A stretch of 45,947 nucleotides of DNA from Bacteroidota bacterium. Lineage in GTDB: Bacteria; Bacteroidota; Bacteroidia; Chitinophagales; UBA2359. The notes under the pieces were generated by a model. The model was not told the DNA's origin. It did no database searches and was given only the letters and a program-made list of their open reading frames with translations. The position numbers were made by a program, and so were the translations under genes. The stretch lies in NCBI GenBank assembly GCA_020631245.1, contig JAHDHP010000003.1, positions 1 through 45,947 on the forward strand, in the 5' to 3' direction. This document shows positions 1 to 45,947 of the stretch, in pieces. Positions within the stretch are counted from its first letter, which is position 1. Every line of letters begins with the position of its first letter.

Positions 1-67
1 TTCCTAGTTCTGTTGCTACAACTCCACTCCCTCCATAGGTGGGGTAACATACAATTGCAATTTTCAT
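1..67 (-). CDS. bshA: N-acetyl-alpha-D-glucosaminyl L-malate synthase, N-terminal fragment (cut by window edge)
   Basis: Only the first 22 codons are in the window; the gene continues beyond position 1. The ATG at 67 on the minus strand begins MKIAIVCYPTYGGSGVVATE, the characteristic start of BshA, with the glycine-rich GGSG loop of GT-B glycosyltransferases that binds the UDP-sugar. BshA joins UDP-GlcNAc to L-malate in the cytoplasm as the first step of bacillithiol synthesis, the low-molecular-weight thiol of many Bacteroidota and Firmicutes. It lies 113 bp downstream of the flippase gene on the same strand and could be co-transcribed with it. The call rests on a short but distinctive stretch; another GT4 glycosyltransferase is the alternative. 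Confidence 0.8.
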   Translation of the reverse strand, partial: MKIAIVCYPTYGGSGVVATELG

Positions 68-180
68 AAAGTTGATTTCGGCTTATTAGTAAAGAAGAAG
101 TACAGGCGATAAATTAATATAATTTGTTGACTTTTCTAACGTCAAATAACGAAATATGTTCAAATTGTCATGTACACGAT

Positions 181-1674
181 CTATCGGCGTTTCAAATATT
201 GGATTCCTTTTTTCCAAGGAATATTTTCTGTGTGGATGACGAATATGCCAAAGCCTAGTAAAGTAAGGAAACGAAGTGGAAAAGCGATGAATGGAGATAA
301 GGTAGAAATGAGGAAAATTTCTAGTAAGACAATTCCTAATGCTACACCAATATAAGTAAGTATACGACGCGTAGGATAAGGAATAGGAAATTTGCGTTGA
401 CAGAGATAATAAGAGATTATAACCATCAACACATAACAAATGAGTGTTGTCCATGCAGAGCCGACATAGCTAAAGATGGGTATGAGTATGATATTGAGTA
501 CAACGGTAATGAATGCTCCTGTCAATGAAATCCCTGCTCCAATGAGGGTGTTATTGGTGAGTTTATACCATATAGATAGGTTGTAATAGATTCCTAAAAA
601 TAAATTGGCTAATAATAATACAGGAACAACTTTGAGACCTACTCGAAAATCTTGTCCGATAAAGTATTGGAAGATATCAATAAATAAAACAACTCCCATA
701 AAGATAAAACAACCTACTATTACGAAGTATTTCATGGATAGTGCATAAATGTCTTTGGCATCCTTATTATTGGATTGGGCAAAAAAGAAGGGTTCGGCTC
801 CCATTCGAAAAGCCTGGGTAAAAAGACTCATGAGGATACTCAGTTTATAGACTGCTCCATAAATACCTACTTCTCCCATGTTTGCTTCGAAACTACCAGG
901 TAGTAGGTACTTTAATATAAAGCGATCAAGTAATTCATTGATACTGCCTGAAAAACCAACGATAACAAGCGGTAAGGCATATATCAACATCGTTTTCCAC
1001 AACTGTGGATCAAATTGCCAGCGTATTTTGAGGATTTCGGGTAGTAAGAGAAAGAAAGTAACAATACTTGCCACTAGATTGGCAATAAATACATAAGCGA
1101 CTCCCAATTCTGGATTATAAACGTGATTTACCCATGTATGCCCTTGTTCTAATAAAGCAGGACATACCTTTAAGAAGAATAAAATGAGTCCGACAAAAAC
1201 GCAAATGTTGATAATGCGAATGACACTAAACTTGATTGGGCGTTCGGTATATCGCAGATAGGCAAAGGGAATGGCCACCATTGCATCAAAGATCAAAATG
1301 AAAATGACGCATAAAATGAGTGATAACTTATCGGGATATAGTAATAGATTGCCCAATGGCTGTAGAAAGAGTATCATTAAGGCTCCTAGTGCCAAAGTCG
1401 TTCCTGCTATGGAGATCATTGCCGTACTATATACTCGGTGTGGGTCTTTGGCGTCTTTTATATATCGAAAGAAGGCCGTTTCCATTCCGTAGGTGAAAAC
1501 AACCATCATAAAACCTACAAAACTATATAAATCAGTTACGACACCATATTCAGAGGTGGCAAAACGACGTGTGAGGTAAGGTGTTAATAAGTAATTTAGT
1601 AATCGTCCTACAACGGTGCTAAGTCCATATATTGCTGTATGTCCTGCTAATTTTTTGAAAAGGTTAGTACTCAT
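181..1674 (-). CDS. Polysaccharide biosynthesis protein / lipid-linked oligosaccharide flippase (MOP superfamily)
   Basis: This 497-residue, very hydrophobic protein has the length and repeated membrane-helix pattern of Wzx/MurJ-like flippases, about 12-14 predicted segments. The N-terminus (LAGHTAIYGLSTVVGRLLNY) and the following TPYLTRRF..EYG section are typical of the oligosaccharide flippase family found in Bacteroidota. By family it would move undecaprenyl-linked glycans across the inner membrane. The substrate cannot be deduced, because no polysaccharide gene cluster surrounds it. It is followed by bshA on the same strand; the putative origin region lies upstream. A lipid II flippase role (MurJ) is less likely but not excluded. 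Confidence 0.85.
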   Translation of the reverse strand: MSTNLFKKLAGHTAIYGLSTVVGRLLNYLLTPYLTRRFATSEYGVVTDLYSFVGFMMVVFTYGMETAFFRYIKDAKDPHRVYSTAMISIAGTTLALGALMILFLQPLGNLLLYPDKLSLILCVIFILIFDAMVAIPFAYLRYTERPIKFSVIRIINICVFVGLILFFLKVCPALLEQGHTWVNHVYNPELGVAYVFIANLVASIVTFFLLLPEILKIRWQFDPQLWKTMLIYALPLVIVGFSGSINELLDRFILKYLLPGSFEANMGEVGIYGAVYKLSILMSLFTQAFRMGAEPFFFAQSNNKDAKDIYALSMKYFVIVGCFIFMGVVLFIDIFQYFIGQDFRVGLKVVPVLLLANLFLGIYYNLSIWYKLTNNTLIGAGISLTGAFITVVLNIILIPIFSYVGSAWTTLICYVLMVIISYYLCQRKFPIPYPTRRILTYIGVALGIVLLEIFLISTLSPFIAFPLRFLTLLGFGIFVIHTENIPWKKGIQYLKRR

Positions 1675-1691
1675 GGGGGTGATTGGGTGAT

Positions 1692-1718
1692 TTGAGACAA
1701 GACACGTCTTGTTTGCAC
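1692..1718. repeat. Small palindrome of the ACAAG..CTTGT family flanked by a 10-bp direct repeat
   Basis: The arms ACAAGAC (1697-1703) and GTCTTGT (1706-1712) form a 7-bp inverted repeat. The same decamer, GATTGGGTGA, sits on both sides at 1681-1690 and 1723-1732, as a target-site duplication would. Related palindromes occur at 5118-5135 and 36505-36525. It lies just upstream of the flippase gene. Confidence 0.55.
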
Positions 1719-2181
1719 GAGAGATTGGGTGAAATTAAGGTTTTGTGAGTAGAGATAAAAAGTCTAGAAAAAAAGTTATCAACAATCTGTAATTACGCGA
1801 TACTTAAACCTATTGATTATCAATCTTTAAACTTTTTTAGTTCTCCACAAAAAGTTTTAAAAAGCTGTGGAAAACGCGTGTATAAGTGTGTGGATAAAAA
1901 ATTAAACTTGTGGATAAGTACCCTTGTGGATAAACCCTGTGGATAGCACCCTACTTATTCACATCTTTATACACACTTATTCACATCTTGTTCACGCGCT
2001 TTTTTGTACTTTTCACAAAAACTTTTCCAGTGGATAAAGTTATCTTAAAATGTGGATAAGTAGAAAAGTATTTCATTATCAACCAGTTAAGTTGTTAACA
2101 AAGTGTGGATAACTCTGTTGAAAATATGGATAATGAAAATTCCAAAGAAGAGTATAAATAAATATCCCCAAATCCACACTC

Positions 2182-2275
2182 CTAATTAGTACTACTATAT
2201 TTTTTAAATCTTTTAATAAGAATACTAATAGTATTAAATCAAAAAAAAACAATTTTTGAAAATTTTAGAATTTGG
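2182..2275. other. AT-rich candidate DNA unwinding element of oriC, with possible DnaA-trio run
   Basis: This stretch is almost entirely A and T, with short runs of each base, and lies directly beside the first DnaA-box cluster. On the minus strand the segment complementary to 2182-2197 reads TAGTAGTACTAATTAG, resembling the TAG-type trinucleotide repeats (DnaA-trios) next to unwinding sites in other bacteria. A weak box (AAATCCACA, 2170-2178) adjoins it. The assignment is by position and composition only. Confidence 0.4.
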
Positions 2276-2346
2276 AAATTCAGGATTCGTTTGAGAACTT
2301 TGGGGTGTTGTTGGAAACATTTTGTTCAATTCAAATCCCAAGAAAT

Positions 2347-2862
2347 ATGAAAATCTATCCATTTCTATTCGTTTTAAGCCTGATTGTGTTAGTTTCTTTG
2401 GGAAGCTGCCACTCAAAAACGGCTCCTACTGGTGAAAATGCGAAAGAAGTTGTCGAAGAAGTCGAAAAGGTAGTTGAAAAAGCGGAAGCAACTACTCGAC
2501 CAGTGAAAACTACAAAACCTGATCAAGCAATGACTGGAGGAGATCGTGATGAGCACGGTTGTATTGGTTCAGCGGGTTATCAGTGGTCAGCATTTCGACA
2601 GGAGTGTATTCGGACTTTTGAGTTAAAGGTTGATATCATGCCCACTTTTGGTTTCAAAGAGGGAGTAAGTGATTATTTCTTTGCGATTCCAGGAAAAGGT
2701 AATGATAATATGGAATTATATATTCCAAATGGTTACACCCAAACGAAAGGAAAGCAAGAAACCGTGATATTGAACAAAGGAGAAGGAAAAAAATGGGAAA
2801 GTGTGGATAATAAGTGGATTTTGGAGTTGAAAGAAGGAAATTACCTATTGTCGAAAAAATAA
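2347..2862 (+). CDS. Small lipoprotein of unknown function inside the putative origin
   Basis: I chose the ATG at 2347 rather than the upstream in-frame ATG at 2272, because it gives a clean lipoprotein signal: MKIYPFLFVLSLIVLVSLGS followed by the lipidated Cys. The mature protein starts with a charged linker rich in Glu, Lys and Thr, then a segment with GCIGSAGYQWSAFRQECIR (two Cys that could form a disulfide) and a C-terminal beta-rich part. Similar Cys-containing GSAGY..W segments occur in uncharacterised Bacteroidota lipoproteins as far as I recall; I know no function. A perfect DnaA box lies inside its coding sequence (2802-2810) and box clusters flank the gene. It is the only plus-strand gene among minus-strand neighbours. 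Confidence 0.75.
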   Translation: MKIYPFLFVLSLIVLVSLGSCHSKTAPTGENAKEVVEEVEKVVEKAEATTRPVKTTKPDQAMTGGDRDEHGCIGSAGYQWSAFRQECIRTFELKVDIMPTFGFKEGVSDYFFAIPGKGNDNMELYIPNGYTQTKGKQETVILNKGEGKKWESVDNKWILELKEGNYLLSKK

Positions 2863-3026
2863 AAAATCCACTTATTCACCTAATTATACCCTTAAATGGG
2901 TCCAAAAATGTGGATAAGTGGATAACTTTGTGGATTACTCCCCTGTTTTTTGGGTTTTTAAAGTAAAATGATTATAAAAATACCACTTAGTGAGTAAAGG
3001 AGGCTAAAAATGTGGATAAGTGGATA

Positions 3027-5093
3027 TTATTGTGGATTATAGACCTTAATAGCTGTTTTTAATACCTTTTCTTTGTCTAGAGTCATCGTTTTCGTTTGAT
3101 GAGCATTATACATAGGAAGTTGATCGGTATACTTTTCCACATTTCGATGGGTTCCAAAGGGTAATAAGGTTTCTATTTTCTCTACTCCACCGCTATTGAA
3201 ACTTACAAAATGAATATAAGTATCTCCAAAAATGATTCTATACTTTCCATCCTTATAAGGAGCCGCATAATTTGCCATTAATACATCCGAAAATCCACTA
3301 ACCGGATAATCTTTTCCATGACGAACAAAACGTTGTAGTTTTTTGAGAGGTACTTCTAGTTTTTGGTGGTGTTTGTATAAATATTCTTTAGCTTTTCGAA
3401 TAGACCGTACTAATAATTTTTCATCTACATCTACTCCTAGTACAAATACCTCATCTCCATATTTTTTCTCTCTAAAGATATTATCGATGGTGAGTGCTAA
3501 AATGGTAGCGGAAGTACTTTCGAGGTGAATATCCCCTTTCCATTGTTGTAATAATTCAATAGCATCACTTATAGCAGGATATTTTGAAGCATTGATTTGG
3601 CGCATCACTTTCATCGTTTCTAGGAAATTGCTACTAGCGGGAAACTGTGCATCAAATTTCATAGCTTTAAAATCGTCATAATTGAAATGTTCCTTACCAG
3701 AAATTAGTTCTTGGAAGCGTTCGGCTCGATTATTATCACCAGGTCGTACATCTACGTAAGAAGGTAAACGCTTAGGATTATCATTTTCTTCCGCACAAGT
3801 GGCATTGAACGGAGTATTATTAGTATTGAAAACATATCCACAACTGGGATTTAATACTTGTGGTAAACTATCGAGTGGATAAATTTGAGTCCATAATTTT
3901 TCGGAAGTAGCACCAGATTGTACTTCTTTCCAATTGACTGTGGGGTCTTTTTGGGGTATAAAACCATTAGTGAGGTAGTATAAATTGTCATCTTTATCAG
4001 CATATACCAAATTGAACATGGCAATACGTTGTTTATCAAGAGCAGCTTTAAATTCTTTGAAGTTGGTAGCTTTGTTCATTTCATAAAATTGCTGTCCAGC
4101 ACCAATACGTTCATAGGCATGACTACGAATACCATAGTATTTTCCATTTTTTGATTTAATAGTAGGGCCGAATTCACTCCAATAAGTGGTTTGAGGTACT
4201 GGTAAGGTCAAAAATTTACCTAATTTTACCTTCAACCATATCTTACGTTTTTCTAGTTTCTTCCATTCACCATCCAATTCATATACATTTTTCTTTTTGG
4301 GGTGCATTTTGAGTTCAAAAATATCTACTCCATCAAAGTGGTTATACGTTTTTCCCCAAGCTAGATGTTCGTTATTCCCCATAAAAATGGAGGTGCCACC
4401 TTGAAAAATTGCCCCTGTGATATTGAGTCCTTCTTCACTACAAAGATGTGCTTCATAAAAAGAAAAGACTCCTTCAATTAAAAAGTGTGGATTGGTACAT
4501 AAATAAGTATTACCGTCAGTTGTTTTTGTACTTCCAAGTGCAAAGGCATTCGAACCTAATCCAAAGCTTTTTTTATTAAATTCACCATCAACTGCCTCTC
4601 CTACTGCTCCAGCTACGCCACTCAATGCCGAGAAAGCAATGGTGTAAGTGGTAACTACATCTTTTGGATGAATGGGAAATGCTTTTTTTACAAATACTTC
4701 TTTTGGATGTGCTGCTGCATAAGCATTGATACCTTCACAAAAACCTTTTAGATAGGTTTTGTAAGCATCACTTAACTCATCAGTATCATATAATTTATCT
4801 ACTAGTTCACGAGCACCAATAGCATGAGCAAAAAAATCACCAGCTGCTCCTTCTTTGCCGCTGTGTTTGGCCAACATTCCTTTGGACATTAGTAGTAGTT
4901 CTTGCATTCGATCGAATGCATCTTCCGCATTGGCCCAAGCTAAGCCATAAGCTACACCTGCATCAGTGGGCGCGAAAATATGTGGAACCCCATACTCATC
5001 GCGAGCGATGGTGACTGTACTGGGATCAACAATGTTTTGGGCTTGGGTTTGAAGGGTGAAAAGCAGTAAAAACGTGAATAAGAAATGTTTCAT
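3027..5093 (-). CDS. Penicillin acylase family amidohydrolase (Ntn hydrolase), secreted
   Basis: This 688-residue protein starts with a signal peptide (MKHFLFTFLLLFTLQTQAQ), then the N-terminal acylase region with RDEYGVPHIFAPTDAGVAYG (about 31-50). The GSNAFALG motif at 180-187 follows; Ser181 is the expected N-terminal nucleophile after autocatalytic removal of the spacer. The downstream NPH (about 199-201) and FQGGTSIFMGNN segments fit the beta chain. Relatives hydrolyse amide bonds of penicillins, acyl-homoserine lactones or other N-acyl compounds in the periplasm; the substrate here is unknown. The length fits the family and all segments are present. The 3' end overlaps the second DnaA-box cluster. 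Repeat copy 1 lies upstream. Confidence 0.88.
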   Translation of the reverse strand: MKHFLFTFLLLFTLQTQAQNIVDPSTVTIARDEYGVPHIFAPTDAGVAYGLAWANAEDAFDRMQELLLMSKGMLAKHSGKEGAAGDFFAHAIGARELVDKLYDTDELSDAYKTYLKGFCEGINAYAAAHPKEVFVKKAFPIHPKDVVTTYTIAFSALSGVAGAVGEAVDGEFNKKSFGLGSNAFALGSTKTTDGNTYLCTNPHFLIEGVFSFYEAHLCSEEGLNITGAIFQGGTSIFMGNNEHLAWGKTYNHFDGVDIFELKMHPKKKNVYELDGEWKKLEKRKIWLKVKLGKFLTLPVPQTTYWSEFGPTIKSKNGKYYGIRSHAYERIGAGQQFYEMNKATNFKEFKAALDKQRIAMFNLVYADKDDNLYYLTNGFIPQKDPTVNWKEVQSGATSEKLWTQIYPLDSLPQVLNPSCGYVFNTNNTPFNATCAEENDNPKRLPSYVDVRPGDNNRAERFQELISGKEHFNYDDFKAMKFDAQFPASSNFLETMKVMRQINASKYPAISDAIELLQQWKGDIHLESTSATILALTIDNIFREKKYGDEVFVLGVDVDEKLLVRSIRKAKEYLYKHHQKLEVPLKKLQRFVRHGKDYPVSGFSDVLMANYAAPYKDGKYRIIFGDTYIHFVSFNSGGVEKIETLLPFGTHRNVEKYTDQLPMYNAHQTKTMTLDKEKVLKTAIKVYNPQ

Positions 5094-5117
5094 AGATATT
5101 ATTATAATGAGTAGAGA

Positions 5118-5135
5118 GACAAGGCATGTCTTGTC
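5118..5135. repeat. ACAAG..CTTGT palindrome
   Basis: GACAAG (5118-5123) pairs with CTTGTC (5130-5135) across a six-base centre. It is related to the palindromes at 1697-1712 and 36505-36525 and directly abuts the end of repeat copy 1. Confidence 0.5.
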
Positions 5136-5140
5136 TGTAC

Positions 5141-5352
5141 GCGTGAGGGATAGTAGTGGTAGATTGGTGAAGTAGAAAGGTGGTGAAGCAACGCCTAGTA
5201 GGGCTGACAGCGGAAGACACTGCTAGGTGTATTTGCTGAACACCTTTTCTACGAGCCAACTACAAGCGAATAGCCCGACGCCATTTTTATGAATTTGTTT
5301 GTTCATGCGAGAACGCATGAACAAACAAATTCATAAAAATGGGGGCACGCCC
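5141..5352 (-). repeat. Hairpin-bearing intergenic repeat, copy 1
   Basis: Read on the minus strand, this copy runs from GGGCGTGCCC through a perfect 29-bp hairpin (arms 5281-5309 and 5314-5342, loop of four bases), then GGGCTATTCGCTTGTAGTT, the core hairpin around TGTCTTCCGCTGTCAGCC, and the end block TACTATCCCTCACGC. The outer core stem pairs GTAGAAA with TTTCTAC. It fills most of the gap between the acylase start and the merC-like gene end. The hairpin arm sequence is found in no other copy, while the core is shared by all seven. Confidence 0.85.
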
Positions 5353-5451
5353 AAATAAACAATGGAATAACGCGTAATATTAGGGCTACAGTGTATTTAA
5401 AAAAATATTTTCAATGAATGAGGAAGAGAAATCAATGAATGTGTAAAGTGA

Positions 5452-5844
5452 TTAGTGTTTGTGATTATGACCATGGCAATGTTTTTTGTGTAATCGCCAA
5501 TTAATGAGTTGTGCAATGGCCATTAGGCTGGTACCTAAACCAATGAGTGGGTGATTGTGTATTATAAAGGCGAGAAGGATAACAACAATGCTACTGATAT
5601 AAAGAATGGTAGGTAAATATTGTTGATGACGTAGAAAATCGTTGTATAAGGTATAACCTCCGATGATAAAAGCAATAGGTAATAAAAATACTTCGAAAAG
5701 AGGATGAGATATAAAAGGAATGCTTACAAAGGAAGCTGTGACCAATAAAAGTGGCAATAATAAACAATGAACAGCACATAGAGCTGAGAGCCAAAAACCA
5801 ATGGAATGAAGTTTGGAGGAAGATTGTTGTTGTATATTATTCAA
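5452..5844 (-). CDS. MerC-domain small membrane protein
   Basis: This 130-residue protein has four hydrophobic segments and an N-terminal SALCAVHCLLLPLL motif with the paired cysteines typical of the MerC family. The tail is histidine-rich (HKKHCHGHNHKH), suited to metal binding. MerC proteins were first described as inner-membrane mercury transporters. In Bacteroidota they often stand beside a Fur-type regulator, as here (divergent gene at 6014). The metal is therefore more likely zinc or another transition metal than mercury; this is inference, since no merA or merR is present. The spacer contains TTGCAA-type repeats that probably serve as the operator. Confidence 0.82.
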   Translation of the reverse strand: MNNIQQQSSSKLHSIGFWLSALCAVHCLLLPLLLVTASFVSIPFISHPLFEVFLLPIAFIIGGYTLYNDFLRHQQYLPTILYISSIVVILLAFIIHNHPLIGLGTSLMAIAQLINWRLHKKHCHGHNHKH

Positions 5845-5888
5845 AATAACTTTTTTATAGGTTTAAATCTTCTATAAATACTAATGTT

Positions 5889-5917
5889 AGTAGGTTGCAT
5901 TTGCAAGTAGGTTGCAA
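5889..5917. promoter_or_regulatory. Candidate Fur/Zur-type operator between the divergent merC-like and fur-like genes
   Basis: An 11-bp direct repeat, AGTAGGTTGCA, occurs at 5889-5899 and 5906-5916 (17-bp period). Overlapping it are inverted half sites: TTGCA-TT-TGCAA at 5895-5906 and TTGCAA-N5-TTGCAA at 5901-5917. Its position between a Fur-family regulator and a metal-related membrane protein suggests metal-dependent control of both genes. No binding data are available. Confidence 0.5.
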
Positions 5918-5938
5918 ATATAATAATTTCTGCTGTAT

Positions 5939-5973
5939 TTTGTAAGTCGGAAAGCTTAATTTTTATAATTTTG
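5939..5973 (+). promoter_or_regulatory. Possible Bacteroidota-type promoter for the fur-like gene
   Basis: TTTG at 5939-5942 and TAATTTTG at 5966-5973 match the TTTG / TAnnTTTG promoter of this phylum with a 23-bp spacer, at the long end of the usual range. It lies just downstream of the candidate operator and about 40 bp before the start codon. Confidence 0.35.
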
Positions 5974-6013
5974 GATAGCACAAGATTATTCCTGCTATTT
6001 ATGAATCACAACT

Positions 6014-6436
6014 ATGCAAGAACAGATTGCACATATTTTAAAACACCATCAATTGCGAGTAACTGCTTGTAGAAAGCAGGTAATCGCAGTTTTTTTAGAT
6101 AAAAGACATGCAATTGGACATTCAGAACTGGAACGACAATTGGCAGATTTTGACCGAGTTACGATTTATCGCACCTTAAATACTTTTTTGGAGAAAGGTA
6201 TTGTACACCAAGTGCCTGATGATGTGGGAGAAGCAAAGTACGCGCTTTGTTCGGATGATTGTGATGAACATGCGCATCAAGATGAACATGTTCATTTTAA
6301 ATGTTTGGAGTGTAATAAATTGACTTGTATTGCAGAAATAGCTATTCCGAATCTTACCTTACCCAAAGGCTATGTCATGAAACATGCAACTTTATTAATT
6401 AAAGGATTATGTGAAGACTGTGGAATAGCCAACTAA
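6014..6436 (+). CDS. Fur-family transcriptional regulator (Zur-like)
   Basis: This 140-residue protein has the Fur layout: an N-terminal winged helix with LRVTACRKQVIAVFL and the recognition segment FDRVTIYRTLNTFLEKGIV (about 46-64), then a metal-binding dimerisation domain. The latter shows a Cys/His-rich stretch (CSDDCDEHAHQDEHVHFKC) and two CxxC motifs: CLEC near 96-99 and CEDC near 133-136. These would form the structural zinc site. Family members repress uptake or trafficking genes when bound to Fe, Zn or Mn. The divergent MerC gene and the symmetrical TTGCAA sites suggest control of that gene and of itself. Which metal it senses cannot be read from the sequence; Zur is favoured over Fur by the neighbour. 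Confidence 0.88.
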   Translation: MQEQIAHILKHHQLRVTACRKQVIAVFLDKRHAIGHSELERQLADFDRVTIYRTLNTFLEKGIVHQVPDDVGEAKYALCSDDCDEHAHQDEHVHFKCLECNKLTCIAEIAIPNLTLPKGYVMKHATLLIKGLCEDCGIAN

Positions 6437-6479
6437 TTTTAACTATTGAAATCACATCATTTAATTTAGATATATTACC

Positions 6480-7010
6480 ATGAGAAAATTATTATTCGTA
6501 GGACTGGTTTGTAGTGTGTTATTTGCTTGCGACACAGGCGATAAAAAAGCGAGCAAGTCTGATGACACAAAAGCAAAAACCGAAACGAAAGCAGAAAAAG
6601 CAGCTCCTGCTGCCTCTTCTGGTTTTGTATCCCCTCGTCCTCAATTGGCACAAGTACTAGCTAAAGCTAATAAGGTAGAGTATTTATTATATAACTTGGG
6701 CATGACCTTTGAATCGCCATCTGAAACAGAAGCGCAGCGTTTTTATGGGTATTTGCTGGATCAAGAAGCAGATTTGACCAATTGTAAGGGGAGCAATTAT
6801 GATGGAAGTATCACTTTTAAAAATGATGAAGGAGATATTGTTTTTGGGATGGAGTTTAATTTACCTCAATTGTCAAATTGTAATCGAGTTGTGTTTGATT
6901 TAGATGGTAAGAAATACCAATTACCTTATAACGAACAAGGAATCAATTTTTACAACCAAGTATTACAATTGCGTCCTCAACCTGGACAAGCTCCACCACA
7001 AGGGCAATAA
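6480..7010 (+). CDS. Lipoprotein of unknown function
   Basis: The product has 176 residues. The N-terminus MRKLLFVGLVCSVLFAC is a lipoprotein signal with Cys17 lipidated. A linker rich in Lys, Ala, Thr and Asp (about 20-48) leads to a compact domain of about 115 residues containing two cysteines and ending in a Pro/Gln-rich tail (QLRPQPGQAPPQGQ). I recognise no family. It begins 43 bp after the fur-like gene on the same strand, so co-transcription is possible. A strong hairpin terminator follows at 7153-7194. Confidence 0.72.
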   Translation: MRKLLFVGLVCSVLFACDTGDKKASKSDDTKAKTETKAEKAAPAASSGFVSPRPQLAQVLAKANKVEYLLYNLGMTFESPSETEAQRFYGYLLDQEADLTNCKGSNYDGSITFKNDEGDIVFGMEFNLPQLSNCNRVVFDLDGKKYQLPYNEQGINFYNQVLQLRPQPGQAPPQGQ

Positions 7011-7027
7011 TTCTTTGAGTTATAAAA

Positions 7028-7132
7028 TGAACCACATAAGTTATAAAAGAGGTGAATCTCAAAGGAATCAGGGAACAAGAGTTAGCCTCTTAGCCCATTT
7101 GAAGTAAAAAACTTATTTTCCTTATGTGGTTT
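7028..7132. repeat. Short element bounded by inverted ACCACATAAG / CTTATGTGGT ends
   Basis: The left end AACCACATAAG (about 7028) is the reverse complement of the right end CTTATGTGGTT (about 7122). The roughly 105 bp segment holds no gene and contains a second short inverted pair, GAGTTAGCCTCTT. An element with similar ends lies at 16683-16862. Such CACATAAG motifs are, as far as I recall, widespread in Bacteroidota intergenic DNA. Confidence 0.5.
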
Positions 7133-7152
7133 TTATGCAATGATTATTGAAC

Positions 7153-7194
7153 AAAAAAAATCCCCACTCAAATTAATGAGTGGGGATTTTTTTA
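7153..7194. terminator. Bidirectional intrinsic terminator
   Basis: The stem AAAATCCCCACTCA pairs with TGAGTGGGGATTTT around a short AATTAA loop, with an A run on the left and a T run on the right. It lies between the convergent lipoprotein gene (ends 7010) and gldJ (ends 7215) and can serve both. Confidence 0.88.
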
Positions 7195-7214
7195 TTAGTA
7201 TTACTTAGCGATTC

Positions 7215-8708
7215 TTAGAATTTCTTAGAACGCTTAGCGGCTTTTGTTGCTTTATTTTGCTTAGGAGCTTTGGCTTTTTTACCATCTGGGCTACCTACAC
7301 GAATCATTGCACAACGGAAACCAACAGTAGAAGATCCTTGATCTTCATCCATATAGCGACGAGTACCTGGTGATAAGTAGTAAGGAGGGTCTTGCCAAGA
7401 ACCACCTTTGATTACTCTCGACTTATCACTAATAAGTGTCGTAGAATCAGAACGGTAAATAACACCAGACTCTTCATCACCATCACGGTAACTTCTTACA
7501 TCAGACTTACGAATATTGGTACGATTTCCAATTTCGTCAGCTTGTAATTCACGATACTTGATACGACCTAAACTATCTTTAGGAGCAACTCCTCCAGAAG
7601 CATCCGTTTCACGTACTTTGAAAACATTACCACGGAATGGGTTAAAGTCTTCCGCATCCATAGTCGTCATTGGACGATATACATCCAATACCCACTCACT
7701 TACATTACCTGCCATATTATAAAGCCCAAAATCATTAGGTACAAAAGTACGTACAGGAGCCGTAATTTCTGCTTGGTCATTCAATTTACCAGCAATACCC
7801 ATATAGTCACCACGTCCACGCTTATAGTTAGCTAACATGTTACCATGTTCCTTACCATGACGTTGTTGACGCATATTAGAACCTTCCCACGGATAGATTT
7901 TTCGATTCATAAATCGCTCTTCATCTTCCGACTCACTGATAATAGCTAATGCGGCATATTCCCATTCTGCTTCCGTAGGCAAACGGTAGTCTGGCAATAA
8001 GATACCATCATCAAAGCGTACATTACGTGTTTCTTCTTCACTATTAGGATCTAAGTTTTTCACTCCTTTTTTCACGACCCCTTGATACTGACCCAATAAG
8101 AAAGATTCTGTATTGAAGTGTTCTGCACCATATTGGTTAGGATCTTGCTCTAAGATACCCTCTTTCATCAACATCATCTCGTTTACACGATCCGAACGCC
8201 AACGGCAATATTCATTAGCTTGTTGCCAAGTAACTCCTACTACAGGATAGTCATTATAAGCAGGGTGACGGAAATAATATTTCACATAAGGCTCATTGTA
8301 CGCCAACTCTTCCAACCATACTAAGGTATCAGGAAGTGCTTTATATACCAGTTCAGGATAAGTTTCACCGAAAATACGGCCCATCCAGTAAAGATATTCG
8401 CGATAGTGTACATTGGTTACCTCTGTTTCATCCATATAAAAGGAAGAAACCGTTACACGACGTGGAATATTGTGATACTCAAAAAGTACATCCTCATCTA
8501 CATTACCCATTACAAAAGTACCCCCAGGTATCAAAACTAATCCAGGACCTGTTTTTTGTTCCTTTTCTTTGGCTACTGTAAAACCACCCCAATCTTTATC
8601 GTTGTAGTTCCACCCAGTAGCAGAAGAAGATTCTTTATTACAAGAGGACATGGCTGCCACTCCAGCTACAAGGAGTAATAATAGCGTTAACTTTGCTAAA
8701 TTTTTCAT
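7215..8708 (-). CDS. gldJ: Gliding motility / type IX secretion lipoprotein GldJ
   Basis: This 497-residue protein has a lipoprotein signal ending in SSC (Cys23), then TGWNYNDKDWGGF, a signature of GldJ. The rest is a formylglycine-generating-enzyme-like (SUMF1) fold: GLVLIPGGTFVMGNVDED (about 55-72), EVTNVHYREYL, YRLPTEAEWEYAA, GNVSEWVLDVY and GGSWQDPPYYLSPGTRRYM. The paired catalytic cysteines of true formylglycine-generating enzymes are absent from the GGSW segment, so a structural role is expected. In Flavobacterium, GldJ is an outer-membrane lipoprotein needed for T9SS stability and gliding. The C-terminus is a lysine-rich tail. It follows the porP/sprF homologue by 135 bp on the same strand. 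PorK/GldK is the alternative, but gldL and gldM do not follow. Confidence 0.85.
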   Translation of the reverse strand: MKNLAKLTLLLLLVAGVAAMSSCNKESSSATGWNYNDKDWGGFTVAKEKEQKTGPGLVLIPGGTFVMGNVDEDVLFEYHNIPRRVTVSSFYMDETEVTNVHYREYLYWMGRIFGETYPELVYKALPDTLVWLEELAYNEPYVKYYFRHPAYNDYPVVGVTWQQANEYCRWRSDRVNEMMLMKEGILEQDPNQYGAEHFNTESFLLGQYQGVVKKGVKNLDPNSEEETRNVRFDDGILLPDYRLPTEAEWEYAALAIISESEDEERFMNRKIYPWEGSNMRQQRHGKEHGNMLANYKRGRGDYMGIAGKLNDQAEITAPVRTFVPNDFGLYNMAGNVSEWVLDVYRPMTTMDAEDFNPFRGNVFKVRETDASGGVAPKDSLGRIKYRELQADEIGNRTNIRKSDVRSYRDGDEESGVIYRSDSTTLISDKSRVIKGGSWQDPPYYLSPGTRRYMDEDQGSSTVGFRCAMIRVGSPDGKKAKAPKQNKATKAAKRSKKF

Positions 8709-8843
8709 TAGTCTATTGTCTTTATGCTAAAATATTAAAAATAAAATCAAAATGATTGTGCGGGAAAGATCGTTACAGGAAAATAACGAGAGCGACACAA
8801 AATTAGTATAAATAACTGAGTTTTTTTAAACCTCTATGCAACC

Positions 8844-9848
8844 CTACTCAAAAATTTCGGGACATTTACTGTCAGCATTTACTTTTTTGCGTTTTTTAGC
8901 CCAATAAGTTTGTCCAAAATCGAAAGTCATAGATACCTCGTGTGCATTGGCATTTACGCCCAAACTACCCAGTCGATAATCATAACTATATCCAAATCGG
9001 AAAACACCCGCTTTTACACCCGCCATAAAAATAAGCGCGTCCATATTATTAAATGTATGTCGTGCCCACACACCACCAAACAAAGCTCCTTTTCCTAAAT
9101 AAGCACCTGCATTGATTTGATTGACAGGCCCTTGATTCACAAACAATACATTTGGGCTAATATAAAATCGTTTGAATCCACGTCGTGGTTTGGACGTATA
9201 AAATACATAACCCAAATGAAAAGCACTTCGTACATGTAAACTATTTTCAGGATCTTCGGCTGTTGTAAAACTTACACTAGGTCGAGTAATATGCTTAAAG
9301 GATGCACCAATATACAATTGATCGGTATAAGCAACCATCCCTAGTCCCAAATCCAGTCGATGAATGTTATTCGTTTCTTGCAAACCCGCAAAACTACCTG
9401 GAATAATATCGCCAGTGGTGTCATCAATCATATCAGGAAGTACCACTTTATCCCAATTTAGATTTTTTTGGAGGTAACTCACCTGTGCGCCTGCTTTCAA
9501 CAATAATTTATCATTCAACTGCAATTGGTAGGCATACTGACCCGATACCAAATACGTATTATAGATACCCCCAGCACGATCTGCAAGAACAGAAAGCCCA
9601 AAACTACTGTTTAATTCTTCAAAATGCTGATCGTAGGCAATACCCATAGTCAACCAAGCATTATTAAAGGAAGGATACTGATGGCGATAGTTAACCGTCA
9701 CGCGTGGTTCGGATGTAAAACCAATCATTGACGGGTTTAAATGATAGGGAGCTGTATAAAATTGGCTAAATTCTGGATCTTGTGTCCAACCTTTTTTGAC
9801 CAAACAACAACTAACTATTAAAAATAGTATTAGACATTTCGTTTTCAT
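8844..9848 (-). CDS. Type IX secretion system membrane protein, PorP/SprF family
   Basis: This 334-residue protein has a signal peptide (cleavage near TQD, residue 23) and the family's opening QDPEFSQFYTAPYHLNPSMIG (about 23-43). It continues as alternating beta strands, ending in VSMTFDFGQTYW, as in outer-membrane barrels. PorP/SprF proteins sit in the outer membrane, bind PorE-type periplasmic partners and serve as anchors or exit points for specific T9SS substrates. It lies upstream of gldJ on the same strand and is probably transcribed with it. Bacteroidota genomes carry many PorP/SprF paralogues, so I give no single gene symbol; the gldJ neighbour suggests a core role. Confidence 0.88.
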   Translation of the reverse strand: MKTKCLILFLIVSCCLVKKGWTQDPEFSQFYTAPYHLNPSMIGFTSEPRVTVNYRHQYPSFNNAWLTMGIAYDQHFEELNSSFGLSVLADRAGGIYNTYLVSGQYAYQLQLNDKLLLKAGAQVSYLQKNLNWDKVVLPDMIDDTTGDIIPGSFAGLQETNNIHRLDLGLGMVAYTDQLYIGASFKHITRPSVSFTTAEDPENSLHVRSAFHLGYVFYTSKPRRGFKRFYISPNVLFVNQGPVNQINAGAYLGKGALFGGVWARHTFNNMDALIFMAGVKAGVFRFGYSYDYRLGSLGVNANAHEVSMTFDFGQTYWAKKRKKVNADSKCPEIFE

Positions 9849-10031
9849 AAGACATTCGTCTGGGTATGAGGAAAAATTTTGGCAAATTTACCAAAATCTT
9901 TCAGGGGACAATAAGGGAGGGAATAAAAGACTAATGACCCTACCCTATTTTTGATAGTTCGAGTCAAAAAACATTCCAGAGACTAACGGGTTTTGACTAA
10001 GTATTATTGTAACAAAGATTAATTAGTTTTG

Positions 10032-10228
10032 GGGCGTGTCTTTTTCTTTTCGTTCTTGTTCATGCATGAACAAGAACGAAAAGAAAAAGACCAGGCTATC
10101 CGCTTGTAGTTTTCTCGTAGAAAAGGTGTTCGGCAAATACACCTAGCAGTGTCTTCCGCTGTCAGCCCTGCTAGGTGTTGCCTCTCTACCCTTCTACTTC
10201 GCCAAGCTACCGCTACTATCCTTCACGC
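10032..10228 (+). repeat. Hairpin-bearing intergenic repeat, copy 2
   Basis: It begins GGGCGTGTC and carries a perfect 27-bp palindrome without a loop (10038-10064 with 10065-10091). The base pairs at its foot are GTCT/AGAC instead of the GCCC/GGG pairing in most other copies, a compensatory change. Then come GGCTATCCGCTTGTAGTT, the core stem CCTAGCAG (10142-10149) with CTGCTAGG (10168-10175), the outer stem GTAGAA/TTCTAC, and the end block CTACTATCCTTCACGC. It lies between the divergent porP/sprF and porU genes. It is followed by a degenerate GAATGA-rich tract (about 10234-10272) and by TGTGTTAATCCGTGTAATCG (10297-10316). Confidence 0.87.
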
Positions 10229-10391
10229 AAAAACAATGACTGAATGTGTGAATGAGCGAATGACTGAATAAGTACTACGTTATTTTTTATAGAATCTGTG
10301 TTAATCCGTGTAATCGGTGGTTAACTAATTTGTCATCAAAAAGATAGCAAGTCTACTTCATATATATTATAATATCCTGTTTTGAAATATC

Positions 10392-13300
10392 ATGCAAATA
10401 AAATCACCCACTATGCATAAGCGAATAACCAAGAGTTTTATCTGTTTATTAATCTGCTTATTTCACTTGAGTAGTGTATGGGCACAAAGTCAAAAAAATA
10501 TCCAATTAAATTGGACAGATGATACGCGCCAAGTATGGATTGGTAATAATCAGTTTGCAGAAAGTCCCACTTTTAAGGAGTCGAAGTTTATCCCTTCAGA
10601 GCACCCATTTCCTATTTATACCCAACAAATCCCCTTGAATAAAGGTGGTGACTTAGCCGTAAAGATCGAAAATGCACAATTTGAAGTACTAGAGCTAAGT
10701 GATGTGCTTCAACAAAAAGCAGAGGGTTTTTTGACTAATGAAGTGATATTACAAAAGGAGTTAATTAACATCCAAAAGCGACCTTTTGCCCAAATCAGTA
10801 TTGTACCTCTTCGTTATAATACACAAGGACAGCTAGAGCGATTGGTATCATTTGATATGGATATACAAGTCAAACCTTTTAAGAATAATCGAGCGTTGGC
10901 AAAGTCAGGTTCTAATGAGTATGTCAATAACTCTATCCTCAATCAAGGTGCTTTTTATAAATTTCGAACCAGTGAGGAAGGTATTCATCGAATAGATGCT
11001 TCTTTTTTGGAGGCTTTGGGAATTAATGAAACGGTTTCGATTAACAATATCCGCATTTATGGAAATGGTGGAGGTACCTTAGATGAAAAGGCAGGTCATA
11101 ATTACGTGGATGATGTCTTAGAAAATGCCATAGAAGTGGTTGATCAAAATAATAATGGCAATTTTGATGGGAATGATTACCTCTTATTTTATGCACAAGC
11201 TCCTCACCAATGGAAATGGAACGAGCAAAATAAACGCTATGAATTTAAACGACACTTTTATAGTGATTATACCCACTACTTTTTCAACTACGATATTGGG
11301 GCAGGTAAACGAATTGAAACCATCAATCCTAGTGGACAAGCCACTGATATAGTAGATAGCTTTGATGATTATGCGATTCATGAAACAGAAACATGGAACT
11401 TAGGCGAAAGTGGACGTCGCTGGTATGGAGAGGTGTTCGATATTGTATTGACACAAGATTTACCCACCTTCAATTTTCCAAACATTGTTCCGAATAGTGA
11501 TATTACGATGGAAGGACGTTTTGCTGCAAAAGCGATTTATAATAGAAGTCGTTTTCAAGTAACAGTGAATGGGGAGCGTTTTAATTCGAGCTTTATAAAT
11601 ACAGTAGGGGCAAGTTTTGAAGATCCTAAAGCCCGTTCCACCTTATTAGTAGAAACAGTACCTGCATCGAGTGATAGAGTGCCTGTAACAGTTAACTTTG
11701 AAAAGAGTGATGCGACTGCTGAAGGTTGGTTGGATTATATTGCGCTGAATGCTCGCCGCCAACTACAATTTACAGGTGGTCAGATGTCTTTTAGAGATGC
11801 TTTATCCGTAGGAGAGAATAAACAAAGTGAGTTTAGAGTAGGAAATGCGAGTAATGCAACTATTTGGGAAATAACAAATCCTACCGAAGTACGACAAATA
11901 CAAACGGAAACAAATGGCAATACTGATGTTTTTAGCCTTCCCACGTCTACTCTACGCCAATTCATAGCTTTTGATGGTAGCCAGTATTTTAAGCCAGAAG
12001 CTATTGGCGAAATCGCTAGTCAGAATCTACACGAACTGACCTTTCCTGATATGTTGATTATCACACCCAATCAATTTTTAGGAGCGTCGGAACGCTTAGC
12101 TGATTATCGGCGTCAAAATGATGGTTTAGAGGTATTAGTAGCAGACCTCGATCATATTTATAATGAGTTTTCTTCTGGTACACCTGACTTGACAGCTATT
12201 CGAAATTTTGTGAAAATGTTTTACGATCGTGCAGAGGAGGATATTAATAAAATGCCACGTTTCCTTTTACTCATGGGAGACGCTTCTTATGATTATAAAA
12301 ATTTGGGCAAACATACCGAAGATGCGAACATTATTCCTACCTATCAAAGTATGGAATCGGTATTGACAATTCAAACTTTCTGTACCGATGACTATTACGC
12401 TTTATTAGATGATGATGAAGGGGTGAATATGAATTTTTCAAACCTAGGATTGGATATTGCTATGGGAAGATTACCTGTTAGCACAGTCGAAGAAGCCGAA
12501 TTGTTGGTTGATAAAATTATTCGTTACAATTCGAAGGAAGCATTAGGAGCTTGGCGAAATGATATAGCCTTTGTAGCAGATGATGAAGATGGAAACTTAC
12601 ATTTTCGTCAAGCAGAGCGACATGCTAATCGAATAGATACGGAAAATGAAGCGTATAATTTATACAAAATTTATTGTGATGCGTATCCACAATTGGCAAC
12701 TCCTTCAGGAGGGCGTTATCCAGATGTAAATGAAGCAATACAAAATCGTATTTTCTCAGGTAGTTTAATAATGAATTATGTAGGACATGGCGGGCCAACA
12801 GGTTGGGCAGAAGAGACTATTTTGAGTCAGACGGAGATACAAAAATGGGAGAACAAAAACCAAATGCCTTTATTTATTACAGCAACCTGTAGTTTTAGTA
12901 AATATGATGACCCAGAAGAAACATCGGCAGGGGAGTTATTGATATTAAAACCTGATGGTGGGGCTGGTGCTATCGTAACCACTGTACGTTTGGTGTTGGC
13001 TGGTGATAACTATGATATGAATAAAGCCTTTTTAGATCGACTCTTTAAATATGCTAACCCAACTACGGGTCGAATGCCACGCTTGGGAGAAGCGATGCGA
13101 ATAGCAAAAAATGATGCAGCACATACGAGTATCAATAATCGTAAATTTACTTTATTAGGTGATCCCGCCATGCGTTTAGCTTATCCTGAACACCGAGTGG
13201 TAACTACAAGTATAAAGCGAGTCGATGCATCGAATGAGGAGGTAGATACCATACAGGCTCTAACCACAGTAGAGATTTCAGGAGAGATCGTTGATTTTAA

Positions 13301-14273
13301 AGGTTTACCGATGGAAGATTTCAATGGCTTAGTATATCCAGTGGTATTTGATAAAGAATTGGAATTGAAAACACTTGCGAATGATGAACGTAGTCGCGTA
13401 GAGGCGTTTGAGTTGAGAAATAGTGTGATTTTCAAGGGGAAAGCAAGTGTGAAAAATGGGAAGTTCAGTTTTACCTTCGTTGTACCCAAAGATATTTCCT
13501 ATCAGTATGGAACAGGGCGTGTAAGTTATTATGCCGAAAATGGAGTTACGGATGCACATGGTTTTACTGAAAATATCATTATTGGAGGTATTGAAGATGG
13601 TTTGAGTGGGGATGGAAAAGGCCCCAATATTCAAATTTATATGAATGATGATCGCTTTGTATTTGGAGGCGTTACCAATCCGAGTCCTGTATTATTGATT
13701 CGTTTGGAGGATGAAGATGGTATCAACACAGTCGGAAATGGTATTGGGCATGATTTGACTGCTAAAGTGGATGGTGATAATTTTAATATAATAGTACTGA
13801 ATGAGTATTATAAAAGTGAAGTCGATAATTATCGAAAAGGGGAGGTGCAGTATCCTTTATCAGATTTAGAACCAGGAGAACATAGTATAGAAGTAAAGGC
13901 TTGGGATATACATAATAAGTCGGGTACTGGATATACTGAATTTATTGTGGCTGAAACTGCGGAACTTGCTTTACGTAATGTACTAAACTACCCGAATCCT
14001 TTTTTTGATAAAACTGCTTTTTGGTTTGAGCATAATCGAGTAGGAGAGGAGCTAACCGTCACCGTACAAATTATGTCTTTATCTGGACGTGTTATTAAAA
14101 CCATTCGTGAAGAGTTTGTGGCGGAGGGTTTCCGAGTGGATCATTTGGAGTGGGATGGCTTGGATGAATTTGGGGAGCCGATTGGTCGTGGTACGTATAT
14201 TTATCGCGTGAGTGTGGTGGGTGCTGATAACACAAAGGCAAGTAAGATACAGAAGTTGGTGATATTAAAATGA
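10392..14273 (+). CDS. porU: Type IX secretion system sortase PorU
   Basis: This 1293-residue protein matches the usual PorU length. A signal peptide ends near WAQ (the ATG at 10413 is an equally good start). The gingipain-like C25 peptidase domain spans roughly 555-950. The catalytic pair is visible: His799 in NYVGHGG and Cys833 in ITATCSF, with LLLMGDASYDY upstream. The C-terminus (about 1190-1293) is a FlgD/CTD-like beta domain with NVLNYPNPF and GRGTYIYRV. PorU is a cell-surface transpeptidase that removes C-terminal sorting signals of T9SS cargo and attaches the cargo to a lipid-linked sugar. porV follows 363 bp downstream, the usual porU-porV order. Cargo candidates with sorting domains are encoded at 21568 and 44659. 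Confidence 0.95.
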   Translation: MQIKSPTMHKRITKSFICLLICLFHLSSVWAQSQKNIQLNWTDDTRQVWIGNNQFAESPTFKESKFIPSEHPFPIYTQQIPLNKGGDLAVKIENAQFEVLELSDVLQQKAEGFLTNEVILQKELINIQKRPFAQISIVPLRYNTQGQLERLVSFDMDIQVKPFKNNRALAKSGSNEYVNNSILNQGAFYKFRTSEEGIHRIDASFLEALGINETVSINNIRIYGNGGGTLDEKAGHNYVDDVLENAIEVVDQNNNGNFDGNDYLLFYAQAPHQWKWNEQNKRYEFKRHFYSDYTHYFFNYDIGAGKRIETINPSGQATDIVDSFDDYAIHETETWNLGESGRRWYGEVFDIVLTQDLPTFNFPNIVPNSDITMEGRFAAKAIYNRSRFQVTVNGERFNSSFINTVGASFEDPKARSTLLVETVPASSDRVPVTVNFEKSDATAEGWLDYIALNARRQLQFTGGQMSFRDALSVGENKQSEFRVGNASNATIWEITNPTEVRQIQTETNGNTDVFSLPTSTLRQFIAFDGSQYFKPEAIGEIASQNLHELTFPDMLIITPNQFLGASERLADYRRQNDGLEVLVADLDHIYNEFSSGTPDLTAIRNFVKMFYDRAEEDINKMPRFLLLMGDASYDYKNLGKHTEDANIIPTYQSMESVLTIQTFCTDDYYALLDDDEGVNMNFSNLGLDIAMGRLPVSTVEEAELLVDKIIRYNSKEALGAWRNDIAFVADDEDGNLHFRQAERHANRIDTENEAYNLYKIYCDAYPQLATPSGGRYPDVNEAIQNRIFSGSLIMNYVGHGGPTGWAEETILSQTEIQKWENKNQMPLFITATCSFSKYDDPEETSAGELLILKPDGGAGAIVTTVRLVLAGDNYDMNKAFLDRLFKYANPTTGRMPRLGEAMRIAKNDAAHTSINNRKFTLLGDPAMRLAYPEHRVVTTSIKRVDASNEEVDTIQALTTVEISGEIVDFKGLPMEDFNGLVYPVVFDKELELKTLANDERSRVEAFELRNSVIFKGKASVKNGKFSFTFVVPKDISYQYGTGRVSYYAENGVTDAHGFTENIIIGGIEDGLSGDGKGPNIQIYMNDDRFVFGGVTNPSPVLLIRLEDEDGINTVGNGIGHDLTAKVDGDNFNIIVLNEYYKSEVDNYRKGEVQYPLSDLEPGEHSIEVKAWDIHNKSGTGYTEFIVAETAELALRNVLNYPNPFFDKTAFWFEHNRVGEELTVTVQIMSLSGRVIKTIREEFVAEGFRVDHLEWDGLDEFGEPIGRGTYIYRVSVVGADNTKASKIQKLVILK

Positions 14274-14290
14274 TTGTGCGAAGTGCGATG

Positions 14291-14390
14291 ACTTAGCAGC
14301 CTTCAGGCTGTATTTTATCGGCAGACCACCAGCGTCCTCGTTGGTGTTACCTTCGTCGGACGTTAATCGTTTAATCGTCGGACGTTAAAT
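14291..14390. repeat. REP-like cluster of small palindromes and direct repeats in the porU-porV gap
   Basis: The 363-bp gap 14274-14636 has no gene. It contains a hairpin CAGCC-TTCA-GGCTG (14297-14310), an imperfect hairpin CACCAGCG-TCCT-CGTTGGTG (about 14327-14346), and a direct repeat CGTCGGACGTTAA at 14354-14366 and 14376-14388. Further on, TATATTTG (14448-14455) matches the -7 promoter element and may start the porV transcript. Nothing else is evident. Confidence 0.5.
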
Positions 14391-14447
14391 TTAGAAATTA
14401 ATAAAAGCTTTTATAAGAGCTAAATAGTCAAGAATAACTAAAAATGG

Positions 14448-14455
14448 TATATTTG
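14448..14455 (+). promoter_or_regulatory. Possible -7 promoter element for porV
   Basis: TATATTTG fits the Bacteroidota TAnnTTTG consensus and would give a leader of about 175 nt. No clear -33 TTTG is seen at the normal distance, so the support is weak. Confidence 0.3.
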
Positions 14456-14636
14456 CAAAAAAAAATAATCGAAGGACGCAACGTTTTGATGCAAATTACA
14501 GCCTAATAAGTAGAAAATTTATTTGATCATTAAAATCATTTTAGACCTTGCCTACCTTTACATAGTTTACTTATTATTTACTATTTTATTTGATGAGGTC
14601 AGTAAACCATCAAATTTCTTTAAAATATTATAAATC

Positions 14637-15830
14637 ATGTCAACAAAGTTGTTTAAGATTATTGGGGCGGTTTTATGTAGTATCCTTTTGTTTGGGGAGA
14701 CAGCCGTTGCTCAAATTGACATTGGAGATCTGGGAGGGCAAGGAGACTCTACCAGTACATGTTTTAACACTGTATTTACTTCTATTCCTTTTCTTCGTAT
14801 TAACCCTGATGGGCGAACAGGTGGAATGGGGGATGTAGGATTGGCAACAGCTCCAGATCCTGCTTCTATGTACCACAATGCTTCAAAATTGGCTTTTGCT
14901 CAGAAGCGTATGGGATTATCATTAACGTATACGCCTTGGCTTAGAGAGTTGGTTAACGATATTTATATTGCTTACTTATCTGGTTATCGCAAAATTGGTG
15001 ATAATCAAACAATAGGCTTATCGTTGCGCTATTTTTCACTGGGTAATATTAGTTTTACCGATTTTTCGGGACAAAGTATGGGTGAATATCGTCCAAATGA
15101 GTTTGGATTGGATTTAGCTTATTCTCGTAAATTATCAGATTACTTAGGAATAGGTGTTACTTTAAAGTATGTGCGTTCTGACTTAGCTAAAGGACAACGT
15201 ACAGGAGCTAATAACATTATTAAAGCGGCTCAGGCTGTAGCAGGTGATGTTTCTTTATATTACCAAAACCCAGATTTGGAGTTATTTGGTAATGAGGCTA
15301 AATTGGCTTTTGGAGTTGCTGTTACGAATATTGGTAATAAGGTATCTTATACCGAAGATAAGGATCGTGACTTTATTCCGATTAACTTAGGATTAGGTGC
15401 TTCTTTGACTGCTAATTTTGACGACTACAATAAGTTGATGATTGCGGCAGATGTTAACAAATTACTAGTGCCTACACCAGATGCTTCTATTGATCCTGAA
15501 GATCCTAATTATCCTCGTAACCGTAACTTACTTTCTGGTATGTTTGGATCGTTTGGAGATGCGCCAGGTGGCTTCAAAGAAGAAATGCAAGAATTGATGT
15601 ATTCGTTTGGTGCAGAGTATTGGTATAACGAACAGTTTGCGGTACGTTTAGGGCACTTCAACGAGCATAGATGTAAAGGAAATAGAAAGTATTTGACGCT
15701 TGGTTTAGGTTTGCGTTATAGTGTTTTTGGTTTGAACTTCTCTTATATTGTTCCTACCTCTAACCAACGTAACCCACTGGATAATACACTTCGTTTCTCA
15801 TTGACTTTCGACTTCGAAGATGCGGAATAG
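14637..15830 (+). CDS. porV: Type IX secretion system outer membrane protein PorV (LptO)
   Basis: This 397-residue protein has a signal peptide (MSTKLFKIIGAVLCSILLFG...AVAQ). The PorV signature FLRINPDGRTGGMGDVGLAT lies at about 51-70, followed by DPASMYHNASKLAF and MGLSLTYTPWLREL. The remainder is a 14-strand-type barrel ending in LRFSLTFDF. PorV is the outer-membrane shuttle that takes folded cargo from the SprA translocon to the PorU sortase on the cell surface. It belongs to the FadL/OMPP1 fold. It follows porU on the same strand and is closed by a strong terminator at 15859-15894. Confidence 0.95.
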   Translation: MSTKLFKIIGAVLCSILLFGETAVAQIDIGDLGGQGDSTSTCFNTVFTSIPFLRINPDGRTGGMGDVGLATAPDPASMYHNASKLAFAQKRMGLSLTYTPWLRELVNDIYIAYLSGYRKIGDNQTIGLSLRYFSLGNISFTDFSGQSMGEYRPNEFGLDLAYSRKLSDYLGIGVTLKYVRSDLAKGQRTGANNIIKAAQAVAGDVSLYYQNPDLELFGNEAKLAFGVAVTNIGNKVSYTEDKDRDFIPINLGLGASLTANFDDYNKLMIAADVNKLLVPTPDASIDPEDPNYPRNRNLLSGMFGSFGDAPGGFKEEMQELMYSFGAEYWYNEQFAVRLGHFNEHRCKGNRKYLTLGLGLRYSVFGLNFSYIVPTSNQRNPLDNTLRFSLTFDFEDAE

Positions 15831-15858
15831 AAAACAATAATAATCTAATGAATTAATA

Positions 15859-15894
15859 AAGGCGATATAGTTTCAAAACTGTATCGCCTTTTTT
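15859..15894 (+). terminator. Intrinsic terminator after porV
   Basis: AAGGCGATATAGTTT pairs with AAACTGTATCGCCTT (one mismatch), followed by TTTTTTATTT. It sits 28 bp after the porV stop and can also act for the convergent cyclophilin gene because of the preceding A-rich stretch. Confidence 0.88.
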
Positions 15895-15938
15895 ATTTAG
15901 AGGATTATGAAATCAGGATCACTCTTAGTTGGTATGTT

Positions 15939-16613
15939 TTATTGTTGTTGATCTACTAATTGCGTAGCTGTTATTTTAATATCTTTTACAGGACGTTGTG
16001 CTTGTGTTTCCACATTTGCTATTTTATCAATCACTTCCAAGCCTTCTATTACCTCTCCGAAAACAGTATAATCACCATCTAATTCAGGAGTACCCCCAAG
16101 AGTCGTATAGGTGTCTATTTGTTGAGTAGTAAATTGTTTTCCTGTTTGTTTACTCAATTCGTTTAGTTCATTTTGAGAGTATGTTTTGCCTTGTACAAAG
16201 TAGAACTGCGACCCCGAAGAGAGCTTGGTGGGATTGGTAGCATTTCCACGTCGAGAAGCGGCTAATGCTCCTTTTTTGTGAATACAACCAGCCGCAAATT
16301 CAGCATCAATGGTATATCCAGGTCCACCTTGTCCTAAGTTACGTTCTGTAGGTGCCCCTTTTGAATCGGGATCACCTGCCTGAATGGTAAATTGTTTGAT
16401 TACTCGATGAAAGAGGAGGTCTTTATAAAAACCGTCATTGACTAATTTTATAAAATTGTCTCGATGTTTGGGCGTATTATTGTAGAGTTTAACTTTTAAA
16501 TCTCCCGCAGAAGTATTGATTAAAACAACTTGTTCTTTCTCTGCTTGTTCGCAAGAGATCCACATACCAGCAGTGAGTGACAGGAATAAGAAAAGGATAC
16601 CGTATTTTTTCAT
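15939..16613 (-). CDS. Cyclophilin-type peptidyl-prolyl isomerase, lipoprotein
   Basis: This 224-residue protein has a lipoprotein signal with the lipobox WISC (Cys21). The cyclophilin domain runs from about 29 to 220. Visible landmarks are INTSAGDLKVKLYNNTPKHRDNF, FYKDLLFHRVIKQFTIQAGD (with the catalytic-site FHRV and Q-GD residues), SGSQFYFVQG and DGDYTVFGEVIEGLEVID. An insertion between the QFY and DGDYTVFG motifs, at about 143-170, is common in bacterial homologues. It should catalyse prolyl cis-trans isomerisation of secreted proteins in the periplasm or on the outer membrane. It stands alone between a terminator and a repeat-like spacer. Confidence 0.92.
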   Translation of the reverse strand: MKKYGILFLFLSLTAGMWISCEQAEKEQVVLINTSAGDLKVKLYNNTPKHRDNFIKLVNDGFYKDLLFHRVIKQFTIQAGDPDSKGAPTERNLGQGGPGYTIDAEFAAGCIHKKGALAASRRGNATNPTKLSSGSQFYFVQGKTYSQNELNELSKQTGKQFTTQQIDTYTTLGGTPELDGDYTVFGEVIEGLEVIDKIANVETQAQRPVKDIKITATQLVDQQQ

Positions 16614-16682
16614 TGGTGTTGAGGGGGTTTAGTAAACAAATGAAGAGATAAGTACTTAGACAAAAGTTCTTTCGCAAAAAAA

Positions 16683-16862
16683 CACATAAGAAAAATAAGC
16701 AGCATAAGCAGTCTGATCAATAATATAAAGAATTGATGAAATCAAGATAGAAAAAGAGCAAATAAGAGTCGTCAAAGACGACAGCTAATGTGGACTTTGA
16801 TCATCTTGTTTATAAGAGCAATTGATGTATCAAAATCTTATGTGGCTTATTTTTCTTATGTG
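16683..16862. repeat. Element bounded by an 18-bp perfect inverted repeat (CACATAAG..GC)
   Basis: CACATAAGAAAAATAAGC (16683-16700) is the exact reverse complement of 16845-16862. The 144 bp between them contain a central perfect hairpin, GTCGTC-AAA-GACGAC (16768-16782), and no gene. The ends resemble those of the element at 7028-7132. It occupies most of the 302-bp gap upstream of the cyclophilin gene and could be a small non-autonomous mobile element. Confidence 0.6.
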
Positions 16863-16915
16863 GTTTAAGATTTAGAATGGTTGAAAAATTTATATCCAGG
16901 TACATAAGTTAGAGA

Positions 16916-17290
16916 TTAGTAATCAATCTCAAAATAATGTAGAGCTTGTTCTTTCAATAATTGCTCCTCTTTTTCAATATTTTTAAGATTGACAGGCATA
17001 TTTTTGACACCTTCATAATGCGGCCAGCCTTCTTCATCTCTACCTGTATAGCTAAAATAACCAATTTCGCTTAATAAACGGCAAACAGCGATATGCATTA
17101 GGTCTTGTTTTTCTTCTTTTGTAAAAGAATCGGGAATAAATCCCAGCTCTTGTACACCAATCAGAAACAAAATAGATTGTAAGTCGGGAAGCCGCCCAAA
17201 TTGATCTTTAAGGCTGTATCGAAGTTTTTTCCATCCGCGTTTAAAACGTAGTTGTTCCTCCTTATCGGTTGTAGATAGTTCTTTTTTCAT
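16916..17290 (-). CDS. Conserved hypothetical protein
   Basis: This 124-residue soluble protein has no signal peptide or membrane segment. It is mostly charged and predicted helical. Features are FGRLPDLQSILFLIGVQELG (about 33-52), with the hydrophobic spacing of a small globular helical domain, and EEGWPHYEGVKNMPVN further on. I recall similar proteins as uncharacterised in Bacteroidota but know no function. It starts 115 bp after the EF-G paralogue on the same strand, separated from it by a terminator. Confidence 0.7.
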   Translation of the reverse strand: MKKELSTTDKEEQLRFKRGWKKLRYSLKDQFGRLPDLQSILFLIGVQELGFIPDSFTKEEKQDLMHIAVCRLLSEIGYFSYTGRDEEGWPHYEGVKNMPVNLKNIEKEEQLLKEQALHYFEIDY

Positions 17291-17324
17291 AAATCCCTAA
17301 CAATTAAGCTCCCTATGGAGTTGC

Positions 17325-17356
17325 AAAAAAGCCACCAGAAAATAATTCTGATGGCT
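17325..17356 (-). terminator. Intrinsic terminator after the EF-G paralogue
   Basis: On the minus strand AGCCATCAGAA pairs with TTCTGGTGGCT, followed by TTTTTT. It lies about 50 bp past the stop codon at 17405 and separates that gene from the 16916-17290 gene. Confidence 0.8.
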
Positions 17357-17404
17357 CTGTTTGAGTGTGTTTAAATAGTTAATGACCTATTTTGTGAATC
17401 TAAT

Positions 17405-19534
17405 TTATGCTTCTTGTGTAGCTTGATGAGCTTTTACTAATTCTTGCTGTACATCGGCAGGAACAGGAGCAAATTCAGCAAATTTCTGACTATGCTTGGC
17501 AGCTCCTTGTGAGAGAGAGCGCAAAATAGACGAATATTTATATAGCTCCATCAAAGGCACTTTAGCAGTTATTTTTTGATAGTGTCCGCTTGCTTCCATG
17601 CCCATAATAATAGCACGTCTTGTATTGAGGTCAGCAATTACATCTCCCATCGAATCACCCGACACCAGTATTTCTACCAGATGAATAGGCTCCATTAGTT
17701 TGGGCTTTGCTTCACTAAATGCTTGCTTGAATGCTTGAGCAGCAGCAATTTTAAAAGCCATATCATTTGAATCTACAGGGTGCATTTTACCATCGTATAC
17801 ACTCACTCGAACATCTCGTACATAAGAACCTGTTAAAGGGCCATCTTCCATACGTTCGAGAATTCCTTTTTGGATAGCACTCATGTACTTTGCATCAATG
17901 GCACCACCTACAATACAGTTGTAGCATACAAATTTTCCACCCCATTCAAGATCAAATACTTCAGGATCTTTACGTACATTCAGTCCTTCTGGTTTGGGCA
18001 TTCCTTCATAATAGGGTTCCACTAGAATATGCACTTCTCCAAACTGACCAGCTCCACCCGATTGTTTTTTGTGGCGGTAACTTGTTTTAACCGACTTTTG
18101 AATAGTTTCGCGGAAAGCTACTTTGGGCTTTTCCATGCTAAATTTCACCTTATATTGATTTTCTACTTTCCAGCGAGCCATAGAAAGGTGCAATTCCCCT
18201 TGACCATACAACAATATTTGTTTCAATTCTTTTGAATGCTCCAATATAAGGGTAGGATCCTCTTGTTGTAATTGAGTCAATGCCTGCACCAGTTTTTCCA
18301 TATCATTTTTGTTCTCCGTATCTACTGCTACTTGAATACGTGGAGAAGGGAACTCGATAGGAGCAATCCGATAAGGGTTGTTTTTTTCGTGGAGGGTGCT
18401 GTTAGTAGGCGAGCCTTTTAATTTTACAGTGATACCAATATCACCAGCAACAAGTTTGTCAACCTGTTCTCGTTTTTTTCCGTTGATTACAAATATTTGA
18501 TTGATTCGTTCGCTACCTTGAGTGACCGAGTTAGTCAGGTCATCACCTGATTTGATACTACCAGAGTAGACCTTGAAGTAAGAAATATTACCTAAATTGG
18601 CTTCCGATGCTGTTTTAAATACAAATAAACAAGCGGGACCATTTGAATCGCAAGCCAGCGTTTTACCACTCATTCGTGTGGCAGGAGGCATATCAACTGC
18701 GGCAGGAGCAATATCACGAATAAAGCCCATGACACGACCACTACCCATATTGCGTTTTGAAGAACAACAGAATACAGGGTAAATATCATGATTAATCATA
18801 GAGGCTTTCATGCCTTGTGCCATTTCTTCTTCCGAAAGTTCTCCTTTATCAAAATACAATTCCATTAAAGACTCATCATTTACGGCTACTGCCTCCACGA
18901 GTTCATTATGTAATTGATCTGCTTTTGCTTTTTCTTCATCTGGAATAGGGAGTTTTTCAGGTTTCCCACCATCAGCAGGAAATTTATACATCGTCATTTT
19001 TAGTACATCAATAATAGCATCAAAATCTTGTCCTTGTGTATAAGGATACTGCACTACTACCACATTATTTCCAAAACGCTCTTTTGCTTGATCTACTGTA
19101 TTAACAAAATCCGATTTGTCACTATCTACTTGATTGACAACAAAAAGAGTAGGTAACTTAAATTGGTTGACATAGTCCCAGATAATTTCTGTTCCTACCT
19201 CAACTCCATTTTGAGCATTCAAAACAATCACACCTGTATCAGCAACACTCATAGATGAAATCACTTCGCCTACAAAATCATCATAACCAGGAGTATCTAA
19301 GATATTGATTTTGTTATCTTTCCACTGAATGTTCATTAAAGAACTGAAGATTGAGTTACCACGTTCACGCTCTAAATCATGAAAGTCAGAAACAGTATTT
19401 TTATCTTCGACAGTGCCTCGTCGAGTAATGGCTCCAGCTTCGAATAACATTGCCTCTGCAAGGGTAGTCTTACCGGAGCCAGCGTGGCCCAACAGTACGA
19501 CATTTTTAATTTTCTTGGCATCATGTGCTTTCAT
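17405..19534 (-). CDS. Elongation factor G paralogue (EF-G2-like translational GTPase)
   Basis: This 709-residue protein has all five EF-G domains. The P-loop GHAGSGKT is at 16-23, switch I reads RERGNSI (56-62), G3 is DTPGYDDF (80-87) and G4 is NQVD (134-137). Canonical EF-G has RGITI, DTPGHVDF and NKMD, so Tyr84 replaces the catalytic His that positions the attacking water. Domain IV retains GGAGQFGEV and HPVDSNDMAFKIAAAQAFK. It is probably not the main translocase; EF-G2-type paralogues may act in translation under special conditions or in ribosome recycling, which I cannot tell here. No ribosomal genes are adjacent, which also argues against the housekeeping fusA. Confidence 0.88.
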   Translation of the reverse strand: MKAHDAKKIKNVVLLGHAGSGKTTLAEAMLFEAGAITRRGTVEDKNTVSDFHDLERERGNSIFSSLMNIQWKDNKINILDTPGYDDFVGEVISSMSVADTGVIVLNAQNGVEVGTEIIWDYVNQFKLPTLFVVNQVDSDKSDFVNTVDQAKERFGNNVVVVQYPYTQGQDFDAIIDVLKMTMYKFPADGGKPEKLPIPDEEKAKADQLHNELVEAVAVNDESLMELYFDKGELSEEEMAQGMKASMINHDIYPVFCCSSKRNMGSGRVMGFIRDIAPAAVDMPPATRMSGKTLACDSNGPACLFVFKTASEANLGNISYFKVYSGSIKSGDDLTNSVTQGSERINQIFVINGKKREQVDKLVAGDIGITVKLKGSPTNSTLHEKNNPYRIAPIEFPSPRIQVAVDTENKNDMEKLVQALTQLQQEDPTLILEHSKELKQILLYGQGELHLSMARWKVENQYKVKFSMEKPKVAFRETIQKSVKTSYRHKKQSGGAGQFGEVHILVEPYYEGMPKPEGLNVRKDPEVFDLEWGGKFVCYNCIVGGAIDAKYMSAIQKGILERMEDGPLTGSYVRDVRVSVYDGKMHPVDSNDMAFKIAAAQAFKQAFSEAKPKLMEPIHLVEILVSGDSMGDVIADLNTRRAIIMGMEASGHYQKITAKVPLMELYKYSSILRSLSQGAAKHSQKFAEFAPVPADVQQELVKAHQATQEA

Positions 19535-19896
19535 ATGCGATTGTTTTATGTTATGGAAAAAAGGAATAGTCTTATAAGCAATACATTTATATTGATTAAA
19601 TATAATTTATAATTTGAAAGGTAGGCAGTTTTCACACTGCGCTAAAAAGGAAGGTAGTCTCTAAATAAAAAAGATACGAATGTTAGTTCGTAATTAAATA
19701 TAAGAAAAATCAAATAAAAATTGGACTTTAATTAGACTTTTTATAAGGAAGTGGAAGGAGTTTATGCAAGAAAGAAACAATAAAACTAGAAATGACTATC
19801 TTCAAGCTCATAAAATGAGGAGCCTCTTAAACAAAAAGACCTTGCATACATCTATGTAATGTACCTTTTTTAGCTATTATCTCAAATTCATTTATT
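19535..19896. other. Intergenic gap without recognised gene
   Basis: The gap separates the divergent EF-G paralogue and a lipoprotein gene. It holds an imperfect stem at about 19835-19872 (AAAGACCTTGCATACAT against ATGTAATGTACCTTTTTT) that could be a weak terminator, and a 31-codon ORF at 19764 with a purine-rich leader that I do not accept as a gene. No repeat copy or RNA gene is seen. Confidence 0.5.
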
Positions 19897-20373
19897 ATGC
19901 AAAAAAGTAAAATCCAAATCTCCTACGCCTTACGTCCACTCATGGGACTTATGATAGCCCTTTGTATACTATGTACCCATACTTCTTGTGAAGATACAAT
20001 GGGAGTAGATTGCGAAGCCAATATCAGTAATTTTTCCCTTTCAACGAATAGTTTTGAGCCAGGAGAAACCATTTCAGGATCGGTAAGTGTAATTGGCAGT
20101 ATCGATTTAGATGATGTGGTGACACTACGCACTATTGTGTCGCTCTATCTGTCAACAGACAATGTGGTAGACGATAGTGACATTATTCTTAGTGCATTTG
20201 TCGATAATGCCGCTTCTGGCGATGGCATTTTGACCTACGATCAAATCTATATTCCTTTTGATCTGCCTGAAGGTAATTATTCGGTCATTGCCCATATTAT
20301 TCCACAAGCTTGTTCTGATGGCACTTTTACAGTAGAAGATACCGAGAAGAAAAATGTATTTGTAGGAGGGTAA
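19897..20373 (+). CDS. Lipoprotein with a predicted beta-sandwich (CARDB-like) domain
   Basis: The product has 158 residues. The N-terminal signal ends in HTSC, where the Cys (residue 31) is probably lipidated; the n-region of about 14 residues is long for a lipoprotein. The mature part, with NFSLSTNSFEPGETISGSVSV, VSLYLSTDNVVDDSD and LPEGNYSVIAHI, has the pattern of CARDB/Ig-like domains in which a conserved SxxxxDxxxDxxD stretch follows the middle strand. A role in adhesion or as a surface protein is possible but not shown. It stands alone and is followed by repeat copy 3. Confidence 0.72.
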   Translation: MQKSKIQISYALRPLMGLMIALCILCTHTSCEDTMGVDCEANISNFSLSTNSFEPGETISGSVSVIGSIDLDDVVTLRTIVSLYLSTDNVVDDSDIILSAFVDNAASGDGILTYDQIYIPFDLPEGNYSVIAHIIPQACSDGTFTVEDTEKKNVFVGG

Positions 20374-20396
20374 AAAACAAGTTTGATTTATATTTT

Positions 20397-20595
20397 GGGC
20401 GTGCCCAATATGCAAAAAGCGCAATAACCGAAAACGGTTATTGCGCTTTTTGCATATTGGTCGGGCTATTCGTTTGTAGTTGTCTTGTAGCAGCTAGTTC
20501 GGCTAATGTCCTAGCGGTGTCTTCCGCTGTCAGCCCCGCTAGGTCAAGCCTCTCAAGGCTGCTACTTCACCAAGCTACCACTGCTATCCCTCACG
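20397..20595 (+). repeat. Hairpin-bearing intergenic repeat, copy 3
   Basis: It begins GGGCGTGCCC and has a perfect 26-bp hairpin (20405-20430 with 20435-20460, loop AAAA). It continues GGGCTATTCGTTTGTAGTT. The outer core stem is GTAGCAGC/GCTGCTAC where other copies have GTAGAA/TTCTAC. The inner stem is CCTAGCGG/CCGCTAGG where others have CCTAGCAG/CTGCTAGG. Both are double compensatory changes. The end block is CTGCTATCCCTCACG. It lies in a convergent gap. Confidence 0.87.
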
Positions 20596-20603
20596 AAAAA
20601 CAA

Positions 20604-20676
20604 TGATTGGATGACGGGTTGACTGCATGATTGGGTGTGCGTTACACTATATCCAATCATGCAGTCATCCAATCAT
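20604..20676. repeat. Long hairpin downstream of repeat copy 3
   Basis: GACTGCATGATTGG (20621-20634) is the exact reverse complement of 20653-20666. Outside it, GATTGGATGAC (about 20605-20615) pairs with the stretch following 20664. The structure lies between convergent genes and may stop transcription from either side, although there is no T run. Confidence 0.55.
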
Positions 20677-20703
20677 CCGATCACCAATTATCATCGCACA
20701 TTC

Positions 20704-21486
20704 CTACATTCCCTTACCTATCTGAAAAGCCAAAGAAGTATTGACAAACAAATTGGTATAGTTATGTTGTACAATACTACTTTTTTCTTGTACTGGCATA
20801 AAACCATAATTAGCAGTCAAGGCAAATTGCAAGCGGTTATTGAGGCGGATTTGCCCCCCACCCGTTATACCAATATCAAAAGGGTTAATACTATGGCTTT
20901 CGTCAAACTCTTCTTCAATTTGATGTAAAAATAAGGCACTTACATAGTCATCGTAGGAATCAAATACCGATTCTTTACCTGCATATTGCCCAATGTCTAA
21001 GCGAGCCGTACCTTTATTTTCACCATTTAATAAGTAAGCGACTCTAGCACCAAGATTGACACCCAAACGATCATTTAGTTGCCAAACCAAACTAATAGGC
21101 ACTTCCAAATATTGTAAATTATATTCTCCTTGTACATTTCCTGCCAAGAAGGTTTCTACGTAATTGGTTATTTCTTCATCTTGAATCGTAAAAACAATCG
21201 GCCAAATGGTGTCTGAATTGGGTACATACGTTTCGTATTTTACCCCTGTAATATTATAAATTAATTCTGATTGTAGGGAAATATCGTCATTCACTTTCCA
21301 ATTTACATAAACTCCCATATTTGGATTTAATACAGGCTTTCCACTATCAGTATCAGGATTAAAAGGACCAATGATTACGCCTCCTGTCATTCCCCCTCTA
21401 ACACCATAAGTAAGCTTTTGAGCCATTAGGTTATCAGAAAAGACGAATAAACTGATGAGAAGCAATAGTGTAAAATTTGTTTTCAT
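20704..21486 (-). CDS. Outer membrane beta-barrel protein (PorT-like family)
   Basis: This 260-residue protein has a signal peptide (MKTNFTLLLLISLFVFSDNLMAQ), then KLTYGVRGGMTGGVIIG, amphipathic strands, and SLQSELIYNITGVKYE and YLEVPISLVWQLND, which are hallmarks of the outer-membrane-protein beta-barrel domain common in Bacteroidota. It ends FVNTSLAFQIGKGM. PorT itself is a T9SS component, but this broad family also holds many uncharacterised porin-like proteins, so I assign no specific function. The next gene upstream on the same strand is a T9SS cargo protein 82 bp away, so co-transcription is likely. Confidence 0.8.
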   Translation of the reverse strand: MKTNFTLLLLISLFVFSDNLMAQKLTYGVRGGMTGGVIIGPFNPDTDSGKPVLNPNMGVYVNWKVNDDISLQSELIYNITGVKYETYVPNSDTIWPIVFTIQDEEITNYVETFLAGNVQGEYNLQYLEVPISLVWQLNDRLGVNLGARVAYLLNGENKGTARLDIGQYAGKESVFDSYDDYVSALFLHQIEEEFDESHSINPFDIGITGGGQIRLNNRLQFALTANYGFMPVQEKSSIVQHNYTNLFVNTSLAFQIGKGM

Positions 21487-21567
21487 GGGTAATGATTTTT
21501 TGGGATGTATGAGAAATGGTCTATAGCATTTGTTAAGTATTAGTACTGAAAGGAGATGAATTATTAT

Positions 21568-22506
21568 TTATTTAAGTATTTCTATTTTGCCACCGTATTT
21601 TAGTACATCTTCATCAAATAATTGATAAATATACTGTCCAGGTATCAACTGTTGTAGGGATACAGTGAATTGGTCACCTGTACCTAATGTTTGAACGAAC
21701 TGCTCTCTACCTGCTAAATCAAATAATTTGAAACTTGCATTTCGCAATGATTCACTACTAGTGAGATGTAATATATCGCTAACTGGGTTAGGATAGGTTT
21801 TTACCTGTAATTCTGGAAACATGGGTACATTGACGCCCGTTGTATAATCAATAGATAATTCATCAATATAAAGGGTGCTTCCTTTTTCGGCAATAAACAA
21901 ATGACCGTATACACTAGGTACGCAAACAATGGTGATTGAGTCGGGAGTCTCTTCCGAAAAATACTCAATAGGTAGATTGAAGTGCGTATATTCATCAACA
22001 ACATCACCTACTTGAAGCCATGCTTCTGCTAAGGTATCTTTCTTTTGGGCGGTTTGGTTGTATTTTGTTAATTGGAGATAAATGGCACATGAATCACCAT
22101 TAACAGGAGTGTACATATAATAACCCTTAAAATGGGTGGGTTTGTCAGTAAAAGGAACCCCCAATTTTAGGGAAGAGATAGGATTCGAGTCATTAGGATC
22201 AAAAGTACCTAGTGATAAATTGCCTGTAACAGGTAAGCCTGCAAAGAGGTCAAACTCATCCGTAACCATTTTTGCGGCATAGTTGCCAGCATATACTTTT
22301 TCGGTTTCTTTAAAAGTAGTAATGGGTGCTGAAGGAGCTAATGCAGCAATTCGATTGGCTGTTGTCCAGGGACCAGCAGGCTCTTCATAATTATAGAGGG
22401 TATCAAGTGTCCATTCTTCTAAATTACCATGTTCAATCATTTCTCCTTGAGCATGGGTTTGTGGAGAAAGGCAGAAAAAAGCTAGTATAGCCCAAATATA
22501 TTTCAT
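21568..22506 (-). CDS. Secreted protein with a T9SS type A sorting domain
   Basis: I chose the ATG at 22506 (MKYIWAILAFFCLSPQTHAQ) because it gives a standard signal peptide; an in-frame ATG at 22545 would add 13 residues in front. The 312-residue product has a middle region resembling a carbohydrate-binding, jelly-roll type domain (GNLEEWTL near the start, FKGYYMYTPVNGDSCAIYLQ, IVCVPSVYGHLF). The C-terminal domain of about 80 residues has VKTYPNPVSDILHL, FKLFDLAGRE and GQYIYQLF, ending KIEIL K, the pattern recognised by T9SS and removed by PorU. It is exported to the cell surface; its binding target is unknown. Confidence 0.83.
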   Translation of the reverse strand: MKYIWAILAFFCLSPQTHAQGEMIEHGNLEEWTLDTLYNYEEPAGPWTTANRIAALAPSAPITTFKETEKVYAGNYAAKMVTDEFDLFAGLPVTGNLSLGTFDPNDSNPISSLKLGVPFTDKPTHFKGYYMYTPVNGDSCAIYLQLTKYNQTAQKKDTLAEAWLQVGDVVDEYTHFNLPIEYFSEETPDSITIVCVPSVYGHLFIAEKGSTLYIDELSIDYTTGVNVPMFPELQVKTYPNPVSDILHLTSSESLRNASFKLFDLAGREQFVQTLGTGDQFTVSLQQLIPGQYIYQLFDEDVLKYGGKIEILK

Positions 22507-22711
22507 GTTGGTACTGTTCGTGTTAAAAGAGAAGTAAGGATGCAAAATAAAACTAACAAGTATTAGTCAATGTATAAAATAATCAACAATTACACCAACT
22601 AATTCAACAAATATACCTTATTCTTCTACCAAAATACTAATTATCCACCTAAAAAACAGCATAAAGAGGGAAATAAGCGATAAATTTAACAATTTAAAAA
22701 TGTACTAATAC

Positions 22712-22743
22712 AAAAAAGGTCTCATCAAATGAATGATGAGACC
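22712..22743 (-). terminator. Intrinsic terminator after htpG
   Basis: On the minus strand GGTCTCATCATTC pairs with AAATGATGAGACC (mismatch only in the loop region), followed by TTTTTTG. It lies about 40 bp past the htpG stop codon. Confidence 0.85.
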
Positions 22744-22780
22744 ACTTTGTTAATAGTCAGTATGTAATAAGTGTATTTGC

Positions 22781-24655
22781 TTATTTATCCATCAAGTTAA
22801 CACTTCTATTGATGAACTCTGTAAGCTTTGCACCAGTTAGCATGTTCTGTTGTAATAAGGCTAAATCATATAGTTGATTAGCTATATGCTCTTGGTTCTC
22901 TTTTTTACGTTTAGCTAACATTTTAGAAATAACAGGGTGATTGGTGTTAATAACCACATTATACATGTCAGGCATATCACCATAAGGAGAAGCTCCACCG
23001 ATATTACTCATATCTTTCATACGGCGAATAAACTCTGGGCGAGTAATAACCAATGGCTTATCATTTGGAGTCAATGGCTTTAGGGTCACACTCACTTGTT
23101 GATTATTCACGGTGTTCAAGAAAATATCTTTAACCTTTGTTTCTTGATCTTCAGAAAGTACTGATTCGTAATTTTCATCTTTTTCAATCAAGTTATCAAG
23201 CGTATCGGCATCTACTCGTTTAAACTGGGTATTTTCGATGAGGCTTTCGACTTTCCCGATGAAGTGAGGATCGAGCATGGCATCAAATTTCAATACTTGA
23301 TAGCCTTTTTCAATAGCCGACTCTACATAAGCATGCTGGCTATCGCCTCCATTAGAGTATAAGTAAACGAGCTTTCCATTTTTATCTGTCTGTACTTCTT
23401 TTACTTCTTCCTCAAATTCCTCAAAAGTAAAGAGCTTTCCATCTGTAGTTTCGAGTAAACAGAATTTTTTTGCTTTTTCGTAAAACTTATCTTCGGTTAG
23501 CATTCCGTATTTGATCAATACGCCTGTATGTTCCCATTTTTCATTGAACAACTCCCGATCTTTACGGAACATCTCGTCGAGTTTGTCTGCTACTTTACGG
23601 GTAATATATTTATTGATTTTCTTAACCTCTGGATCTGCTTGTAAATAACTACGAGATACATTTAATGGAATATCTGGAGAATCAATAACTCCGTGTAGTA
23701 GCATTAAGAAATCAGGAACAATTTGCTCTACTTGGTCGGTAACAAATACCTGATTACAGTAAAGATGAATTTTGTCCTTGCGGATTTCAAAATTATTATT
23801 GCGGATTTTAGGGAAGTATAGAATACCTGTTAGCTGGAATGGATGATCTACATTGAGGTGAATCCAAAAGAGTGGTTCTTCTCCATAAGGATATAACTGG
23901 CGGTAGAAACTCATATAGTCCTCATCGGTAAGGTCGGCTGGTTTCTTTTTCCAAAGAGGGTCAGTATCGTTGATAATATTGTCGAGAATATGCACTTCTG
24001 GTTCTGCATCTTCTTCGGCTCCTTCTGGTGGAGCTACTTTTTCTTCTGTTGTACCAAATTTGATTTCAACAGGAAGGAAGCGACAGTACTTGGTGAGTAG
24101 TTCTTGAATACGGTTATTAGCTAGGTATTCGTTGGCTTCTTCTTCTACATGAAGAATAATATCAGTACCTCGTTCTTCTTTTTCGATTTCATCAATTTCA
24201 TAGGTAGTAGATCCATCTGATTTCCAATAAACAGCAGATGCATCTTTCCATGATTTGGTTCTGATTTCTACTGTATGAGCTACCATAAAAGCAGAGTAGA
24301 AACCAAGCCCAAAATGTCCAATCACTGCATTGGCATCTTTATATTTTTCGGCAAATTCTTGCGCACTAGAAAAGGCGATTTGTGTAATATATTTTTCGAC
24401 TTCTTCTTTGGTCATTCCGATTCCCTTATCGCTAATAGTCAGTGTTTTTGCTTCTTCATCGAGAATGACTTCTATTTGAAGATGTCCTAAATCACCTTTT
24501 ACTTCTCCTTTTGAGGATAAGGTGCGTAGTTTTTGAGTGGCATCTACTGCGTTGGCTACCAATTCGCGTAAAAAGATTTCCTGATCGGAATATAAGTAAC
24601 GCTTAATAATCGGTAGTATGTTTTCCGTTTGAACGTTGATCGTACCTGTTTGCAT
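22781..24655 (-). CDS. htpG: Molecular chaperone HtpG (Hsp90)
   Basis: This 624-residue protein has the full bacterial Hsp90 length. The N-terminal GHKL ATPase motifs are visible: ELVANAVDATQKL (about 31-43), the DKGIGMTKEEV loop (about 76-86) and GHFGLGFYSAFMV (about 113-125). The middle domain has PLFWIHLNVDHPF and LYCNQVFV, with LNVSRSYLQ, where the Arg contacts ATP. The C-terminal dimerisation domain ends LYDLALLQQNMLTGAKLTEFINRSVNLMDK. It is a cytoplasmic ATP-dependent chaperone for stress-labile proteins. Repeat copy 4 lies immediately upstream, so its promoter must lie close to or inside the repeat, or transcription must read through from the upstream gene. Confidence 0.96.
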   Translation of the reverse strand: MQTGTINVQTENILPIIKRYLYSDQEIFLRELVANAVDATQKLRTLSSKGEVKGDLGHLQIEVILDEEAKTLTISDKGIGMTKEEVEKYITQIAFSSAQEFAEKYKDANAVIGHFGLGFYSAFMVAHTVEIRTKSWKDASAVYWKSDGSTTYEIDEIEKEERGTDIILHVEEEANEYLANNRIQELLTKYCRFLPVEIKFGTTEEKVAPPEGAEEDAEPEVHILDNIINDTDPLWKKKPADLTDEDYMSFYRQLYPYGEEPLFWIHLNVDHPFQLTGILYFPKIRNNNFEIRKDKIHLYCNQVFVTDQVEQIVPDFLMLLHGVIDSPDIPLNVSRSYLQADPEVKKINKYITRKVADKLDEMFRKDRELFNEKWEHTGVLIKYGMLTEDKFYEKAKKFCLLETTDGKLFTFEEFEEEVKEVQTDKNGKLVYLYSNGGDSQHAYVESAIEKGYQVLKFDAMLDPHFIGKVESLIENTQFKRVDADTLDNLIEKDENYESVLSEDQETKVKDIFLNTVNNQQVSVTLKPLTPNDKPLVITRPEFIRRMKDMSNIGGASPYGDMPDMYNVVINTNHPVISKMLAKRKKENQEHIANQLYDLALLQQNMLTGAKLTEFINRSVNLMDK

Positions 24656-24697
24656 AATTGCTAAGTTCGGTTTTTATATTTTGAGAAAATGGTTTTC

Positions 24698-24909
24698 GCG
24701 TGAGGGATAGTAGCGGTAGCTTGGCGAAGTAGAAACTTAGAGAGGCTTGGACTAGCAGGGCTGACGAAGGAAGACACTGCTAGGACTTTAGCCGAACTTG
24801 TTTTCTAAGAGGCAACTACAAGCGGATAGCCCGACCCTATTTTTGCCAATCGAAACCTGTCAGCTTGGAAAAACCTAACAGCTTGATTGGCAAAAATAGG
24901 GGCACGCCC
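24698..24909 (-). repeat. Hairpin-bearing intergenic repeat, copy 4
   Basis: On the minus strand it begins GGGCGTGCCC and has a perfect 17-bp outer stem (24835-24851 with 24885-24901). The 33-base loop itself contains a diverged direct repeat (AACCTGTCAGCTTG and AACCTAACAGCTTG). Then follow GGGCTATCCGCTTGTAGTT, the outer core stem TAGAAAAC/GTTTCTA, the inner stem CTAGCAG/CTGCTAG, and TACTATCCCTCACGC. It lies between the cyclase-like gene and htpG, both on the minus strand. The remaining gap (24910-25046) shows nothing. Confidence 0.85.
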
Positions 24910-25046
24910 ATATATTATTAACATTTATGGATTAATCAAAAGACATTCCATTAGTAGAATGCTGCCAAAATGTCGCTTTATGGTGTTTTGGTAAAAAAAA
25001 TGCTTCCTGAATGACAGTTTTTAGGAGGGAATAGGATGACGGAATG

Positions 25047-28000
25047 TCATTGTTTGTGGAGTTCTTTTTTGATATGGGTGAGGTATTCTTGTTTTTGTTC
25101 TTCGCGAAGCAGACGGGCAGATTGGGTGTAATATTGGTGTTTTTCTAGGAATTGAATTTGTTTTTGTTGCCATTCTTTTTCATTAATTACATCATCGTGT
25201 ATCATTAGTTCGTCGCGAAGCGTGGCTCCAATTTCATAGAAATCATCGCGTCCAAGATAGTCAACATCGGCATCACAGATAATTTTTTCACTTAATGATT
25301 GTGGTTCATAATTGATCCGTGTTGATAGAATAAGTTGACAAATAGTGTGGATTTGGGTAGGAGAGTAGCCGAATTGTGGAAGAAAGGATTGGGCAATTTG
25401 GCATCCTGCTTTTTCGTGTTGAATGCGAGTGTGAATAAATCCTGAATCGTGTAATAATGCGGCTGTTTTGAGTAAAATTAGTTCTGTGCCAGTGATGTTT
25501 TCAAGGCGGGCAAGGCGACAAGTGGCTTTGTATACGTCGATGGCATGATGAAAACCGTGATAGTAGAGTTTGTCTGGTAATTCGTCTTTGAGTTTTTGAA
25601 GAAACTTTTGTTTGAATTGTAAGAAGTCGATTTGTGCTTCTTGAATGAGTTGATGTTCTTGTATGATTTTTTGGTGTATACTTATTTTTTCTTTTATGGT
25701 TTGTTGAACTTCAGGGTCTACTACATTAGTGGCGAGTCGGATGACTTCTTGATAAGCTTGTTGGAGGAGGATTTGTGCTTTGGGGTGATCGTTGGCGAGT
25801 AAAACTTGATAACAAACCCACATATTGCGGAGGGTCATTATCTCGTCGTTTTGATCTAGATATTGAATGAGTTCTAGTACCTTGATCAGTGCGCGATCTT
25901 CTTCTTGGTTGTATAAATCGAGTTCGGCTAATGCGCCTAGTGATTCCATAGACCAATGTAGCAAACCTAGTTGTAAACGTATTTTGAGACTTGCTTGAAT
26001 ATTTAACTTTGCTTGCTCTATTTGTTCGAGTCCTAATTGTGCATAGCCCTTGTTCATGAGGCAGTAGGCTTGTATTTTTTCGATTTTTAAATCTTGGGCA
26101 ATTTGTAATGCTTGTTGTTGGAAGTGGATTGCTTGTTGGTATTTTCCTTGTTTTTCGTGGGTAATTCCTAGTCCAAGCAAAACGATACATTCCCCTTTTC
26201 GGCTATTGATGGATCGATTGATATGAAGAGCTTGTAAATGGTATTCATTTGCTTTTTCGTATTGCCCTTGAGCTTGGTAGGTACTTGCTAGGTTGTGTAG
26301 TAACATACTTTGCCCTCGTCTATCGCCTGTATCTTGGTCAATTTTTAGGGCGCGTTCATAAAACTCTTGTGATTTGAGGTATTCCCCTTTATTGAGGGCA
26401 ATTACGCCAATACTATTGGCAATGCTGCCTTCTAGGTGTTTATCTCCAATTTGGTGAACAATTTGGAGGGCTTTTTCATAATGTTTAGATGCTATATCTA
26501 GTTCGCCTTTCTCTTGAAAAATCCGTCCTAATGCAACAAAAATAGTAAATCGCTCCCGCACATATGCTTTGCCTTCTCCAGGTACTTCTGTGGCTTGTAG
26601 TAATACTTTTTGGGCTTCGGTATATTTTCCTAATAAGATCAAAAGTTCCCCCATTTGATAGCTTGCTTTCATTTCCCAAATTGGGAGATTGAAGGTGTCA
26701 GCTAGTTGAACTGCTTTTTGGGCTAATTGTAGGGCTTGGTGATAATCATCTACTTCTTGGAAGTAGGAAGCTTCTTTTAATAAGAGAGAGACTTCTTTGG
26801 AAGGTAGATTTAGTTTGGGAAATAAGTTTCGTAGAATCTTAAGTTGTTGTGCTTGTGCTTTACGATCTCCTAGAAGTTTGTAAATATCTTCGAGGTACTC
26901 ATTAATTTCATATTGTGTTTTTGTATCTGAAGAGTTGTTTATCTTTTCGGCACGTAATAAGAAACGAAGTGCTTGTTGATTGGAGTGCTGCTTGATGGCT
27001 TGTATACCTGCTAATTTTGAGAAATGGCATTCGGCTTTTTTATTACTTGTTTGTTGATAGTGATAGGTAATTAGTGGTAGAAATGGGCGTAAGGTAATGG
27101 GAGTTTCTTCAAAAGATTCAGTAAGACTTAATGTTGTTTCTGTATAGGTATCAATATACCATTCTGCAATCGTTTCGTGAATAGCTCTACGGTGGGCGAA
27201 GAGAAGAGAGTGATAGGCTATATTTTGGGTGAAGTTGTGTTTAAATACGTAATTAACTTCTACATCTTGTCTTTCTTGAACCAATAAACCTTGTTGGTTG
27301 AGATCAATTAAAGCAGTTTGTAGTTCTTGTTTGGATATTCTAGAATGTTTTTGAGTAACGGCAGCGATTATTTCATACGAAAATACACCTCCAATGACAG
27401 CTCCAATCTTTAGTACATGTTTGGAGTAGGGAGCTAAACGATCAATGCGTTCTTCAATAAGTCCTTGAATAGTAGTTGGTAAACTGGTAGGAATAGCGGT
27501 GATATCTTCTTTTAGGTAGCAAGTATTCGTTTTATTAGTGGAGGCAACATCAATGAAGTCTTTTTCTTGCAACATGAGGATAAACTGCTCGGCATAAAAA
27601 GGGTTTCCTTGCGCTTGTTTGCTGATAAGTTGTAATAAAGAATCAGGAATATTGGAGGTGGTAACATCAAGTTGTAAGCTAATGAGTTTTACAATGGCTG
27701 TGTGGGGTAATTTTTTTAGTATAAGTTGGTGAGTACAAGCGAGTTGTTTTGCTTGTTGAAATAATTCTTTGTAGGCATTGTTGGTATCTTGAGTACGTGC
27801 TGCAATAAGGAGTAAAATGGAGTAAGAGTCAAAAGCAACAACTCGACATAAATCACTAAGCATTTTTTTGGAAGACTTATCTAGCCAATGTGCATCATCG
27901 ACTACAAGTACCAAAGGCGTATTTTGTGCTAAAACCTGAAATAATTGGTTGAATAAGATAAACAGGTTTTCTTGACGTAAGGAGGGGTTTAGACTTTGGG

Positions 28001-29726
28001 TAAGTTTGTTTTCGATAAAGTTGATAGGCAGCAGATCATTTAACAAAGGAAGTCGTTGTAGTTGCTTGGGAATTAGTTGCTTTGCTTTCTCTTCAATAAG
28101 TTGTTGCCATTCTTGTGGTGATTGTGATTCGTCTAGTGAAAAAAGTTGGATGAGTAGACTTCGCCAGAGATAATAAGGAGAGTTTTTTTCAATCAATTGA
28201 CCGCCTGTGGTAAGGGTTTGATACCCATTTAGAAAGGCTTGATGAATACAAACATTGATAAAAGATGATTTTCCAATGCCAGCTTCACCTTCTAGAAATA
28301 AAATATGTCCTTTTCCGCTTGTTAATTGTTGAAGTAATTGTTGATAACTCGCTAATTCTTCCTTTCTCCCTATCAGTGGACTAACTGTTTGCGTATTTAA
28401 TCTTGGAGCACTTTTAAATGAACTATACTGTGGGTTAAAAATATTAATTTTCTCTGCTTTACCACGTAGTAAAACAGGGGTTAATACTTTGTAGTCTATT
28501 TCTTGTGACGATTGTTCATAAGTATGTTCATCACAAATGATACTTCCTATAGGGCTACTACTCATTAAACGAGCAGCAGTGTTAACCGTATCGCCCATTA
28601 CCGTATAGGTTTTGCGATACAAACTGCCAATGGGGCCTGCAAAGACTTGACCAGAGGTAATTCCAATAGATAGCTGTACGCCTTTTACGGGTGGATCTTG
28701 TTGAAAACGAGTTTGCAAATCTAGCGCGCAACGTACTGCACGAAGTGGACTGTTTTTATAGGCAAAAGGAGGCGCACCAAAGAGTAAGAGTAAGCTCCCT
28801 TTTTTATCATCGACTGTTAATTTATCGACTGTACCTTCGTATTGATAGGTGATTTCTTGAATTACTTGTAGAATAGGATGTAATTGAGCAGCTACTTGTT
28901 CGTGTCCTACCTGTAAGCCTTTTAATCCAATAAACACGATACTCATGGTGCGTAATTCTGCAATCCATTCTTCCATATTTTGGTGAAGGTAGGAACGTAA
29001 TGGACGCGGAATAAATCCCATTAACTTTATTTGAAACTGGTGCAAATCAGGCGGGATTGTCGCAGAGAGCGGAATCATGGTCGTAACAGGCGTTACCTTA
29101 GTTTGTTGTAGTTGTTGAGCTTCTTTACTAAGCAAAATAGAGCCACGAACCGCTTTTTTGGCTACTTCACTAATTTGTTGTAGTGGGTCACCTGCTATTA
29201 CATATTCCCATCGACCACCAATACCTCCAATTTGCATAGCTGTCACTTCTCCTACACCAATACTTACTTTCAATCCCAAGGAAATACGTCCAATACTAAT
29301 ATCTAGTTGTGCGAATAAAGACATCGCATCTTGCATAATTTGGGCTGTCTCATTTGCTCGTTGAAGGGCATGAGCTAATTGTTCATTGGAAGCAGGGATA
29401 AAGAGGGCGGTTAGTGCATCTCCGCTAAATTTTACGACTTCTCCACCTCCTTCTTCGAGGATGGGAATAATTTTATTGAAATATCCATTGATAAGACGAC
29501 TTAGTTCTTCAGTACCTTCTAAACCACTTTGGGAAAGGGTTTCGGTGAGGGGGGTAAATCCTGGTACATCGGCAAATAAAACGGCTGCTTCTAGTTTTTC
29601 CGAGACATAGCTAACCGATGACGTAGTAGAATGATTGGCAATACTACGTATTAGAGGGCTTGGTATATACTGCTGTAAGCGGTATGTTAAAGGTGTATGT
29701 TTGATACCCATCTCATATGGAATCAA
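25047..29726 (-). CDS. Soluble adenylyl cyclase-like protein: two class III cyclase domains, AAA ATPase, TPRs and an HD domain
   Basis: This 1559-residue cytoplasmic protein has the order of mammalian soluble adenylyl cyclase plus one domain. Cyclase domain 1 (about 46-200) has both metal-binding Asp (FADVPGFT, Asp53; KFSGD, Asp103, with Lys99) but lacks the Asn/Arg transition-state pair. Cyclase domain 2 (about 260-405) has lost the first Asp (Gly267) but keeps GDTVNTAARL (Asn382, Arg386). The two halves could thus form one complete heterodimer-type site. An NTPase follows: Walker A GEAGIGKS (480-487) and Walker B LVLVVDD (about 605-611). TPR-type repeats lie at about 1000-1320. The C-terminal HD domain (1386-1500) shows FHH, LLHDSGF (His1426-Asp1427) and CDADVD. 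It may both make and degrade a nucleotide signal; product and substrate are inferred. Confidence 0.88.
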   Translation of the reverse strand: MIPYEMGIKHTPLTYRLQQYIPSPLIRSIANHSTTSSVSYVSEKLEAAVLFADVPGFTPLTETLSQSGLEGTEELSRLINGYFNKIIPILEEGGGEVVKFSGDALTALFIPASNEQLAHALQRANETAQIMQDAMSLFAQLDISIGRISLGLKVSIGVGEVTAMQIGGIGGRWEYVIAGDPLQQISEVAKKAVRGSILLSKEAQQLQQTKVTPVTTMIPLSATIPPDLHQFQIKLMGFIPRPLRSYLHQNMEEWIAELRTMSIVFIGLKGLQVGHEQVAAQLHPILQVIQEITYQYEGTVDKLTVDDKKGSLLLLFGAPPFAYKNSPLRAVRCALDLQTRFQQDPPVKGVQLSIGITSGQVFAGPIGSLYRKTYTVMGDTVNTAARLMSSSPIGSIICDEHTYEQSSQEIDYKVLTPVLLRGKAEKINIFNPQYSSFKSAPRLNTQTVSPLIGRKEELASYQQLLQQLTSGKGHILFLEGEAGIGKSSFINVCIHQAFLNGYQTLTTGGQLIEKNSPYYLWRSLLIQLFSLDESQSPQEWQQLIEEKAKQLIPKQLQRLPLLNDLLPINFIENKLTQSLNPSLRQENLFILFNQLFQVLAQNTPLVLVVDDAHWLDKSSKKMLSDLCRVVAFDSYSILLLIAARTQDTNNAYKELFQQAKQLACTHQLILKKLPHTAIVKLISLQLDVTTSNIPDSLLQLISKQAQGNPFYAEQFILMLQEKDFIDVASTNKTNTCYLKEDITAIPTSLPTTIQGLIEERIDRLAPYSKHVLKIGAVIGGVFSYEIIAAVTQKHSRISKQELQTALIDLNQQGLLVQERQDVEVNYVFKHNFTQNIAYHSLLFAHRRAIHETIAEWYIDTYTETTLSLTESFEETPITLRPFLPLITYHYQQTSNKKAECHFSKLAGIQAIKQHSNQQALRFLLRAEKINNSSDTKTQYEINEYLEDIYKLLGDRKAQAQQLKILRNLFPKLNLPSKEVSLLLKEASYFQEVDDYHQALQLAQKAVQLADTFNLPIWEMKASYQMGELLILLGKYTEAQKVLLQATEVPGEGKAYVRERFTIFVALGRIFQEKGELDIASKHYEKALQIVHQIGDKHLEGSIANSIGVIALNKGEYLKSQEFYERALKIDQDTGDRRGQSMLLHNLASTYQAQGQYEKANEYHLQALHINRSINSRKGECIVLLGLGITHEKQGKYQQAIHFQQQALQIAQDLKIEKIQAYCLMNKGYAQLGLEQIEQAKLNIQASLKIRLQLGLLHWSMESLGALAELDLYNQEEDRALIKVLELIQYLDQNDEIMTLRNMWVCYQVLLANDHPKAQILLQQAYQEVIRLATNVVDPEVQQTIKEKISIHQKIIQEHQLIQEAQIDFLQFKQKFLQKLKDELPDKLYYHGFHHAIDVYKATCRLARLENITGTELILLKTAALLHDSGFIHTRIQHEKAGCQIAQSFLPQFGYSPTQIHTICQLILSTRINYEPQSLSEKIICDADVDYLGRDDFYEIGATLRDELMIHDDVINEKEWQQKQIQFLEKHQYYTQSARLLREEQKQEYLTHIKKELHKQ

Positions 29727-29836
29727 TGAAAGAAGCAGGTATGACTATGTAACACTCTAAGTTACAATTTTTTAGGCAGCTTTTATGAGGTGATGAAAAA
29801 TGTGAAGAAAGGTTGACTATCTTTTACATTGAAAAG

Positions 29837-29874
29837 AAAAACCGCCACAACAAATTTTTGTTGTGGCGGTTTTG
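29837..29874 (-). terminator. Intrinsic terminator after the tRNA gene
   Basis: CCGCCACAACAAA pairs with TTTGTTGTGGCGG, with T runs on the minus strand (GTTTTTCTTTTC) and a shorter one on the plus strand. It begins three bases from the encoded CCA end of the tRNA. Confidence 0.85.
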
Positions 29875-29876
29875 AT

Positions 29877-29953
29877 TGGTGGGCCCACCTGGACTCGAAC
29901 CAGGGACCAACGGGTTATGAGTCCGTTGCTCTAACCAACTGAGCTATAGGCCC
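29877..29953 (-). tRNA. tRNA with anticodon CAT (Ile2 or elongator Met)
   Basis: The minus strand gives a 77-nt cloverleaf. The acceptor stem is GGGCCTA/TGGGCCC, the D arm contains AGCTCAGTTGGTTAGAGC, and the anticodon loop is CTCATAA (anticodon at 29917-29919). The T arm is CCTGGTTCGAGTCCAGG, and CCA is encoded. With anticodon CAT it could read AUG, or AUA after lysidine modification. The TTGGTC variable region resembles tRNA-Ile2 more than elongator tRNA-Met, but I cannot decide. The initiator type is unlikely because the acceptor stem starts with a paired G1-C72. Confidence 0.93.
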
Positions 29954-30051
29954 ATTTTATTTTTGGTAACCGCAAAGATAACAGTTTATAAAGTATCCTG
30001 CAATCTTTCAAATATAAATTTTATCAGCGTGCTGCAAGTTCTCCAATTGTT

Positions 30052-30690
30052 TTAGAGTGTAGAAAGTTCCCAAGCTAAGTTCTTTTTTGCTTGATCTTCA
30101 AATTGATCTCTAAAAGTGGTGGTATAAAAGAAGGGCGTTTTGTTAGCTAGATGTTTTAGTACTTTTTTGCGTCCGAAGCGATATAGGATACTCGGAACAT
30201 GTTTGTATTCTTGGCGAATGGCTTGGCTATATTGTTTGTACTTTGTTGAAGCACTTCCCAATATGGCTATATCTGCATCTAGTAGGTAAAAGAGTCCTTC
30301 GTCATCAAAAGGTGCTTGGTGGTTTTTGGTGGCGAGAATTAAGTCGTATACATATTGTTGATCTTGTTTTTTCAAACCTATTTTTTGCATCACTTCTACC
30401 GCTAATTCGGCACTTTTTAATTCATTGTCTTTTCGTTTCGCATTGTAGATAATGTCATGATAAAAAACGGCGAGATAAACGAGTAAAGATTGTTCCATTT
30501 CTTCATCGAATGGAGAGAGTAGTTGAAAGAGTTCTTGAATATGGTGCAGGTTGTGGTAGGCACGATGCTTTTCGTTGTAATGAACACAAAGTTGATCAAA
30601 ATAAACTTGGCTTTGGGTGGGGTCTATTTCTAATGCTTCCATTAAATCGAACCATTGGGTTTGGAGATAGTTTTGAGGATTCATTTTCAT
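30052..30690 (-). CDS. HD-domain metal-dependent phosphohydrolase-like protein
   Basis: This 212-residue cytoplasmic protein has an HD fold: YHNLHH (45-50), FYHDIIYN (77-84; His78-Asp79 is the HD pair) and DADIAILG (138-145), all metal-ligand positions. It resembles the predicted metal-dependent HD superfamily proteins of unknown substrate. The ATG two codons later (MNPQ) is an alternative start. Its order of motifs (HxxHH ... HD ... DAD) parallels the C-terminal HD domain of the 1559-residue cyclase-like protein encoded downstream on the same strand past the tRNA, which hints at related chemistry. Repeat copy 5 is upstream. Confidence 0.83.
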   Translation of the reverse strand: MKMNPQNYLQTQWFDLMEALEIDPTQSQVYFDQLCVHYNEKHRAYHNLHHIQELFQLLSPFDEEMEQSLLVYLAVFYHDIIYNAKRKDNELKSAELAVEVMQKIGLKKQDQQYVYDLILATKNHQAPFDDEGLFYLLDADIAILGSASTKYKQYSQAIRQEYKHVPSILYRFGRKKVLKHLANKTPFFYTTTFRDQFEDQAKKNLAWELSTL

Positions 30691-30799
30691 TTATTTAGGA
30701 GATGGATTGTGTAAAAAATATACTGTTATAAACTCAAAATTAAGTAAATTGCTGCCATCAGTACAAATAAATGTTTATTTGCGAAATAAAGATGGGAAC

Positions 30800-31004
30800 G
30801 CGCAAGGGATAGGAACGGTAGCTTGGCAAAGTAGAAACTTTGTGAAGCTTCGACTAGCAGGGCTGACAACGGAAGACACTGCTAGACGAGTAGCTGAACT
30901 AGTTTTCTACAAGGCAACTACAAGTGGATAGCCCGACCCTTTCTCCCCTTGTATAGTTTATGTGTCTTCGCATAAACTATACAAGGGGAGAAAGGGATGC
31001 GCCC
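30800..31004 (-). repeat. Hairpin-bearing intergenic repeat, copy 5
   Basis: On the minus strand it begins GGGCGCATCCC and has a perfect 26-bp hairpin (30937-30962 with 30971-30996, loop of eight). It continues GGGCTATCCACTTGTAGTT, the outer stem GTAGAAAAC/GTTTCTAC, the inner stem CTAGCAG/CTGCTAG and CCTATCCCTTGCGC. The first motif GGGCGCATCCC, also seen in copy 7, and the last motif TTGCGC differ together from the GGGCGTG / TCACGC pair of the other copies. It lies between divergent genes. A spurious ORF at 30707-30931 overlaps it. Confidence 0.86.
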
Positions 31005-31032
31005 AAATTAAAAAAAATCAAGATAACTACTT

Positions 31033-32406
31033 ATGCAAAAAATTACGATCGTTGGAGCAGGATTAGTGGGCTCATTATTGGCTGCTTATTTATCTAAAAA
31101 AGGTTTTTTGGTGGATGTATTTGAACGAAGGGGAGATATGCGCCAAAAGGAGGTAGATGGAGGGCGGTCTATCAATTTGGCATTGAGTAATAGGGGGTGG
31201 AAAGCACTAAAAGAAATAGGCTTGGAGGAGGAGGTAAAACAGATTACTATTCCGATGTATGGACGGATGATTCATGATTTGGAAGGAAATCAGACCTTAC
31301 AACCTTATGGCTTATCGGGACAAGCGATTTATTCGGTATCACGATCAGATATCAATCGTTTGTTGATGGATTGTGCAGATGCACTGCCGAATATCAATTT
31401 TCATTTTCACCAACGTTGTCGAAAAATAGATTTGGATACAACTACGCTCACTTTGGAAAATGAACAAACGGATGAATTACATGCTCATCAATCTGATTTG
31501 ATTTTTGGGGCAGATGGAGCTTTTTCTAATGTGCGATTTAGTTTGCAACGAACCTATCGGTTTAATTATTCACAGTCATTTCTTCCGCATGGATATAAGG
31601 AATTGACGATTCCTGCTAGTGCGGCAGGGGAGTTTCAAATGGAACCTCATGCCTTACATATTTGGCCGCGGAAAAGCTTTATGCTCATTGCGCTCCCTAA
31701 TCCTGATCGTAGTTTTACTTGTACCTTATTTCTTGCTTTTGAAGGAGCAGTTTCATTTGAGCAATTACAGACACCAGAACAGGTGCAATCATTTTTTGAG
31801 ACTTATTTTCGAGATGCTATTCCATTGATGCCTCAGTATAAGGAGGAGTTTTTTGAAAATCCTACTTCTTCATTGATTACGGTGAAGTGTGATCCGTGGG
31901 TGAAAAATAAAGTGGCTTTGATTGGTGATGCTTCTCATGCCATTGTGCCTTTTTATGGACAGGGAATGAATTCGGGTTTTGAAGATTGTAGTGTGTTGAA
32001 TGCGGTAATTGACCAATATAGAGAGGGGCAACAGGTAGATTGGGCAACGGTTTTGGAGGAATATCAAACACTTCGTATTCCTGATGCGAATGCGATTTCT
32101 GATTTGGCTCTACATAATTTTATTGAAATGCGAAACTCGGTGATTAATCCGAATTTTGTGTATCGCAAAAAAATCGAAAAAGTATTGAATGAGAAGTATG
32201 CGGATAAGTATCTGCCTCTTTATTCGATGGTTACTTTTAGTGATATGCGTTATTCGGAGGCTTTGCGTCTAGGAAAATTACAGGATGATTTTTTTCAGGC
32301 ATTATACCTAAGAGATAATTGGCAAGAGCAGTGGGAAAAGGGAGAATTAGATGAGGAAATAGATACTTGGATAAATAGAGAGCTTAACTCCTTTACAACT
32401 AGCTAA
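31033..32406 (+). CDS. kmo: Kynurenine 3-monooxygenase
   Basis: This 457-residue flavoprotein has the FAD-binding start ITIVGAGLVGSLLAAYL (GxGxxG, about 4-20), ERR at the end of strand 2, GRSINLALSNRGWKALKEIG (about 43-62), a KMO signature, and IFGADGAFSNVR. The second FAD motif is KVALIGDASHAIVPFYGQGMNSGFEDC. The C-terminal helices follow, with RDNWQEQWEKG. The enzyme hydroxylates L-kynurenine with NADPH and O2 in tryptophan breakdown towards quinolinate/NAD. No other kynurenine-pathway gene is in the window. It starts 28 bp after repeat copy 5; a glycosyltransferase gene follows 36 bp downstream. Confidence 0.93.
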   Translation: MQKITIVGAGLVGSLLAAYLSKKGFLVDVFERRGDMRQKEVDGGRSINLALSNRGWKALKEIGLEEEVKQITIPMYGRMIHDLEGNQTLQPYGLSGQAIYSVSRSDINRLLMDCADALPNINFHFHQRCRKIDLDTTTLTLENEQTDELHAHQSDLIFGADGAFSNVRFSLQRTYRFNYSQSFLPHGYKELTIPASAAGEFQMEPHALHIWPRKSFMLIALPNPDRSFTCTLFLAFEGAVSFEQLQTPEQVQSFFETYFRDAIPLMPQYKEEFFENPTSSLITVKCDPWVKNKVALIGDASHAIVPFYGQGMNSGFEDCSVLNAVIDQYREGQQVDWATVLEEYQTLRIPDANAISDLALHNFIEMRNSVINPNFVYRKKIEKVLNEKYADKYLPLYSMVTFSDMRYSEALRLGKLQDDFFQALYLRDNWQEQWEKGELDEEIDTWINRELNSFTTS

Positions 32407-32442
32407 AAAAGGCCTACCTTTACCAGCCTTAAATGATCATAT

Positions 32443-33171
32443 ATGAAATTTACGAAGTTATCTATTGTTATACCTGCTTATAATGAAGAGGCCACCATCC
32501 ACCTTATTTTGGATAAGATTAAAGAGGTAGAATTGATACATGGAATTCAGAAGGAATTGATTATTGTGAATGATTGTTCGAGTGATGATACAAAAGGGGC
32601 AATTGCTAGATATAGAGCGGCAAATCCATCGGTTGATATTCAGTATTATGAACATGAAAAGAACAAAGGAAAAGGAGCTGCTTTACATACAGGAATTAAA
32701 AAGGCAAGTGGAGAATATTTGATTATTCAGGATGCAGATTTGGAATATGATCCACGTGAATATAATTTATTACTTCAGCCAATTGTTGAAGGTTTTGCAG
32801 ATGTCGTATATGGTTCTCGATTTGTAGGAAGGCAGCCGCATCGTATCTTATTCTTTTGGCATTCTATAGGTAATAAATGGTTAACTTCCTTATCTAACAT
32901 GTTTACTAATCTCAATCTTACGGATATGGAAACATGTTATAAACTCTTTCCTGCTTCTATTATTCAAAGTTTGACACTTAAAGAAAATCGTTTTGGTTTT
33001 GAGCCAGAAGTAACCGCCAAAATTTCCCGTTTTAAAGATATTCGTATTTATGAAGTGGGTATTTCTTATTATGGACGTACCTATGATGAAGGAAAGAAAA
33101 TAAATTGGAAAGATGGATTTCGAGCGATTTACTGTATTCTTAAATATAATCTTTTTGATCGTTCTATGTAG
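32443..33171 (+). CDS. Family 2 glycosyltransferase (dolichol-phosphate mannosyltransferase-like)
   Basis: This 242-residue GT-A enzyme has [14 protein letters not shown] (about 5-18), [31 protein letters not shown] and the metal-binding DADLEYDP (about 97-104). [10 protein letters not shown] and [11 protein letters not shown] are typical of DPM1/ArnC-type transferases that load a sugar onto a polyprenyl phosphate. It has no membrane segment, unlike ArnC. The role in envelope glycan synthesis is inferred. It lies 36 bp after kmo with no terminator between them, so they may be co-transcribed although functionally unrelated. Confidence 0.9.
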
Positions 33172-33180
33172 AGATTGATT

Positions 33181-33828
33181 TTACTTTTCTAATCCTTCTT
33201 GTAGGCCTTCATCAAATTGATATACCTCATTAAATGCTTCTAATCCTTTGCGGGTAAGGGACATACGCACACAGCTATAGAACATTTCTAAATAATAAGC
33301 TATTTTCTCTTCTTTGGTACCTTCTGTAAAGGCTTCTGCATCGGTAATAAAAGAGTTAATAATAATGAGTAGACTGTGAATGACCATATCATAATGTCCC
33401 TTTATTTTCTCTTCTTTCATATATCCTTCCTGAATCAGGAAACGCGCAATTTCTTTCATTAAGAAACGACGCTGCTCAAATTGCTCTTGTGTATGTGTTT
33501 TAATACTTGGAAATTGGCGGATGATATTCGTAAAATCAATGTAGATAAACTTATACTTAAATAATAATTCTAACATCACTCGTAGACTTCGTACCATAAA
33601 GTCTAGCCCAAAAATATCCGTCCGCATTTGCTGAAATTGCTCCCCCAATTCCTTCTGCATATTAAAGTAAAGCTGCTCAATAATGTCTCGTTTCTTAGGA
33701 TAGTGATAACACAAATTCCCATAACTAATTCCCATCGCATCGCTAATATTTCGACTAGAAACAGCTCCTATTCCTTGTTTATTGAACAATTCTAGTGCTT
33801 TTACCAGTATTTTATCTTTCGTTTTCAT
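33181..33828 (-). CDS. TetR/AcrR family transcriptional regulator
   Basis: This 215-residue protein has an N-terminal TetR helix-turn-helix (about 5-50): KILVKALELFNKQGIGAVSSRNISDAMGIS, then YGNLCYHYPKKRDII with the conserved Y-HYP-K. The C-terminal ligand-binding part is all-helical and not assignable to a ligand. It is divergent from an acyl-CoA dehydrogenase gene, so it may control fatty-acid degradation in response to an acyl-CoA, as FadR-type TetR proteins do; this is inference from position. Its gene end is 9 bp from the end of the convergent glycosyltransferase gene. Confidence 0.9.
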   Translation of the reverse strand: MKTKDKILVKALELFNKQGIGAVSSRNISDAMGISYGNLCYHYPKKRDIIEQLYFNMQKELGEQFQQMRTDIFGLDFMVRSLRVMLELLFKYKFIYIDFTNIIRQFPSIKTHTQEQFEQRRFLMKEIARFLIQEGYMKEEKIKGHYDMVIHSLLIIINSFITDAEAFTEGTKEEKIAYYLEMFYSCVRMSLTRKGLEAFNEVYQFDEGLQEGLEK

Positions 33829-33852
33829 TATCGGGCATCTTTTTTGCGAAAT

Positions 33853-33868
33853 TAGGCATAAAAGCCTA
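33853..33868. promoter_or_regulatory. Possible operator in the TetR / acyl-CoA dehydrogenase spacer
   Basis: TAGGC-N6-GCCTA (33853-33857 with 33864-33868) is a short inverted repeat 25 bp upstream of the TetR start codon. TATTTTTG at 33889-33896 on the plus strand fits the TAnnTTTG promoter element for the dehydrogenase gene. The inverted repeat is short and could be chance. Confidence 0.3.
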
Positions 33869-34004
33869 GAAATTTAAGACTAATGTTTTATTTTTGTTAC
33901 TTCTTAGTTTATACAGCTTCTACTACCCATTTTTTAATACTATAGTTAAGTCGGAAAATAATTTATTCTATATAGTTAATCAAATAAATATCAATTTATT
34001 AAAC

Positions 34005-35801
34005 ATGGAAACGATCCAGAAAAATGCACTTACCCAAGGTGGTGAGTTTATTATCAAAGAAACAAATGCCGCTGATGTATTTATTCCAGCTGAACTTAGC
34101 GAAGAACAGCATATGATGCGTCAGGCAATGCACGATTTTATTGAGCAAGAAGTAGAGCCTCGTATAGATCTTATTGACTCTCAAAAAGATTTGAGCATTG
34201 CACCTATGCTACTAGAAAAAGCAGGTGAACTAGGCTTCTTAGCTATTGGTGTACCTGAAGAATATGGAGGAATTGAGATGGATTTCTTAACTGCTATCAG
34301 TAATAATGAAGTAGGAGGACAAGCTCATTCTATTTCTCTAGTGGTAGGTGTACAAACAAGTATCGGTATTGCTCCGATCTTACTGTATGGAAATGCCGAG
34401 CAAAAAGCAAAGTACTTACCTAAGTTAGTTTCTGCTGAATGGAAAACGTGTTATTGTTTAACAGAACCTGGTTCTGGATCTGATGCCAACTCAGCTAAAA
34501 CAAAAGCCACCCTTTCAGAAGATGGTAGCCACTATGTCATCAATGGACAGAAAATGTGGATCACCAATGCAGGATTTTCGAACATCTTTATTGTATTTGC
34601 CAAAATAGATAATGATCCTAATTTATCTGCCTTTATTATCGAAGAATCATTTGGAGGTATTACCAAAGGAGAGGAAGAAAAGAAAATGGGGATCAAGGGA
34701 TCATCAACTCGTCAAATCTTCTTTGAAAACGTAAAAGTACCCGTTGAAAACTTACTGGGAGAACGTAATAAAGGATTTAAAATAGCGGTTAACGTATTAA
34801 ATACAGGTCGAATCAAACTTGGTGTAAGTGCTGTAGGAGTTGCCAAAAAATGTATTGGTTATTCGGTCAATTATGCCAACGAGCGTATCCAATTTGGAGT
34901 ACCTATTTCTAGCTTTGGAGCTATAAAGCACAAACTAGGGCAAATGGCTACCCAAACTTATGCACAAGAATCGGCTATTTACCGTACAGCTTATAATATC
35001 GACCGTGCCTACGACCAAATGGTGGCTGATGGAATGGATCCGATTAAAGCAAAAGCCAAATGTGTAGAAGAATATGCCATTGAATGTGCGATGCTAAAAG
35101 TATATGGTTCAGAGATGCAAGGTTATGTAGTAGATGAAGGCGTACAAATTTATGGAGGGATGGGCTTCTCAGCTGAATCACCAGTTGAACGTTTATATCG
35201 TGATGCTCGTATCACTCGTATTTTTGAAGGAACAAATGAAATCAACCGTATGTTGACGGTCGATATGTTACTTCGCAAAGCGATGAAAGGAGAATTAGAC
35301 CTTTTAAGTGCAGCAAAAAAAGTAAGTGGTGAATTAATGGCTGTTCCTACTTTTGGAGATGCACCAGAAGGACCATTAGGAGCTGAAAAAGAATTGTTAG
35401 CAAAACTCAAAAAATCAGTTTTACTAGTAGCAGGAGCAGCCGTTCAACGAGTAGGAATGGCACTCAAAGAGGAGCAAGAAATCTTACTCAATGTAGCTGA
35501 TATGCTCATGCACACCTACATTCTTGAATCTACTATTTTACGTACCGAGAAACGCATTCAGCTTTATGGTGAGGAAAGTAATGATGATCAAATTGCGATG
35601 ACAAAAATCACTGCCATCGAATCAGCAGAGAAAATTGGATATGCAGCGCGTCAATCGATTTATGCATTTGCTGAAGGAGATGAACAACGAATGTTAATTC
35701 TAGGAGTGAAGCGTTTTACAAAGGTACAGCCGTATAATTTGAAAAATGCACGTCGTAAAATTGCCGACAAATTGATAGAAGCAAATACATATTGTTTCTA
35801 G
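34005..35801 (+). CDS. Acyl-CoA dehydrogenase
   Basis: The start at 34005 (METIQKNALTQGG) fits the family; the upstream in-frame ATG at 33894 would add 37 residues unlike any homologue and overlap the promoter region. The 598-residue product has the N-terminal helical domain (LSEEQHMMRQAMHDFIEQEV), the FAD-binding segments CYCLTEPGSGSDANS and MWITNAGFSNIFIVFAK, and the C-terminal catalytic region GGMGFSAESPVERLYRDARI followed by FEGTNEINR, in which Glu408 is the expected base. The extra 150 or so C-terminal residues resemble VLCAD/ACAD9-type enzymes. It performs the first step of fatty acid beta-oxidation on long-chain acyl-CoAs. The divergent TetR gene probably regulates it. Confidence 0.93.
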   Translation: METIQKNALTQGGEFIIKETNAADVFIPAELSEEQHMMRQAMHDFIEQEVEPRIDLIDSQKDLSIAPMLLEKAGELGFLAIGVPEEYGGIEMDFLTAISNNEVGGQAHSISLVVGVQTSIGIAPILLYGNAEQKAKYLPKLVSAEWKTCYCLTEPGSGSDANSAKTKATLSEDGSHYVINGQKMWITNAGFSNIFIVFAKIDNDPNLSAFIIEESFGGITKGEEEKKMGIKGSSTRQIFFENVKVPVENLLGERNKGFKIAVNVLNTGRIKLGVSAVGVAKKCIGYSVNYANERIQFGVPISSFGAIKHKLGQMATQTYAQESAIYRTAYNIDRAYDQMVADGMDPIKAKAKCVEEYAIECAMLKVYGSEMQGYVVDEGVQIYGGMGFSAESPVERLYRDARITRIFEGTNEINRMLTVDMLLRKAMKGELDLLSAAKKVSGELMAVPTFGDAPEGPLGAEKELLAKLKKSVLLVAGAAVQRVGMALKEEQEILLNVADMLMHTYILESTILRTEKRIQLYGEESNDDQIAMTKITAIESAEKIGYAARQSIYAFAEGDEQRMLILGVKRFTKVQPYNLKNARRKIADKLIEANTYCF

Positions 35802-35833
35802 TCTAAAACGCTGATTTTGTGATGAAAAAGTCA

Positions 35834-35879
35834 TATATTTGCAATACTTGTTTAAACACTAATTTCACTGTTTAAACAA
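35834..35879 (+). promoter_or_regulatory. TATATTTG element followed by a GTTTAAAC inverted repeat
   Basis: TATATTTG (35834-35841) fits the -7 promoter element. A perfect 11-bp inverted repeat, TTGTTTAAACA (35848-35858) and TGTTTAAACAA (35869-35879), lies at the likely transcript start. No T run follows, so it is not a classic terminator; it may be a regulatory site or the 5' hairpin of the next gene's leader. Confidence 0.35.
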
Positions 35880-36033
35880 ACGTTCAACATTTTGGTATTT
35901 GGTGTAGTAAGTTGATAAATACTTACTGCACCTTTCTTTTTTTAGGTGCTACATTTCCCATTCGAACCAATCACGCCAACCAAGTGTTTTTAGCACATAC
36001 CATCATTCCTTATTCGTTTTTATTCATCATTAC

Positions 36034-36447
36034 ATGCTTCCACTACTCATTGGTTCTCAAGATGTTGTGACATATATGCTCATTATGCTTAATGTCATGT
36101 TCTTCATTATCATCTTCATCTATTACATTCTTAAAATAGAGAGACGCAAAGTAAAATACGCTACTTTTATAAAAGGGACTTGGCGTCGCCAAGGTACAGG
36201 GCATGATGGTTCCCAATGGCATATTTCCTATACGTTTACAGATAAAACTTTTGAAATCAATGCGGTTCCAGATTTATATATTACAGGTAAGTACAAGATT
36301 ATCAAGGAGATAGAACAATTACTAATCATCCAGTTATTCGATGTTACTGGAACTACTGAAGATCTTCCCAAAAGCCTCCAAATAGGCGTAGATCATATTT
36401 CTAATCAACTTACTATTGATCATCGCGTATACAAAAGAACGAAATAA
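36034..36447 (+). CDS. Small membrane-anchored protein of unknown function
   Basis: The product has 137 residues. One strong transmembrane segment (about 12-34, YMLIMLNVMFFIIIFIYYIL) is followed by positive charges (KIERRKVK), so the C-terminal 100 residues probably face the cytoplasm. That part (GTWRRQGTGHDGSQWHISYTFTDKTFEI...) looks like a small beta-rich, lipocalin-like fold: GxW near the start and alternating strands. I recognise no family. It lies in a 230-bp spacer after the acyl-CoA dehydrogenase and is followed by repeat copy 6. Confidence 0.65.
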   Translation: MLPLLIGSQDVVTYMLIMLNVMFFIIIFIYYILKIERRKVKYATFIKGTWRRQGTGHDGSQWHISYTFTDKTFEINAVPDLYITGKYKIIKEIEQLLIIQLFDVTGTTEDLPKSLQIGVDHISNQLTIDHRVYKRTK

Positions 36448-36459
36448 AGTTAATTTGTT

Positions 36460-36693
36460 GGGCGTGCCCTTTCATAGTGATCGAGTGGTTGGGGACATAC
36501 GTACAGACAAGGCATGGCCTTGTCTTCAATCACACAACCACTCAATCACTATTACAGGTCAGGCTATCCGCTTGTAGTTGTCTCACACCCACTTGTTCCG
36601 CATAGTCCTAGCAGTGTCTTCCGCTGTCAGCCCTGCTAGTCCTTGCTTCACAAAGTAGCTGTTTCGTCAAGCTACCGCTACTATCCTTCACGC
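36460..36693 (+). repeat. Hairpin-bearing intergenic repeat, copy 6 (with a nested palindrome)
   Basis: It starts GGGCGTGCCC. The hairpin stem is 18 bp with one mismatch (36474-36491 with 36535-36552), and its 43-base loop contains the 21-bp palindrome AGACAAGGC-ATG-GCCTTGTCT (36505-36525). Then follow GGCTATCCGCTTGTAGTT, the inner core stem CCTAGCAG/CTGCTAG and CTACTATCCTTCACGC. The outer core stem is not evident in this copy. A degenerate GAATGA-rich tract follows (about 36700-36735). The rest of the gap to 36912 holds short hairpins (TTCAGC..GCTGAA near 36776) but no gene. Confidence 0.83.
36505..36525. repeat. Perfect 21-bp palindrome nested in repeat copy 6
   Basis: AGACAAGGC pairs with GCCTTGTCT around ATG. 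It belongs to the same palindrome type as 1697-1712 and 5118-5135, here sitting inside the loop of the copy 6 hairpin. Confidence 0.65.
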
Positions 36694-36912
36694 AAAACAA
36701 TGACTGAATTAGTGAATGAGCGAATGCCTGAATGGGCGTTACGCATTATTTTCTAGTTGCCGTCAACGACAAGTTTCAGCGGTTAGCTGAAGAACAATAT
36801 ATTTAATTATAGATGTTTTTTTCTTAAACACTTAGCTTCTACAAATGTATATCGCGAAAACGATGAAATGTGTGACGTTCAATCGTTTCATCGTTTTTCG
36901 TTCCATCGTAAA

Positions 36913-36947
36913 AAACAAAAAGCCGTAACCCTTACGGGCTACGGCTT
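36913..36947 (-). terminator. Intrinsic terminator after the coiled-coil gene
   Basis: On the minus strand AGCCGTAGCCCG pairs with GGGTTACGGCT around a short loop, followed by TTTTTGTTTTTT. It lies about 45 bp past the stop codon at 36992. Confidence 0.88.
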
Positions 36948-36991
36948 GCAAACACAATAATAGCTTTCAAAGACCTAATATGGTTAGTTAA

Positions 36992-39900
36992 CTATTTTTT
37001 CTTTTTCGCCTTAAAAAACTCTCTGGCTTGTTTCACCCACTCATCGCGTTTTACACGTCCAGGGAAAAACTCAATCGCCTCATTAACCTTCAACTCATCA
37101 TCGGCGGTAAATTTCGAAATCTGCTCGAACGTATAGATACCCAAAGCATTCAGTTTATCCTCGATATAAGGACCAATACCATTGATATCTTGTAGGTTAT
37201 CTTTATCTAGTTCAGAAGCAAAACCAATACGTCCAAAATCAATATCACCTGCTTTTTCCTGAATACGTTTAAGTGCTTCCGCTTGCTTCTGACTCTTTGC
37301 ACCTTTCTTAGCATTCGCCATAAAGCCTCTTGCTTGTTTCACCCACTGATCTCGCTTAATACGTCCAGAGAAGAATTCAATCGCATCATTCACTTTATCT
37401 TCATCCTCTGAATCGAAATTGGCGATTTGACGGAAGGTAAATATGTCAATAGTATTGAGTTTGCGCTCAATGAAAGCACCAATACCTTTAATTCTCTGTA
37501 AATCATCTTTTTCTCCTGCATTAGCAGTACCAATACGTCCAAAGTTAATAGATGATTTCTTCGATTTAATACGATTCAGTACCACATTATCTTCGCTGTC
37601 AATATCCTGACCCATTAATTTCTTTGCTTGACGTGCCCACTCATCGCGGCTAATACGTCCAGGGAAGAATTCAATCGCATCATTTACCATTTCCTCATCT
37701 TCCTCATTAAAGTTGGCAATTTGACGGAAGGTATAAATGTCAACTGCATTCAGTTTACGTTCAATGAATGGACCAATTCCCTTGATTTTTTGTAAATCAT
37801 CTTTCTCTCCTGCCTTTACCTTACCAATTCGATTAAAGTTGATATTCTTGGCTTTTTCTCTTACTCTTCTTAGAGCTTCAGCTTCCTTATCATTTACTTT
37901 AATACCTAATATTTCACGAGCTTGTCTCACCCATTCGTCGCGTTTTACACGCCCAGGGAAGAACTCAATGGCATCATTTACTTTATCCTCCATATCACCT
38001 TCTAAGTTGGCAATTTGGCGGAATTGGTAAATACCTACTGCATTCAGTTTTTCTTCAATGAATGGACCGATACCCTTAATGCGTTTTAGATCATCTTTTT
38101 CTTCTGCTTTGGCTACACCAATCTTCGCAAAATCAAGGCTCTTAGCTTTTTCACGCACTCTTCTCAACGCATCCTCTTTTTCCGCTAATTTTGATTTTGC
38201 TTTTTCTTCTGCTGCTTTCAAAGCAGAAATGCGATCTCCCATTTTGTCTTTTGCACTTTCGAGATTTTCCAACTCACCTTTTAAGTTTCCTAATTTACCT
38301 TTTGCAGCTTCTAACTCTTTTAACAAAGCGTTATACTTGGCTAGTAAATCATTGTACTCTGCTTTTGCAGCTCTTTTAGCAGCAGTATTATTGTCACGTT
38401 CACCAGATAAACTAGCAATTAGATTGGCATTGGCATCTTGTAATTCTTTTACTCGACGACCATGTGCATCAACTGTTTTAGCTAAGCCATCATATTGTCC
38501 TTTCAAATCTCCATACTCTGCTTTTGCAGCTCTCAATGCATTAGCACTATTATCTCTTTCTTTGGAAAGACTAGCAATGAGGTTGGCATTAGCATCTTGT
38601 AGTTCTTTCACTCGACGTCCATGCGCATCAACTGTTTTAGCTAAACCATTATACTGACCTTTCAAATCACCATATTCAGCTTTTGCAGCTCTTAAAGCAT
38701 TAGCACTATTATCTCTTTCTTTAGAGAGACTAGCAATGAGGTTTGCATTCGCATCTTGTAATTCAGCTACTTTGCGACCTTGTGCCTCAGAGGATTTTAC
38801 CAATCCATTATATTGAGAGTTTAAGCCATCGAAATCACCTCTCAACCCTAATAAGCTTGCATTAGTTGCTTCTTTCTCTGCGTTTAATGCATCGAATTTA
38901 GCGAGTAAGTCAGCATATGCTTTATCAGCTTCTGCTTTTTCTTCTTCGTTTATTTCTTTTTGTAAGGTAAGTGCATCACTCAGTTCCCCTTTCTTCACTT
39001 CAAGTGCTTTGAGTTGCGCTTCCATTTCAGAACGAGCAGCTAGTAAGTCTTCATATTGTTTACGTAAGCTTGCTAAGTTACCTTCTAAGTTTGCTTTCTC
39101 TTCTGCAGCAATTTCTTTTTGTACTTCAAGCTCTTCTTCTAGGCGAATACGTCCTGATTCTAGCCCTGCAATGCGGGCACTATTTTCATCACGAGTAATA
39201 CTTAGATCTGCATTTTTGCTCTTCAAGTCAGCAATCAAGGCTTCAAGTTCGCTAACTTTACGTTTGTTTTCTTCGGCTTTACTTCTTAAGTCAGCAATTA
39301 AGGCTTCAAGCTCACTAACTTTACGTTTATTTTCTTCGGCTGCAGCATTCAATTTGTCATAGCGTTCTTGTAAGCCAGCCAATAACGTTTCTAAACCAGC
39401 TTTTTCTTCCGCAGCAATTTCTTTTTGTAAGGTCAATTCATCTTTTAATTCACCATTTGCCGCTTCTAAAGCAACAATTCGTAAGCCTCCAGCTTCCTCT
39501 TTAGCTTGTAAATCACCAAATTGGAGATTCAAGCTATCAAGAGATTGTCCTAATTTGTTTTTCTCTTCTCCTAGAGTCGCTATTTTTTGATTAGCTGCTT
39601 CATTAGCAGCAGCTAAAGCATCATATTTCTTTTGAAGATCCCCTAAAGCTGCTTCTAAACGAGCTTTATCTTCTACTGCGATTTCTTTTTGTAAAGTCAA
39701 ATCATCAGATAATAGACCATTCATATCTTGTAGTTCTACCAAACGTAGACTGGTTCCCTCTCTAGCATCGAGGAGCGTATCATAGTTGACTTGTAAATCA
39801 ACTAATCTAGCACTACTTTCTTCACGAGCCGCAAGTAAAGCATCGTATTTGGCTTGTAAATCAGATAATAAACCATCTAAACGAGCCTTTTCTTCCGCAG

Positions 39901-41356
39901 CAATTTCTTTTTGTAAAGCTAAGTCATCTGATAAGTTACCATTGATATTTTGTAGTTCTACTAAGCGCAAACTAGTACCTTCTCTAGCATCAAGTAAAGA
40001 ATCATAATTAACTTGTAGATCAACTAATCGAGCACTACTTTCTTCACGAGCCGCAAGTAAAGCATCGTATTTGGCTTGTAAATCAGATAATAAACCATCT
40101 AAACGAGCCTTTTCTTCCGCAGCAATTTCTTTTTGTAAAGCTAAATCATCTGATAATCCCTCATTCAAATTCTGTAGTTCAACGATACGAGCACTACTTT
40201 CTTCACGTGCGGCTACTAATGCATCATATTGTTTTCTTAAGTCTGCTAACTCCGCATTCAAACGATCTCTTTCTGCACTTGCATCGGCTTTCAATGCTGC
40301 TAATGCTGCTTCTAGTTCGGCAATTTGTGCATCGCCAGCACTACTTTTAGATTGTAAGTCATCAAAGTTACCTTGTAATAAGGATAATTGGTTGGCAGAA
40401 TCTGTTTTGAAACTATCAAAGTTTAAGTTCAGTTGATTCTTTTCCTCTGTAAGATTATTAATCAATCCACTTCTATTTTCTAACTCTCCTTCGGCCTCTT
40501 CTAATTTTAATAAAAGTAAACGATATCGCTCATCAGCATCAGCTTTCGCTTGGTTGGCATTTGCATTTGCATCTTCTAAGTCTTTTCCTAATGTTCTAAT
40601 AGTAGCCTCAAGTCCATCAATTTTATCACCTTTTGCATTGGCATCCAATTGTAAGGTATCAAAGTTACCTTGTAAGGATAATAATTGATCTGCTTTTGCT
40701 TGTAAATCATTAGCTGATTGAGCTTGTAAATCGGCTAGTTCTTGTTGTAGCTTAGCTAATAAAGCTTCTAATTCAGCAATACGTGCATCCTTTTCAGCAG
40801 TAAGTTGTTTTTCTTTATCTAATTCAGCTTTAAGAGCCTCAATTTGTGCATTTAAGTCTGCTCTTAATTTATCGAGTTCTGCTTTTAAACCTGCATTATC
40901 TTTCTTCAGACGTTCTATCGTATTATCGCTTTCTTTTTTGGCAGCGACTAAACTTTCATAATCTGTTTTTAATTTTGCATAGTTTCCTTTCCAGTCATCT
41001 AATTCCGTTTGAGCAGAACGTTTATAGTTTTCAAAAGATATATTTAAGGCATCTCTGTCAGCGACTAATTGATTATGGTCAGCAGTCAGCCCATTATATT
41101 TAGAGTATATACCATCATATTCTAGTTGAAGTGCATCACGATCACCTTTAAGACTTAGGTGTTTGTTTTCTAGTGAGCTAAAATTATTGACAGATAAATC
41201 GTAGTCACCTTGTAATTTATTATAAGCATTTAGTTGATTATCATAATCGCCTTTTAGACGACGCCATTTTGAGTTCCAAATGATCCAGCCGATCCAAAGT
41301 CCGAGGAGTGCACCCAAGAGAGGCAACAACCAAGGAAGAATATAACACCACGACAT
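36992..41356 (-). CDS. Membrane-anchored giant coiled-coil protein with four C-terminal helix-hairpin-helix modules
   Basis: The product has 1454 residues. One N-terminal transmembrane segment (about 5-28, ILPWLLPLLGALLGLWIGWI) is followed by basic residues (SKWRRLK), so by the positive-inside rule the bulk is probably cytoplasmic. Residues about 35-1100 are almost unbroken coiled coil, including near-identical internal repeats of about 74 and 53 residues. The last 350 residues carry four copies of a module of about 85 residues, each with a KGIGPFIE..LNA.GIYTFRQIA core (helix-hairpin-helix, GIG) and FFPGR..RDEWV.QAR. Such motifs bind DNA without sequence preference in other proteins. It follows the OmpA-fold gene by 74 bp, evidently one operon. 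A structural or tethering role is inferred; the function is unknown. Confidence 0.82.
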   Translation of the reverse strand: MSWCYILPWLLPLLGALLGLWIGWIIWNSKWRRLKGDYDNQLNAYNKLQGDYDLSVNNFSSLENKHLSLKGDRDALQLEYDGIYSKYNGLTADHNQLVADRDALNISFENYKRSAQTELDDWKGNYAKLKTDYESLVAAKKESDNTIERLKKDNAGLKAELDKLRADLNAQIEALKAELDKEKQLTAEKDARIAELEALLAKLQQELADLQAQSANDLQAKADQLLSLQGNFDTLQLDANAKGDKIDGLEATIRTLGKDLEDANANANQAKADADERYRLLLLKLEEAEGELENRSGLINNLTEEKNQLNLNFDSFKTDSANQLSLLQGNFDDLQSKSSAGDAQIAELEAALAALKADASAERDRLNAELADLRKQYDALVAAREESSARIVELQNLNEGLSDDLALQKEIAAEEKARLDGLLSDLQAKYDALLAAREESSARLVDLQVNYDSLLDAREGTSLRLVELQNINGNLSDDLALQKEIAAEEKARLDGLLSDLQAKYDALLAAREESSARLVDLQVNYDTLLDAREGTSLRLVELQDMNGLLSDDLTLQKEIAVEDKARLEAALGDLQKKYDALAAANEAANQKIATLGEEKNKLGQSLDSLNLQFGDLQAKEEAGGLRIVALEAANGELKDELTLQKEIAAEEKAGLETLLAGLQERYDKLNAAAEENKRKVSELEALIADLRSKAEENKRKVSELEALIADLKSKNADLSITRDENSARIAGLESGRIRLEEELEVQKEIAAEEKANLEGNLASLRKQYEDLLAARSEMEAQLKALEVKKGELSDALTLQKEINEEEKAEADKAYADLLAKFDALNAEKEATNASLLGLRGDFDGLNSQYNGLVKSSEAQGRKVAELQDANANLIASLSKERDNSANALRAAKAEYGDLKGQYNGLAKTVDAHGRRVKELQDANANLIASLSKERDNSANALRAAKAEYGDLKGQYDGLAKTVDAHGRRVKELQDANANLIASLSGERDNNTAAKRAAKAEYNDLLAKYNALLKELEAAKGKLGNLKGELENLESAKDKMGDRISALKAAEEKAKSKLAEKEDALRRVREKAKSLDFAKIGVAKAEEKDDLKRIKGIGPFIEEKLNAVGIYQFRQIANLEGDMEDKVNDAIEFFPGRVKRDEWVRQAREILGIKVNDKEAEALRRVREKAKNINFNRIGKVKAGEKDDLQKIKGIGPFIERKLNAVDIYTFRQIANFNEEDEEMVNDAIEFFPGRISRDEWARQAKKLMGQDIDSEDNVVLNRIKSKKSSINFGRIGTANAGEKDDLQRIKGIGAFIERKLNTIDIFTFRQIANFDSEDEDKVNDAIEFFSGRIKRDQWVKQARGFMANAKKGAKSQKQAEALKRIQEKAGDIDFGRIGFASELDKDNLQDINGIGPYIEDKLNALGIYTFEQISKFTADDELKVNEAIEFFPGRVKRDEWVKQAREFFKAKKKK

Positions 41357-41430
41357 ATAAAGAATATTTATTAGGATTAAAGAATATTGTTTTGTCTGTT
41401 GAACAGGAGAATAAATATATTATTGAAAGG

Positions 41431-42750
41431 CTATTTCACAACCCTCACTTCTACTCGTCTATTTTTAGCTCTACCAGCGTCGGTATTATTGTCAGCAATT
41501 GGCTTTACTTCTCCTTCTGAGTTAGATCGGATTTTTTGACCATTTACTCCATTCCGCACTAAATAACTTTTTGCAAAATCAGCTCTACCTTGTCCTAGCT
41601 GTTTGTTTTTGGCAGCATCTCCGACATTATCTGTGTGCCCTGTTGCTTGAATTTTAGCACTCGGTACTTTTTCGATATACTCGATCATTTGTGTAAACTT
41701 CTTCTGCTGAGCACCTGTTAGGTTGAGGTTACTAGCGTTGGTTTGGAAGTTTAGGATAATTGGTTCTACGACTAATTTTTCCAATTCTTTCAAACGTTGA
41801 TCATCAGCTCCTTTATTGGCAACAGGCATAGCACTAAAACGGTAATTTATACCTCCTTTCATGGCATCATCAGTAAAGACTAGATTATCTAATTTTTGAT
41901 CTTTTACTATAATCTGATTCGTCTTAGCTCCCATTCTTACTAGTTGGCTTTTTACATTGTTTCCTCTTGCCAAACCTAGTGTTTCATAGATACTCTTATT
42001 AGCTTCATCGCCTTTATATAAACCTGTTACCGTTAATAGTCTTTCTGGATTATTGTTCAGATAGCTTACTACTTCTTGGTATGATTTATTGACTGGAGCA
42101 GGAATCGGTTTTTCAAACTCGAAAGAAGATTTCTTAAAGGTAAGGTTATCGGCTGCATTGGTATTGAACTTTGCAGCATCAGCAATGACTAAGCGAGCAG
42201 ATGGTGCAGCTGCTGGAGCAGGTTTGCCTGCAAATCCGAACTTAACTCCATCATATAATAGCTTATCTGGAAAGTCTAAATTGTTGTTTAAAAGTTCTTT
42301 CGTATTAATTTGATCAGCAGTAGCACCTAGAGCTACTAACTTATCTTTAATAGCATTGGCACGAGCCAGTCCTAAGTTTGGAAATTGCCCTTGATACTTT
42401 TCACTAGCAGCATATAATCCAGTAACGGTTAATATTCGACCTGGATTTCCTTTTAGGTAAGTAGCTAATTTAGAAAAAGCATCATTAGTAGGTTGCGGGA
42501 TATTGGGTCGAAAACCATCTTGGGGAAAGGTAAAGTTGTCATCCGAGCTTGCAATTATTGATTTATCCCTAATTACTAATGGATTAATCTGGTTGGCAGT
42601 AGTAGCAGTGACCGCAGCGGTGGTGGTAGCGGCAGTGGCGGCTCCAGAAGAACCTGCTGCTACAACTCCACAACACTGGGTAATCCATAACCACGTACCA
42701 ACTACAATTAATGCAATTAGTAGTAGAATGGGTAACCATATGTTCCTCAT
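41431..42750 (-). CDS. Membrane-anchored protein with three tandem OmpA-fold domains
   Basis: The product has 439 residues. An N-terminal transmembrane segment (about 4-24) is followed by two Cys and an Ala/Thr-rich linker (about 30-55). Two diverged repeats of about 120 residues follow (about 70-180 and 200-310), each with LTVTGLY, a LGLAR helix and a D.L.F end, as in degenerate OmpA C-terminal domains. The last domain (about 328-439) is a standard OmpA/Pal-like one: ILNFQTNASNLN, ATGHTDNVGDAAKN and AGRAKNRRVEVRVV, with the Asp and Arg that bind meso-diaminopimelate of peptidoglycan. It therefore probably links a membrane to the cell wall. It is the first gene of the operon with the coiled-coil protein. 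Confidence 0.85.
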   Translation of the reverse strand: MRNIWLPILLLIALIVVGTWLWITQCCGVVAAGSSGAATAATTTAAVTATTANQINPLVIRDKSIIASSDDNFTFPQDGFRPNIPQPTNDAFSKLATYLKGNPGRILTVTGLYAASEKYQGQFPNLGLARANAIKDKLVALGATADQINTKELLNNNLDFPDKLLYDGVKFGFAGKPAPAAAPSARLVIADAAKFNTNAADNLTFKKSSFEFEKPIPAPVNKSYQEVVSYLNNNPERLLTVTGLYKGDEANKSIYETLGLARGNNVKSQLVRMGAKTNQIIVKDQKLDNLVFTDDAMKGGINYRFSAMPVANKGADDQRLKELEKLVVEPIILNFQTNASNLNLTGAQQKKFTQMIEYIEKVPSAKIQATGHTDNVGDAAKNKQLGQGRADFAKSYLVRNGVNGQKIRSNSEGEVKPIADNNTDAGRAKNRRVEVRVVK

Positions 42751-43171
42751 TGAAATACTATTTGAAAGGTTTGCAAAAAAATGGAAAAGCCAAATAAATG
42801 GATAGAAAGAGACAGTGTTTATAATCTGTTTAGTAGGACGAGGTGATTATTGATGCGTCACGAAAAGGTAATCACTGTTCTACGTGCAAATATCAAATAT
42901 GCGAAATAGATAAACTATATCAAGCTATTTCATAGTAGGTTCGGTTGGTAGATCTTTTATCACAAAGTGTGCACTTTTTTTAAAAAAAATATCACCTTTA
43001 GATTTTATCGAAGCAACCTAAAAATAAATGGAGATAAACACATACAAATACCTATGTGAGATGTACACTTACTACTTCAAGTAGCACACTTAAATAAAGC
43101 TCCTTTATTTGAGTTGATAGATCACATACATTTGGCAATAATTCAATCACAAATAATTAAAACCATTTGTT
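42751..43171. other. Intergenic gap without recognised gene
   Basis: This 421-bp gap separates the divergent OmpA-fold and TonB-like genes and must hold promoters for both. I see no long ORF, RNA gene, repeat copy or convincing hairpin in it; it is AT-rich throughout. Confidence 0.5.
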
Positions 43172-44302
43172 ATGATGTATTTATTGCTTTTTATATTAAG
43201 TCCATTTTTACTGGCAGGTATTTTTAAGCTCTATTTCTATTGGCAATCAGCCGATCGCATTCAGCGGAAGTACATAGGAAAAACTATGCCGATTAATGTA
43301 AAAAAATATCCAGAGGTTGATACTGATCGATTGCGAAGTGTTTTTTTGAAAATAGGCTTATTGATAGGTATTTCCTTCACCCTATTTGCATTTAATTTTA
43401 AAGGGTGGGGTAGTACAAAACGAGTTGTTAATTTTGAAGATAAACCATTTGAAAATGTAGAAGAAATACCGCCTATCACTTACGCACCTAAACCACCACC
43501 TCCGCTGCCACCACCGCCCAAACTCGAAATAATGGATGATCTTACTGAAATTCTCGAAGAACCACCAATTATTGAGTTAGAGGAGGAAATTGTAGAAATA
43601 CCTGTTGAAGACCCTGCTCCTATTACAGAAAACCTACCTGTAAAGGAGGTGCTTCCACCACCAACCGTGAAATTAGTTACAAGCCCTACTAAACTATTAT
43701 TACCACCTAAGCCCATAAAACCAACGCCACCTCCTGCTGCTCCTAAACCAGTAGTGAAAAAGCCACCATTGCCACCACCACCTCCTCCACCACCTCCACC
43801 ACCTCCTCCGCCGCCTCCACCACCACCTCCGCCAACTCCCAAAATGACAGACTTGGCACCTAAGTTACCACCACCACCTCCAACTATTATGGAGGATATG
43901 AAAGATATAGATGATGATATGGATGAAGCATTAGCAACCGATGAACCTATTGAAGAGGAGAAAAAGCCAGTAGAGCCAGACGTATTTCGATTTGTGGAGA
44001 AAATGCCTTCTTTTCCAGGTGGAGATGAAGCTTTGAGACATTTTTTGAGAAAACATACAAGCTATCCTGCTTTTGCTAGAGAAAATGGTATCGAAGCGAC
44101 TATTGGAGTTACCTTTATTGTGACTGAAACTGGAGAGATTGAAGGTGTAGAGGTAATTCGTCCAAATAAACGCACGAAATTACTGGAAGAGGAAGCACTA
44201 CGTGTAATGAAAAAAATGCCTAAGTGGAAACCTGGTAAGCAACGAGATAAAGCTGTAAAAGTATATTATACGCTTCCTTTCTCCTTTAAGCTCAAAAGTT
44301 AA
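43172..44302 (+). CDS. TonB-like energy transducer with a 21-proline run
   Basis: The product has 376 residues. Two hydrophobic segments (about 2-20 and 60-78) precede a proline-rich periplasmic spacer of about 175 residues, which includes 21 consecutive prolines (201-221) and several shorter runs mixed with acidic stretches. The TonB C-terminal domain (about 272-376) has FRFVEKMPSFPGGDEALRHF, YPAFARENGIEATIGVTFIV and ALRVMKKMPKWKPGKQ, the usual Bacteroidota pattern. It should pass energy from an ExbB/ExbD motor to outer-membrane TonB-dependent receptors. The two N-terminal helices are more than the single anchor of classical TonB. No exbB, exbD or receptor gene is adjacent. Confidence 0.9.
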   Translation: MMYLLLFILSPFLLAGIFKLYFYWQSADRIQRKYIGKTMPINVKKYPEVDTDRLRSVFLKIGLLIGISFTLFAFNFKGWGSTKRVVNFEDKPFENVEEIPPITYAPKPPPPLPPPPKLEIMDDLTEILEEPPIIELEEEIVEIPVEDPAPITENLPVKEVLPPPTVKLVTSPTKLLLPPKPIKPTPPPAAPKPVVKKPPLPPPPPPPPPPPPPPPPPPPPPTPKMTDLAPKLPPPPPTIMEDMKDIDDDMDEALATDEPIEEEKKPVEPDVFRFVEKMPSFPGGDEALRHFLRKHTSYPAFARENGIEATIGVTFIVTETGEIEGVEVIRPNKRTKLLEEEALRVMKKMPKWKPGKQRDKAVKVYYTLPFSFKLKS

Positions 44303-44352
44303 GAGATGACATAATCTATTGTTTTTATACCGTATCAATAATTGATTCATTT

Positions 44353-44555
44353 GGGCGCATCCCTTTACAACAAATGCCCGCTTTTACTAGAACGTAAAAG
44401 CGGGCATTTGTTGTAAAGGGTCAGGCTATCCGTTTGTAGTTGGCTCGTATCCACCTGTTCCACCAAGTACTGGCAGTGTCTTCCGCTGTCAGCCCTGCCA
44501 GTACAGGTGTCACTAGGCGGTTACTTCTCCAAGCTACCACTACTATCCTTTGCGC
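44353..44555 (+). repeat. Hairpin-bearing intergenic repeat, copy 7
   Basis: It starts GGGCGCATCCC and has a perfect 27-bp hairpin (44361-44387 with 44394-44420, loop of six). It continues GGCTATCCGTTTGTAGTT. The inner core stem TACTGGCAG/CTGCCAGTA differs from TAGCAG/CTGCTA in other copies by a paired A-T to G-C exchange. The end block is CTACTATCCTTTGCGC. As in copy 5, GGGCGCATCCC at the start goes with TTGCGC at the end. It lies between two plus-strand genes. Confidence 0.87.
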
Positions 44556-44658
44556 GGTTATTCTTTTGTCAACCAATCAACACTTTAGATAATTTATTGT
44601 TGTTACATTAGATCCAAACCACTTTATAACCTTATTCAACTTATAAAACAATAGTCAA

Positions 44659-45516
44659 ATGTTGCGAAAATCAATTCTATTATCCTTGTGTACTTCTGTG
44701 CTTTTTATTGTGTTGAACCATACCAATGTATATACCAACAGCTCTAAGCCTCCGTTGTCGAGAACGGGTGCACCTGGTGAAGCAAGTACTTGTGGCGCAT
44801 CAGGGTGTCATGGAGCAGCTGCAAATGAAGGAGCAGGGAGTTTGTCAATCAGTTTTGCAGATGAGTTTGATCAATATGTACCGGGTAGATCTTATGCAAT
44901 GACAGTAAAAGTTAGTGATATAAGTGCTTCCAGAGCGGGCTTTCAGATAGTGGCTTTAGACGAACAAGACCTGAATGCGGGAACAATGTCGGCAGAGGAA
45001 GATGAGTTTACCGATATTTCTGTTTCGAGTTCAAAAGAACGAACTTATGCACATCATAAGGACGTACCTCAAGTTGGAGGTCCAACTGAGTTTAGTTTTA
45101 CTTGGACAGCTCCTGATGAAAATGTAGGACCTGTTACATTTTATGCTGCTGGTTTGGCAGCTAATGGAAATGCCAATAAAAATGGTGATTTATTGTATAC
45201 TTTAACTCGAACAGTAGATGCGTGGTCAACTAATGTAAGCGAAGCACTTATTAATGAATTAGAATTGAGACTTTTCCCTAATCCTGTTCAAGAGCAGTTA
45301 GTTTTAGAATATACACTTTCAGCAGTTAGTACTGTTTCGATTGTGCTTTATGATTTGTCAGGAAAAGAAGTGAAAGTGTTGTCAGAAATGGAAGAACAAC
45401 AAGGGCAACAAAAGAAACAAGTTGTGCTTGATCGCTCTATTTTACATAATGGGTTGTATTTCGTGAATATTAAGACTGATAAAATACAGTTTGCAGAGAA
45501 GATTTTATTAGATTAG
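44659..45516 (+). CDS. Secreted protein with a reelin-like (choice-of-anchor V) domain and a T9SS sorting domain
   Basis: The product has 285 residues. A signal peptide (MLRKSILLSLCTSVLFIVLN) is followed by PPLSRTGAPGEASTCGASGCHGA (about 33-55), which contains a CX4CH motif, and a reelin-like beta domain (YAMTVKVSDISASRAGFQIVAL, about 81-102, to about 185). The C-terminal 80 residues (LRLFPNPVQEQLVLEY, IVLYDLSGKE, LYFVNIKTD, KILLD) form a T9SS type A sorting domain. The first part matches the choice-of-anchor V family. The CX4CH could bind heme, but this is not shown. The following gene also has a cytochrome-like CH motif, suggesting a shared surface redox role. Confidence 0.82.
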   Translation: MLRKSILLSLCTSVLFIVLNHTNVYTNSSKPPLSRTGAPGEASTCGASGCHGAAANEGAGSLSISFADEFDQYVPGRSYAMTVKVSDISASRAGFQIVALDEQDLNAGTMSAEEDEFTDISVSSSKERTYAHHKDVPQVGGPTEFSFTWTAPDENVGPVTFYAAGLAANGNANKNGDLLYTLTRTVDAWSTNVSEALINELELRLFPNPVQEQLVLEYTLSAVSTVSIVLYDLSGKEVKVLSEMEEQQGQQKKQVVLDRSILHNGLYFVNIKTDKIQFAEKILLD

Positions 45517-45549
45517 TGATCTATCAAAAATGAACCTTAATTGATAATC

Positions 45550-45942
45550 ATGAAATTGACAAAGCCATCTGTTTTTTTTAGCTTCTTGTGTTTGGTAGGT
45601 TTTAGCTTTTTTTATGCTTGTACAAATGATGAAGCTCTTGAGCCTACTCCATGTGATATATATGGGGATGTAAGTTTTAAGGATGATATTCAGCCTGTGT
45701 TGGCTACTTATTGCTATTTTCCTGGTACTGACCAAGCTTGTCATGCGGCGCAGGGTGGTTCTGCTCCTGGGGCATTTGAGGATTATGCAGGGGTACAGGC
45801 AAAGTTAAATTTGTTTCCAAAACGAGTATTACAAGATAAAGATATGCCACCTGAATATTCTACGGAAGGGCCTACCCAAATGCAAACATGCGATTTGGAA
45901 TTGTTGCGCCTTTGGATTGAGCAGGGGGCGCAGGATAATTAA
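45550..45942 (+). CDS. Cytochrome c-like lipoprotein with an atypical CX8CH motif
   Basis: I chose the ATG at 45550 (MKLTKPSVFFSFLCLVGFSF) rather than an upstream TTG, since it gives a proper lipoprotein signal with the lipobox YAC (Cys24). The 130-residue product has VSFKDDIQPVLATYC followed by CYFPGTDQACHAA. Related proteins of the planctomycete-cytochrome-C type have I.PIL...C..CH here, so the heme motif seems expanded by about six residues. The Met ligand could be in KDMPPE, and the end LLRLWIEQGAQDN matches the family end L..WI..GA. It starts 33 bp after the choice-of-anchor V gene and is probably co-transcribed with it. Confidence 0.75.
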   Translation: MKLTKPSVFFSFLCLVGFSFFYACTNDEALEPTPCDIYGDVSFKDDIQPVLATYCYFPGTDQACHAAQGGSAPGAFEDYAGVQAKLNLFPKRVLQDKDMPPEYSTEGPTQMQTCDLELLRLWIEQGAQDN

Positions 45943-45947
45943 TGAGT

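Follow-up and report, generated by a model that had tools for sequence, protein, structure and literature searches.

REP elements are structured intergenic repeats that occur in hundreds of copies without target duplications, and the retron msr-msd RNA joins a closing stem to a long hypervariable hairpin. Flavo-1 (RF01705), a multi-copy motif of the Bacteroidota, was published as a candidate RNA that is not cis-regulatory (Weinberg et al, 2010; PMC2864571). In Flavobacterium psychrophilum its matches lie sense or antisense to transcribed regions indifferently, and many lie outside them (PMC9723704), a placement that weakens the case for a cis role at the RNA level. Here we describe an intergenic element that, as judged from covariance-model matches, is an enlarged, hyper-amplified relative of Flavo-1.

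Results

Architecture and copies of the element

The window, that is, the whole stretch of DNA analysed (45,947 nt of contig JAHDHP010000003.1), contains seven copies of the element. Single-strand folding predicted for these copies gives a Y-shaped structure composed of a closing stem (P1), a long core arm and a variable hairpin (P2). Read 5′→3′ on the folding strand, the order is one half of P1, the core arm (about 139 nt, P1 half included), P2 and the second half of P1, with the two P1 halves about 200 nt apart. The copies are located as follows.

Copy 1: 5141..5352, + (folding strand); core 5141-5280, P2 5281-5342
Copy 2: 10032..10228, - (folding strand); core 10089-10228, P2 10038-10091
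Copy 3: 20397..20596, - (folding strand); core 20459-20596, P2 20405-20460
Copy 4: 24698..24909, + (folding strand); core 24698-24836, P2 24835-24901
Copy 5: 30800..31004, + (folding strand); core 30800-30938, P2 30937-30996
Copy 6: 36460..36693, - (folding strand); core 36557-36693, P2 about 36474-36552
Copy 7: 44353..44555, - (folding strand); core 44419-44555, P2 44361-44420; P1 allele GCGCA/TGCGC

A first-pass annotation had proposed seven copies at these places, and a covariance model trained on 39 diverse copies confirmed them, scoring each at 140-154 bits (all intact) and finding no eighth copy in the window. Six of the hairpins had been described as perfect, which they are: the perfect P2 arms measure 29, 25, 26, 17, 26 and 27 bp (27 bp also for copy 2 if its ATGCAT tip is paired), and in copy 6, at 36460, P2 pairs imperfectly and its loop encloses a GTACAGACAAGGCATG.. 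palindrome. Nine perfect inverted repeats in the window have arms of 14 bp or more, and six of them are hairpins of element copies. Two ordinary perfect hairpins that do not belong to the element (7154-7193 and 29838-29873) are probably intrinsic terminators. Next to copies or nested in them are small palindromes of the type GTAGAGAC..GTCTNTAC, as at 5111-5140 and in the P2 loop of copy 6, and tails such as AACAATGACTGAATG.. follow several copies (10229-10270 and 20596-20667), with a 15-bp perfect hairpin among these tails at 20620-20667.

P1 is a 5-bp stem whose 5′ half reads GCGTG, GCGCA or GCGTA and whose 3′ half reads CACGC, TGCGC or TACGC. Among copies with a cleanly read 3′ end, the combinations GCGTG/CACGC, GCGCA/TGCGC and GCGTA/TACGC were counted 170, 19 and 5 times, respectively, and crossed combinations never. 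In another genus P1 is far more variable, and there a matching partner is present in 26 of 29 copies. The core arm, which has internal loops rich in purines (AGCGGA type) and, at its apex, a GGCUGA..GGAAGAC motif, shows compensatory changes in 24 of its 32 pairs. P2 stems range from 3-4 bp to 39 bp; in this hairpin the letters are free and the length tolerant while pairing is kept, which shows that structure outweighs sequence.

Wobble pairs were used to assign the folding strand. When 129 aligned cores were folded both ways, the ratio of G.U to A.C pairs was 133:24 on the strand opposite to that given by the first-pass annotation, and reversed on the other. P2 stems were located by a finder that accepts only Watson-Crick pairs and is therefore strand-neutral; here, 143 of 209 mismatches are G.U on the same strand as the core and 21 on the other (p 1.7e-23, related copies not being independent). 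The Flavo-1 model also matches window copies on this folding strand. The G.U excess indicates that the opposite strand is probably the one that folds, and that the earlier strand assignment is probably wrong in this respect. The asymmetry, part of which could also arise from a strand bias in C-to-T mutation, shows the folding strand and is compatible with both RNA and single-stranded DNA. Together with the covariation in the core and P1, it supports a structured RNA as a possible role, one of those suggested at the outset; the element would work once folded as a single strand, which is most likely RNA.

Abundance, completeness and gene context

The window belongs to a 4.4-Mb draft genome that is 78% complete (G000), and the sole congeneric genome searched was G001. 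A 32-nt core pattern with at most three mismatches gave 421 matches in G000 and none for the reversed control; a 20-nt core pattern at the same tolerance gave 506 matches in G000 and 372 in G001. The expectation of hundreds of copies was thus borne out, with about 500 in G000 (roughly one per 6-9 kb) and about 370 in G001. Searching with the covariance model, as had been proposed, yielded further copies in G000 and in other genera, including 135 matches in 0.83 Mb of G000, or about one per 6 kb in a sample chosen partly for its copies. All partial matches among the 135 lie at contig ends or at the ends of the retrieved DNA, and a profile search found 182 full cores and three with an internal truncation, all in G000 and none in G001. 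About a quarter of copies lie close to contig ends. The element is dispersed and, away from contig ends, nearly always complete, unlike decaying transposons.

Copies occupy convergent, divergent and co-directional gaps alike, and the neighbouring genes are functionally unrelated (penicillin amidase, PorP/SprF, C25 peptidase and Hsp90), in agreement with the initial view that the element is not tied to one gene type. Convergent gaps are mildly enriched (42/164 versus 177/1026, p 0.013), and where neighbours are co-directional, the folding strand tends to be the one opposite to them (59:34). Linkage to gene type or strand was rejected, these biases being weak only.

Relationship to Flavo-1

At the gathering threshold, Rfam returned only a tRNA; Flavo-1 had no matches in G000 at E 0.001, and a literature search on the motif letters and on repeats of this kind found no description. 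Scored against two window copies, Flavo-1 gave 18.2 and 14.1 bits, below its Rfam gathering cut-off of 42 bits. Of 120 genomes of the order, 33 are matched by a window-derived model. Full-length copies are numerous in several genera, one 98%-complete genome from another genus yields 123 matches, and the Y architecture recurs in other genera with different P2 hairpins. A window-derived model (R1) matches G040:C186:4185-4320 (E 9.7e-8) and G040:C17:11300-11434 (E 1.1e-4), the same two loci at which Flavo-1 scores above its cut-off (49 and 50 bits), and also the sub-cut-off Flavo-1 loci G037:C9 and G049:C4 (E about 8e-9). Because both models match common loci in other genera, the element is homologous to Flavo-1. 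The GGGC..GGGCTNTCCGC sequences that the first-pass annotation mentioned for other Bacteroidota exist, and they overlap Flavo-1. Flavo-1 covers the core arm only and the window copies score below the cut-off, which makes the element an enlarged relative.

Both possess, on the same strand, a core arm whose purine-rich internal loops are similar. They differ in that Flavo-1 models only a core arm of 76 positions and lacks P1 and P2, whereas the element described here has covarying P1 and P2, an extra apical stem and a very high copy number. Single near-typical copies were also seen on short contigs of other genera (G004:C400:32-170, G006:C423 and G006:C504); these are probably misbinned contigs of the window's genus or a recent transfer.

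Position and the assortment of core and P2

In 13 gaps a recognisable copy is present in both G000 and G001, and orientation is the same in all 13; three gaps are occupied in G000 only and two in G001 only. For the window, copy 1 has a counterpart at the same place in G001, and the counterpart of copy 3 carries a P2 from the same family. At copy 4 both borders are conserved, the P2 hairpins of the two genomes belong to one family and show paired changes, and the core is of a different subtype. Copy 5 is missing from the syntenic G001 gap (328 versus 47 bp). A comparison of orthologous loci had been suggested as a way to find insertion borders. Occupied and empty gaps were found, but precise borders were not obtained from exact empty sites, G001 intergenic DNA being too diverged.

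In these comparisons, which are small (11-13 places), the core of a same-place counterpart ranks at random among all copies (mean 0.48, p 0.40), whereas its P2 ranks low (mean 0.25, p 0.0018). Many copies keep their place and orientation between the two congeneric genomes, and the core resembles its counterpart no more than it resembles any other copy. Copies with cores at least 90% identical share P2 no more than unrelated copies do, and within genomes cores up to 99% identical stand next to unrelated P2 hairpins and flanks. Core subtypes are scattered over many places, and ten copies (L033, L036, L037, L040, L049, L054, L063, L069, L074 and L078) have one derived palindrome at the same point of the core and different P2. 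Because counterpart cores rank randomly while P2 ranks low, and similar cores carry unrelated P2, core and P2 seem to assort independently, which suggests core exchange between loci. The main alternative is that the apparent exchange could be partly an artefact of repeat assembly.

At one place where G000 has a single copy (L087:8176-8314), G001 has two inverted copies that flank an AlwI-type endonuclease and an N6/N4 methylase, which form a restriction-modification pair (L135:7492-10682), as if the copies were recombination points.

Maintenance of pairing in P2

No arm sequence is shared between any two of the seven window copies, as the first-pass annotation had stated; this does not extend to the genome, where arms form recurring families and only 20 of 209 copies of the two genomes lack a 14-mer in common with another copy. 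Among 66 independent nearest P2 pairs, there were 126 complementary double changes and 89 single changes, 45 of the latter to or from G.U, whereas about 24 doubles of any kind would be expected had the arms changed independently. Arms also change in concert at orthologous loci, a check that had been called for: five same-place G000/G001 pairs with alignable stems show 26 compensated doubles versus 4 singles. One and the same wobble is maintained throughout a P2 family. The hairpin modules are mostly restricted to elements, and their interpretation as independent repeats was rejected on that ground.

The initial proposal that one arm must be copied onto the other, or the hairpin newly made at each insertion, is not supported, given 143 G.U versus 21 A.C and P2 families that keep their likeness to place. 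Compensatory evolution of the folded strand, as read from these substitution patterns, accounts for the P2 wobble bias. Since half of the paired changes are transversions (70/126 complementary doubles), template switching may make an occasional minor contribution; at quasipalindromes it is an established process (PMC7202029, PMC8604942).

Discussion

We consider it fairly probable that the element is a dispersed structured relative of Flavo-1 that acts as a folded single strand, most likely a read-through RNA, and that is retained while its cores are exchanged. According to this model, transcription through the gap on the folding strand would yield an RNA with the Y-shaped fold, in which the core would be a putative binding site of a conserved factor and P2 and P1 would clamp the fold. 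Ectopic recombination or gene conversion would exchange cores among copies, and the near absence of fragments suggests that selection retains the element at most places. Read-through transcripts might then be affected by a REP-like block to exonucleases or polymerase, the least certain step and a doubtful one. The presence of copies in divergent gaps counts against an explanation by read-through RNA. A more specific version, in which some 500 host-retained RNA elements have a core kept alike by exchange and a P2 that serves as a place-bound, structurally constrained tag, is offered tentatively.

Spread as a non-autonomous mobile element, with a transposase or polymerase supplied in trans that reads the hairpin of a folded single strand, would fit the roughly 500 copies, the core subtypes found at many places, the three G000-only and two G001-only places and the lack of target duplications, which Y1-type elements share (flank similarity was 2.91 versus 2.95 in shuffled partners). 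We regard it as unlikely, in that P2 is not copied together with the core, fragments are nearly absent and counterparts keep the same orientation in 13/13 cases. As to enzymes, among draft genomes Y1 transposase (PF01797) was absent from G001, G007 and G014 and gave one weak 27-bit match in G000, and RVT_1 was absent from the copy-rich G005 and G007, with one match in G000, on a contig other than the window's, for about 500 copies. Dependence on either enzyme was therefore rejected, as were a MITE or DDE-type transposon, there being no target-site duplication, and carriage by phages or plasmids, neither collection giving a match. A simple mobile-element role, which had been among the first suggestions, fails on several of these points. 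The element resembles REP/BIME sequences with RAYT in being structured, intergenic, repeated hundreds of times and free of target duplications, but it shows no dependence on Y1 transposase in element-rich genomes and has a much larger branched, covarying fold; it resembles the retron msr-msd in its closing stem and long hypervariable hairpin, but the element-rich G005 and G007 have no RVT_1 match.

A chromosomal site acting at the DNA level, in recombination, replication or nucleoid organisation, with the folding strand exposed as single-stranded DNA and the palindrome kept by template switching, is quite improbable. The wobble asymmetry would suit it too, template switching at quasipalindromes is known and transversions account for half of the paired changes in P2, and both the apparent core exchange and the restriction-modification pair gained between inverted G001 copies point to recombination at copies. 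However, pure arm copying would be strand-symmetric and would erase wobbles, whereas one wobble is retained by an entire P2 family, and the core has typical RNA-like covarying stems and invariant loops. That the hairpins are ordinary intrinsic terminators of neighbouring genes beside an unrelated core, an objection foreseen by the first-pass annotation, is very improbable indeed: despite the enrichment in convergent gaps, copies are also present in divergent ones, P2 is enclosed by a closing stem that covaries across it, and a T-run before and an A-run after the element leave no T-run after the hairpin on either strand, on which ground an intrinsic terminator was rejected.

Since 2010 Rfam has listed Flavo-1 with no function, and a flavobacterial transcriptome shed no light on its role (PMC9723704). 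On the reading that we prefer, a retained structured relative of Flavo-1, that motif would be one arm of a larger Y-shaped element with hundreds of intact, position-conserved copies. These copies would form a natural data set for studying the way in which long hairpins maintain their pairing and would allow tests of a benefit to the host.

Follow-up and report, generated by a model that had tools for sequence, protein, structure and literature searches.

Seven copies of a structured element lie in the window

The window, the whole 45,947-nt stretch of DNA that was analyzed, belongs to a 4.44-Mb draft genome (78% complete, 428 contigs) and carries seven copies of an intergenic element, present in both orientations (Table 1). 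Copy 2, the copy in which the original prediction placed its finding, lies between a PorP/SprF gene (8844-9848, minus strand) and a peptidase C25 (PorU-like) gene (10392-14273, plus strand), which is a type IX secretion context. The interval described in that prediction, 10092-10228, corresponded to the core alone; the full element runs from 10032 (GGGCGTG) to 10228 (CACGC). Its two ends pair in a short stem (P1) that closes the element, and P1 is followed by a variable hairpin (P2) that precedes the core. The parts on the strand that is likely the RNA are P1, an internal loop rich in purines (GGGAUAG-N-AGCGG / AGCGGAUAGCCC), a distal P3 arm of about 100 nt, and P2 adjoining P1. The folding energy of the core had a z of -4.1 on the plus strand and -3.9 on the minus strand.

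Several copies had additional sequences attached or inserted. Degenerate 7- to 8-nt units (TGAATGA, GACTGAAT) formed tails 3' of several copies (10230-10292, 36694-36756, and 20604-20683), and the tail after copy 3 (20604-20683) was an inverted repeat of its own. A second small palindrome, GTACAGACGTTGCNNGCAACGTCTCTAC, was inserted at one fixed place in P3 in several copies (L146 150-423, L149 1597-1839, and L163 3608-3849 are examples), and nine of its 10 counted occurrences were in cores. Elsewhere in the window, a gene at 36992-41356 (minus strand) encodes a 1,454-aa coiled-coil protein with internal repeats of 159, 222, and about 300 nt and helix-hairpin-helix matches at its end, and three direct repeats around AAAATGTGGATAAGTGGATAA (2035-2079, 2893-2937, and 2995-3039) lie near the end of the gene at 3027-5093.

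TABLE 1 Coordinates of the copy 2 element, its parts, and the other copies in the window (R1 is the covariance model described in the text)
Feature	Position	Strand	Basis or remark
Whole element, copy 2	10032-10228	+ (as read)	R1, full length 1-94, E 8.2e-8; the RNA strand is more likely the complement
P1, 5' arm GCGTG	10034-10038	+	P1 covariation; partner CACGC at 10224-10228
P1, 3' arm CACGC	10224-10228	+	Same P1 covariation; partner at 10034-10038
P2 variable hairpin	10038-10091	+	Inverted repeat, 100% complementary, 27-bp perfect arms in copy 2; sequence independent of core
Conserved core strand 1, GGCTATCCGC (complement GCGGATAGCC)	10094-10103	+	Invariant in the phylum alignment, whose elements were found by that very motif; covarying P1b pairs 15-142 and 16-141
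P3 arm	10117-10197	+	Most of the ten significant covarying pairs; consensus fold
P3 outer stem	10117-10122/10192-10197	+	Copy 2
P3 inner stem	10142-10149/10168-10175	+	Copy 2
P3 loop	10150-10167	+	Copy 2
Conserved core strand 2, CCGCTACTATCC (complement GGATAGTAGCGG)	10210-10221	+	Phylum alignment
Copy 1	5141-5352	-	R1 E 1.1e-7; site also occupied in sister species
Copy 3	20397-20596	+	R1 E 7.1e-5
Copy 4	24698-24909	-	R1 E 6.6e-10; different P3 subfamily at the same site in sister species
Copy 5	30800-31004	-	R1 E 4.1e-7; missing at the orthologous place in sister species
Copy 6	36460-36693	+	R1 E 1.7e-7
Copy 7	44353-44555	+	R1 E 5.5e-7; P1 is GCGCA/TGCGC

The stems of the repeat covary

The compensatory changes in the stems of the repeat are real. 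As originally quoted, the inner stem is CCTAGCAG/CTGCTAGG in copy 2 (10142-10175), CCTAGCGG/CCGCTAGG in copy 3 (20518), and TACTGGCAG/CTGCCAGTA in copy 7 (44477). Two of the quoted stems needed correction. The outer stem is indeed GTAGCAGC/GCTGCTAC in copy 3, but the 5' arm of copy 4 is TTAGAA rather than the GTAGAA ascribed to it, so that this pair is broken. Similarly, the foot of P2 is GTCT/AGAC in copy 2, but in copy 1 it reads CC../GG.CGTC and not GGGTC. The near invariance of the loop was evident, as the seven copies differed by 0 to 3 changes and 0.01 such matches were expected by chance.

To place these changes against a phylogenetic background, 105 copies found in roughly 0.8 Mb of the genome were aligned, a tree was built, and the inferred substitutions were redistributed over random columns along the tree in 40 simulations, using our own script that implements the idea behind R-scape. 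Eleven column pairs scored above every one of the 40 simulated alignments. Ten of these, all nested Watson-Crick pairs, were located in the core and P3, and the eleventh (78-80) joined two neighboring loop positions that mark subfamilies. Across the 30 core pairs examined, we counted 164 inferred replacements of one Watson-Crick pair by another. The short helix adjoining the core, P1b, also covaried: pair 15-142 changed from G-C to A-T, and pair 16-141 changed from G-C to A-T or T-A. The two arms of P1 changed together as well, with GCGCA facing TGCGC in copies 5, 7, and others and GTGTG facing CACAC elsewhere in the genome. Thus, the signal that a covariation test had been proposed to look for was present above the tree-aware null.

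Two other identities were considered for the repeat or its parts and rejected. An insertion sequence-derived MITE did not fit, since there were no fixed terminal inverted repeats; the ends covary (GCGTG, GCGTT, GCGAG, GCGCA, and GCGGT) and are thus variable. Rfam matches of the P2 hairpin to microRNA precursors were chance matches to a long perfect hairpin.

Compact relatives are found across Bacteroidota

The 15-mer GTCGGGCTATCCGCT was present across Bacteroidota, and most sites with this motif shared a compact layout of P1, P2, internal loop, P3 hairpin, second internal-loop strand, and P1, with a P2 as short as 3 bp. In 43 such elements, P1 was paired in 100% of cells, a figure that is partly due to selection because an exact P1 was required in choosing the elements, and four of the five pairs showed two-sided changes. 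When P1 was not required, 46 of 64 elements had an exact P1 with a GG prefix, compared to one in the control, and most of the remaining 18 paired at P1 without the GG prefix. The covariation score of the 43 elements was 0.370 versus 0.120 for shuffles (0 of 500 shuffles reached it), and 91.6% of cells paired versus at most 63% for slid partners. P1 and P3 both covaried phylum-wide in these elements. The proposal that a force acts on base pairing was therefore backed both by the 105 copies within the genome and by P1 and P3 across the phylum.

One way to obtain matching arms with no selection on structure is template switching during replication, which keeps inverted repeats perfect. This process would account for the long P2 palindromes, which are perfect over up to 34 uninterrupted bp, and it may contribute to P2. 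However, P1 is just 5 bp long and its arms are 70 to 250 nt apart, yet it covaries across the phylum, and the stems of the core, which are short and interrupted at conserved unpaired positions, covary at individual pairs. For the core, template switching is disfavored, and as an explanation of the element, we regard it as very improbable.

A covariance model (R1) was built from the 43 compact elements, none of which came from this genus. R1 recovered all seven window copies at full length (E 6.6e-10 to 7.1e-5) and had no other match in the window up to an E of 1. In the phylum, 29 of 198 sampled genomes had matches, with no more than 20 counted for any one genome. A Spirochaetales metagenome-assembled genome (L046) carried the motif in an element-like context; unless the bin is mixed, the family may thus extend outside Bacteroidota.

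The part conserved phylum-wide was the internal loop, GTCGGGCTATCCGCT / CCGCTNCTATCCCT, and the P3 form of about 100 nt was an expansion almost confined to this genus. The suggestion that the loop TGTCTTCC..GTCAGCC is a recognition site was weak because the arm that carries it was found almost solely in this genus and was missing from most relatives.

Several compact relatives matched the Rfam family Flavo-1 (RF01705) with 45.8 to 64.7 bits, compared to a gathering score of 42, and the match was always on the complementary strand. The Flavo-1 model covers 76 nt without P1 and P2, and it did not match the window copies even at an E of 10. The homology runs through intermediates, as the elements in R1 include Flavo-1 matches and R1 recovers the seven copies. 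In addition, the complementary strand of copy 2 carries GGAUAGUAGCGGUAGC and AGCGGAUAGCC, which match the internal-loop strands of Flavo-1. From these sequence relationships, we take the repeat to be a larger member of a Bacteroidota-wide structured element, the compact form of which is cataloged as Flavo-1.

The complement is the likelier folding strand

The conserved folded structure that had been proposed was upheld, and folding probably takes place on the complement of the strand as read. We inferred 33 changes from a Watson-Crick pair to A-C and 15 to G-T; A-C as read corresponds to G-U on the complement. Canonical pairs were more numerous on the complement in 47 copies and less numerous in nine. 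Purine-rich loops are usual in structured RNA, and the 28 conserved unpaired columns were 93% purine on the complement. Pointing the other way, one U-G pair of P3 was kept on the strand as read in 30 of the 43 compact elements. Based on the wobble direction, the canonical pairs, and the purine content of the conserved loops, the complement is the likelier folding strand, short of proof.

Stem-loops are exchanged between copies, and sites persist between species

Copies with cores that were 95 to 97.5% identical had P2 hairpins that resembled each other no more than those of random pairs did; the exceptions were one pair with identical hairpins and one with similar hairpins. The family of the hairpin foot was independent of all 45 variable core columns (the largest V was 0.24, and none was significant after correction); for comparison, V was 0.8 to 1.0 for paired columns and about 0.22 to 0.37 for unpaired core columns. 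P2 consisted of shared palindromes, inner and outer, most of whose occurrences were in P2 hairpins. The independence of the foot families and the unrelated P2 hairpins on nearly identical cores indicated that P2 reassorts against the core as a unit. Whole stem-loops, that is, P2 and the distal part of P3, were exchanged between copies with pairing kept. The original prediction had offered selection or a copying process as the cause of the pattern; both were required, as the stems covary under constraint and the stem-loops are exchanged as units between copies.

We also compared orthologous sites from about 28% of the genome with those of a sister species, a genome of the same genus (G001) with genes that are 72 to 84% identical. 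Nine sites with alignable flanks were occupied in both species, and the orientation was the same at all nine. At least four further elements of the sister genome had no counterpart here, and window copy 5 was absent there, where 47 nt took the place of 328 nt in the window. Copies from a shared site resembled each other no more than copies from different sites did, either in the core (0.76 versus 0.76, P = 0.62) or in the hairpin (0.19 versus 0.16, P = 0.29), and the P3 subfamily differed between the species at copies 1 and 4. Either the content of the shared sites was replaced in place, or the same spots were reoccupied in the same orientation; intergenic divergence was too high to choose between the two. 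Likewise, no target-site duplication or clean empty site was readable between the available species because their intergenic DNA was saturated.

Copies are numerous, mostly complete, and not tied to particular genes

Loops within two mismatches were found 427 times in the genome (206 forward and 221 reverse) and 0 times in a reversed control. When three variable loop positions were left free, 511 copies were found here, 373 in the sister genome, and 0 to 2 in 39 other relatives. Away from contig edges, 176 of about 187 copies were complete.

These data bear on the main rival explanation, in which each copy serves the host as a chromosomal binding site or as an RNA that acts at gene ends in processing, termination, or stability. 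In that case, the fold would be under selection in each copy, and gene conversion would keep the copies similar. The nine sites shared in the same orientation are in keeping with such a function, as are the small number of decayed copies and the fact that many compact copies begin 6 to 20 nt after a stop codon. However, orientation relative to neighboring genes was not fixed. The flanks of the compact set had the same direction in 26 cases and the opposite direction in 24, and only a weak bias was seen here, where 28 of 81 placed copies lay between genes of their own direction, 13 between genes of the opposite direction, and 40 between convergent or divergent genes. Moreover, the neighbors belonged to 192 unrelated families, some sites were occupied in just one species, and most sampled genomes of the phylum lacked the element. 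We consider a host-functional site or RNA rather unlikely. A fixed role in a 5' or 3' untranslated region was rejected because of the variable orientation. Divergent gaps were underrepresented for the compact elements (12 of 78 versus 63 of 317). A search for a linked gene family among 106 neighbors of compact elements found none with more than four members by Pfam.

A RAYT or a reverse transcriptase is not supported as the mobilizing enzyme

The high copy number, extragenic location, and structure of the element would also suit a REP/REPIN-type repeat that is recognized as a single-stranded DNA hairpin and moved by a RAYT transposase. In keeping with this idea, atypical secondary structures that also have copies at other places in the genome are reported to flank the Bacteroidetes TnpA_REP subclass 2.6 (PMC6006769). 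The only Y1/RAYT-type transposase found in the genome (L206, contig C142, 155-838) is flanked by ACCTG[AT]CAGGT, and 10 of the 16 occurrences of the palindrome beside it are inside P2 hairpins. That palindrome, ACCTG[AT]CAGG, is nonetheless different from the element, and the element was near none of 30 Y1/RAYT loci (E < 0.01) in 13 genomes. Furthermore, two genomes with the element, G007 (98% complete, with at least 17 copies) and G087, had no detectable Y1 gene. Mobilization of the element by a RAYT was weakened by these results, and we view it as improbable.

The base preceding the element was usually T, and the base after it was A or G. The frequency of T was 0.69 to 0.84 at positions -1 to -3, and it was 0.9 at -1 in this genome. 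In about 130 copies of this genome, T was enriched at -1, -2, -5, -6, -9, and -12 and at about every third base further out, which is possibly a target preference. In one flavobacterial genome, two elements lay directly 3' of the T-tract of an intrinsic terminator; relatives of that genome (78 to 89% identity) had the terminator at the site without the element. The preceding T bases and the two terminator sites would fit a SINE-like retroelement, in which reverse transcription of the purine-rich RNA would start at a nicked, T-rich target. Against such an origin, seven of the 17 carrier genomes lacked an RVT_1 reverse transcriptase. In addition, the copies away from contig edges showed no LINE-like excess of truncation at one end: one-sided copies were split six versus five by end, and some of these were merely beyond the search pattern. 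A SINE-like origin thus appears highly unlikely.

A proposed structure-recognized element with modular exchange

The explanation that we favor, with a probability of about one-half, is that the repeat is a structure-recognized, trans-maintained, non-autonomous interspersed element with modular stem-loop exchange. A trans-acting factor would recognize the fold of a single-stranded nucleic acid; recognition by fold is suggested because the stems must match while their sequences are free. Under such recognition, both arms of each stem would have to match, and whole stem-loops would be the only parts that could be swapped, through recombination or gene conversion between copies. The hundreds of copies, the patchy presence, and the absence of a linked gene suggest that the element is non-autonomous and is served in trans. 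Neither a RAYT nor a reverse transcriptase was supported.

Several findings count against this explanation. No mobilizing enzyme was found in searches for a RAYT, a reverse transcriptase, and linked genes, and purely selfish elements should leave decayed copies, whereas nearly all copies here were complete. Sites persist between species with this degree of gene divergence, which suggests that the copies may be of importance for the host. The few decayed copies and the persistent sites therefore leave room for a host function.

A more far-reaching proposal, which we put forward tentatively, is that Flavo-1, rather than being an ordinary small RNA, is the compact form of a phylum-wide, structure-recognized interspersed element that is moved or rewritten by an undescribed enzyme. 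The more than 500 loci in this genus would then be slots that keep their site and orientation while their stem-loop modules are replaced from a shared pool.

These results give Flavo-1, a candidate RNA without a known role, a closing stem, a second hairpin, and a likely folded strand, and they newly describe it as a repeat dispersed in up to 500 copies. It is uncommon in evolution for intact stem-loops to be exchanged among hundreds of loci whose sites persist even as what they contain is replaced. This pattern poses a direct question that is now testable, namely, what copies or converts a sequence that is recognized by its fold. It also means that covariation searches that take such repeats for conserved regulatory RNAs may be misled.

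Comparison with known systems

Flavo-1 was listed by Weinberg et al. (2010) in Bacteroidetes as "RNA? y, cis-reg? n, switch? n" (PMC2864571), and the few later mentions found in the literature added no function. A limited literature search returned it as a candidate small RNA, with no description as a dispersed repeat, and a search by sequence motif returned nothing relevant. The window element is found in the same phylum and shares with Flavo-1 the internal-loop strands GAUAG..AGCGG / AGCGGAUAGC and, on the complementary strand, a pattern of helices of 3, 2, 2, and 4 bp with short internal loops. The Rfam structure is <<<-<<---<<---<<<<, and the minimum-energy fold of the window core on the complementary strand is (((.((...((.((((, so that the last spacer is 3 nt in Rfam but 1 nt in the window core. 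The two also differ in that the window copies add P1 and P2, both of which are present in the compact relatives, and in that the 76-nt model has a short terminal arm in place of the long P3.

Like REP/REPIN sequences, including those of Bacteroidetes subclass 2.6, the element is high-copy, extragenic, folded, and often near gene ends. However, it is a multihelix structure of about 200 nt rather than a small REP hairpin of 20 to 65 nt, it is closed by a covarying stem without a fixed GTAG-type 5' tetranucleotide tag at the foot, and no RAYT gene is flanked by it.

A likeness in principle exists with the attC sites of integrons, in that a variable terminal stem-loop on a structure-recognized single strand would permit any sequence that keeps the pairing. 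Unlike attC sites, the element occurs in both orientations nearly equally, and its copies lie kilobases apart and not in arrays.
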